This document shows positions 1 through 41,983 of a DNA stretch of 41,983 bases, piece after piece (the stretch's first letter is position 1; every line of letters begins with the position of its first letter). The notes under the pieces were generated by a model. The model had not been told where the DNA came from. It saw nothing but the letters and a program-made list of their open reading frames with translations, and did not search any database. Source of the DNA: Dyella sp. ASV24 (lineage in GTDB: Bacteria; Pseudomonadota; Gammaproteobacteria; Xanthomonadales; Rhodanobacteraceae); contig NZ_JAELTQ010000027.1 in the NCBI RefSeq assembly GCF_016428905.1, positions 1 through 41,983 of the forward strand, in the 5' to 3' direction. A program made the position numbers and the translations under genes.

Positions 1-3000
1 TCGGGATGGGTAGACGTCAATCGCTCTTGCAGCTCGATCAACTGACTGATCTGGGTGAGCAACGTATGGCGCCTCTGATCAGCGCGTTGTTCCCACAACG
101 GGGTCGCTGAAGCGGGCGGTGCTATGGATCCGGCGAGTCCCATCGCTCCTTCCATTCGATGAAGAAGACTCAGTGCACGCGCATCGTCTGTGCCGGGTGC
201 AAGTAACTCGAGCTCGCTCATATCCTGCTGACAAGCGTCCACCAGCGCCTGCAGTACCCGCTTGAGATCGTCGGGGTCTTTATAGACATCGAGCAGGTGT
301 GCCGACGTCAGGCTAAGCCAGTCATCATCGTGCTGTGATGGCGCGGTGGCGCCAGAGGCTGAGAGTTGAGCCAGTTTGGAGGCCAGATCACCCAGTCGTA
401 CCGGCTTAGCCAGGAAGTCATCCATGCCCGCGCTCATACAACACTGCACTTGTTCCGGCAGTACGCTGGCAGACAGGCAGATGATGGGCAGGTGCTTGCC
501 CGGCGCTTCATGTGCACGGATGTGCTTTGCAACCGCCACGCCATCGAGAACCGGCATATGAAAGTCGCAGATCAGTACGTCGTATTGCTCCGTAGCCAAT
601 GCAGCGAGCGCTTGCTCTCCATCGGCCACGACGGTGCAGGTGTATCCCAGTGCACGTAGCTGCCGTTCCATAACGCTTCGATTGACGGGATGATCCTCCG
701 CGACAAGGATGCGTAACCCGGTGCGTGGCCGAGTGTTCTCGGGCACGGCGGCGGAGGGCGTGGTGGTGATTCCGAAGGCGCCGCTCAGTATGTCAATGAG
801 TGCACGCTGGCGCAGCGGATAGCAGATCAGGGCCGGTGTTGAACCATCGAGGCGTTCACCGTGAGGGGCGATGAGCACGCGTACCGCGCCTGTCGGGAGT
901 GATTGTCCAGCCACCGCGGTATCGTCGAGGAAAAACACGTCGGCTTCAGGCAGGTCATGGTCGTAGGCAAAGGGTACGGCGGCGAGCTCGACCTGCATGC
1001 CAAGGGCTGTGAGTGCGTGAGCGATCTCTTCGCGCAGGGTATCGTCCTTGCAACTAACCCATGCGCGCTTTCCGTTGAATTCTTCACGTGGATGCCATGC
1101 CTCGCGCACGGATAACGGGAGCTCCAAGATGGCGCGCGTTCCCTCGCCCGGCCTACTTTCGAGATAAAGCGTGCCGCCCATGAGTTCGGCGAGATGGCGA
1201 CTGATGGCCAGGCCAAGACCCGTACCGCCAAAGCGGCGGGAGGTGGAATCTTCGGCTTGGGAAAAAGCCTGGAAAAGGCGCGAAAGGTCATTGGGTAAAA
1301 TTCCGATGCCCGTATCCTGGACGGTCAAGCGAATGCGCTGCGCACCTTCGGATGGGTCCATCGACTCCACGCGTAGCACGACGTGACCGTTCTCCGTGAA
1401 CTTCAGCGCGTTACTCATCAGATTGGTGACGATTTGCCGGATGCGCACGGCATCGCCGTTGAACGAGCGGGCAAGACGCGTGTCCTGGATCGCGTACAGT
1501 CGAAGTCCTTTGTCCGCGGCCTTGGCGGAGAACAGTCCTGCGACGTTGTCCACCAACAGACTCAGATCGAACGGCGCACTCTCGATCAACAGGCGATTGG
1601 CGTCGATGCGTGAGTAATCGAGGATGTCATCGAGGATCTGTAACAACGAGCGTGCCGATTCCTCCGCGGTATCGAGCATGGCGGATTGATCATGGTCGAG
1701 TCGCGTGCGGTTGAGCAGTTCGATCAGGCCGAGCACGCCGGCCATGGGCGTGCGTATCTCGTGGCTCATGGTGGCGAGGAAGGTACTTTTGGCTGCGGCC
1801 GCCGCTTCAGCCTGCGCCATGGCTTCCGTTAACGCATCTTCCTTGGCATGGATCTCGGAGGTATCGATCCAGTAGCCGCTCCACGTTACCGAACCGTCGG
1901 CAAGGCGTTGCGGCTGACCACCCTCGGTACGTAGCCAGCGCCATTGGCCATCGACCTCCATGCGGAACTCGAAGCCAGGTGGAGCCTGGAGCTGATCGAT
2001 GGCAAGTCGTACGCGTGCTGCGGACTGTGCCCGATCGTCCGGATGCATGCGGTCGAACATGATGGATTCGTTGGCCATGAGAAAGTCGGCTGTTACGCCA
2101 AATAGTTTCTCGACATTGCCGGCGACGTAGGTGATCTTGAATGATCCGTCCAGCTTGGCCTGCACTTGGTACACCGTCGATGGCATCGATTGAGTGACGT
2201 TGGACAGACGCTCCTCTGAGACGCGCGCACGCGCTTCTGCTTCGCGTATCTCGGTGACGTCGACCATGGAGCCAAGCAGTTTTGTCTCGCCCAGTGCTTT
2301 GCTGAAGAACGGATGCAGCCACGCAATGGCTTGCCGGGTGATGTCGCCATCGGCCTGAGGTGCCACCACGGCTTCGATGCGTCGCGGCTTGCCGGCGGCG
2401 AGCAGCGCCAACTCATTGCGATGCGTCTCGTCCGGATCCACACCCCGCACGTGACGGGTGGTGTGGATGGTATGGCCCAGCAGTTGTTCGCGCGAGCAGT
2501 GGAATACTTCCTCATAGGCGCGATTGATGGCCTGATAGCGACCTTGCGAATCTTTGACGAACACGGGAAAGGGCAGCGTTTCCAGGATGGCCTGTTGCAG
2601 GTCCAGTTGCCCCGCCAGACGTGTTTCCGCCGCGGCCTGAGCACGTGCGGCGGTGCGCAGGCGGGTGTTGATCGCCACGATAAGGCCAATAATGCCCAGC
2701 GCCGCCGCCATGCCGCCGATAACCCACATCCACGGTACGCCGAACTCGTAATGCTCGCTTATCCAGCGGTTGCGTATCGCTTGCCGGTCGCGCTCAGAAA
2801 CATTGGACAGCACGCGTACGATGGCGGGCATCAGGTTTGCACGGTCAGTCACCAGGCCGATCGAGAGGCCGCGCTGCATGCGCATCGAGCCGGCGACATG
2901 CAATTCGCCTGGGTAGTAGCGTTGAATAGTGTGGCTGACGGTTACCAGCGGACCTATGAAGGCATCCGCCTGGCCGCGGGCGACTTTCTCGAGTCCGTCG

Positions 3001-4304
3001 TTTACCGAGGCGACGGGCACGAGCTTGCGTACTGGGACGCCAAACGTGACTTGCTCTATGAGAGCTTGTTGCTGTGGAACGGCAACGACCTTGTCCGCGA
3101 GATCATCCGGCCCCGCCATGGGGGGAGCGCCCGAGCGCGTGGCGATTACCAAGGGAAACGTTTCGTAAGGATCACTGAACTGCACATCTCCCTCGGCGAA
3201 ATCACCCCTTTCACCATCGATGATCATGTCGATCTGATGCGCCTTGACCATGCGCTGGATGTCGCCCCAACCCGATGCGGGCACTGTCTCGATCTGGAGA
3301 TTGAGGTTCTTACGCAGCAGCGCGACGTAATCCGCTGCAATGCCATCGAACTGACCGAGGTGATTCACAAAGCTGATGGGAAAGTTATTGACCTCGTAAC
3401 CCACGCGGATTCTGGTTGGACGCGCGGACGCCGCATCGGCAGCCGGCTGGTTGCCCGACGTGGGTGCAAACGTGTCGTCCTGTCCCCAGTGTTGACGGAG
3501 CGCAGAGAGCTCCTTCGGATCAATGCTTGCCTCTGCCTTGCGCAGTATCTGGATGAGCACGGGGAGTTCTTTCTTTACCGCGGGCGCCTGCGAGACATAG
3601 GGCGGCAAGTCCAGCGGGCCTGCGATACGCAGGCGATACGGCGTGGTTTCCAGAAGATCCGTCGCGCGTTTCTCCGTGGTGACAAACGCGTCGGCATCAC
3701 CCTGTGCAACCTTGCGCATTCCCTCAAAGGCCTCATCGACCATAAGGATGGTTACATCCGGATAGCGCTTCTTGATGCCGTCCTGAATTTTCGACGGCGG
3801 ATGGTTTATCAACAGCCGCATGTGGTTGGGGAGGTCGGCGCCGTGGAAGCGTGCGTCGTCGGCACGAACCATCAGGATCAGATGGTCAGCGACAAAGGGT
3901 CGAAGCAGTTCGACGCCATAGTCGCTGCCCAGTACGCCCGGCACAGCCAGCAACATGTCATACGGCCGGGCCATACCGGACTCTGGCCGGATCTCCAGCG
4001 CAGCATTGGTCAGCGGTCGATATCGGATGCGCAATCCCGCACGGCTCATGAGCAATTGCAGATAGTCGACCGCCATTCCTTCGGGGTGGTCGCCGATCCA
4101 GGACGCATAGGGCGGATTGGGCGTGACCGGCACACCCACCTCCACCACGGGATGCGCTGCTCGCCAGGCGTTTTCCTCCGGCGTGAGTGTCAGCGCATCC
4201 GGCGCTGTTGCGGCGAATGCATGGATGCTCAGTAGCAGTGTCAGGAGACCAACAATCCATCGACGAAAAAGATCAGCGCCCGCTGCCGATGGTCGTGTGA
4301 CCAT
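1..4304 (-). CDS. BvgS-type hybrid sensor histidine kinase (3' end beyond window)
   Basis: Membrane phosphorelay kinase that senses a periplasmic ligand and signals to a response regulator. ATG at 4304 gives a signal-anchor (about residues 15-31), two bacterial type-3 solute-binding (Venus flytrap) domains (about 45-260 and 285-510), one membrane helix (about 520-545), two PAS domains, HisKA with MSHEIRTPM (His848), HATPase with NALKF and GTGLGLAIS, a receiver domain with CDFHMP (Asp1247) and an HPt-like segment with HRMEGAMG (His1382). The reading frame is open at base 1, so the C-terminus is missing; about 1434 residues are visible. The response regulator gene lies 105 bases upstream on the same strand, so the two probably form one operon and phosphorelay pair. 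This order of domains is that of BvgS/EvgS. The ligand cannot be told from sequence. The family call is confident. Confidence 0.93.
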   Translation of the reverse strand, partial: MVTRPSAAGADLFRRWIVGLLTLLLSIHAFAATAPDALTLTPEENAWRAAHPVVEVGVPVTPNPPYASWIGDHPEGMAVDYLQLLMSRAGLRIRYRPLTNAALEIRPESGMARPYDMLLAVPGVLGSDYGVELLRPFVADHLILMVRADDARFHGADLPNHMRLLINHPPSKIQDGIKKRYPDVTILMVDEAFEGMRKVAQGDADAFVTTEKRATDLLETTPYRLRIAGPLDLPPYVSQAPAVKKELPVLIQILRKAEASIDPKELSALRQHWGQDDTFAPTSGNQPAADAASARPTRIRVGYEVNNFPISFVNHLGQFDGIAADYVALLRKNLNLQIETVPASGWGDIQRMVKAHQIDMIIDGERGDFAEGDVQFSDPYETFPLVIATRSGAPPMAGPDDLADKVVAVPQQQALIEQVTFGVPVRKLVPVASVNDGLEKVARGQADAFIGPLVTVSHTIQRYYPGELHVAGSMRMQRGLSIGLVTDRANLMPAIVRVLSNVSERDRQAIRNRWISEHYEFGVPWMWVIGGMAAALGIIGLIVAINTRLRTAARAQAAAETRLAGQLDLQQAILETLPFPVFVKDSQGRYQAINRAYEEVFHCSREQLLGHTIHTTRHVRGVDPDETHRNELALLAAGKPRRIEAVVAPQADGDITRQAIAWLHPFFSKALGETKLLGSMVDVTEIREAEARARVSEERLSNVTQSMPSTVYQVQAKLDGSFKITYVAGNVEKLFGVTADFLMANESIMFDRMHPDDRAQSAARVRLAIDQLQAPPGFEFRMEVDGQWRWLRTEGGQPQRLADGSVTWSGYWIDTSEIHAKEDALTEAMAQAEAAAAAKSTFLATMSHEIRTPMAGVLGLIELLNRTRLDHDQSAMLDTAEESARSLLQILDDILDYSRIDANRLLIESAPFDLSLLVDNVAGLFSAKAADKGLRLYAIQDTRLARSFNGDAVRIRQIVTNLMSNALKFTENGHVVLRVESMDPSEGAQRIRLTVQDTGIGILPNDLSRLFQAFSQAEDSTSRRFGGTGLGLAISRHLAELMGGTLYLESRPGEGTRAILELPLSVREAWHPREEFNGKRAWVSCKDDTLREEIAHALTALGMQVELAAVPFAYDHDLPEADVFFLDDTAVAGQSLPTGAVRVLIAPHGERLDGSTPALICYPLRQRALIDILSGAFGITTTPSAAVPENTRPRTGLRILVAEDHPVNRSVMERQLRALGYTCTVVADGEQALAALATEQYDVLICDFHMPVLDGVAVAKHIRAHEAPGKHLPIICLSASVLPEQVQCCMSAGMDDFLAKPVRLGDLASKLAQLSASGATAPSQHDDDWLSLTSAHLLDVYKDPDDLKRVLQALVDACQQDMSELELLAPGTDDARALSLLHRMEGAMGLAGSIAPPASATPLWEQRADQRRHTLLTQISQLIELQERLTSTHP

Positions 4305-4409
4305 ACGGGGCCCGTTTGTCGCCCTGCGCTTGCCAGCGCAGCAGGCGTCGTGGATCTCCATGGATCGGTCCTAGGTGACCCCGCGTCCGCATGCGTGACC
4401 CGGGGGTGG

Positions 4410-5042
4410 CTAACCCAGCCCGTTGGTCCGGGCGTAGTCGTGCAACTGTTGATCGCTGGTCAGCCCAAGCTTGCGTTTTGCCTCTCGCTTCTGTTGGCTG
4501 ATGGTGCTCACCGAGCGGTTCATGCGCTTGGCTATATCGGTGACTGTCATGCCTTGCGAAAACAATCGTAAAACTTCGATTTCTTTAGCAGACAGGACAT
4601 TTCCCCGGGACGTCTTCGAGGTCTGGATGTTTGCCTGTTCGCGGAGGTACTCGCTCAGGTAGGAACGGCCCGCCTCGATGGCATGGAGGGCAGAGATCAG
4701 TTCGCGGGTAAGCGCTCGTTTGTCGACGATGGCGCGCACGCCTGTTTTCAGCATGCTTTGGATCAGTGCCGGGTTGTCACGCATGGTGAGCACCAGAATC
4801 GGCAGGTTCGGATACTGACGGCGCAAGCGGCGCAGCATCAGCAAACCGTCCTCCGAATTCGACGCGTCTGGCATGGAGAAATCGGTGATAAGCAGATCGC
4901 AGGGCTCGGCCGCCAACAATGCCATCAGCTCAACACCGTTCTGCGCTTCACCGACCACGGGATAACGTTCGCCGTTACCGCGCAATGCGGTTCTTAGGCC
5001 CATCAGCACCACGGGGTGGTCGTCGGCGAGAATGGTTCGCAC
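4410..5042 (-). CDS. NarL/FixJ-family response regulator (BvgA/RcsB-like)
   Basis: DNA-binding response regulator, the likely partner of the downstream BvgS-type kinase. The 210-residue protein has a receiver domain with acidic pair Asp7-Asp8, phospho-acceptor Asp54 in LLITDFSMPDA and conserved Lys108, then a LuxR-type helix-turn-helix at about 148-205 (LSAKEIEVLRLFSQGMTVTDIA). A short insertion after the MPDA motif (SNSEDG) recalls RcsB-type regulators. Translation starts at GTG 5042: an in-frame TGA stands two codons upstream, and AGGA lies 6 bases before the GTG. The 228-base gap upstream (5043-5270) holds its promoter region; I could not place a convincing -35/-10 pair, but small inverted repeats occur there (CCATAC/GTATGG near 5171-5189). 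Confidence 0.93.
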   Translation of the reverse strand: MRTILADDHPVVLMGLRTALRGNGERYPVVGEAQNGVELMALLAAEPCDLLITDFSMPDASNSEDGLLMLRRLRRQYPNLPILVLTMRDNPALIQSMLKTGVRAIVDKRALTRELISALHAIEAGRSYLSEYLREQANIQTSKTSRGNVLSAKEIEVLRLFSQGMTVTDIAKRMNRSVSTISQQKREAKRKLGLTSDQQLHDYARTNGLG

Positions 5043-5270
5043 AGGTCATCCTGACGCAAAAGGTGTGACAGTAATCACGATTGGCCACAGTCCATAGGGC
5101 AACGCAAGGATTACAAAAGGCAGGGGGAGCGTCAGAGGCGTTGGTTTCCCGTGAAACCTTCTTGGGGCATCCATACATCTCAGGTATGGGGCGACTTGCG
5201 CGTTCTCCTTATCGTTTGGGGTTCGGCGAGACCTCTGCTTCTGCCACGAAAGGTAGAAAGAAACGGATGA

Positions 5271-7448
5271 CTACTTGTCGCGATCATCGATTTGATAGCG
5301 AGCCCGGCCTTTTGACTTGGCCAGATAGAGCGCTTCGTCGGCGCGCTGCATCAAGAGGTCGACCGTGCTCACCTGGGGACACAAGGTCACGCCGACACTC
5401 AGGGTGACGCGAAGCAGGTGTCCACCGGCGACCATGGGCTCGTCCATGGCTCGGGTGATCTTCTCTGCAAGCGTTTCGGCGACGTTGGCGTCGTCCACGT
5501 TTTCACACAGCACGACAAATTCATCGCCCCCCAAGCGAGCCAGTCGGTCAGTCTTGCGTATCGACCCTCTGAGTCTTGCAGCGATCTGCGACAGAACCGC
5601 ATCGCCGGCGGCGTGGCCGTAGGTGTCATTGATCTGCTTGAAGTGATCGACGTCGATCATCATCAATAGCAACGGCTCATGTGTTGTCGCCGCGTGCTGA
5701 ACAGCCAGATCGACGCTTTCGCGAAATGACAGGCGATTGGCGATGCCGGTAAGTGCGTCGTGGTGAGCGAGGAAATCTAATTGCTGCTCGGCCAGTTTGA
5801 TGCGGGTGATTTCGGTGGTCAGCGTGTAGAAACCCGTGGAGGTTCCATCGGCGTTGATCGCTGGCACATAGGTAGCCTGGAAGTAGTGCGTCTTCCCTCC
5901 GGCGTCCGCTTCATACTCAAACGTGGTGGCTGCGCCCTGCAGGACTTGCTCGATGTGCGGTTTGAGATGGGCGTAGACCGCTGGGCCGCGCATTTCTTCC
6001 ACCGTGTGGCCAATGTTGGATGACGCCGCGCGGCCGATCACCTCGGATGCGTAAGCATTGATGAAGGTGTAGCGCTGGTCGGTGTCAACGTGCGCAATAA
6101 CGGCGGGTACGTTGTCGGTGATCGTCCGCAAACGTTTTTCGCTGTCGGCCAGCGCGTCCTCCGCCAATACACGCTCGGTGATATCCCGGGCGCTGTAGAC
6201 GGTTTCGATCTCGCCGGGGTGATCCGGGCTGGGTGCGAGCCTGCCGAGCGCTTCGAGCCACCGGTATCCACCCTCGCGATGGCGTACGCGGTAGCGCACG
6301 AGGTCTGATGTACCGATGGTGCGTAATCGTACGAGTACGCCCCGCACGCGCTCCCGGTCGTCCGGATGAATCAAGCCGCCCCGCTGGGCGGCGAACTCCT
6401 CGGGTGTCCAGCCCAACATGTCCTCGACCGAAGGCGAAACGTAGCGCCGTGTGCCGTCGTCGTCGATGCGCACAATCAGGTCGCTCGCGTAATCCGCCAA
6501 GAGGCGGTAGAGGCTTTCGCTTACGGCGACTTCTCCAGCCAAGCGTTGTCGATCGGCGAGCGCCAGCGCCACGGGCACTGCGACCAAGCACACCACGCCG
6601 AGGAAGATCTGGGCGATCAGGGCGCGCTCCTCGGTATTCGCTGAGGGGATGAGTGCGAAGGGCCCCACGCCGATAGCCGTGGACACATTGGTGATCAGGG
6701 TCACCATGGTTACACCGAGCACCAGGCCAGGTAACCGATAGCGGAACACCAGGTACAGCAGCGGTGCGAAGACGACAAACAACAGCGGATAGCGCGTCTG
6801 CACGAATACGCTAACGGAGATGGCCACGAGCAGTAGTACATCGCGCAGCATGCGAAGGCGCATGCCGGGCGCACCGAGCATGCGGCCACGTTCGCGAAAG
6901 GCGACCAGCGTGAGCATGCCGACGATCACCATGCCGAGCAGATGCGAGCGGAACCATTCATCCGGTGTGGCGAAGAAGACACCGCGGGTGGTCAGTTGTT
7001 GCGCGATGCTGGCGAGCACCGTGGATACGATGCAGCCGATCAGCGCCGCAGCGATCGCCACTCGGCCAAGCCGCAGATAGCCGCCGGTCTGCCCGCTGAT
7101 GGTTGGAAAGTAGCGGCGGACGATGCCTGCCACGATGAGGATTTCAACGAAGTCCACCAGCGCCAGCAACATATGGCTGGTTTGCCATGTACCGAAAGCG
7201 AGGGCTTGCCCTAACAGCAGGGCCATCGCGATGGCGCCGATCAGCGCAGTCCAGTAGCGGCGGGGAACTGACAGCAACACACCGGCGGCGATGCCGTTGG
7301 CAGTCCACAGCGAAGCGCGGGCACCGCCATGCTTCGCCAGCAGCAGGGAGACGGCATCGGAGGCAAGGATCACCGCGAACACTGCGGCGACACCGGCCCA
7401 GGTCATCCATTGTTCGCGGTTTGTTGACGCCGATTCGTTCGTGGCCAT
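5271..7448 (-). CDS. Membrane diguanylate cyclase, MASE1-PAS-PAS-GGDEF
   Basis: Makes cyclic di-GMP from two GTP in response to a membrane or PAS signal. From ATG 7448 the 725-residue protein has an N-terminal MASE1 multi-helix membrane domain (about 10-300), two PAS/PAC domains (about 311-430 and 440-555), and a GGDEF domain (about 565-720). The active-site loop is intact (RLGGDEFVVL, near residue 640). An RKTD inhibitory-site motif sits five residues before it, so product feedback inhibition is expected. No EAL domain follows, so this should be a cyclase only. An in-frame TTG at 7511 would add 21 residues and leave 15 bases to the upstream DUF1272 gene; neither start has a clear ribosome site, and ATG was preferred. 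It shares the minus strand with the two-component genes but is separated from them by 228 bases. Confidence 0.92.
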   Translation of the reverse strand: MATNESASTNREQWMTWAGVAAVFAVILASDAVSLLLAKHGGARASLWTANGIAAGVLLSVPRRYWTALIGAIAMALLLGQALAFGTWQTSHMLLALVDFVEILIVAGIVRRYFPTISGQTGGYLRLGRVAIAAALIGCIVSTVLASIAQQLTTRGVFFATPDEWFRSHLLGMVIVGMLTLVAFRERGRMLGAPGMRLRMLRDVLLLVAISVSVFVQTRYPLLFVVFAPLLYLVFRYRLPGLVLGVTMVTLITNVSTAIGVGPFALIPSANTEERALIAQIFLGVVCLVAVPVALALADRQRLAGEVAVSESLYRLLADYASDLIVRIDDDGTRRYVSPSVEDMLGWTPEEFAAQRGGLIHPDDRERVRGVLVRLRTIGTSDLVRYRVRHREGGYRWLEALGRLAPSPDHPGEIETVYSARDITERVLAEDALADSEKRLRTITDNVPAVIAHVDTDQRYTFINAYASEVIGRAASSNIGHTVEEMRGPAVYAHLKPHIEQVLQGAATTFEYEADAGGKTHYFQATYVPAINADGTSTGFYTLTTEITRIKLAEQQLDFLAHHDALTGIANRLSFRESVDLAVQHAATTHEPLLLMMIDVDHFKQINDTYGHAAGDAVLSQIAARLRGSIRKTDRLARLGGDEFVVLCENVDDANVAETLAEKITRAMDEPMVAGGHLLRVTLSVGVTLCPQVSTVDLLMQRADEALYLAKSKGRARYQIDDRDK

Positions 7449-7526
7449 GGTTGGGAGCGTCGCGCCAGCCTTCGCCGAGGGAAGTGCCTTGTTTAGGACG
7501 GCACGCGTCAACGCACCGTCGTGGCG

Positions 7527-7832
7527 TCAGCGCTGCTCCGGTGGCCGTCCGCCCAATTGCGCGATGAGGGCAGCGTGCGCCGTCAGATCGACCGGCTTGT
7601 GGGTGATCGTGCGGATGGCCGGATGACTGATCAGCGAAACCCCGGGCCGCCAGGCGTGGGCCGGCCGGATAGGGCGTGGTGCGAAGCCACCGCCGCAGTT
7701 GGGGCAGACGTTCTGCAGCGCGTCGACGCAATCGCGGCAGAACGTGCATTCGAAGGAGCAGATCATGGCCTCGGTCGAGGCTGGCGGCAGTGCCTTGTTG
7801 CATTGCTCGCAGGTGGGGCGAAGTTCCAGCAT
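7527..7832 (-). CDS. DUF1272 domain protein (cysteine-rich, probable zinc binding)
   Basis: Small 101-residue protein of unknown function. The N-terminal half matches the DUF1272 pattern: eight cysteines (8, 11, 25, 29, 32, 35, 43, 46) in CxxC-type pairs around the core ICSFECTFCRDC, ending in CPNCGGGF, which suggests two zinc sites. The C-terminal half (about 55-101) has no recognised fold. The family is commonly found near acetyltransferases and regulators, but its activity is not established to my knowledge. It lies 65 bases after the GNAT gene and could be cotranscribed with it. Confidence 0.88.
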   Translation of the reverse strand: MLELRPTCEQCNKALPPASTEAMICSFECTFCRDCVDALQNVCPNCGGGFAPRPIRPAHAWRPGVSLISHPAIRTITHKPVDLTAHAALIAQLGGRPPEQR

Positions 7833-7897
7833 GCAAGTTTCCGGTGGCCATCAGGTAGGCCGCATGATCGCATTGAGGGGTCGCTAGCGCAGGGGTG

Positions 7898-8362
7898 TCA
7901 GTCCGCATCCAGCGGCAGGCAGTAGCGTAGTTTGGGCGTCTCGCTCGCGCCAAGCCGTCGATAGAAGCGGGCAGCGTCCAGGTTCCACCATGGTGTTTGC
8001 CATTGGATGGCGGCACAGCGGCGTGCCTGCGCAAACGCGTGCACGGTCTGCCAGAGGCGGAGGCCAATCCCTTGCCCACGCCAAGTGTCGCGAACATACA
8101 GGCAGTCCATATGCAGATAGGGAGCGCCGTCCAGCGTGGAGAAGTCCAGCGTGGCGCTGGCGTACCCCAAGGCTCTGTCGCCGAGGCGCGCTATCCATGC
8201 GTGCAGCAACGGGGCGTCGCCTTCCAGTGCGGCAGCCAATGCGGATGGCTGCTGACCGGCCCTATGCGAGAGGTGCTCAAAGGCTGCATGTTCCGCGCCC
8301 AGCATCAGCAGCGTGGTTGCTTGCGCGCTGCTGGCGCGCTCAACGACGAGGTCGTCGATCAT
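7898..8362 (-). CDS. GNAT family N-acetyltransferase
   Basis: Predicted cytoplasmic acetyl-CoA-dependent acyltransferase of 154 residues. The acetyl-CoA pyrophosphate loop of motif A is present as RDTWRGQGIGLRLW (near residues 91-104), preceded by the strand YLHMDCLYV and followed by a C-terminal ARFYRRLGA motif typical of GNAT motif B. The substrate cannot be assigned. The ATG at 8362 follows the rhodanese stop with one base between them (TGA-C-ATG), so translation is probably coupled and the two proteins are likely made together. Confidence 0.9.
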   Translation of the reverse strand: MIDDLVVERASSAQATTLLMLGAEHAAFEHLSHRAGQQPSALAAALEGDAPLLHAWIARLGDRALGYASATLDFSTLDGAPYLHMDCLYVRDTWRGQGIGLRLWQTVHAFAQARRCAAIQWQTPWWNLDAARFYRRLGASETPKLRYCLPLDAD

Positions 8363-8363
8363 G

Positions 8364-8756
8364 TCAGCGTTCCAGACCGAAACCTTCGTCGATCCATCCG
8401 GTGAGGCCGCCGATCATCTCTTTCACCGGCCGCCCCAATTGCGCCAACTTCACCGCGGCCTTGTTGGCGCCGTTGCAGTGGGGGCCGGCGCAGTACACGA
8501 CGAACAGCGTGTCGGTCGGATACTCGGCCATCCGCTGTTCGCTGATCATGCGCGTGGGCAGGTTGACGGCGCCTGGCACATGTCCAGCGGCGTAAAGCGT
8601 GGGCGTGCGTACGTCGAGCAGAACGAAATCCTTGGTTTCGTGGTTCGTCGCGTAATAGACGTCCGCACAGTCGGTCTCGAAGCCCAGGCGAGCCTGGAAA
8701 TGCGCCAGCGCATCAGGGCTGAGGGCGGCGGGAATACGTTGCACCACGCTATTCAT
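8364..8756 (-). CDS. Rhodanese-like domain protein
   Basis: Single-domain rhodanese of 130 residues, a predicted sulfurtransferase or related thiol enzyme. It has the LLDVRTPTLYAAGHVPGA motif and an active-site loop starting with Cys in VVYCAGPHCNG. The open frame extends upstream to 9161, but the real start is ATG 8756: GGAG lies 7 bases before it, and the extension would run antisense through the divergent regulator gene. It is first in a minus-strand pair with the GNAT gene and is divergent from the GlxA-type regulator across 66 bases, which suggests that the regulator controls it. This pairing is recurrent in proteobacteria (family knowledge, not computed here). Confidence 0.92.
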   Translation of the reverse strand: MNSVVQRIPAALSPDALAHFQARLGFETDCADVYYATNHETKDFVLLDVRTPTLYAAGHVPGAVNLPTRMISEQRMAEYPTDTLFVVYCAGPHCNGANKAAVKLAQLGRPVKEMIGGLTGWIDEGFGLER

Positions 8757-8822
8757 GGGTTCGCTCCGTTGGTTGGGTGGCAGCAGTATCGGCACTGGTG
8801 TCGGCGGCGAACATTGGCAAGA
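8757..8822. promoter_or_regulatory. Divergent promoter region, rhodanese operon / GlxA-type regulator
   Basis: The 66 bases between the two divergent start codons must hold both promoters. An imperfect palindrome GGCACTGGTGTC lies near 8795-8806 (two central mismatches) and could be an operator for the AraC-type regulator. No convincing -35/-10 pair was found. This is inference from position and symmetry only. Confidence 0.3.
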
Positions 8823-9824
8823 ATGCCATTCACCATGAAAAATCCGCCAAAGCGATCCAGGCGTCCCTCCGGGCCGCCCAACCGGCAGGTGGCAGCGCTG
8901 GTATACGACGGTCTGTGTACATTCGAGTTCGGCATCGCCGTCGAGATGTTCGGCCTGCCGCGGCCAGAGCTTGCCGACTGGTACGACTTTCAACTCTGCG
9001 CTGTCGATCGCGGACCGATGCGCGCCGCCGGCGGCATGCGCGTGATGGCGGATGGCGGGCTGGAGCGGCTCGCCACCGCCGGCACCATCATCGTGCCGGG
9101 TTGGCGTGGTGCGGACGCCATGCCGCCCGAGCCACTGCTGGACGCTCTGCGCTCGGCGCATGCCCGTGGAGCGCGCTTACTGTCGTACTGCTCCGGCGTA
9201 TTCGTGCTTGCTGCGACGGGATTGCTGGACGGCCTTCGCGCCACGACGCACTGGCGTTACGTGGACGCGTTGGCGCAGCGTTATCCGGGCATCCACATCG
9301 AACCCGATGTGCTTTACGTCGATGAAGGCGCACTGCTCACCTCGGCGGGCAGCGCGGCGGCGCTGGATCTATCGCTGCACCTGATCCGTCGCGACTACGG
9401 CCCGGACGTAGCCAACACCGTTGCCCGCCGCGCTGTGGTGCCAGCGCATCGCGATGGTGGGCAAGCGCAATTCATCCAGTCGCCGATGCCACTACAAGGA
9501 GACGGCCTGGGCAAGCTGCTGGACTGGATGCGCCGCCATCTCGATCAGCCACAGCCGGTCGCGGTGCTTGCCGAGCGCGCACGCATGAGTGAGCGCACAT
9601 TGTTGCGGCGTTTCGAAGAAACGACCGGCTGCTCGCCGAAACAGTGGCTTATTCGCGAGCGCCTGGGCCGCGCGCGCGAACTGCTGGAAGGTAGCGGCAT
9701 GGGCATGGACCGCGTAGCGCAGGTGTGCGGATTCGGCAGCGCGGATACCCTACGCCATCATTTTCGCCAGCACCTGCAGTTGAGCCCGGCACGTTATCGC
9801 GAGCGTTTTACCCACCAGCGATGA
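8823..9824 (+). CDS. GlxA family regulator (DJ-1/PfpI + AraC helix-turn-helix)
   Basis: Transcription regulator of 333 residues with two domains: a DJ-1/PfpI-like glutamine-amidotransferase fold (about 20-190), with Cys123 in the elbow motif LLSYCSGVFVLAA, and a C-terminal AraC-type double helix-turn-helix (about 230-330) with ERTLLRRFEETTGCSPKQWL and AQVCGFGSADTLRHHFR. The amidotransferase-like domain usually serves as a sensor in this family. ATG 8823 is used; ATG 8835 is an equally possible start, and neither has a strong Shine-Dalgarno sequence. The frame is open from 8313, but upstream of 8823 it is antisense to the rhodanese gene. Divergent placement suggests control of the rhodanese-GNAT pair. 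Confidence 0.9.
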   Translation: MPFTMKNPPKRSRRPSGPPNRQVAALVYDGLCTFEFGIAVEMFGLPRPELADWYDFQLCAVDRGPMRAAGGMRVMADGGLERLATAGTIIVPGWRGADAMPPEPLLDALRSAHARGARLLSYCSGVFVLAATGLLDGLRATTHWRYVDALAQRYPGIHIEPDVLYVDEGALLTSAGSAAALDLSLHLIRRDYGPDVANTVARRAVVPAHRDGGQAQFIQSPMPLQGDGLGKLLDWMRRHLDQPQPVAVLAERARMSERTLLRRFEETTGCSPKQWLIRERLGRARELLEGSGMGMDRVAQVCGFGSADTLRHHFRQHLQLSPARYRERFTHQR

Positions 9825-9910
9825 CGTCCCTCGGCCGGCGGCAGGGTGGCTGACATCAAGCTTCGGTATATCGGCGGGTGCGCGTGGCCCGCCATCCACA
9901 AGGATCCCTC

Positions 9911-10768
9911 ATGGTTTATGTGTTGCTGAGCGTCATCTGCAGCGTGCTGGTGTCGGTGCTGTTGAAACTCGCCCGGCGGTTGTCGGTGGACGTGGGACAG
10001 GCTATTGCCTGGAACTACGTTGCCACCAGCGCGCTGACCGCGATGGTGTTTCATCCGTCGCTGTCGGTGCTGACTAGCCCGCAGGCGCCCTGGCTCGGCT
10101 TTATCGGGTTGGGGCTGCTGTTGCCGTTGATCTTCCTCGCCCTGGCTGCGTCCGTGAGTAGCGCGGGCATTGTGCGTACGGATGCGGCGCAGCGATTGTC
10201 GCTGCTGATCTCCCTGTTGGCGGCTTTCCTGCTGTTCGGCGAGGCTTTGAGTGTCGGCAAGGGCATGGGTATTGCGCTGGGCTTGGCCGCGTTGTTGTGC
10301 ATGGTGTGGCGCGCGACGCCTGCGGGTGCTGCTCAGGGTGAGCGCGGTTGGCTGTGGCCTTGCGTAGTGTTCGTGGGCTTTGGCGTCATCGACATCCTGT
10401 TCAAGCGTGTGGCGGTGGCGGGTGCGCCCTTTGAGGCGTCGTTGCAGGCGATGTTCGCGCTGGCCTTTGTCGTGTCGTTGGTGATTTTGCTGTGGCGGCG
10501 TTGGCATGACCGCACGTTCTTCACGTTGCGCGATGCGGTGGCGGGGCTGCTGCTGGGTGCGGCGAACTTCGGCAATATCGTGTTTTATCTGCGCGGTCAT
10601 CGCGCTTTGCCGGATCATCCTTCGCTGGTGTTTGCGAGCATGAATCTGGGGGTGGTGGCGTTGGGGGCGCTGGTGGGGACGGTGGCGTTCCGGGAGCGTT
10701 TGAGTTGGGTGAATGGGGTGGGGGTGTTGTTGGCGTTGGGGGCGATTGGGGTGATTGCTTGGTCTTGA
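9911..10768 (+). CDS. EamA/DMT family transporter
   Basis: Inner-membrane protein of 285 residues made almost entirely of about ten hydrophobic helices, in the two-fold repeated arrangement of drug/metabolite transporters. The second half ends with SLVFASMNLGVVALGALVGTVAFRE, resembling the end of an EamA domain. The substrate is unknown. The start is ATG 9911, with AAGGA 6 bases upstream; an upstream in-frame ATG at 9878 lacks such a site. The last roughly 150 bases are strikingly G+T-rich on the coding strand (GTG, TTG and GGG codons), and repeat element A begins 37 bases after the stop. Confidence 0.88.
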   Translation: MVYVLLSVICSVLVSVLLKLARRLSVDVGQAIAWNYVATSALTAMVFHPSLSVLTSPQAPWLGFIGLGLLLPLIFLALAASVSSAGIVRTDAAQRLSLLISLLAAFLLFGEALSVGKGMGIALGLAALLCMVWRATPAGAAQGERGWLWPCVVFVGFGVIDILFKRVAVAGAPFEASLQAMFALAFVVSLVILLWRRWHDRTFFTLRDAVAGLLLGAANFGNIVFYLRGHRALPDHPSLVFASMNLGVVALGALVGTVAFRERLSWVNGVGVLLALGAIGVIAWS

Positions 10769-10972
10769 TGGGGGCGGTGTGGGGTGTTGCGTTACGCGAG
10801 GTTTTCCCTCTCCCCTATGGGGAGAGGATTGGGTGAGGGGGCAATCTAGCCTCACTGTTTGTGTCGTCACCCCGGCGCACCCCGCAAAAGGGGGCAAGGG
10901 CCGGGGTCCAGAGCCTCGGTATTTGGTTTTAGCGTTGCGGCGACCTGGCCGCCTGCGCGGCGGGCGTTTCGA

Positions 10973-11021
10973 CCTTCTGCCGAAGGCCGAGTCACTTTTC
11001 TTTGCTTGCCCAAAGAAAAGT
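10973..11021. repeat. Tandem covarying hairpins, left end of copy A
   Basis: Two adjacent stem-loops: CCTTC-TGCC-GAAGG (10973-10986) and ACTTTTCTTTG-6-CAAAGAAAAGT (10994-11021). The equivalent hairpins in copy B (29536-29584) have arms CCTCC/GGAGG and ACTTTCTCTTG/CAAGAGAAAGT. Both arms differ, yet pairing is perfect in each copy. Confidence 0.85.
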
Positions 11022-11340
11022 AACCCAAAGAAAGGGCCCCCCGGATGAGTCGCCTTCCGGGCTCCGCCCTCCAGGTACGCGGTCGGGTTCCGGGCTTTTC
11101 GACGGGGCTCCTGCCCCGACGAAAAGGAATCGGCATCCATGCCGATTCCCCTGCGGGCCTTCTCTCCACCCGCCCGCCGCCTCATACGGGGCCCAGTAGA
11201 TCAAAAGCACAGAGCTGACGGCTCGTGCAGCGAAGCTGCACATCGCATCGCGGCAGTCGCGTTGCTCCTGCTCTAAGCGCATAAAGCCAAGGCAGAAGAG
11301 AAAGGCGACGCTGCTAGGTGTCGAGTTCTCCCCTGCGGTC

Positions 11341-11467
11341 GGGAAGCGTAGCGTTTGCTTTCCCTTGCCCCAGGGATGGGAAAGCGTAGCGCTCCCTTTA
11401 CCTCGCCTCGGCGGTAGGAAAGCGTAGCGTCCCCTTTGCCTAGCTCCAGGGGTAGGGAAGCGTAGCG
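11341..11467. repeat. Four-copy ~38-base tandem repeat inside copy A
   Basis: The core GGGAAGCGTAGCG (or GGAAAGCGTAGCG) starts at 11341, 11378, 11417 and 11455, a period of 37-39 bases with variable spacers. Copy B has two units on the other strand (29165-29177 and 29203-29215, period 38), so unit number varies between copies. Confidence 0.85.
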
Positions 11468-11628
11468 CGGCCTGCTTTAAGTCCTCGCCGCCATGGCGCG
11501 TTGCGAAGCGCTCCGGTGTACCCGCTGTGTAGAGGCGAAGGTGACCAAGCCACACGATTCCTCAGGCGTTCGGGCTTATCCCATCGTGATGCTACGGGCG
11601 TTGGCCTTACGGCCATTTTCTTTGGGTT

Positions 11629-11678
11629 ACTTTTCTTTTGGGCCAGCAAAAGAAAAGTGACTCGAGCGTCGGCAGACG
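11629..11678. repeat. Tandem covarying hairpins, right end of copy A
   Basis: ACTTTTCTTTTG-6-CAAAAGAAAAGT (11629-11658, 12-bp perfect arms) followed by CGTC-GGCA-GACG (11667-11678). These are the inverted counterparts of the hairpins at 10973-11021, so the two ends of the element mirror each other. Confidence 0.82.
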
Positions 11679-11979
11679 ATCGAAACGCCCGCTGCGTAAG
11701 CGGCCAGGTCGCGACAACGCTCGAAGCGACAGCCGACCATTGACGAAACTGGATCCCGGCCTGCGCCGGGATGACGGCTAAAGATGAAGCCATGCGGCGA
11801 GCACCCACCCCTCACCCCAACCCTCTCCCCAAAAGGGGAGAGAACGCCGCCCTCACTCAGCGGTCGCCCGCAACCCCCCACCCCCGAACAGCAATGACTT
11901 CTGGCGTATGAAACCAGCCGCCATCGATGCCTAAGCTGCAACATCGCGCCCCCTGCGCTCATCCCGAGGCTTTACCTTC

Positions 11980-13584
11980 ATGCGCAAGCTCCCCCTCGCC
12001 CTGGCATTGGCCACGCTGCTGCTCGGCACTTCAGTGCACGCCGCCGACAAGCCCGAGAAGAACGACAAGCCCGAGGACAAGCCAGATGCCGCGCTACTCA
12101 AGCCGCAGTCGTCGGAGACGTCGGGCACGGTAAAGGTGGAAGGCAAGAGCATCGACTACAAGGCCGTGGCGGGCACGCTGGTGCTGCACGGCAGCGGCGA
12201 CAAGGAGAGCGAGCCGCAGATCAGCATGTTCTACACCGCGTACTTCAAGAAAGGCGTGGAGCCGGGCAAGCGACCGATCACGTTTATTTACAACGGTGGT
12301 CCTGGTTCGGCCACGGTGTGGTTGCACATGGGTGCGTTTGGTCCCAAGCGTGTGGTGACGAGCGATGACTCGCACACGCCGGCTGCACCCTACGGTCTGG
12401 TGAACAACGATTACAGCCTGCTTGATGCTTCGGATCTCGTGTTCATCGACGCCCCGGGGGCGGGTTTTAGCCGTCTGATCGCGGATGATGCCGATAAGGG
12501 CAAGCGCGAGGAGCAAATGAAGGATCGCAAGAAGACGGTCTACAGCGTCGATGGCGACGGTCATGCCTTTGCGCAGTTCATCACGCAGTTCCTGTCCAAG
12601 TACAACCGTTGGAATTCGCCCAAGTATCTGTTTGGCGAAAGCTACGGCACCACGCGTTCTGCAGTGGTGGCCAACATTCTGGAGAACGAGGACAGTGTTG
12701 ATCTCAATGGCGTGATCCTGCTGTCGCAGATCCTCAACTTCGACACCAGCATCGACGGCCCTGCCAACAATCCGGGCGTGGACTTGCCGTACGTGGTGGG
12801 CCTGCCTACGTTTGCCGCCACGGCCTACTACCACCACAAGCTGCCGCAGCAACCGGCGGATCAGGAGTCTTTCCTGCGCGAAGTGGAGCAGTACGCCATT
12901 GGCGAGTACGCCTCGGCGTTGATGCAGGGTTCTCGCCTGGATGATGCGCGCAAGCAGGCCGTGGCGCAGAAGCTGCACCAGTACACCGGTCTTCCGGTGG
13001 CTTATCTGTTGAAGGCGAACCTGCGTGTTGACGGCGGTATGTTCGAGCATGAGTTGCAGGCGGATGGCGATATCACCACCGGCCGTCTGGATACGCGCTT
13101 CTCGGGGCCCTCGCTCGATCCGTTGAGCAAATCGTCGGAGTACGACCCGCAGTCGTCGGCGATCAGCTCCGCTTACGTCGCCGCGTTTAATGACTATGTA
13201 CGTCGGCAGCTGAAGTTTGGCGAGGGGCAGACGTATCGTCTGTTTGCGGATATCGATCACTGGGACTTCGCGCATAAGGCGCCGGGTTCAACCGAGGCGT
13301 TGCAGCAGTCGACCAACGTGATGCCGGATCTGGCCACGGCGATGAAGACAAACCCGGGGCTGCGGGTCTCGCTCAACGGCGGTTACTACGATCTCGCCAC
13401 GCCGTACTTTGCGGCCGATTACGAGATGCACCACATGCCGATCCCGGCAAGCCTGGAGAAGAACATCTCCTACGCGTGGTATCCGTCGGGCCACATGGTG
13501 TATGCCCACGAGGATTCACTGAAGAAGCTGCATGACAATGTGGCGCGCTTCATTGAAGACACCGATAACGTCGGCAAGCATTGA
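11980..13584 (+). CDS. S10 family serine peptidase (carboxypeptidase-like), exported
   Basis: Secreted or periplasmic peptidase of 534 residues, predicted to trim peptides from the C-terminus. A signal peptide ends near AHA/ADK (about residue 21). The alpha/beta-hydrolase core carries the oxyanion-hole motif NGGPGSAT, the nucleophile Ser221 in FGESYGTTR, Asp471 in GGYYDLATPY and His505 in YPSGHMVY, so the catalytic triad is complete. The length is typical of bacterial S10 relatives. ATG 11980 is followed directly by a good signal sequence, with GAGG in the leader. It lies just after repeat A. A strong hairpin follows 8 bases after the stop. Confidence 0.93.
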   Translation: MRKLPLALALATLLLGTSVHAADKPEKNDKPEDKPDAALLKPQSSETSGTVKVEGKSIDYKAVAGTLVLHGSGDKESEPQISMFYTAYFKKGVEPGKRPITFIYNGGPGSATVWLHMGAFGPKRVVTSDDSHTPAAPYGLVNNDYSLLDASDLVFIDAPGAGFSRLIADDADKGKREEQMKDRKKTVYSVDGDGHAFAQFITQFLSKYNRWNSPKYLFGESYGTTRSAVVANILENEDSVDLNGVILLSQILNFDTSIDGPANNPGVDLPYVVGLPTFAATAYYHHKLPQQPADQESFLREVEQYAIGEYASALMQGSRLDDARKQAVAQKLHQYTGLPVAYLLKANLRVDGGMFEHELQADGDITTGRLDTRFSGPSLDPLSKSSEYDPQSSAISSAYVAAFNDYVRRQLKFGEGQTYRLFADIDHWDFAHKAPGSTEALQQSTNVMPDLATAMKTNPGLRVSLNGGYYDLATPYFAADYEMHHMPIPASLEKNISYAWYPSGHMVYAHEDSLKKLHDNVARFIEDTDNVGKH

Positions 13585-13592
13585 CGATAGCG

Positions 13593-13624
13593 GTGAAGGT
13601 GCACCGGTGGCGGTGCACCTTCAC
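13593..13624 (+). terminator. Perfect 14-bp hairpin after the S10 peptidase gene
   Basis: GTGAAGGTGCACCG (13593-13606), loop GTGG, then the exact reverse complement (13611-13624). No T-run follows, so it could be a Rho-assisted end, an mRNA-stabilising structure or a regulator site for the SnoaL-like gene that starts 57 bases later. The hairpin is certain; the role is inferred. Confidence 0.5.
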
Positions 13625-13680
13625 ACCTGCGTGCCGCGGCCAGCGCTACGCTCGCGAACCTCGCCAGCTGGAGGTTCCGT

Positions 13681-14055
13681 ATGAGCACCGAAGCCGTCGC
13701 CAAACGCCTGGTGGCCATGTGCCGCCACGGCCAGTTCGAAGAAGCGCAGCACGAGTTGTACGCCAAGGATGCCGAGAGCATCGAACCCGCGTCCATGGCC
13801 AATGGGCCCATGGGTAACGTGAAGGGCCTCGACGCGATCCTGGAGAAGGGCAAGCGTTTTCAGGCCAATGTGACGCAGATGCATGGCCTTGAGGTCACCG
13901 AGCCGCTGATCGCCGGTAACTGGTTCAGTGTCGTCATGACTATGGACGTGACGATGAAGGAATACGGTCGCGTGACCATGACAGAGATCTGCGTCTATCA
14001 CGTCAAGGACGACAAGATCGTCAGCGAACAGTTTTTCTACGATACGGGTGGTTAG
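13681..14055 (+). CDS. SnoaL-like / NTF2-fold small protein
   Basis: Cytoplasmic protein of 124 residues with the pattern of the SnoaL-like NTF2 fold: an N-terminal helix (MCRHGQFEEAQHELYAKDA), a conserved turn, then strands with WFSVVMTMDVTM and a final strand YHVKDDKIVSEQFFY. Proteins of this fold range from isomerases to ligand-binding proteins, so no reaction is assigned. The start is supported by GGAGG 6 bases before ATG 13681. It is convergent with rpoD, whose terminator lies between them. Confidence 0.82.
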   Translation: MSTEAVAKRLVAMCRHGQFEEAQHELYAKDAESIEPASMANGPMGNVKGLDAILEKGKRFQANVTQMHGLEVTEPLIAGNWFSVVMTMDVTMKEYGRVTMTEICVYHVKDDKIVSEQFFYDTGG

Positions 14056-14102
14056 TCTCAGCAGGGCCGTGCAGGAATGCAGTTGTCTGCAACGGATCGC
14101 CA

Positions 14103-14131
14103 CAAACAAAAAGCCCCGCTTTCGCGGGGCT
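14103..14131 (-). terminator. Rho-independent terminator of rpoD
   Basis: On the minus strand, AGCCCCGC-GAAA-GCGGGGCT (stem 14112-14131) is followed by TTTTTGTTT (14103-14111). It lies 27 bases beyond the rpoD stop codon and is a classic intrinsic terminator for that gene. Confidence 0.92.
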
Positions 14132-14157
14132 CAATGCAACTTGCACCAGCGTAGTGC

Positions 14158-16020
<1,863 letters not shown>

Positions 16021-16049
16021 ACCTACCGCCGCGTATGCAGGAACCGATC

Positions 16050-16078
16050 AGTATACCTATGTGATGCTTTTTTGACCA
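16050..16078 (-). promoter_or_regulatory. Candidate sigma-70 promoter for rpoD
   Basis: On the minus strand, TGGTCA (16078-16073) and TATACT (16055-16050) are separated by 17 bases, with an A-rich spacer. The -10 matches consensus at five of six positions. The ATG lies about 30 bases downstream. Confidence 0.5.
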
Positions 16079-16185
16079 GTTTTCAAGGAAGACCAGGAGG
16101 ATGGCCGACACGCAAAAATCGCGCCAAATCGGCATCTTCCAGTGATTTTGTGGAACAGAGTCCGGGCACGCCGAGGGGTGGGCGC

Positions 16186-16626
16186 TCATGGGGTCTCCAG
16201 CCAGAAGGTGACCGGGCCGTCATTGACCAGATGCACCTGCATATGGGCACCGAAGCGCCCGATTTCCACCCTGGGATGCGCTGCTCGGGCCAAATCGACG
16301 AGTCGATCGAACCAGCGGCGGCCTTCTTCCGGCGTCGCTGCACTGGTAAAGCTGGGGCGCATGCCGGAGCGGGTGTCCGCCGCCAGGGTGAACTGGCTGA
16401 CCAGCAGCAGCTCACCGCCGGTATCGGCCAGGGAGCGGTTCATGCGGCCTTGCTCGTCGGCAAACACGCGGTAGCCGAGCAGGCGCTCCAGCATGCGCTT
16501 GGTGCGCGCCTCGTCGTCGCCCGGCTGCACGGCGACCAGCGCCAGCAGGCCAGGCCCGATGGCACCCACGGTGGTGTTTTCGACATCGACACGAGCGGAC
16601 AGTACGCGCTGGATCAGGGCGATCAT
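16186..16626 (-). CDS. dtd: D-aminoacyl-tRNA deacylase
   Basis: Hydrolyses D-amino acids (and glycine mischarged on tRNA-Ala) from tRNA, a proofreading step. The 146-residue protein has the usual family length and both signature motifs: SQFTLAAD (residues 77-84) and the Gly-cis-Pro motif NDGPVTF (135-141), with GRMNRSL between the domains. ATG 16626 starts the conserved MIALIQRV strand. It shares the minus strand with rpoD but ends 165 bases upstream of it, and it is divergent from the acyltransferase gene. Confidence 0.96.
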
Positions 16627-16769
16627 CGATTCGCTAACGGCAGGAGGGGGCGAAAGATTAGGGCTATGGCCGGTCGCGGCGATAGCCTCAGGTGCGGGAA
16701 ACGAAAACAGGCGGCTTGTCGTTGACCCGTGAACCCGCTGCCGGAGCGGTTAGTTACACTGCGTCGCTC

Positions 16770-17651
16770 ATGCGATTCGATATCTATCTCCTCTACCTCC
16801 TCCTGCGCCTGTTCGGCATGCTGCCCTTGCGCACGCTGCACGCGATCGGCGCCGGCATCGGCCGTCTCTCGCTGGCGATGCGCAGCGGTACTGCGCACAC
16901 GACCTCGATCAACCTGAAGCTGGTGCGGCCAACGCTGGACGATCGGGCGCACGCGGCCCTGCTCCGTCAGGTGATGGAAGACAGCGGCCGTTCCGCCACC
17001 GAGATCGCCAAGATCTGGGGCAACGACGCCGAGCGTGCGCTGGACATGGTGCGCGAGGTGCGCGGCGAGGCTCTGTTCGATGCCGCGTTGGCTTCCGGTA
17101 AAGGCGTGATCATCGCTGCGCCCCACCTGGGTTGCTGGGAGTTGCTCAACTACTGGCTATGCCGCAAGACGTCGATGGCCATCCTGTATCGCCCGCCGCG
17201 TATCGCCGCGATCGAAGGCCTGCTGCGCAAAGTGCGCGGTGCACTGGCGCCCGAGCAGGTCCGTGCCGAGGGTGCCGGCGTGCGCACGCTTTACAAGCGG
17301 CTGGCGGCGGGGGGCACGGTGGGCATCCTGCCGGATCAGAAGCCACGCGCCGGCGAGGGTGAGGTTGCCCCGTTCTTCGGACAGAACGCCCTGACCATGG
17401 TGCTGCTGCCCCGTCTGGCGGCACGCACGGGGGCGACGGTGCTGTTCGCGTTTGCCGAACGCTTGCCTCGAGGCGAGGGTTACCGCATCCATCTGATGCC
17501 TGCGCCCGAGGGGCTGGCCGATACGGATCTGTCCGTGGCCTGCCGGGCGCTCAACCAGGGTGTAGAGCGCTGCGTCGAGCTGGCCTTTTCGCAGTACCAG
17601 TGGCACTACAAGCGTTATTCATCGGATACGTGGCGTAGCCCCTACGATTGA
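16770..17651 (+). CDS. LpxL/HtrB family lipid A acyltransferase
   Basis: Inner-membrane enzyme of 293 residues that transfers a fatty acyl chain from acyl-ACP to the lipid A precursor. It has one N-terminal membrane segment (YLLYLLLRLFGMLPL), the catalytic H-x4-E motif HLGCWE (His119, Glu124), and the downstream DQKPRAGEG motif conserved in this family. ATG 16770 opens the family-type N-terminus; the frame is open from 16692, but the extra residues resemble nothing and overlap the dtd promoter side. Which secondary acylation it performs is not determined. It fits with the glycan genes further right. Confidence 0.92.
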   Translation: MRFDIYLLYLLLRLFGMLPLRTLHAIGAGIGRLSLAMRSGTAHTTSINLKLVRPTLDDRAHAALLRQVMEDSGRSATEIAKIWGNDAERALDMVREVRGEALFDAALASGKGVIIAAPHLGCWELLNYWLCRKTSMAILYRPPRIAAIEGLLRKVRGALAPEQVRAEGAGVRTLYKRLAAGGTVGILPDQKPRAGEGEVAPFFGQNALTMVLLPRLAARTGATVLFAFAERLPRGEGYRIHLMPAPEGLADTDLSVACRALNQGVERCVELAFSQYQWHYKRYSSDTWRSPYD

Positions 17652-17705
17652 TCTTCCGGCGCGCGCGCGTTCCATCTTTCGGACGTCACTACGATAGGGA
17701 TCATC

Positions 17706-18299
17706 ATGCGACTGCTGCTTTTCGTCTTGCTTGCGCTCTGGCTGCCATTGGCGGCAGCCCAGGACCAACCCCCTGCGTTGACCGACTGGCAAGCGCACTG
17801 CACGTTGCCGGGCGGCCAGGCATTCGGGTTGCGTTTCCACACCGATAGCCCGGACCCCACCAACGACGACATGCAGGTGATGCTGGTCCTTGCTGGCGGC
17901 AAGCAGGTCAAGCTTGGGCTGCCACCGGCCTGGTATCTACCGGTGACCTTGACCGGCAACGCCGACAATCGATGCGACAGCATCGTGGCCACGCCAGCCG
18001 GTGATGGACGGATCTTGCTGTGGCTGGCCACGGACGATCGCCCGAACTTTCCGCAACTGACGCTGGCGCTGGTCGACCTGAAGAGCGGTCAGCTGGTGGC
18101 GAAGCGCACCACGCTGGGTGCGATCAAGATCAGCGATGAAAATGTGCATCTGGCTATTCGCCACCACGACACGGGCTACGAAGTGCGCGTGGTGCACGAT
18201 GTGCTGACCAACACCCATGACGACACCGCGTACAACTACATCGAAGACTGGTTGCAGGTCGGCGTTGGCACGCAGACCATCGATACTCGCTGGCGCTAA
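17706..18299 (+). CDS. Hypothetical exported protein
   Basis: The 197-residue product has a clear signal peptide (MRLLLFVLLALWLPLAAAQ, cleavage about residue 18-19), so it is probably periplasmic. It has two cysteines in the mature part (LTDWQAHCTLPGG and NADNRCDSIVA) that could form a disulfide. Alternating hydrophobic strands suggest a beta-rich fold. I do not recognise a family. GGGA lies about 6 bases before ATG 17706. It follows the acyltransferase by 54 bases on the same strand and may be cotranscribed; a link to envelope assembly is only positional. Confidence 0.72.
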   Translation: MRLLLFVLLALWLPLAAAQDQPPALTDWQAHCTLPGGQAFGLRFHTDSPDPTNDDMQVMLVLAGGKQVKLGLPPAWYLPVTLTGNADNRCDSIVATPAGDGRILLWLATDDRPNFPQLTLALVDLKSGQLVAKRTTLGAIKISDENVHLAIRHHDTGYEVRVVHDVLTNTHDDTAYNYIEDWLQVGVGTQTIDTRWR

Positions 18300-18318
18300 C
18301 GCCCTGCCCCCTGGGCGT
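18299..18318. terminator. Possible bidirectional hairpin between convergent genes
   Basis: ACGCCC (18299-18304) and GGGCGT (18313-18318) can pair across an 8-base C-rich loop. It lies exactly between the convergent stop codons of the exported protein and the TPR gene. There is no T-run; weak support. Confidence 0.3.
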
Positions 18319-18638
18319 CAGGACTTGTCCAGGCGCCGCAGGAAGACCGTCATTTCCTTCTCGGCCTGCTTGTCGCCACGCGCCTGCGCGGCGCTGATGC
18401 CTTGGCGCCACGCGTCAGCGGCGGCGCTCGGGTCGTCGACGGCGAGGCAGGCCTTTCCCAGCAGCTTCCAGGCGGCCGAATAGCCCGCATCGAAGGCCAC
18501 CGCCTGGCGGAACTCCGGAATCGCCGCGGCCGCATCGCCCGCGTTGAGCAGCGCGTTGCCCAGCGAGAAGCGCAACAACGCGCCATCGCGTGGCCCGCCA
18601 CACTGCGCACGCAGGTTAGCGATCAGTGCGTCGTTCAT
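18318..18638 (-). CDS. Small tetratricopeptide-repeat protein
   Basis: Protein of 106 residues with about two TPR helix-turn-helix units: FSLGNALLNAGDAAAAIPEFRQAVAFDAG and AWKLLGKACLAVDDPSAAADAWRQGISAA (read as overlapping segments of residues about 23-85). Such proteins act as docking modules; the partner is unknown. ATG 18638 overlaps the stop of the upstream GT39 gene (ATGA), which marks translational coupling, so it may work with that glycosyltransferase. An upstream frame extension to 18659 is less likely for the same reason. Confidence 0.85.
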   Translation of the reverse strand: MNDALIANLRAQCGGPRDGALLRFSLGNALLNAGDAAAAIPEFRQAVAFDAGYSAAWKLLGKACLAVDDPSAAADAWRQGISAAQARGDKQAEKEMTVFLRRLDKS

Positions 18639-20341
18639 TGCAGGGCGCGGACGCGCCACTCGTCGACCTTGTACACCCGGGTCGGTTGCGCCGGCTCTGC
18701 CGGCACGCGGCCGGCGCGCAGGTCGGCCAGGGCTGTCGCCGGCCAGATCACCACCCAGCCCGAGCGGAACGGCTGCACCAGCAGCGCGTAGCGCAGGGAA
18801 TCGTTAGTCAGTTTGTCCGGGTGCTCGACGATCAGGCCGTTCGGATGCGCCTGCGCAAACTCCTGCAGCGAGTCACCCTCGAACACGCGATCAATGGAAT
18901 GCGTGAGGCGGCCGGCGAAGTGGAACTGCCCTTCGTAGTTGCCGAGGATGCCGATGGTGCGGTTCTCCGCGTCGGCCGTACCCAGCAACTGGGCGGATGG
19001 CTGCAGATCGAAGTTCTGCCACATGGTCAGCGTGAACAGCGTATTGAGCGCCAGCGTGCCGACCAGGCCAGCAAAGGCCAGGCGGCGCATCTCGCCACGG
19101 CCGCGCAAAAGCAGCAGCGCACCCAGCAACACAAACACCACGCTGAAGAAACGGCTGTAGCGCTGCGTGGTGTCGAACCACTCGCCGTGCAGATCGTTGT
19201 GCGCCACCAGCACCGGCAGCACGAACAGGAAGATGCCGAACAGAATGCCGCCCACGCCCAGCGGCCAAGTTCCCAGCCACGCGTTGTTGGCGAGCGCCGG
19301 CCGTTGGTCGCGCAGCACCGCAATGGCGCCGGCCACCAGCAACGCCGCGCCTGCGTACTCCGGCAGCGGGTAGTACAGCTGCTTGCCGCTGATGAAGGAG
19401 AACACCACCATTACCGGCACCAGCCAGCACAGCGCAAAGCGCAGTCCGGCATCGAGCGGGCGGCGCAAGGTAATCAGCGCAGCCCATGCACGCGGCCAAC
19501 CGCTGAAGGGGAACAGCAACGCCGGGATCACCGGCAGGTACCACCAGAACGGGCGGGCGTGGTCGAACGCATTCACCACGCGACCGGCGGTCTGGGTGAA
19601 GAACAAACGCTGGCGATAGGCCTCGCCGCCGCTGAAGCCCGCCGGCAGCGCCCACGCCAATAGCATTGCGCCACCCAACAGCAGTGCGCCCACGCCGCGT
19701 GCATACCAGCGCGCGCGGTTATCTCGGGCCCAGTCGTTCCACAGCGGGCCCAGCAGGAACGGGAAGGCCACGTGCAGAAACATGACCGGGCCCTTGGTCA
19801 GCAGGCCCGCACCCACGCAGAGGCCGAACAGCACCCAGCGCGGTTCGGCGCGCTGCGGCTTGGGTGTCAGGCACAGCAGCGCTGCCAGCACCCAAACGGC
19901 CAGCATCACCTCGTACATGATCTGCAGGCCGAACAGGAACGCGTAACCCAGCGCCAACAGCATCCACGGCGCACCCTTGGCCACCCACGGGCGGTTCGGA
20001 AACAGACGCTGGGCAAGCACGGACGCCAGCACCAGCTGGGCGCCGCCGAAGATCACTTCGAGCACGCGCGGCCACACATCGTTCACGCCGAACACGAACC
20101 AGCCTGCGTGGATCAGCCAGAACAGCAGCGGCACCTTTTCGCTGTACGGCGCGCCATTGATGTGCGGCACCAGCCAGTAGTGGTGATTGAACATCTCCCA
20201 CGCCACCGCGAGGGTGCGTGTGGAGTACAGCGGCATGGGGCCATGCGAGAAGATCGCCAGCAGGGCGACCAGCGTCCACAGCGGCAGCCAGGGCCAGAGG
20301 GAGCGCAGGTGTTCGGAGCGGCTATAGCTGCTGGATGCCAC
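18635..20341 (-). CDS. GT39/ArnT-like membrane glycosyltransferase with atypical N-terminal motif
   Basis: Integral membrane protein of 568 residues with about 11-13 hydrophobic helices and a soluble C-terminal part, the design of PMT/ArnT enzymes that move sugars from polyprenyl-phosphate donors in the periplasm. It keeps WLVPHINGAPYSEKVPLLFWL. However, where the family usually has an Asp-Glu pair in the first periplasmic loop (as in SDEPRFA of the gene at 29727-31457), this one reads LYSTRTLAVAWEM. The acceptor or activity may therefore differ. Start GTG 20341 places the first helix correctly. It follows the glycerophosphotransferase-like gene by 90 bases and is coupled to the TPR gene. Confidence 0.86.
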   Translation of the reverse strand: MASSSYSRSEHLRSLWPWLPLWTLVALLAIFSHGPMPLYSTRTLAVAWEMFNHHYWLVPHINGAPYSEKVPLLFWLIHAGWFVFGVNDVWPRVLEVIFGGAQLVLASVLAQRLFPNRPWVAKGAPWMLLALGYAFLFGLQIMYEVMLAVWVLAALLCLTPKPQRAEPRWVLFGLCVGAGLLTKGPVMFLHVAFPFLLGPLWNDWARDNRARWYARGVGALLLGGAMLLAWALPAGFSGGEAYRQRLFFTQTAGRVVNAFDHARPFWWYLPVIPALLFPFSGWPRAWAALITLRRPLDAGLRFALCWLVPVMVVFSFISGKQLYYPLPEYAGAALLVAGAIAVLRDQRPALANNAWLGTWPLGVGGILFGIFLFVLPVLVAHNDLHGEWFDTTQRYSRFFSVVFVLLGALLLLRGRGEMRRLAFAGLVGTLALNTLFTLTMWQNFDLQPSAQLLGTADAENRTIGILGNYEGQFHFAGRLTHSIDRVFEGDSLQEFAQAHPNGLIVEHPDKLTNDSLRYALLVQPFRSGWVVIWPATALADLRAGRVPAEPAQPTRVYKVDEWRVRALQ

Positions 20342-20431
20342 GGGCAGTCTTCTTGATGGGATTGAGACGGATTCTATCCCGAGCCACGCCTGCTCAACGC
20401 TGACCCGGCCGCCACCGGGGGCGCTGGCGCC

Positions 20432-21466
20432 TTACCAGCGGGCCGGACCCCAGTAGCCGATGCGGCGGCGGAGCTTGAGTTTTCGCCACAGATTCCACGG
20501 TTTACGGCGACGATTGCGCCCACCTGCCGCAATAAAGCCGTCGATGGCCTGCAGGATGCGCTCGCTGGAATGGCCGTCGCGATAGGGGTGGATGGCGTCG
20601 CCGTATTCGCGGACGGCCTGCATCAGCTCGGGCGGTCGCGCCAGGGCGCGCTCGATGGCCGGCTCGAACTGGGCGGGATCGTCGATATCGATCAGCTGTG
20701 GGCCGGGCCGGCGGTTCTTGAAGGTCACCACGGGCTTGCCGGTCAGCAGGAACTCGTTGAGCGCGGACGAGGTGTCCGAACACATCATGTCCACCTGCGG
20801 GAATAGCTCAAGGATGTTGTCGTTCTCCGCGAACGTCAGGTACTCGTTCTGCAGGGCCTTGTACTTGGCCACTGTTTCCGGGTCCATCTTCGGGTGAAAG
20901 GTGACAATCCAGCGCCAGCGACCATCGCGCGAGAGGCGCTTCACTTCCTCGTACAAGATCTCCGCCGCGCTCCACGACGGGGAGAAGGTGGAGTGGTAGA
21001 GGATCACAGGCGGCTGACGCACCGGCGGAATCGGGCCGGTGATCTGCTTCATGAAGGGGTCGATCTTGGGGAAGCCGGTTTCCACCACCGAAAAATGACC
21101 CACGCGCTCGGCGATCGCCTTGAATTGCGCCGTGTCACGCGGACCGGTGGTGCAGTACAGATCGAAGAAGCCGCGAATATAGATATGCCGAGGCTTGCCG
21201 GCATCGAAACCGTGGAAGGTTTCCACTTTGACGCCGGGGAAGAAGTGCGGCACCGCGTTGCTGGAGGTGATGACCGCGCGCGGCTTCCACGCGCGGACTT
21301 CGTCCACGGTGAGCAGGCGTTCGCCGTCCACCAAGTCCTCGGCACCCGGGCCGTCGAAGAACCACGCCGCTTCGTCGCCGCGTGCACGGATCGCGTCCTG
21401 CACCGGGCGAAGAATGGCTAATGCGTAACGCTCAGAACCGTAAAGAAGGTAGTGCTGTTTGCTCAT
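20432..21466 (-). CDS. CDP-glycerol glycerophosphotransferase-like protein
   Basis: Probable surface-glycan transferase of 344 residues. The C-terminal half resembles the Glyphos_transf family (TagB/TagF-like GT-B enzymes): ILYHSTFSPSWS, VTFHPKMDPE, MMCSDTSSALNEFLLTGKPVVTF and a final basic tail. In teichoic-acid systems such enzymes add glycerol phosphate; in Gram-negative surface glycan loci they may add a polyol phosphate or sugar. It lacks membrane helices. ATG 21466 overlaps the stop of the upstream GT2 gene (ATGA), so the two are translationally coupled. Family match is good; the exact reaction is unknown. Confidence 0.85.
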   Translation of the reverse strand: MSKQHYLLYGSERYALAILRPVQDAIRARGDEAAWFFDGPGAEDLVDGERLLTVDEVRAWKPRAVITSSNAVPHFFPGVKVETFHGFDAGKPRHIYIRGFFDLYCTTGPRDTAQFKAIAERVGHFSVVETGFPKIDPFMKQITGPIPPVRQPPVILYHSTFSPSWSAAEILYEEVKRLSRDGRWRWIVTFHPKMDPETVAKYKALQNEYLTFAENDNILELFPQVDMMCSDTSSALNEFLLTGKPVVTFKNRRPGPQLIDIDDPAQFEPAIERALARPPELMQAVREYGDAIHPYRDGHSSERILQAIDGFIAAGGRNRRRKPWNLWRKLKLRRRIGYWGPARW

Positions 21467-22278
21467 CGATCAATGCCGTGGCGGATCAGGGCGTCCGCAC
21501 CGTGTTGTACAGAGGCGGGATTCCGCCGCATTTCGTAGTAGCGCATGCGCTTGTAGGCAGCGTAGGAGGCGGAGGTTTCCGCGATCACAAAGCCGCGCCA
21601 CCCGTCCAGAAAACCCAGCCGCAGGACATAGTCCTTGATGAAGGCCAGCAGATACACGAAAGGTGTCTGCCACATGCGCACTGGCTTGCCCTTCTCCAGC
21701 CAATCCCGACACTTCAGTTCGGCGTAGCGCAGCACCTTGATCTGCTTCTGGGGCAAGCTGGGGTTGTTCTCGTGGTTGAAGGCCGCCTTCAGTGTCACGG
21801 AGGGGCCGTCGAAGCGCAGTGATTCGTGTACCCGCACGTCTGCCCAGCGCGCGCGGTCACGGTGGAACAGGCGGGCCATCTTTTCGCCCATCGCGGGCAG
21901 GTACCAGCGCATCGGGGCGCCCATGAAGATCGTGGCGCGACGCAGGTAGGCGGCGCAGATGTTGCTGGCCATCAGTGCGGCCAGGCGACCCTGCAGCTCG
22001 GCGGCCAGTTCGGGCGAAAGGTACTCATCGGCGTCCAGCGCCAGGATCCAGTCATGGCTGCACTGCGTCGTGGCGAAGTTGCGCTGCGCCCCGAAACCCA
22101 GCCAGTCCTGATGCACCACTCGTGCGCCGTGCGCCTGCGCGATGGCCACCGTGTCGTCGGTGCTGCCGCTGTCGATCACGAGCTTTTCGGCCGCGAACGG
22201 CACGCTGTCGAGGCAGCGCGCGATGCTGTTGGCTTCGTTGTAGGTGATGACGACCAGGGTGAGCGGGAAGGTTTGCAT
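21463..22278 (-). CDS. GT2 family glycosyltransferase, WaaE/KdtX-like
   Basis: Cytoplasmic-side glycosyltransferase of 271 residues with a GT-A fold: LVVITYNEANSIARCLDSV at the N-terminus, IDSGSTDDT in the nucleotide-binding strand, and the metal-binding LALDADEYLS (DxD-type). The sequence order (GFGAQRNFA, RLFHRDRARW, VHESLRF) is that of WaaE/KdtX-type lipopolysaccharide inner-core enzymes, which add glucose to heptose in enteric bacteria. The sugar used here is not established. It is the first gene of the minus-strand operon. Confidence 0.9.
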   Translation of the reverse strand: MQTFPLTLVVITYNEANSIARCLDSVPFAAEKLVIDSGSTDDTVAIAQAHGARVVHQDWLGFGAQRNFATTQCSHDWILALDADEYLSPELAAELQGRLAALMASNICAAYLRRATIFMGAPMRWYLPAMGEKMARLFHRDRARWADVRVHESLRFDGPSVTLKAAFNHENNPSLPQKQIKVLRYAELKCRDWLEKGKPVRMWQTPFVYLLAFIKDYVLRLGFLDGWRGFVIAETSASYAAYKRMRYYEMRRNPASVQHGADALIRHGIDR

Positions 22279-22493
22279 CCCGCCATTCTAGTGGGTGCGG
22301 CTCAGGCGTGGCGCGACGGGGGAGGCCTCCGTAACGCTAAACGAGAGCCCGTTTCGGTAAGATGCCGCTGCTGCGCACGGCACGGGGCCGTGGGCAACAC
22401 CTTTCTGGGACGCTTTCCCCGGCGTTCCCGGAAGGTGAAAAAGTCTGACCCGCTGGATGTGCATGGCACACCGGCGATCTGCTGGAGGGCAGC

Positions 22494-23399
22494 ATGGCAG
22501 GGCAAGGCAATCTCATACTCGGCATGGCCACCGGCTATGCCGCCAAGGACCTGCGTCCCTTCGTACAGAGCCTGGCGATGAGCGGCTTTCAGGGCCGCCT
22601 GGGGCTGTTTATCTATCGCGGACAGGTCGATTCGATCCGGGCCATGGCACAGCAGCATGCGCCGGCGTTGGATCTTGACCTGGTCGTCGTCGATGGCATT
22701 CGCCGTTACGCCCGGTTCTGGCGATCGTGCTTCAAGCGCCTGTTCGCGATGCTGCCTGCGGAGATGTCGCCGGCACTCAAGCGCAGCATGCTGCGCTTCC
22801 AGGGCATGCCGCACGTGACCCGGCACTTCCACTATGACGACTACCTGCGTGCGAACCCCGGGTTCGACCAAGTGATGCTCACCGACGTGCGCGACGTGGT
22901 GTTCCAGGCGGAACCCTTCGCTCAGTTCGAGGGCGGACTGTGCGTGGGCATGGAAAGCGACGCCCTGACCCTCGCCACCGAGACGTACGATCGCGAGTGG
23001 ATCCTCGGTGCGTATGGCGAAGCCATGTTGCAACAGATTGGCGACCGGCAGATTTCCTGCGCCGGCGTGGTGATCGCTGATGCGCAGGCGATGCGCGAGT
23101 ACATCGACAAGATGCTGCTGGAAATCATGCGGCTGCCGTTCCGCATCACCAAGAACCGCAATTACGATCAGGCGCACCACAACAAAATGCTGTATTGCCA
23201 CGACCTCAAGGCCGCCACCACCTGGTGCCAGCCGTTGAGCTCGCAGATCGCCACGGTGGGTGTGATGAATCCGTCGGTGTTCCAGCTCACCGCGGATGGC
23301 GTGCTGCTCAACGAGGATGGTCAGGTGGCGCCCATCGTGCACCAGTACGACCGCCACCCTGCCCTGGTCGAAGCCTTTGCGGGCAGGTTCTCTCGCTGA
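22494..23399 (+). CDS. Unknown protein, possible GT-A-type glycosyltransferase
   Basis: A 301-residue soluble protein that I cannot place in a named family. Its N-terminus (LILGMATGYAAKDLRPFVQS) looks like the first strand-helix of a Rossmann-like sugar-nucleotide fold, and MLTDVRDVVFQ (Asp131, Asp134) resembles the metal-binding motif of nucleotide-diphospho-sugar transferases. A run NRNYDQAHHNKMLYC follows the central domain. The start is secure: GGAGG 6 bases before ATG 22494. It stands alone on the plus strand between minus-strand genes of a glycan locus, which supports, but does not prove, a role in surface sugar transfer. Confidence 0.75.
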   Translation: MAGQGNLILGMATGYAAKDLRPFVQSLAMSGFQGRLGLFIYRGQVDSIRAMAQQHAPALDLDLVVVDGIRRYARFWRSCFKRLFAMLPAEMSPALKRSMLRFQGMPHVTRHFHYDDYLRANPGFDQVMLTDVRDVVFQAEPFAQFEGGLCVGMESDALTLATETYDREWILGAYGEAMLQQIGDRQISCAGVVIADAQAMREYIDKMLLEIMRLPFRITKNRNYDQAHHNKMLYCHDLKAATTWCQPLSSQIATVGVMNPSVFQLTADGVLLNEDGQVAPIVHQYDRHPALVEAFAGRFSR

Positions 23400-23456
23400 G
23401 GCGGTGTCGTCCGGTCTTGCGATCTGGCGTGACCACCGCCTGTGCGCCGCAGCGGC

Positions 23457-24431
23457 TCAATAACTCCGCTGCTGATGCCAGCGCCAGGCCGAGGCGATGA
23501 TGGTGTCGATGTCCGAGTGCTCGGGTTGCCAGCCAAGCAGGTCGCGCGCTTTTGCGTTGGAGGCGACCAGCACAGGCGGATCGCCAGCGCGGCGGCCCAG
23601 GATGTCACGGGGAATGCTGCGGCCCGTGACCTTTTCCGCGGCGTGGATGATTTCCTGCACGCTGAAGCCGTGCTCGCTGCCCAGGTTGAAGATGTGCGCA
23701 CCCTCGTTCTCGTCGAGGAATGCAAGAGCCTTGATGTGCGCTGACGCAAGATCATCGACATGGACATAGTCGCGCACGCAGGTACCGTCGGGCGTCGGGT
23801 AGTTGGTGCCAAACACCTTCAGCCCGTCGCCCTGCCCCAGCGCGGTGCGCAGCACATTGGGGATCAAATGCGACTCGGGCTCGTGCGCTTCGCCGATATC
23901 GCCGTTGGCGTCCGCGCCCGCCGCGTTGAAATAGCGGAACGTTACCGAGCGCAAGCCATACGCGTGTGCAGCGTCGGCAAGCATTTGCTCCACCATGCGT
24001 TTGCTGGCGCCGTAAGGCGAGATGGGTTCGGTCGGGTGGCTTTCGTCGAGCAAGGGTGTGCGCGGCACACCGTAGACGGCCGCTGTCGAGGAAAACACGA
24101 TGCGCGACACGCCGGCCGTCTGCATCGCTTCCAGCAGATTGAGCGTGCCCGCGACGTTCACCTGATAGTACGCGTAGGGTTTGATCGTCGATTCGGCGAC
24201 CAGCGAGAGCGAACACAGATGCAGCACGGCGTCGAAACGGCCGTCGGAAAATACGTCGGCCAAGGCGGCTGGGTCGGTCACATCACCCACGATGAGCGGC
24301 GCACCCTGCACGGCCGCGCGGTGCCCGGTGGACAGATTGTCGAAAACAACCGGTTCGTGTCCGCGCCGGAGCAGCTGCCGCACCATGTGCGAGCCGATAT
24401 AGCCCGCGCCGCCACACACCAGAACCCTCAT
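23457..24431 (-). CDS. galE: UDP-glucose 4-epimerase
   Basis: Interconverts UDP-glucose and UDP-galactose (possibly the N-acetyl forms), supplying sugars for the neighbouring transferases. The 324-residue extended short-chain dehydrogenase has the NAD-binding GGAGYIGS (7-14), DNLSTGH after the second strand, catalytic FSSTAAVYG (about 113-121) and YGASK (Tyr140, Lys144), RYFNAAGAD, and VRDYVHVDD. The usual FAA in the third strand reads HLCSLSLVAEST, a mild departure. It is divergent from the GT2-ligase operon across 228 bases. Confidence 0.93.
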   Translation of the reverse strand: MRVLVCGGAGYIGSHMVRQLLRRGHEPVVFDNLSTGHRAAVQGAPLIVGDVTDPAALADVFSDGRFDAVLHLCSLSLVAESTIKPYAYYQVNVAGTLNLLEAMQTAGVSRIVFSSTAAVYGVPRTPLLDESHPTEPISPYGASKRMVEQMLADAAHAYGLRSVTFRYFNAAGADANGDIGEAHEPESHLIPNVLRTALGQGDGLKVFGTNYPTPDGTCVRDYVHVDDLASAHIKALAFLDENEGAHIFNLGSEHGFSVQEIIHAAEKVTGRSIPRDILGRRAGDPPVLVASNAKARDLLGWQPEHSDIDTIIASAWRWHQQRSY

Positions 24432-24459
24432 GTCTTGCTCCGTCTACTCTCCGCGCGAG

Positions 24460-24490
24460 ATCATAGACGCTGTACTCACGTTCGCGTGAG
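24460..24490 (-). promoter_or_regulatory. Candidate galE promoter element with overlapping palindrome
   Basis: On the minus strand, TATGAT (24465-24460) could be a -10. A perfect 6-bp palindrome CTCACG-TTCG-CGTGAG (24475-24490) covers the place where the -35 would be, with no good -35 sequence. This suggests an operator or activator site, but it could also be an RNA hairpin. Confidence 0.3.
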
Positions 24491-24592
24491 CCGGGGCGGC
24501 AACCTTATAAAACGTATTTCACGACCTGGGCGGCTTCCGGAGCCGTCTTTTACCTGAACGCAGGTCAAGAATTGGGCAGATCAGCCCTGTTT

Positions 24593-24620
24593 TTGCGCCT
24601 CGTTCGGGCGATCGTATACA
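24593..24620 (+). promoter_or_regulatory. Candidate promoter of the GT2-ligase-GT2-GT4 operon
   Basis: TTGCGC (24593-24598), 16 bases, TATACA (24615-24620), about 40 bases before the first ATG of the operon. The -10 is good and the -35 weak. Confidence 0.35.
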
Positions 24621-24659
24621 GCCGGCCCCGCGGCGGCGTGCGGGACGGGTCCAAATTTA

Positions 24660-25562
24660 ATGCCAGAGAAGTATATGTCCCAGCCTAGCGTTTCCTTGAT
24701 GGTCTCCACCTACAACTGGAAGGAGGCGCTGGCGTTGGTGTTGGGTAGCGTGATCGGGCAAACCCGGCTCCCCGACGAGGTGATCGTGACCGATGACGGT
24801 TCACGACCGGATACGGCGGACCTGATGCATCGGATCGCCAAGGATTTTCCTGTGCCGCTGCGCCACATATGGCAGCCCGACGAGGGATTCCGCCTGGCGC
24901 GCAGCCGCAACTGCGGTATCGCCGCCGCTTCCAGTGACTATTTGATCCAGGTCGATGGGGACATGATCCTGCATCGTCATTTCGTGGCTGACCATCTCGC
25001 GTTGGCGCGGCCGGGCAGTTTTCTGCAGGGCACGCGCATCCGCACGACGGATGCCGAAACCGCGCGCCTGTTGGCGGGTGGCAAACCGCGCTTTGGCTGG
25101 TTCGTGAACGCCTACTTTCGCGAGGAAGGCGATCGCAGCACCTACCATTTCGGGCGTCGGCACCACACCCTGCGCCTGCCTTGGCTGGCCCGTATCAAGG
25201 CGCGCTCCGGTGGCCACCCCATGGGTTGCAACGTGAGCTACTGGCGCGAGGATGTGTTGCGCGTGAATGGCTACGACGAGCGGATGCAGGGCTACGGGAG
25301 TGAAGACCTGGAGATCGACATCCGCCTGCGCAATGCCGGCCTGCGTCGCCGCCAGGTCAAGTTTGCCGCGCTCGCACTACACCTGGAGCACCGCAGCGTG
25401 GCGCCGCCCGACCCCAGCGATCCTGACCTGCCCAACAACAAGTTGCTGTATGCCAGCCGGGAAGCTCGGTTGATTCGTACCGAGTACGGTGTGGATGCCC
25501 ACCTGGCCAGCTTCACGGAGCCGCCGCAGGATCTGCGCAAGCTGGCGGTGGCTGCGGAATGA
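24660..25562 (+). CDS. GT2 family glycosyltransferase (first paralog)
   Basis: GT-A glycosyltransferase of 300 residues that probably adds a sugar to the lipopolysaccharide core or O-chain. Motifs: LMVSTYNWKEALALVL, VTDDGSRPDTA, GFRLARSRNCGIAAASSDYL, IQVDGDMILHRHF (DxD), and YGSEDLEIDIRLRNAG in the C-terminal acceptor region typical of chondroitin-synthase-like GT2 domains. ATG 24660 is used; ATG 24675, preceded by GAG 6 bases away, is an alternative. The stop overlaps the ligase start (ATGA). It is clearly paralogous to the GT2 at 26776-27615. Confidence 0.9.
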   Translation: MPEKYMSQPSVSLMVSTYNWKEALALVLGSVIGQTRLPDEVIVTDDGSRPDTADLMHRIAKDFPVPLRHIWQPDEGFRLARSRNCGIAAASSDYLIQVDGDMILHRHFVADHLALARPGSFLQGTRIRTTDAETARLLAGGKPRFGWFVNAYFREEGDRSTYHFGRRHHTLRLPWLARIKARSGGHPMGCNVSYWREDVLRVNGYDERMQGYGSEDLEIDIRLRNAGLRRRQVKFAALALHLEHRSVAPPDPSDPDLPNNKLLYASREARLIRTEYGVDAHLASFTEPPQDLRKLAVAAE

Positions 25563-26779
25563 GGCCGGTGGAACACAAGCAGGACTCCTACCTCGCAAGC
25601 GAATCCATTGACGCGCATCCGGTGCCGAGGTGGCTCAAGACGTGGGTCACCGTGGGCATGGTGTGGCTGATCATCGGCATGGCCGTACTGCCTGCCGGCA
25701 TGTCCTACAGCCCGGGCAAGGTCTTCCAGTACGGACTTGGGCTCACGCTCTTTCTGCCGACGCTGGTCCTGCTGATAAGCCGGCCCGGCCGCTTCCTGGT
25801 GTTCTGGCGCCAGCCGATGGTGCCTTGGGTGCTATTGCTCATGGTCTGGGGCTGCGTGTCCCTGACCTGGAGTCACGCCACGCGTCCATTTGATGAGGCT
25901 GGCCACAACGTCAGCATCCTGTTCTTCTTGTTTGCGTGGCAGCAATGCATCGGCAGTGACGAGGAGCGATGCAAACGTCTGCTCGTGGGCTGTGGTCTGG
26001 CCATGGCGGTCATCGCCCTTGGCGCGATCATCGCAGACCAACCCAGTCCCGATCTGGATGGCAGGCTGGTCGGATTCGGTGCGATGTCCAACGCAAACCT
26101 CGCGGCGGGCGGCATGGGCGCGGCGCTGATGTGGTTGTGGCCATGGCGTCTACAACATACGGCCTGGCGCGTGCTCAAGTGGCTGGCGATCGCGACGCTT
26201 GGGGCATTCATCGTGCTTACGCTCACGCGCAGTGCGCTGGGGGCGCTATTCATGGCATTGGTGGTGGTGGCGCTGAGCCAGGGTGGCCGCCGAGCCTGGC
26301 TATATGCTGGCCTGCTCATCGCGCTGGGTGCGGTCTGTGCAGCCATTGGAGCCCATTTCCTGATGGCGCGCGGGTGGTCAGCGCGCCCCGAGATTTTCCA
26401 GGCAGCGATGCATCTGTTCGAGCAGCATCCATGGCGCGGCATCGGCCAAGGTTCGCCATTCGAACTGCATGCCGATGGCCTGGTGTTGATGCACGCGCAT
26501 AACATGTTCAGCCAATTGGCCGTCGAGCTGGGCTTGCCGGGCCTGTTGTTGTGGGCGGGCATATGGCTTGTGTTGGGATGGCGCGCGTGGCGTCACCGGC
26601 ACGAGACGCAGGGTTTGATCGTGCTCGGCATATGGGTGTTTGGCACGGTCATGGTGCAGTTCGATCTGCCGCATCTGCTCGATAGTCCGCGCCCTGGTTG
26701 GCTTCTCACCTGGTTGCCGCTGGCGCTGGGTATGTCGTTTGGGCGCAAGGCAACCAAGAACGCGACGGATCGCTTATGA
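25559..26779 (+). CDS. O-antigen ligase family protein (WaaL-like)
   Basis: Inner-membrane protein of 406 residues with about 10-12 helices; such proteins join O-antigen from undecaprenyl diphosphate to the lipid A core in the periplasm. The Wzy_C/WaaL signature is present in the large loop: HPWRGIGQG and MHAHNMFSQLAVELGLPG (His312 and His314). Wzy polymerases share this domain, so polymerase remains possible; the flanking core-type GT2 genes favour ligase. ATG 25559 overlaps the stop of the upstream GT2 gene, and its own stop overlaps the next start. Confidence 0.87.
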   Translation: MRPVEHKQDSYLASESIDAHPVPRWLKTWVTVGMVWLIIGMAVLPAGMSYSPGKVFQYGLGLTLFLPTLVLLISRPGRFLVFWRQPMVPWVLLLMVWGCVSLTWSHATRPFDEAGHNVSILFFLFAWQQCIGSDEERCKRLLVGCGLAMAVIALGAIIADQPSPDLDGRLVGFGAMSNANLAAGGMGAALMWLWPWRLQHTAWRVLKWLAIATLGAFIVLTLTRSALGALFMALVVVALSQGGRRAWLYAGLLIALGAVCAAIGAHFLMARGWSARPEIFQAAMHLFEQHPWRGIGQGSPFELHADGLVLMHAHNMFSQLAVELGLPGLLLWAGIWLVLGWRAWRHRHETQGLIVLGIWVFGTVMVQFDLPHLLDSPRPGWLLTWLPLALGMSFGRKATKNATDRL

Positions 26780-27615
26780 ACGTCTCGCTGATCATCCTTA
26801 CCTACAACTGGCCCGGTGCCTTGGAAGGCATGTTGCGCAGCGTTGCCGCGCAAACCTGTCTGCCGTACGAGGTTGTGGTGGCGGATGACGGCTCGACGGC
26901 AGAGACCGCCGCGTTGATACAGCGCATGGCGGCTACGTATCCCGTGCCGTTGCGCCACGTCTGGCAGGAAGACCATGGCTTCCGCGCCGCGCGTGCGCGC
27001 AATCGCGGTATCGCAGCGAGCCGCGGTGACTATGTGATCCTGCTCGATGGTGACATGCTGGTGCATCCGGATTTCATCGCGGATCACCTCATGCTCGCCG
27101 AGCGTGGGTTCTTCCTGCAAGGCGGCCGTATCAAGGCGACGCCCGAGGAATCGCAGCGACTGTTGAACGGCGGGGGACCTGTCTTTGCCCCGTGGTCCAC
27201 CGCCAACTTCGATGAATTCGACGGCACGCGCCGGCTCTATGCGTTCCGCGCCCCCCTGTTGGCGTGCTGGAAGGCGCGTTCGCGCAACGGTGGTCGCGTG
27301 ATGAGCTGCAATATGAGCTTCTGGCGCGACGACTTGCTGCGCGTGAACGGCTTCGACGAGCGCATGGAAGGATATGGCGCCGAGGACCGCGAGCTGGCAG
27401 CACGACTGGAGAACGCCGGCCTGAAGCGTCGTCCACTCAAATGGGCCGCGCTCGCCGTGCACCTGTGGCACAACTCACGCTCGCCGCCGGACGTGGATGA
27501 TATGAGTCTGCCGAACAATCGCCTGTTCCACGCTACGCGTACGCAAGGCATCACCTGGTGCGAGCGCGGCATCAACCAGCACGTCGATCTGCTCGACGAC
27601 GCCCACGCTGCATGA
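26776..27615 (+). CDS. GT2 family glycosyltransferase (second paralog)
   Basis: The 279-residue protein has the same design as the GT2 at 24660: LIILTYNWPGALEGML, VADDGSTAETAAL, PVPLRHVWQEDHGFRAARARN, ILLDGDMLVHPDF, and YGAEDRELAARLENAG. The close match in motif order and wording shows a duplication now flanking the ligase. ATG 26776 overlaps the ligase stop (ATGA); the frame is open upstream, but that part lies within the ligase gene. It probably adds a related sugar or uses a related acceptor. Confidence 0.91.
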   Translation: MNVSLIILTYNWPGALEGMLRSVAAQTCLPYEVVVADDGSTAETAALIQRMAATYPVPLRHVWQEDHGFRAARARNRGIAASRGDYVILLDGDMLVHPDFIADHLMLAERGFFLQGGRIKATPEESQRLLNGGGPVFAPWSTANFDEFDGTRRLYAFRAPLLACWKARSRNGGRVMSCNMSFWRDDLLRVNGFDERMEGYGAEDRELAARLENAGLKRRPLKWAALAVHLWHNSRSPPDVDDMSLPNNRLFHATRTQGITWCERGINQHVDLLDDAHAA

Positions 27616-28727
27616 AGCTGCTCTACACCAATTTCCATGGCGGCGACGGCGGGGGCCACACCACGTACATCCGCGAGTTGGCGGCCGCCTTGGCGTCGCG
27701 TCACGAGGTACACGTGGCGGCGCCACCTGGCAGTCGTCTCAATCGCGAGGCACACGCCTTGCCCGGCGTGTTCGTGTTGGATCAGCCGTTTCCCAACGGT
27801 TTGAACAAATGGAAGGCGAGGCGTCGTGCGCGTGCGCAGCTCGCCGCCTATCTGCGGCAGCAGAACTTCGACATCGTTCACGTCAACGGCTCCGCCGATC
27901 ACCGTCTGGTGCTGTCGGCGATGCCGGCGAAACGTCCCGCGCTGGTTTGGACCAAGCACAACTCCAAACCCGTTCGCGGTATCGGCAACGCACTACGCGC
28001 GCGGCGCACGGACTTGGTCATTGCCGTATGCGAGTACACACGCCGGGAGTTGCTGCACACCGCCTATCGTCACTGCCGGGTGGAAACGGTCTACAACGGT
28101 GTAGACATCGAGCGCTGGTCGCCATGGCCCGAAGAGGCAGCGAAAGCGGAGCGTGCCCGCTGGAACGGCGGTGATGACAGCGTGTTCCTGCTGGGCAGCA
28201 ACGCGGGAACCGCCAGCTACAAAGGCTGGATGGACCTGATGGAAGCGCTGCCCTTGCTTCCCGCCGATGTACGCGGCCGTGTGCGCGTACTCATCGCTGG
28301 TGTGCCGCCGAAAGCGGAGGAACTGGAGCGCGTGGCGCAACTCGGTCTTGCCGGGCAGGTGGTGTTTCCCGGTGTGTTGGCCGACGCGCGTGGGATGGTG
28401 GCGTCACTCGACGCGGGCTTTGTGCTCTCGTACGACGTGGAGACTATTTCGTTTGCATGCCGCGAAATGATGGCGATGGGCAAGCCTGTGTTGCTGACGA
28501 ACTATGCCGGGCTTCCTGAGAATATCGATGAAGGGAAGGATGGGTGGTTAGTGCCGGTGAGGAATCCGGTGGCCATTGCCGCTGCGGTCCAGCGTTTGGT
28601 TGAGCAGCGGGATGCACTGTCGGCGATGGGTGTTGTGGCACGGGTGCATGCTGAGCGGGAGTTTGGGTTGCCGTTGTTCGTGGGGCGGACGGAAGAGGTT
28701 TATGAGCGGCTTTTGGGGTTGAGGTAG
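27612..28727 (+). CDS. GT4 family glycosyltransferase (GT-B fold)
   Basis: Glycosyltransferase of 371 residues. The N-terminal Rossmann domain starts MKLLYTNFHGGDGGGHTTYIREL, a typical glycine-rich acceptor loop. The C-terminal domain has VYNGVDIERW, LLGSNAGTASYKGWMDLMEAL, VVFPGVLAD and the donor-site segment FACREMMAMGKPVLLTN, consistent with the E-x7-E region of GT4. ATG 27612 overlaps the preceding stop (ATGA), making it the fourth coupled gene of the operon. The last roughly 150 bases are G+T-rich, and repeat copy B begins 30 bases after the stop. Confidence 0.91.
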   Translation: MKLLYTNFHGGDGGGHTTYIRELAAALASRHEVHVAAPPGSRLNREAHALPGVFVLDQPFPNGLNKWKARRRARAQLAAYLRQQNFDIVHVNGSADHRLVLSAMPAKRPALVWTKHNSKPVRGIGNALRARRTDLVIAVCEYTRRELLHTAYRHCRVETVYNGVDIERWSPWPEEAAKAERARWNGGDDSVFLLGSNAGTASYKGWMDLMEALPLLPADVRGRVRVLIAGVPPKAEELERVAQLGLAGQVVFPGVLADARGMVASLDAGFVLSYDVETISFACREMMAMGKPVLLTNYAGLPENIDEGKDGWLVPVRNPVAIAAAVQRLVEQRDALSAMGVVARVHAEREFGLPLFVGRTEEVYERLLGLR

Positions 28728-28953
28728 CCGATCGGTTGGTTGGCCTGATGTTGCAATGGCGCTGTTGTAGCCAGCCTTTGACCTTTGCTCCCTCTCCCCT
28801 TTGGGGAGAGGGTTGAGGTGAGGGGTCAATCTAGCCTCACTGTTTCATCTTTAGCCGTCACCCCGGCGTAGGCCGGGGTCCAGGTTCCGTAGTAGTCGGT
28901 TGTCGCCTCATGCCTTATCGCGACCTGGCCGCTTACGCAGCGGGCGTTTCGAT

Positions 28954-29003
28954 CGTCTGCCGACGCTCGAGTCACTTTTCTTTTGCTGGCCCAAAAGAAA
29001 AGT
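28954..29003. repeat. Tandem covarying hairpins, left end of copy B
   Basis: CGTC-TGCC-GACG (28954-28965) and ACTTTTCTTTTG-CTGGCC-CAAAAGAAAAGT (28974-29003, 12-bp perfect arms). Confidence 0.85.
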
Positions 29004-29535
29004 AACCCAAAGAAAATGGCCGTAAGGCCAACGCCGGCAGCATTTCGATGGGATAAGCCCGAACGGCTGAGGAATCGTGTGGCTTGGCAACCTTCGCCTC
29101 TACACAGCGGGTACGCGGAAGCGCTTCGCAACGCGCCATGGCGAAGAGGACTTAAAGCAGGCTTCGCTACGCTTCCCTATCGCTGGGGTTAGGGAGAGAG
29201 GACGCTACGCTTCCCAACCGCTAGGGAAAGCTCGACACCTAACGGCATCGCTTTTCTCTTCTGCCTTGGCTTTATGCGCTTAGAGCAGGAGCAACGCGAC
29301 CTGCCGCGATGCGATGTGCAGCAACGCTGCACGAGCCGTCTGCTTACAGCTTTTGATCTTCCGGCCCCCGTATGAGGCGGCGGGCGGGTGGAGATAAGGC
29401 CCGCAGGGGAATCGGCAGGGATGCCGATTCCTTTTCGTCGGGGCAGGAGCCCCGTCGAAAAGCCCGGAACCCGACCGCGTACCTGGAGGGCGAAGCCCGC
29501 AAGGCGCCGATTCCGGGGTGCCCTTCTCTTTGGTT

Positions 29536-29584
29536 ACTTTCTCTTGGGCAAGCAAGAGAAAGTGACCCGGCCTCCGGCAGGAGG
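29536..29584. repeat. Tandem covarying hairpins, right end of copy B
   Basis: ACTTTCTCTTG-GGCAAG-CAAGAGAAAGT (29536-29563, 11-bp perfect arms) and CCTCC-GGCA-GGAGG (29571-29584). Compared with copy A, both arms are changed in step. Confidence 0.85.
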
Positions 29585-29726
29585 TCGGAACGCCCGCTGC
29601 GTAAGCGGCCAGATCGCGATCACGCGATAACCAAGCGATACCGCTACTGGACCCCGGCCCTTGCCCCTTTTGCGGGGTGCGCCGGGGTGACGGCTGAAGA
29701 TGAAACCGTGAAGTGAGATTGCCCCC

Positions 29727-31457
29727 TCACTCTTCCTGCGCCGCCGCCGGCACCCGATCCACATCCTCACTCGGCAAACACCCCGGAATAACCGCATCCG
29801 CCTTAAACATCCACCACTCGCGCCGATTGGCATGACCCAAACTGATCGCCTTGCTGCGATCGACGCAATGAGCCATCACGCCATCCAATGCGAACAACCA
29901 GCGATGCGCAGCATCTTCCGCCTGCCATTTCACTGCGGCCGCGTACTGATCATGCCAAGGCTTGGTGAAGCCGAAATCAGCTGCGGGACGGTCGAGCATC
30001 AACAGGTTCTGCTCTTTCCACGCGACCAGGCCTAGCTGATCACCTGCCGGCAGCCGTTCCCGCACGTCCTGCATCAGGCCTGCAGCGGAGCTTGAGTCGT
30101 TGAGGATCGGATAAGCCCACAGGCTCCACACCAGCCACATCGCGGCCATGCCTGCAGCAACTGCGGCGACCGCACGGCGTACGCGTAGCGTGGCGATCAG
30201 CAATAGTTGGATGGCGCCGATGGTGATGGCCATCCACCACAGCGAGTGGCCGCCGTCTTCGAAACCGCGTGCGGTGGCAAACTCGCTAGCGAACTTGGGA
30301 TGAGCGACAAGCGCAGCTGCGCCCACGCCCAGCATGGCCGCGCCCATGATGCCGATGAATACGAGACCGGCGATACGCAGCCAGCGCTTCTGCAGCAACT
30401 CACCGAGATAGGGCGCGGTCACCAAGGCGAGCATCGGCAGCGCGGGCATGATGTACACGTCGCGCTTGCCCTTGGGAATCGAGAAGAACACCAGCAGCAA
30501 CAGGATCCAACCCAGCGGCAGCAGGACGCGTGCATCCTTTGCCTTCAGTGCGCGCCACCATCGTGGCAAGGTGCCCGGATAGGTCAGCGACAGCGGCAGC
30601 CAGGTGAACAATACGATGGGCACGTAGTACAGCGTGTTGTGGTGGTGATCCCACGACTTGCTGTAACGCCCTGCCGTCTGGTGAAACAGGATGTCGTTGA
30701 CGTAGGCGGCGTAGGCCGGATCGCCCGCGTGAGCTTTTGCGCCCAGCAGCATCGGCACCAGCCACAACGACATGGCCAGCAGTAAGGCGATCAAGCCCAG
30801 CGTCCAGCGCCACCAAGCGCCCTCGCCCATGCGTGACACACCGTTCCACTGTCCGAATGCGGCTACCAGATACGGCAGGAACAGCAGCAGTGCGAGTACG
30901 CCCACGCCCTTGGTGATGACGCCCAGTCCCGCGCAGAAGCAGCCGAACCAGAACGCTCGCCAGTTCGGCCCCTTGAGCATATGCACCAATAGGCCCCAGT
31001 TCGCCGCGGTGATGTAGAACATCACCAGTGGGTCGATCTGCGCGCGTTTGGTCTGGTAAACGAACTGGAAAGTGATGAGTAGCGCCGACGCGGCGTAGAT
31101 GCCCACCTGTCGATTCCACAGGCGGCGGCCCAGGTCGTACACCAGGGCCAGGCATCCAAGCGCGGCCAATAACGAGGGCAGCAGGAAGGCGAAGCGCCAG
31201 CTGCGCAGTACCGTGTAGCTGGCGGCCTCCAGCCAGAACAGCATGGGCGGCTTGTCGGAGTACAGCTCGCTGCCACGGTGCGGGAACAGCCAGTCGCCGC
31301 TTTCCACCATCTGCTTGGCCGCAAGCGCGAAGCGCGGCTCGTCGGACGGCCAGGGATCGCGCAAGCCCATGCCGGCGCCAATCACGATGAGTGCGATCAA
31401 CATCAACAGCCAGAGGCGGCGGCGTTCCAGGGATGTGGCTTCAGCAAAAACAGACAT
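29727..31457 (-). CDS. GT39/ArnT-like membrane glycosyltransferase
   Basis: Integral membrane enzyme of 576 residues with about 11-12 helices and a C-terminal periplasmic part, predicted to transfer a sugar from a polyprenyl-phosphate donor to a lipid or glycan outside the inner membrane (as ArnT does with aminoarabinose). The first periplasmic loop keeps the Asp-Glu motif, WPSDEPRFALAAKQM (Asp39, Glu40), followed by LYSDKPPMLFW. ATG 31457 is chosen; the open frame reaches 31529 with a proline-rich extension of no known type. The stop codon TGA lies within the terminal motif of repeat B, and the last roughly 100 coding bases are G+T-rich. The acceptor is unknown. Confidence 0.88.
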   Translation of the reverse strand: MSVFAEATSLERRRLWLLMLIALIVIGAGMGLRDPWPSDEPRFALAAKQMVESGDWLFPHRGSELYSDKPPMLFWLEAASYTVLRSWRFAFLLPSLLAALGCLALVYDLGRRLWNRQVGIYAASALLITFQFVYQTKRAQIDPLVMFYITAANWGLLVHMLKGPNWRAFWFGCFCAGLGVITKGVGVLALLLFLPYLVAAFGQWNGVSRMGEGAWWRWTLGLIALLLAMSLWLVPMLLGAKAHAGDPAYAAYVNDILFHQTAGRYSKSWDHHHNTLYYVPIVLFTWLPLSLTYPGTLPRWWRALKAKDARVLLPLGWILLLLVFFSIPKGKRDVYIMPALPMLALVTAPYLGELLQKRWLRIAGLVFIGIMGAAMLGVGAAALVAHPKFASEFATARGFEDGGHSLWWMAITIGAIQLLLIATLRVRRAVAAVAAGMAAMWLVWSLWAYPILNDSSSAAGLMQDVRERLPAGDQLGLVAWKEQNLLMLDRPAADFGFTKPWHDQYAAAVKWQAEDAAHRWLFALDGVMAHCVDRSKAISLGHANRREWWMFKADAVIPGCLPSEDVDRVPAAAQEE

Positions 31458-31555
31458 GCGTGGATTCCGGGGAGGCGGCAAGGCCGCGTCGCAAAGCATC
31501 GGGGCCGACGGCGCCGCCCCATACGTCACGCTTCAGCGTGTGCCGGCGGGTGGGT

Positions 31556-32851
31556 TCAGGCCTTCTCAAGGACGGCATAGTACATGCCGTCGAGATCGCC
31601 CTCGCCCGGCAGCACCTGCCAACCCACCGTTGCGGCCTGGCCTACAGGCAAGTTGAAGGCAACGGCACGGGCATCCGCCTGTGTGTTCAGCCATGCGCCG
31701 ACGATGTCGTCGTTCTCCGCGCGCAGCATTGAGCAAGTGATGTAAACGAGCCGTCCACCCGGCGCGAGCAACGGCCACAGCGCTTCCAGGATGCGGCGTT
31801 GCTGCCCAGCGAGCGTGGCGATGTCGCTTTCGCGGCGATGCAGGCGCACATCAGGCCGCCGGCGCAGCACGCCGGTGGCGGAGCATGGCGCGTCGATCAA
31901 GATTCGGTCGAAAGGCGTGCCATCCCACCAATCGGCGGGCTGACCGGCGTCGCCGATCACCAGGTTGGCCGAAAGGCCCAGTCGCTCCAGGTTCTGGGTG
32001 ATGCGTTGCGCGCGTCTGGCGTCGAACTCCAGGGCAGTCAGCGCCACGTTGGCGCGCTCGAGCAGGTGGCAGGCTTTGCCACCCGGCGCAGCGCAGGCAT
32101 CCAATACCCGTTGTCCGTCGCTAAGCTCGGCAAGATCGGCGGCGATCTGGGCCGCGCCGTCCTGCACGGCGAACTCGCCCGCGGCAAAGCCGGGCAGACG
32201 AGTGACGTCGGTGCTATGCGGCAGCACGATGCCATCCGCCAGCCAGTCGTGCACATCGGCCGTATAGCCGTCCGAACGCAGACGTTCGATCAGTGACTCG
32301 CGCGTCGTGCGGCGTTGATTCACCCGCAGCATCAAGGGTGGTTCGACGTTGTCGGCCGCCATCACGGCATCGGACTGCGCCGGCCAGTCGCGCGCCAATG
32401 CCTTCGCCAGCCATGCCGGGTGTGCGTGCCGCGTCTGCGGCTTGGCATCAAGCGTTGCCAGCAGCGTCTCGCGTTCGCGCTGCCAACGGCGCAATACGGC
32501 ATTGACCAGCCCAGCCATGCGGGGGCGCTGCATGGCGCGCGTGGCCTGCACGGTCGCGGCCACGGCGGCGTACTCGGGCAGTTGCAGGATCTCCAGCTGC
32601 ACCAGACCGAGCACCAGCAAGGCATGGATCGCGGGCTCCTTCTGGCGCAGAGGCTTTTCGAGCAGACGGTCGAGCACGGGGTCGAAGCGAAGCCACCAGC
32701 GTGCGCCGTCGCTGAGCAGGGCCATCAGCAGCGCGCGATCACGCGAGTCGGCCAGCTTCGGTGCATGCCGCTCCATCGCGTCGCGCAGCGAGGTTCCGCG
32801 CAGAGCGACGTCGGCAAGGGCTTGGGCGGCGAGAGCGCGGGTATCGGTCAT
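31556..32851 (-). CDS. rsmB: 16S rRNA (cytosine-967 C5)-methyltransferase
   Basis: Methylates C967 of 16S rRNA using S-adenosylmethionine. The 431-residue protein has the N-terminal NusB-like RNA-binding domain (about 5-135), then the Rossmann methyltransferase domain with DACAAPGGK (251-259), IDAPCSATGVLRRRPDV (Cys323) and ITCSM (Cys373), the two cysteines used by RNA m5C enzymes. ATG 32851 gives the normal length. It is third in the def-fmt-rsmB order that is conserved across gammaproteobacteria, 105 bases after fmt with a strong hairpin in the gap. Confidence 0.96.
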   Translation of the reverse strand: MTDTRALAAQALADVALRGTSLRDAMERHAPKLADSRDRALLMALLSDGARWWLRFDPVLDRLLEKPLRQKEPAIHALLVLGLVQLEILQLPEYAAVAATVQATRAMQRPRMAGLVNAVLRRWQRERETLLATLDAKPQTRHAHPAWLAKALARDWPAQSDAVMAADNVEPPLMLRVNQRRTTRESLIERLRSDGYTADVHDWLADGIVLPHSTDVTRLPGFAAGEFAVQDGAAQIAADLAELSDGQRVLDACAAPGGKACHLLERANVALTALEFDARRAQRITQNLERLGLSANLVIGDAGQPADWWDGTPFDRILIDAPCSATGVLRRRPDVRLHRRESDIATLAGQQRRILEALWPLLAPGGRLVYITCSMLRAENDDIVGAWLNTQADARAVAFNLPVGQAATVGWQVLPGEGDLDGMYYAVLEKA

Positions 32852-32914
32852 GGGCTGAAGGTAGTGGATCGAGGTGCGAAGTGGCGTAGAGGCGTGCGGA
32901 CGTCTACGTGTCTT

Positions 32915-32942
32915 CCGGCCTGCACCCTTGGGTGCAGGCCGG
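32915..32942. terminator. Strong hairpin between fmt and rsmB
   Basis: CCGGCCTGCACCC (32915-32927), TT, then the exact reverse complement (32930-32942): a 13-bp perfect stem. There is no T-run on either strand, so it may weaken read-through from fmt into rsmB or protect mRNA rather than end transcription. Confidence 0.45.
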
Positions 32943-32956
32943 GAACAACGGCATGG

Positions 32957-33877
32957 TCAGACGCCGCGCGTCTTCATGGCGTTGAGGTAATCCGCGGCAG
33001 TGATCCGCTTGCCGCCGGAGCGTTGCAGCGCGGTCACGCGCAGCGCACCTTCGCCGCAGGCGATATCAATGCCATCGCGGCTCATGCCAAGCACGGTACC
33101 CGGTGCGCCATGGCCTTCGATGGCGCGTGCTGCCCATATGCGCAGCGTTTCCCCGTCTAGCTCGCCTTCGGCGACCGGCCAGGGATCAAAGGCGCGCACC
33201 TGCCGCTCCAGCTCAATGGCGGGACGGCTGAAGTCGAGACGCGCCTCCGCCTTGTCCAGCTTGTGCGCGTAGGTCACGCCTTCGTCAGGCTGCGGCTGCG
33301 GTGTGAGGGTTTCGCCCGCCATGACGCGGGCCAGGCCCTCGGCCAAAACGTCGGCACCCAGCGCGGACAGGCGGTCGTGCAAGGAGCCGCCCGTATCGTC
33401 GCGGCTGATGGGCGTGCGGCGTTCGAGCAGCATGGGTCCGGTATCCAGTCCGGCTTCCATCTGCATCAGATCGACGCCGCTTTCGGCATCGCCAGCGAGG
33501 ATGGCGCGTTGGATCGGCGCCGCCCCGCGCCAGCGCGGCAGCAGGCTGGCATGCACGTTCCAGCAACCCAGGCGGGGAATCGCCAGCACTTTGCGGGGAA
33601 GGATCAGGCCGTAGGCCACCACCACCATCAGGTCGGGAGCGTAGCCCGCCAGTGCCGCGCGGGCTTCATCCGACTTGAGTGATTCGGGTTGTGCGACCGG
33701 GATACCAGCGGCGACGGCGGCCTGCTTCACCGGACTGGGCGTCAGCTTGCGTCCGCGTCCAGCCGGGCGATCCGGTTGTGTATAGACGGCCACCACCTCA
33801 GCGCCGCTGGCGCGGCACGCTTCAAGGCAGGGAACGGAGAACTCGGGGGTGCCCGCGAAAACGACGCGGAGCTTCAA
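32957..33877 (-). CDS. fmt: Methionyl-tRNA formyltransferase
   Basis: Formylates initiator Met-tRNA using 10-formyltetrahydrofolate. The 306-residue protein has [16 protein letters not shown] at the N-terminus, the folate-site [16 protein letters not shown] (Asn107, His109), Asp145 in [10 protein letters not shown], and the C-terminal OB-type domain. It starts at TTG 33877: the codon overlaps the def stop (TTGA), there is no in-frame ATG near the conserved N-terminus, and the length is then normal. A rare start with overlap suggests translational coupling that keeps Fmt below Def. Confidence 0.96.
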
Positions 33878-34383
33878 GCGCTGGCCGCCTGCTTGCGCTG
33901 TTTTTCCATGCGCTTGAGCAGCATGGAGCGCTTGAGCGGCGACAGATAATCCACGAACACCTTGCCGGCGAGATGATCCATTTCATGCTGGATGCACACG
34001 GCCAGCGGGCCTTCGAACTCGCGCACGATGTCGTTGCCATCCACGTCGTTCGCCTTGACCTTGACCTTCAGGGCGCGGGTGACGTCGGCATAGATGCCGG
34101 GGAACGACAGACAACCTTCCTGATAGACCTGCGCACCATCTTTCTCGATGATCTGCGCATTGATGAGCGCGATGGGCTGATTACGCTCATCGCTCATGTC
34201 GGCCACCAGCACCTGCTGGTGCACATTCACCTGCGTCGCGGCCAGGCCGACACCATTGGCGTCATACATAGTCTCGAACATGTCGGCCACGAACTGCTTG
34301 AGTTCGGCGTCGAACACGCGCACGGGTTCGGCCTTGGTGCGCAGGCGGGGATCGGGAAATTCGAGAATGGTCAGGATGGACAT
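33874..34383 (-). CDS. def: Peptide deformylase
   Basis: Removes the N-formyl group from new proteins; Fe2+/Zn2+ enzyme. All three signature motifs are intact in 169 residues: GVGLAATQV (44-52), EGCLSFPG (metal ligand Cys91) and [10 protein letters not shown] (His133, Glu134, His137). ATG 34383 begins the standard N-terminus. The stop overlaps the TTG of fmt. A TACAAT -10-like hexamer lies on the minus strand at 34464-34459, about 75 bases upstream, within the 190-base region shared with the divergent LysM gene. Confidence 0.97.
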
Positions 34384-34511
34384 AAGCTTTTACCTTGGCG
34401 CCAAAACTGCGGGCGAATCGGTGAAAACCAAGCCCGGGCGCATCTTAGAATGGCCCTTATTGTACGCCGCCAAGCCCGTGTCTGGCATGCTGTTTTGCCA
34501 ACTGGTCACGG

Positions 34512-34539
34512 TTGCGTGAACAAGTTGTTCGGTTACACT
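34512..34539 (+). promoter_or_regulatory. Candidate sigma-70 promoter of the LysM gene
   Basis: TTGCGT (34512-34517), 16 bases, TACACT (34534-34539), about 34 bases before ATG 34574. Matches are moderate (three or four of six each). Confidence 0.4.
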
Positions 34540-34573
34540 CGCCCGAGCGTCGGGGGATGGGGGATTCCCGTTT

Positions 34574-35701
34574 ATGATCAGAAAGTCCATTGGGCTGCTG
34601 GCCGGCATGCTGGTCACGGTGGCCGTTTACGCTGCGGGCGCGCAATTGCGTGCCGATCATCCAGATACCTATACGGTGAAAAAGGGCGACACGCTCTGGG
34701 CGATTTCCGCGCGTTTTCTCTCCAAGCCGTGGTTGTGGCCAGAGATCTGGCAGGCCAACCCGCAGGTGCAGAACCCGCATCTCATCTACCCAGGTGACGT
34801 GCTCAATCTTGCCTTTGCCAACGGTCCGCGCCTGAGTCTGCAGCCGCGCGTGCGTGCCGAGGGCGATGCAGTGCCGGCCATTCCGCTGGAACAGCTGCAG
34901 ACGTTCCTGAAGGAAATGCGCGTCCTCAATTCCGATGAGGTGAAGTCGTTGCCATACGTGGTCGGCTTCGAGGAAGCGGATCTGCGCGGCACCGTGGGCA
35001 AGAACGTCTACGTACGCAATCTCTCGGCCGAGCCCGGCCAGCGTTTTGCGATCGTGCGTCCCACCCAGACCTTCCGTGACTTCGACGCCAAGAAGGGTCG
35101 CGACAACGGTTCTGACCTGGTGGCCCATCCGCTCGACAGCAACGTGTCGCTTGTCCGCACGCCGTGGAAGGAAGATTTCCGCGCCGACGGTCACTACGGT
35201 CATGGCCAGGATATCGGCACCGAGGTCACTGTGATCGGTCGTGCCGAAGTGCTGCGCACTGGCGATCCGACGACCCTGCTCCTGCTGGACTCCACCATGG
35301 AGATCAACAAGGGCGACCGTCTGCTGCCGATCGACGACAAGCCGTACGACGCTTATTACTACCCGCACGCGCCCAAGTCGCTGCCGAACAACGCCCGCGT
35401 CATTGCGTTTACTGATGCCTATGACGCGGTGGGTCCGCATCAGGTGGTGGCGCTGAACATCGGCACGCAGGACGGCGTGGACAACGGCCAGACGTACTCG
35501 ATCTACCAGCCGGGCGAGACCATTGCGGACGACGTCGCCAGCGACAGCTGGGATCGCGGCACCGGCAAGAAGGTCACGCTGCCACAGGAGTTCGTGGGCC
35601 ACGTCATGGTGTTCCGCACCTTTGACCGGGTGAGCTACGGCCTGATCATGGACGGCCTGCGTCCGGTCCATAAGCAGGACAAGCTCGAGTTGCCGGAATA
35701 A
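34574..35701 (+). CDS. LysM peptidoglycan-binding domain protein, exported
   Basis: Envelope protein of 375 residues with a signal sequence (about 1-23) and one LysM domain (about 32-80: YTVKKGDTLWAISARFLSK, then NPHLIYPGDVLNL) that should bind peptidoglycan sugars. The remaining roughly 290 residues are a conserved region of unknown function, rich in beta-strand patterns. The same gene sits between def and dprA in many relatives (family knowledge). ATG 34574 is preceded by a G-rich leader. A textbook terminator follows 24 bases after the stop, so it is probably a single-gene unit. Confidence 0.92.
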   Translation: MIRKSIGLLAGMLVTVAVYAAGAQLRADHPDTYTVKKGDTLWAISARFLSKPWLWPEIWQANPQVQNPHLIYPGDVLNLAFANGPRLSLQPRVRAEGDAVPAIPLEQLQTFLKEMRVLNSDEVKSLPYVVGFEEADLRGTVGKNVYVRNLSAEPGQRFAIVRPTQTFRDFDAKKGRDNGSDLVAHPLDSNVSLVRTPWKEDFRADGHYGHGQDIGTEVTVIGRAEVLRTGDPTTLLLLDSTMEINKGDRLLPIDDKPYDAYYYPHAPKSLPNNARVIAFTDAYDAVGPHQVVALNIGTQDGVDNGQTYSIYQPGETIADDVASDSWDRGTGKKVTLPQEFVGHVMVFRTFDRVSYGLIMDGLRPVHKQDKLELPE

Positions 35702-35725
35702 GGCACGAGCGGCACAGGACGACAG

Positions 35726-35758
35726 AACGGCGCGGCCATCCCCGCGCCGTTTTTTTTT
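35726..35758 (+). terminator. Rho-independent terminator after the LysM gene
   Basis: AACGGCGCGG (35726-35735), 6-base loop, CCGCGCCGTT (35742-35751), then a run of T to 35758. It is a classic intrinsic terminator and separates LysM from dprA, which starts 25 bases later. Confidence 0.95.
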
Positions 35759-35782
35759 GGATTGTCCGTACGCTGGGCAGCC

Positions 35783-36910
35783 ATGAATGCACCCATCCCG
35801 CTCCGCTCCTGGTTGACTCTGTTGCGCACGCCGCGACTGGGTCCTGGCGCCATCCGTGAACAACTTGCCGCCAACGACGGCTGCGTCGAGAGCGCGCTCG
35901 ACGCGCTCCGGCAACGCCTGCCCACCCTGCCCGCTGATACCCGGCGCTGGTTGGAACGGCCGGACGAACGGCGTCTGGATGACGATCTCGCCTGGCTGGC
36001 GCAACCCGGCCATCGCCTGCTGCTGGCTACCGACGAGGACTTCCCGCCATTGCTGGAAGCGATTCCGCAGCCGCCCGTTGCGTTGTTCGTCGCGGGTGAT
36101 GCCAGCCTGCTGCTGCATGCCCAGGTGGCCATCGTCGGCGCGCGCGGGGCGACACTCAGTGGCCGTACCCACGCCCGCGGGTTTGCGCAGGAGCTGGGGC
36201 TGGCGGGCTTTGCGATCACCAGCGGTATGGCCGATGGCATCGACGGCGCCGCCCATCTGGCCGCGCTGGACGCCGGTCTGCCGACCATCGCGGTGATCGG
36301 TACCGGCCCGGACCGGGTTTACCCCGCCCAGCATCGGGCGCTCGCCCGCCGGCTGGTGGCCGAGGCGGTGATGGTCAGCGAGTTTCCGCCGGGTACGCCG
36401 GCACGCAGTGATCACTTTCCCCGGCGCAATCGGCTCATCGCCGGGCTCTCACTGGGCACCTTGGTGGTCGAGGCGAGCCTTCAATCCGGGTCGTTGATCA
36501 CAGCGCGACTGGCGGCCGAACAAGGGCGTGAGGTGTTCGCCCTGCCCAGTTCCATTCATAATCCCCTGGCTCACGGTTGCCATCGGCTTATTCGCGATGG
36601 CGCGCGGCTGGTCGAAACGGCTGCTGAGATCGTGGAAGTGCTTGCTCCCGCTGCTGTCGCACTGGGGCGTGAGTTGGCGGTTCGCCTTGATCGGGCCGCC
36701 GTCGCACCCATTCAAGAGACAGCATTCGAAGCCGATCCATCCGTCCTGGCGCTGCTTAAGGCACTTGGACACGGACCGGTTGCACTGGAAGACCTGGCCA
36801 GCTCCGCGGGCAAAACTGTCGTGGAGCTTGCGTCCGCGCTGCTGATGCTGGAGCTGGCGGGCAAGGTCGAGTCGTTGCCCGGCAATCGCTACCAGCGGCT
36901 TCCGGGGTAG
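35783..36910 (+). CDS. dprA: DNA-processing protein DprA
   Basis: Binds incoming single-stranded DNA and loads RecA during natural transformation. The 375-residue protein has an N-terminal helical domain, the Rossmann-like core with VAIVGARGATLSGR, SGMADGIDGAAH, FPRRNRLIAGLS, SGSLITARLAAEQGREVFA and NPLAHGCHRLIRDGA, and a C-terminal winged-helix (about 315-372). ATG 35783 is chosen; a TTG at 35762 lies within the spacer just after the LysM terminator. The usual GSR motif reads GAR. In many gammaproteobacteria a smg (DUF494) gene follows, but here topA comes next after 123 bases. Confidence 0.95.
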   Translation: MNAPIPLRSWLTLLRTPRLGPGAIREQLAANDGCVESALDALRQRLPTLPADTRRWLERPDERRLDDDLAWLAQPGHRLLLATDEDFPPLLEAIPQPPVALFVAGDASLLLHAQVAIVGARGATLSGRTHARGFAQELGLAGFAITSGMADGIDGAAHLAALDAGLPTIAVIGTGPDRVYPAQHRALARRLVAEAVMVSEFPPGTPARSDHFPRRNRLIAGLSLGTLVVEASLQSGSLITARLAAEQGREVFALPSSIHNPLAHGCHRLIRDGARLVETAAEIVEVLAPAAVALGRELAVRLDRAAVAPIQETAFEADPSVLALLKALGHGPVALEDLASSAGKTVVELASALLMLELAGKVESLPGNRYQRLPG

Positions 36911-37033
36911 CGAAAGCCGACGTGGAGCGCGCTTTCACATCGTTCAGCTTGACGGCGTCAGGCCGCCATGCCTTTAACTAAATATAGAAGCCGGCTCATA
37001 CAGGCCGGTCACAGATGGCGGATAGCGAGCTTC

Positions 37034-39559
37034 ATGGCAAAGAACCTGCTCATCGTCGAGTCGCCTGCCAAGGCGAAGACGATCAACAAATACCTCGGCA
37101 AGGACTTCCAGGTCCTGGCTTCCTACGGCCACGTCCGTGACCTGAAGCCGAAGGAAGGGGCAGTAGATCCCGACAACGGCTTCGCCATGGCCTACGAGGT
37201 CATCGACCGCAACGAAAAGCACGTCGACGCCATCGCCAAGGCGGCCAAGTTGGCTGACGACATCTATCTCGCGACCGACTTGGATCGCGAGGGTGAGGCG
37301 ATCTCCTGGCACATCAGCGAGATCCTCAAGGAGCGCGGCCTGACCAAGGGCAAGCAGCTCCATCGCGTGGTGTTCTCCGAAATCACCCCCAAGGCCATCA
37401 AGGCTGCCGTGGCCAGTCCGCGCCAGCTGTCGCTGGACATGGTGGATGCGCAGCAGGCGCGCCGCGCGCTGGATTACCTGGTGGGCTTCAATCTGTCGCC
37501 GGTGCTGTGGCGCAAAGTGCAGCGCGGTCTTTCGGCTGGCCGCGTGCAATCGCCCGCACTGCGCATGATCGTGGAGCGCGAGGAAGAGATCGAAGCTTTC
37601 ATCGCCCGCGAGTACTGGACCATCGAGGCCTCGATGCGCCATCCGGAAGGCGACTTCACTGCGCGCCTTACCAAGCTCAACGGCAAGAAGTTCGAGCAGT
37701 TCGACCTCACCAACGAACATGACGCGCTGGCCGCACGCCATGCGCTGAAAGAGGCCGCGCACGGCCACCTCACCGTCAGCGATGTCAGCAGCAAGGAGCG
37801 CAAGCGCCGTCCGGCACCGCCGTTCACGACATCCACGTTGCAGCAGGAGGCCGCGCGCAAGCTCGGCTTCTCCACCAGCCGCACGATGAAGGTGGCGCAG
37901 GGCCTGTACGAAGGCGTATCGCTGGGCACCGAAGGCAATGTCGGCCTGATCACGTACATGCGTACCGACTCCGTGGCGTTGTCCGAGGACGCGCTCGGCG
38001 AGCTGCGCGAACTGATCGCGCGTGACTTCGGCAAGAAGGCGTTGCCGGACCATCCGCAGGCCTACAAGTCCAAATCGAAGAACGCTCAGGAAGCGCACGA
38101 AGCCATTCGCCCGACCTCGGCCATGCGCACGCCGCGCGAGGTGGCTTCGTACCTCAACGACGAACAGCGCAAGCTCTACGAGCTGATCTGGAAGCGCACC
38201 GTCGCGTGCCAGATGATCCACGCCACACTCAACACCGTGTCGGTGGAATTCGCCGTGCCGCACGTGAAGGGCGGCGATGCGTCGTTCCGTTCCACTGGCA
38301 CCACCGTCGTCGACCCCGGCTTCCTGGCCGTGTACGAGGAAGGCCGCGACCAGAAGACTGCCGAGGACGACGATGAAGGTCGCCGTCTGCCCAAGCTCGA
38401 CGTGGGCGAGCGCGTGGCATTGCAGGACATCCTGGCCGACCAGCATTTCACCGAGCCGCCGCCGCGCTACTCCGAAGCGAGCCTGGTGAAGACGCTGGAA
38501 GAGCACGGCATTGGCCGTCCGTCGACCTACGCCAGCATCATCCAGGTGCTGCTCAACCGAGAGTACGTGTTCCTCGACAGCCGTCGTTTCAAGCCGACGG
38601 ACGTGGGCCGCGCCGTGAGCAAGTTCCTCACCGCGCACTTCACCCGTTACGTCGATTACGACTTCACCGCCAAACTCGAAGACGAGCTGGACGCCGTGAG
38701 CCGTGGCGAAGAGGCGTGGGTGCCGCTGATGGAGCGCTTCTGGCAGCCCTTCAAACAGCAGGTGGACGAAAAGACCGAGACGGTCGACCGCAGCGAAGCC
38801 ACCGGCGCGCGCGAGCTCGGCACGGATCCGAAATCCGGCAAGCCGGTGTCGGTGCGCTTGGGCCGCTACGGGCCGTACGCGCAGATCGGCGACAAAGACA
38901 CGGACGAGAAGCTGCAGTTCGCTTCGCTGCGTCCGGGTACGAGCATGCACACCATCACCCTCGAGGATGCACTGGAGCTGTTCAAGCTGCCGCGCAAACT
39001 CGGTCAGGCCGAGAACGGTGATGAGGTATCGGTGGGCGTGGGCCGTTTCGGCCCGTTCGTGAAGCAGGGCAGCACCTATGCCTCGCTGAAGGCGGAAGAC
39101 GACCCGTACACCATCGAGTTGCCGCGCGCCCTGCAGATCGTGCAGGAGAAGCTGGAGATGCTGGCCAACCGCATCATCAAGGACTTCGGCAACGGCGTGC
39201 AGGTACTCAACGGCCGCTTTGGCCCGTACATCACCGACGGCGAGAAGAACGCGCGCATTCCCAAGGATCAGGAGCCGAAGGACCTGACCGAAGCGCAGTG
39301 CGCAGAGTTGCTGGCGGCTGCACCGGTGAAGAAGGGTCGCGGCGCGTTCAAGAAGACCGCAGCGAAGAAGGCTGCAGCCGAGAAGAAGCCGGCGGCGAAG
39401 AAGGCGGCTGCCAAGTCCACGACCAAGACGGCCGCCAAGAAAACGACCGCCAAGAAGGCAGCGACCAAGAAAACCGCTGCGAAAAAGACGGCTGCGAAAA
39501 AAGCCACCACCAAGACCGCCGCCAAGAAGTCCGCCGCCAAGAAGCCGGCGGACGCCTAA
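37034..39559 (+). CDS. topA: DNA topoisomerase I (type IA)
   Basis: Relaxes negative supercoils by passing DNA through a single-strand break. The 841-residue enzyme has the Toprim domain (MAKNLLIVESPAKAKTINKYL; DLDREGEAISWH), the catalytic Tyr308 in GLITYMRTDS, and IGRPSTYASII in the central domain. The C-terminal part has topo-C repeats (SVRLGRYGPYAQIGD, VGVGRFGPFVKQG, LNGRFGPYITDG) instead of four-cysteine zinc fingers. It ends with a roughly 70-residue Lys/Ala/Thr-rich tail of AAKK-type repeats. ATG 37034 starts the conserved N-terminus; the upstream extension from 36968 is unlikely. A TTGACG at about 36950 may be part of its promoter. Confidence 0.97.
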   Translation: MAKNLLIVESPAKAKTINKYLGKDFQVLASYGHVRDLKPKEGAVDPDNGFAMAYEVIDRNEKHVDAIAKAAKLADDIYLATDLDREGEAISWHISEILKERGLTKGKQLHRVVFSEITPKAIKAAVASPRQLSLDMVDAQQARRALDYLVGFNLSPVLWRKVQRGLSAGRVQSPALRMIVEREEEIEAFIAREYWTIEASMRHPEGDFTARLTKLNGKKFEQFDLTNEHDALAARHALKEAAHGHLTVSDVSSKERKRRPAPPFTTSTLQQEAARKLGFSTSRTMKVAQGLYEGVSLGTEGNVGLITYMRTDSVALSEDALGELRELIARDFGKKALPDHPQAYKSKSKNAQEAHEAIRPTSAMRTPREVASYLNDEQRKLYELIWKRTVACQMIHATLNTVSVEFAVPHVKGGDASFRSTGTTVVDPGFLAVYEEGRDQKTAEDDDEGRRLPKLDVGERVALQDILADQHFTEPPPRYSEASLVKTLEEHGIGRPSTYASIIQVLLNREYVFLDSRRFKPTDVGRAVSKFLTAHFTRYVDYDFTAKLEDELDAVSRGEEAWVPLMERFWQPFKQQVDEKTETVDRSEATGARELGTDPKSGKPVSVRLGRYGPYAQIGDKDTDEKLQFASLRPGTSMHTITLEDALELFKLPRKLGQAENGDEVSVGVGRFGPFVKQGSTYASLKAEDDPYTIELPRALQIVQEKLEMLANRIIKDFGNGVQVLNGRFGPYITDGEKNARIPKDQEPKDLTEAQCAELLAAAPVKKGRGAFKKTAAKKAAAEKKPAAKKAAAKSTTKTAAKKTTAKKAATKKTAAKKTAAKKATTKTAAKKSAAKKPADA

Positions 39560-40132
39560 GTGACGGCGCGCTTCACCCTGGGCGAGCTGGATGCCGCCGC
39601 CGCGCTATTACGCGACGGCGGCGTGCTGGCCTACCCGACAGAAGCAGTCTATGGATTGGGTTGTGACCCGCATGATCGTGCGGCCTTCGAGCGTCTGTTT
39701 GCGCTCAAGCAGCGACCCCCTACCCAGGGCGTGCTGCTGATTGGGGCAGATTTCGAACAGGTCGAGCCTTATATCAACCTCGCCGCCGTGCCTGCGGATG
39801 TGTTGGTCCAGGTGCGCGAAAGCTGGCCTGGTCCCCACACGTGGATCTTTCCGCGATCCTCGCTCGTACCTGACTGGGTAGCTGGCGCACATGCCGGCAT
39901 TGCCTTGCGCGTAACGGCCCACGAGCCTGCCGCTGCGCTTTGCCGTGCCTACGGCGCGGCCCTCGTTTCCACCAGCGCCAACCCCCACGGTGAGGCGCCC
40001 GCCCGCAGCGCCGAGATGGCGATCGGCTACTTCGGCGAGGCGCTGGAGGGTGTGCTCGATGCCCCAGTTGGTGGGCAGCACCGACCGACAGTCATACGCG
40101 ACGCCCTTTCGGGCGCTATTATTCGCGCCTGA
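39560..40132 (+). CDS. tsaC: Threonylcarbamoyl-AMP synthase (Sua5/YrdC family)
   Basis: Makes threonylcarbamoyl-AMP from threonine, bicarbonate and ATP, the first step of t6A37 tRNA modification. The 190-residue single-domain protein has GGVLAYPTEAVYGLGCDPHD near the N-terminus (read as residues about 20-39), the KQRPPTQGVLLI motif and VSTSANPHGEAPARS. It starts at GTG 39560, directly after the topA stop with no gap, so it is cotranscribed and probably coupled. A short CGCCC-TTTC-GGGCG hairpin followed by CTATTATT (40102-40120) falls within its last codons and could act as a weak terminator. Confidence 0.95.
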   Translation: MTARFTLGELDAAAALLRDGGVLAYPTEAVYGLGCDPHDRAAFERLFALKQRPPTQGVLLIGADFEQVEPYINLAAVPADVLVQVRESWPGPHTWIFPRSSLVPDWVAGAHAGIALRVTAHEPAAALCRAYGAALVSTSANPHGEAPARSAEMAIGYFGEALEGVLDAPVGGQHRPTVIRDALSGAIIRA

Positions 40133-40325
40133 CCGAAGCCGGTCGGCTCGTCGTTAGTTCTTGACGAGCATGAACGGCTTCCTCACGCCGCAGGCTCCCG
40201 GTAGGGAGTGATTCAGTGGCTACCGCGAGGATGGGAACCGCGCGGGCTCTCTTTATTTTTCTGTCCGCATGTCGGGCCGGCATACACCGGACCGGAAGGA
40301 CTGACTGCCGTTGTCGGAGAACACC

Positions 40326-41693
40326 TTGGCAATCGTTTCTGAAAACCTCCAGCTCGAACGGTCCGCACCGGGTCGGCCCTTGCTGGCGGCTGCTGGGCCG
40401 GAGCGCCCAGTGGTGTGGCGCGGGACGCAGCCGGTAAGCGCCGTGCACTTCATGGCGCATGTGCAAGCGGTCGCTGAGCAGCTTCCCGCTGCTCCTGCAG
40501 CCGTGAACCTGTGTGAGGACCGCTACGCGTTCCTGGTGGCGTTCTGCGCGATCGCCCTGCGTGGCCAGACCAACCTGCTGCCTTCGTCCCGCGCACCCAA
40601 GGCCGTGGCCGAGGTGATGGCCGCCCACCCTGGCAGCTATGCGCTAGGTGAGCAGGCATTGGACGCGCCTCCCGCGCATTACCGCCACCTGCCCAGCCTG
40701 ATGGATGTGCCGCCCGAGGCCGAAGGGACACTGGAGATCCCGCTACTTCCCGCCGATCAGGTCGTAGCCATCGGTTACACCTCCGGTTCGACCGGTGTGC
40801 CCAAGGGCAATGCCAAGACCTGGGGTAGTTTCCACGCCAGCAACACTGGCAACACGCGCGCCCTGCAGGGAACCGTTGGCGAACACTTCCACGTAGTCGC
40901 CACGGTGCCGCCGCAGCACATGTACGGCATGGAGATGTCGGTGCTGATGCCTCTGCTTGGCGATGTCGCCGTGCATGCGGGCCGCCCGCTGCTGCCGGCG
41001 GATGTGGCCGCGGCGTTGGCCGACGTGCCCCAGCCTCGCGTACTGGTGACCACGCCGGTGCATCTGCGTGCGTTGATCGAATCCGGTGTGACGCTACCGC
41101 CGATCGACGCGATGGTCTCGGCCACCGCCCCGATGCCGGTGGAATTGGCGCAGGCGGCCGAAGCGCGTTTCGGCGCACCGTTGCTGGAAGTGTTCGGCTC
41201 GACCGAGACCTGCGTGTTTGCCAGCCGCCGCTCCGCTCTCGACGAACCCTGGTCGCTGTACGACGACGTGCAGCTGCACCCTCAGCCCGACGGTACCCTG
41301 GTGCGCGCGCCGCAGCTGGCGCAGCCGATGGCGTTGGCGGACATCGTCACGCTGCACGACGGTGGCCGTCGCTTCCGTCTGTGCGGTCGCCATTCGGATT
41401 TGCTGGATATCGCTGGCAAGCGGGCGTCGCTGGGTGATCTGACGCGGCGTCTGCAGGCGATTCCTGGGGTGTTGGATGGTGTGGTGTTCCAGCTGGAAAG
41501 CGGTGACGCTTTGGGTGTGCATCGCATCGCTGCGGTGGCGGTAGCGCCGGGCTTGGATGAGCACACGATTCTCGAGGCGTTTCGCGAGTCGGTGGATCCG
41601 GTGTTTTTGCCGAGGCCGTTGAAGTTGGTGGATAGTTTGCCGCGTAATGAGACGGGCAAGTTGCCGCGCGCGGCGCTGTTGGCGCTGTTATAG
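40326..41693 (+). CDS. AMP-dependent ligase, acyl/aryl-CoA or ACP synthetase-like
   Basis: Adenylate-forming enzyme of 455 residues that activates a carboxylic acid with ATP. Core motifs: YTSGSTGVPKG (about 151-161), HMYGMEMSVLMPL, VFGSTETCVFASR, FRLCGRHSDLLDIAGKR, and the C-terminal NETGKLPRAALLALL (Lys445). It is short for an acyl-CoA synthetase and resembles the AMP-ligases of aryl-polyene/xanthomonadin clusters (ApeH/XanA2 type), which load hydroxybenzoate; this is an inference, and no other cluster gene is visible. TTG 40326, with GGAG 6 bases upstream, is preferred to TTG 40311. The stop TAG lies inside repeat copy C. Confidence 0.85.
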   Translation: MAIVSENLQLERSAPGRPLLAAAGPERPVVWRGTQPVSAVHFMAHVQAVAEQLPAAPAAVNLCEDRYAFLVAFCAIALRGQTNLLPSSRAPKAVAEVMAAHPGSYALGEQALDAPPAHYRHLPSLMDVPPEAEGTLEIPLLPADQVVAIGYTSGSTGVPKGNAKTWGSFHASNTGNTRALQGTVGEHFHVVATVPPQHMYGMEMSVLMPLLGDVAVHAGRPLLPADVAAALADVPQPRVLVTTPVHLRALIESGVTLPPIDAMVSATAPMPVELAQAAEARFGAPLLEVFGSTETCVFASRRSALDEPWSLYDDVQLHPQPDGTLVRAPQLAQPMALADIVTLHDGGRRFRLCGRHSDLLDIAGKRASLGDLTRRLQAIPGVLDGVVFQLESGDALGVHRIAAVAVAPGLDEHTILEAFRESVDPVFLPRPLKLVDSLPRNETGKLPRAALLALL

Positions 41694-41983
41694 CCAGCCT
41701 TTGACCTTTGCTCCCTCTCCCCTTTGGGGAGAGGGTTGGGGTGAGGGGTCAATCTAGCCTCACTGTTTCATCTTTAGCCGTCACCCCGGCGTAGGCCAGG
41801 GTCCAGGTTCCGTAGTAGTCGGTTGTCGCCTCATGCCTTATCGCGACCTGGCCGCTTACGCAGCGGGCGTTTCGATCGTCTGCCGACGCTCGAGTCACTT
41901 TTCTTTTGCTGGCCCAAAAGAAAAGTAACCCAAAGAAAATGGCCGTAAGGCCAACGCCGGCAGCATTTCGATGGGATAAGCCC
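41681..41983 (+). repeat. Interspersed palindromic repeat element, copy C (runs off window)
   Basis: These 303 bases align without gaps to 28758-29060 of copy B, with about three mismatches by eye (41690, one in the lead-in after the CCCTCTCCCC palindrome, and one in the CCCCGGC palindrome). The hairpins are present as in copy B. The copy begins within the last codons of the AMP-ligase gene and supplies its TAG stop. The remainder lies outside the window. Confidence 0.9.

What the first reader, a model, noticed from the sequence alone, without database searches (positions are those of the whole stretch)
10973..29584. Paired compensatory changes keep repeat hairpins intact
The long hairpin has arms ACTTTTCTTTTG/CAAAAGAAAAGT (11629-11658, 28974-29003), ACTTTTCTTTG/CAAAGAAAAGT (10994-11021) and ACTTTCTCTTG/CAAGAGAAAGT (29536-29563). 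The adjacent short hairpin has CCTTC/GAAGG, CCTCC/GGAGG or CGTC/GACG, always with a TGCC/GGCA loop. The outer palindrome is TCCCGGC/GCCGGGA (11754-11771) or CCCCGGC/GCCGGGG (28861-28878). Both arms change together in each case. That is the signature of selection on pairing, in RNA or extruded DNA, or of arm-to-arm correction.
Basis: seen in the sequence. Interest (0 to 1): 0.8.

Follow-up and report, generated by a model that had tools for sequence, protein, structure and literature searches.

The report
Triple-stranded RNA knot in bacterial repeats
The repeated hairpins in this Dyella genome belong to a widespread family of intergenic repeats, and the longest one carries the sequence signature of an RNA pseudoknot with a third strand lying in its groove, next to hairpins of the kind that bind the regulator CsrA.

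Summary
In detail: paired changes keep every named stem intact, far beyond chance, in the own genome, 17 named Dyella species or strains and a few relatives.

The long "hairpin" (M1) reads as an H-type pseudoknot. Its loop pairs with a segment upstream, and this covaries. The pyrimidine tract between them matches the stem's purine strand in parallel, T over A and C over G, in every cell of 7 of 8 columns of 39 sequences. Outside Dyella, 38 of 48 asymmetric modules match in parallel only and none antiparallel only. That is a triple-helix signature, which plain hairpins or arm-to-arm correction do not produce.

A model built from Dyella and close relatives finds the module in 76 of 398 sampled genomes (23 weak ones in one family are doubtful) and in 55 of 87 loci holding Rfam TwoAYGGAY RNA, which Rfam puts in the CsrB clan. 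Dyella copies carry NGGA-loop hairpins beside it.

Best reading: an RNA module, inserted as outward-facing pairs, probably binding CsrA. The fold is strongly supported, the CsrA role inferred, transcription in Dyella untested.

The parts
10805..11836 (.). Copy A of the ~1.03 kb element: two outward-facing half-units around a core, CTCTCCCC/GGGGAGAG palindromes outermost
   Evidence: relatives G001 and G012 have 50 and 9 nt between the conserved flanks there
10967..11038 (-). Copy A left end: pseudoknot/triplex module (M1) plus short hairpin M2
   Evidence: R1 92.8 bits
11096..11125 (-). Copy A hairpin with AGGA tetraloop on the outward (minus) strand
   Evidence: sequence; class counted
11126..11149 (-). 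Copy A hairpin with TGGA tetraloop (AYGGAY context) on the outward strand
   Evidence: sequence
11611..11685 (+). Copy A right end: pseudoknot/triplex module plus M2 (11662-11683)
   Evidence: R1 68.5 bits; hairpin arms 11629-11658
11749..11776 (-). CGTC-type REP palindrome (TCCCGGC/GCCGGGA), CGTC tag outermost
   Evidence: features as in PMC3733652
28789..29730 (.). Copy B of the element, opposite orientation; orthologous copies in G002 and G006
28856..28883 (+). CGTC-type REP palindrome (CCCCGGC/GCCGGGG)
28947..29021 (-). Copy B left end: pseudoknot/triplex module plus M2
   Evidence: R1 68.5 bits
29408..29431 (+). Copy B hairpin with GGGA tetraloop
   Evidence: sequence
29432..29461 (+). 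Copy B hairpin with AGGA tetraloop
   Evidence: sequence
29519..29590 (+). Copy B right end: S1 29519-29522 with 29547-29550, third strand 29524-29531 (TTCTCTTT), S2 29533-29546 with 29553-29566, M2 29567-29588
   Evidence: R1 97.9 bits; columns as counted
41712..41983 (.). Copy C, cut by the contig end
41870..41944 (-). Copy C pseudoknot/triplex module plus M2
   Evidence: R1 68.5 bits

Best explanation
The paired changes come from selection on an RNA fold. Each end of the element, read outward, carries: (i) in one or both halves, two hairpins with NGGA tetraloops; (ii) an H-type pseudoknot in which the loop of the long hairpin pairs with a segment upstream (S1) and the pyrimidine tract between them lies in the major groove of the hairpin stem (S2), parallel to its purine strand, making about 7-9 U.A-U and C+.G-C triples; (iii) a short hairpin (M2). 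The module sits in intergenic elements of roughly 1 kb inserted between genes as two outward-facing half-units, bounded by CGTC-type palindromes. Shown: covariation of S1, S2, M2 and the third strand, strand-specific NGGA loops, homology to the same module beside TwoAYGGAY RNAs, and presence/absence at orthologous sites. Inferred: the NGGA hairpins bind CsrA/RsmA dimers; the triple helix blocks exonucleases or otherwise stabilises the RNA, so that read-through or dedicated transcripts act as CsrA decoys or as CsrA-controlled 3' ends.
For: S1: 97.4% of cells paired, column 3-30 CG 22/GC 16/UA 1, column 4-29 CG 33/UA 6; 54 of 62 distinct Dyella-family pairs have a Watson-Crick run of at least 4, mean 4.35 against shuffled 3.5. 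Third strand: columns 6-12 with 36-42 match T.A or C.G in every cell of 39 sequences, 34 of 39 at the eighth; sliding by one column gives 48-82%. In fixed register nine purine-tract types each carry their own matching third strand. Outside Dyella, over all full-length model matches at E<=1e-3 and except L409: of 48 asymmetric tracts 38 parallel only, 0 antiparallel only, 4 both, 6 neither. The model R1, built only from Dyella and close relatives, hits 55 of 87 TwoAYGGAY loci at E<1e-3, best 2e-20, plus Aeromonas 6e-18, Pseudoalteromonas 7e-18, Ilyobacter 3e-10. TwoAYGGAY and CsrB share Rfam clan CL00106; TwoAYGGAY was predicted to bind CsrA (PMC4333381, passages). NGGA loops: 58 of 63 own and 85 of 137 other four-base-loop hairpins beside M1; inward-strand NGGA 0 and 3. 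Own genome has two CsrA-family genes. One locus (L426) overlaps Rfam Bp1_684 at 59.2 bits on the same strand; PMC3521395 lists that sRNA as RT-PCR validated (passages).
Against: No transcript data for Dyella. Rfam recognises no Dyella copy as TwoAYGGAY. 55 of 89 own and 98 of 162 other upstream segments carry no NGGA hairpin; in copies A and B of the window only one half has the pair. 32 of 87 TwoAYGGAY loci gave no R1 match. The S1 test on TwoAYGGAY loci is weaker (31 of 51 at 4 or more), and there free-register Hoogsteen beat Watson-Crick in only 11 of 22 asymmetric cases, with 4 ties and 7 against. In the fixed-register test at tract length 8 the observed 63 of 96 is not above the best of 2,000 shuffles (64; mean 49.1), partly because 4 of 12 distinct pairs are degenerate copies; at length 9 it is (76 of 81, best shuffle 74). 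R1 contains the third-strand letters as plain sequence, so its best hits lean towards Dyella-like tracts. Ten of 118 own copies have the b strand interrupted. G.T against C.A intermediates gave no consistent strand signal. A triple helix was inferred from covariation, never observed.
Confidence: 0.72

Rival explanations
1. DNA-level selection: the hairpins are single-stranded DNA recognition sites of a transposition or recombination system (REP/REPIN-like), and the mirror repeat forms an intramolecular DNA triplex.
For: Element ends are CGTC-type palindromes. Insertions with empty sites in relatives. M2 keeps one internal mismatch, as E. coli REPs need for TnpA_REP (PMC8266576, passages). Compensatory changes are reported in REPINs (PMC3116915, passages).
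Against: NGGA loops lie almost only on the outward strand. The pseudoknot pairing S1 is not needed for a duplex-DNA triplex. The one Y1 transposase gene of the genome is not flanked by element modules. Outside Dyella M2 is often a perfect short stem (by eye, sequences; not counted).
Confidence: 0.15
2. Arm-to-arm correction (template switching in quasi-palindromes) plus cassette exchange between copies produces the paired changes without selection.
For: Both-sided changes greatly outnumber one-sided ones (73 of 74 at pair 59-66 on a tree from non-stem columns). Modules reassort among copies. Between G002 and own copy B paired changes are frequent.
Against: The retained internal mismatch; a third strand in mirror order; S1 pairing between a loop and an outside segment. 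Cassette exchange can spread variants but not create this register.
Confidence: 0.05
3. The elements are mainly terminators or mRNA 3'-end stabilisers; the CsrA-like loops are incidental.
For: Of 49 elements with both flanks readable, a crude ORF score gives 23 convergent, 23 tandem and 3 divergent. The pseudoknot module occurs in 76 of 398 genomes, TwoAYGGAY in 34 of 398. In copies A and B one half has the module without NGGA hairpins.
Against: NGGA is held while the first loop base and the stems vary, which points to sequence-specific binding. TTTT within 25 nt after the module is seen in only 7 of 118 modules, so it is not an ordinary intrinsic terminator.
Confidence: 0.3

Closest known systems
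TwoAYGGAY RNA (Rfam RF01731, clan CL00106 with CsrB)
   Same: Tandem GGA-loop hairpins beside the same pseudoknot plus M2 module; multi-copy; of 12 pairs of listed matches closer than 1 kb, 8 outward-facing, 4 tandem, 0 inward (at most 6 matches were scored per genome)
   Different: Dyella copies give no RF01731 match, are larger and REP-bounded. The pseudoknot and third strand lie outside the Rfam model and are not mentioned in the passages read
CGTC-1 REP palindromes, including neisserial dRS3 (PMC3733652)
   Same: CGTC tag, 8-bp stem with A-T first, 4-base loop, CCA tail at the outer palindrome
   Different: The second pair is T-A in only 30 of 59 own copies (C-G in 29); here they bound an element of about 1 kb rather than standing alone or as close dimers
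REPINs and RAYT transposases (PMC3116915, PMC8266576)
   Same: High-copy palindromic, inverted organisation, compensatory changes
   Different: No GTAG tag; no RAYT flanked by the modules; outward-strand NGGA loops
Bp1_684 sRNA (Rfam RF02421; RT-PCR validated in PMC3521395)
   Same: Overlaps the module on the same strand in locus L426
   Different: Only one such overlap above the cut-off among the loci scanned; function unknown
Triple-helix pseudoknots: telomerase RNA, SAM-II riboswitch, MALAT1 (recalled, no call)
   Same: Pyrimidine strand parallel to the purine strand of a stem
   Different: Different RNAs and contexts; relation by shape only
Pseudomonas fluorescens R178/R200 intergenic repeats (PMC2718517, passages)
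   Same: Multi-copy intergenic repeats of comparable size in a gammaproteobacterium
   Different: Sequences not compared; a lead only

Membership tests
TwoAYGGAY RNA (RF01731) | Score at or above the Rfam gathering cut-off (43 bits) | tested here: not met
   No match in the window; no RF01731 match at E up to 5 in L009 or in 18 loci of the own genome and relatives
TwoAYGGAY RNA (RF01731) | Two adjacent hairpins with GGA-containing loops | tested here: met
   24 of 89 own and 21 of 162 other upstream segments carry two NGGA hairpins, 10 and 43 one, 55 and 98 none
TwoAYGGAY-linked pseudoknot module (defined here) | Homology of the M1 plus M2 module | tested here: met
   R1, built from Dyella and close relatives only, hits 55 of 87 TwoAYGGAY loci at E<1e-3
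CsrA/RsmA-binding RNA (CsrB clan) | Binds CsrA | not testable with these tools
   Only loop pattern, clan membership of the relative and host csrA genes
H-type pseudoknot with triple helix | Covarying S1 and S2 and a third strand in Hoogsteen register | tested here: met
H-type pseudoknot with triple helix | Physical triple helix | not testable with these tools
   needs probing or a structure
CGTC REP | CGTC tag, 4-base loop, CCA tail, 8-bp stem | tested here: met
   Read directly at 11749-11776 and 28856-28883; the count required most of tag and tail by its search definition
CGTC REP | A-T pairs in first and second stem position | tested here: inconclusive
   First pair A-T in 58 of 59 own; second T-A 30, C-G 29; others 73 and 71 of 93
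REPIN/RAYT system | GTAG-tagged palindromes flanking a RAYT gene | tested here: not met
   One PF01797 gene, flanks share no element module; tags are CGTC

The most novel reading that the evidence does not exclude
A family of selfish, RNA-encoding intergenic elements reaching across the Pseudomonadota and into a fusobacterium. Each inserts two outward-facing copies of a CsrA-decoy RNA capped by a triple-helix pseudoknot, so that transcription from either side always ends in one sense copy. Copy number would tune the Csr/Rsm network.
Probability: 0.3. Interest if true: 0.92.

Novelty: new variant of a known kind. Interest (0 to 1): 0.82.

Why it matters
A near-perfect three-strand covariation record over many species is rare evidence for an RNA triple helix from sequence alone. 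It gives an orphan Rfam family (TwoAYGGAY) a second, more widespread domain, links a common class of intergenic repeats to CsrA-type RNAs, and makes the question of what such repeats do directly testable. If the decoy reading holds, repeat copy number would be a heritable setting of a global regulator.

Tried and rejected
RAYT mobilisation: one Y1 transposase gene found, flanks unrelated. G.T against C.A asymmetry to name the RNA strand: inconclusive. The M4 search anchored after M3 gave misaligned rows and was replaced by a flank-defined search. A column structure on the 48-sequence alignment A3 was not counted because arm lengths put the gaps out of register; A4 uses 39 of the 73 distinct modules. 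The 34 left out are mainly the longer-arm, GGCC-register class, whose S1 kinds appear. One search tested a hand-picked 55 of the model matches (35 parallel only, 0 antiparallel only, 3 both, 5 neither of 43 asymmetric); one search replaced it with all full-length matches at E<=1e-3 (3 dropped as the other strand of a listed match) and those without L409. Phages: no match; plasmid collection: 7 partial matches; E. coli: none for the 131-base query. Exact motif text in papers: nothing relevant. Other literature searches without a useful match. My first site pattern was mis-spaced. The fixed-register script parsed 289 of 352 hits; in the free-register test, 23 of 78 and 6 of 81 distinct records were dropped.
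Full report
Check of the observation. They are parts of an intergenic element of about 1 kb. Copy A is 10805-11836, copy B 28789-29730 in opposite orientation, copy C is cut by the contig end at 41712-41983. The window is one of 635 contigs of its genome; 134 sites of the shared motif lie in that genome, with 4 for a reversed control pattern, and 35 distinct two-ended elements were in the own-genome stretches that I held. One end of the element (181 bases) matched in 36 of 61 related genomes, including all 20 of the genus. At site A the relatives G001 and G012 have 50 and 9 nt between the conserved flanks where the own genome has about 1.1 kb, while G004 and G008 also carry element sequence there. 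At site B, of 12 relatives, 9 have 34-127 nt between the flanks, two (G002, G006) share the element and one (G003) aligned on one side only.

Modules. Read outward, each end carries M1 (the long hairpin), M2 (short hairpin, GGCA loop), M3 (CCGC/GCGG) and M4 (outer palindrome). M4 has features published for CGTC-1 REPs: CGTC tag, 8-bp stem with A-T first, 4-base loop, CCA tail (PMC3733652, passages); the second pair is T-A in 30 and C-G in 29 of 59 own copies.

Covariation. In 125 own and 183 other unique rows, M2 pairs 56-69, 58-67 and 59-66 each show all four Watson-Crick types in the other species. With a tree-based null written here (40 null alignments) the five best of 4,656 column pairs are M2 or M3 stem pairs; four have E<0.05 and the fifth E=0.05. 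On a tree from non-stem columns, both-sided changes are 73 of 74 at pair 59-66; these include recombination, since M2 and M3 variants occur in all four combinations. At the orthologous site-B element, own and G002 differ by paired changes in M1, M2, M3 and M4, with a one-sided change at the innermost M1 pair of G002. M2 keeps exactly one non-Watson-Crick pair in 115 of 122 own and 143 of 175 other unique rows, at pair 4 or 5 in 114 and 141 of these. Ascertainment: the named-genome pattern fixed pairs 2, 3, 6 and 9 of M2; the own-genome pattern left the 3' arm free. Of 73 distinct hairpins, 43 have one mismatch at pair 4 or 5, against a mean of 2.6 when 3' arms are shuffled. Arm-to-arm correction would not spare such a site.

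M1 is more than a hairpin. A plasmid-collection search brought in M1-like stretches from Aeromonas, Pseudoalteromonas and the fusobacterium Ilyobacter. Rfam matched TwoAYGGAY (RF01731) next to M1 in Pseudoalteromonas (51.3 bits, cut-off 43), with a sub-threshold match in Aeromonas (41.5 bits). TwoAYGGAY was then found in 34 of 398 genomes of the phylum, 27 over the cut-off. Hairpins of M1 type with the same surroundings stand downstream of many of these matches (19 of 30 loci by a loose hairpin rule that includes a few other hairpins; sequences). A covariance model built from 39 sequences of Dyella and close relatives hits 55 of the 87 TwoAYGGAY loci given to it at E<1e-3, and 76 of 398 genomes. 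18 genomes are in both lists, by my comparison of the handles printed. Twenty-three of the 76 belong to one family (f42) with weak scores, and I do not rely on them.

Pseudoknot. The M1 loop is complementary to the segment before the pyrimidine tract: TGCCC:GGGCA, TGGCC:GGCCA, TGCTC:GAGCA, GGTC:GACC, GACC:GGTC and GGCT:AGCC in Dyella and relatives, and TCGCC:GGCGA, TGTG:CACA and GCGCG:CGCGC elsewhere. In the alignment 97.4% of S1 cells pair, with C-G/G-C/U-A exchange at column 3-30. Mean Watson-Crick run: 4.35 against 3.5 shuffled (largest of 500: 3.81) in 62 Dyella-family pairs, and 3.96 against 2.75 (3.1) in 51 from TwoAYGGAY loci.

Third strand. The tract between S1 and S2 matches the purine strand of S2 in the same direction: AAAGAAAA with TTTCTTT(T), AAAAGAAAA with TTTTCTTT, AAGAGAAA with TTCTCTTT, AGAGAAAA with TCTCTTTT, AAAGAGAA with TTTCTCTT. 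It is the mirror image of the stem's pyrimidine strand, not a copy of it. In that fixed register, 63 of 96 positions match at tract length 8 (shuffled mean 49.1, best of 2,000 shuffles 64; antiparallel pairing 39) and 76 of 81 at length 9 (59.3, best 74; antiparallel 67); 4 of the 21 distinct pairs are degenerate copies. In the 39-sequence alignment columns 6-12 against 36-42 match in all cells, 5 of these 7 columns vary, and there every change is two-sided; the eighth column matches in 34 of 39. Sliding by one column drops the matches to 48-82%; one slide by two keeps 96.8% in the outer four columns because of the repeat-like sequence. Outside Dyella, over all full-length matches at E<=1e-3 and those without L409 (118 modules): 66 symmetric or G-free tracts have their third strand and 3 do not, 1 has no tract; of 48 asymmetric ones 38 match only in parallel, none only antiparallel, 4 both, 6 neither. 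The model holds the third-strand letters as sequence, so its hits lean towards such tracts, but not towards one direction. A script on the Dyella family, with one end position free, could not separate most cases: 12 parallel only, 0 antiparallel only, 56 both, 17 neither, 58 symmetric (48 present), and 28 hits without a tract. This parallel T.A/C.G rule is that of a pyrimidine triple helix, and in an H-type pseudoknot loop 1 runs parallel to that strand (recalled structural knowledge).

CsrA-type hairpins. In about 235 nt inside M1, hairpins with stem of at least 6 and a four-base loop have NGGA loops in 58 of 63 own and 85 of 137 other cases. The first loop base is T, G, A or C, and the inward strand gives 0 and 3. 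Rfam puts TwoAYGGAY in one clan with CsrB, and Gardner and Eldai predicted CsrA binding (PMC4333381, passages; the authors' names are recalled). The own genome has two CsrA-family genes. In copies A and B only one half carries these hairpins, and 55 of 89 own segments have none.

Architecture and likely working. Both Dyella half-units point outward, and of 12 close TwoAYGGAY pairs 8 are outward, 4 tandem and 0 inward. Any transcript crossing the element therefore meets an antisense half first and a sense half last. By a crude ORF score elements lie between convergent (23), tandem (23) or divergent (3) genes of 49. TTTT within 25 nt after the module occurs in 7 of 118, so it is no ordinary intrinsic terminator. 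The most likely working is a transcript whose 3' part binds CsrA and is guarded by a triple-helix pseudoknot. Binding, guarding and transcription in Dyella are inference. One relative module overlaps Bp1_684, which PMC3521395 lists as RT-PCR validated (passages).

Novelty. A full-text search for TwoAYGGAY found 7 papers, 5 listed. I read the passages holding the term in these five: none mentions a pseudoknot, a triple helix or the flanking module there. Dyella with repetitive elements gave nothing relevant. I therefore rate it a new variant of a known kind: the parts (CsrB-clan RNA, REP, triple-helix pseudoknot) are known, the combination and the triplex evidence were not found in print by these searches.

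Noticed in passing
11330-11443: Three 38-nt tandem units with GGGAAGCGTAGCG in the core of copy A; the reverse appears in copy B (29165-29226).
   Followed up: no
10800-10844: The outermost CTCTCCCC/GGGGAGAG palindrome region has 93-95% identical matches of about 42 nt in three Escherichia and one Azospirillum record, so it looks like a separate, widely spread repeat.
   Followed up: partly
own-genome loci such as L014, L022, L093, L094: An insert of about 25 nt (CGACGCGAAGCTAGTCCCCGTGGGA) splits the M1 5' arm in 10 of 118 own sites, with both arm variants; unexplained.
   Followed up: partly
L102:1450-2166: Single Y1 transposase (RAYT-like) gene with AACCTGACCCCGTT-type repeats at both sides, unrelated to this element.
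   Followed up: partly
41712-41983: The contig ends inside copy C, and many other copies in the own genome start or end at a contig end (for example C33, C57, C105, C495, C599), so these repeats probably break the assembly.
   Followed up: no
L361, L389, L418, L425, L427: The 5' arm has a G instead of T opposite an A next to the C-G pair (CTTTGCTTTG), recurring in three families while the third strand stays intact.
   Followed up: no
10865-10911 and 29646-29693: In some copies the outer palindrome carries an extra nested hairpin (CCCTTGCCCC(C)TTTTGCGGGG) in its loop.
   Followed up: no
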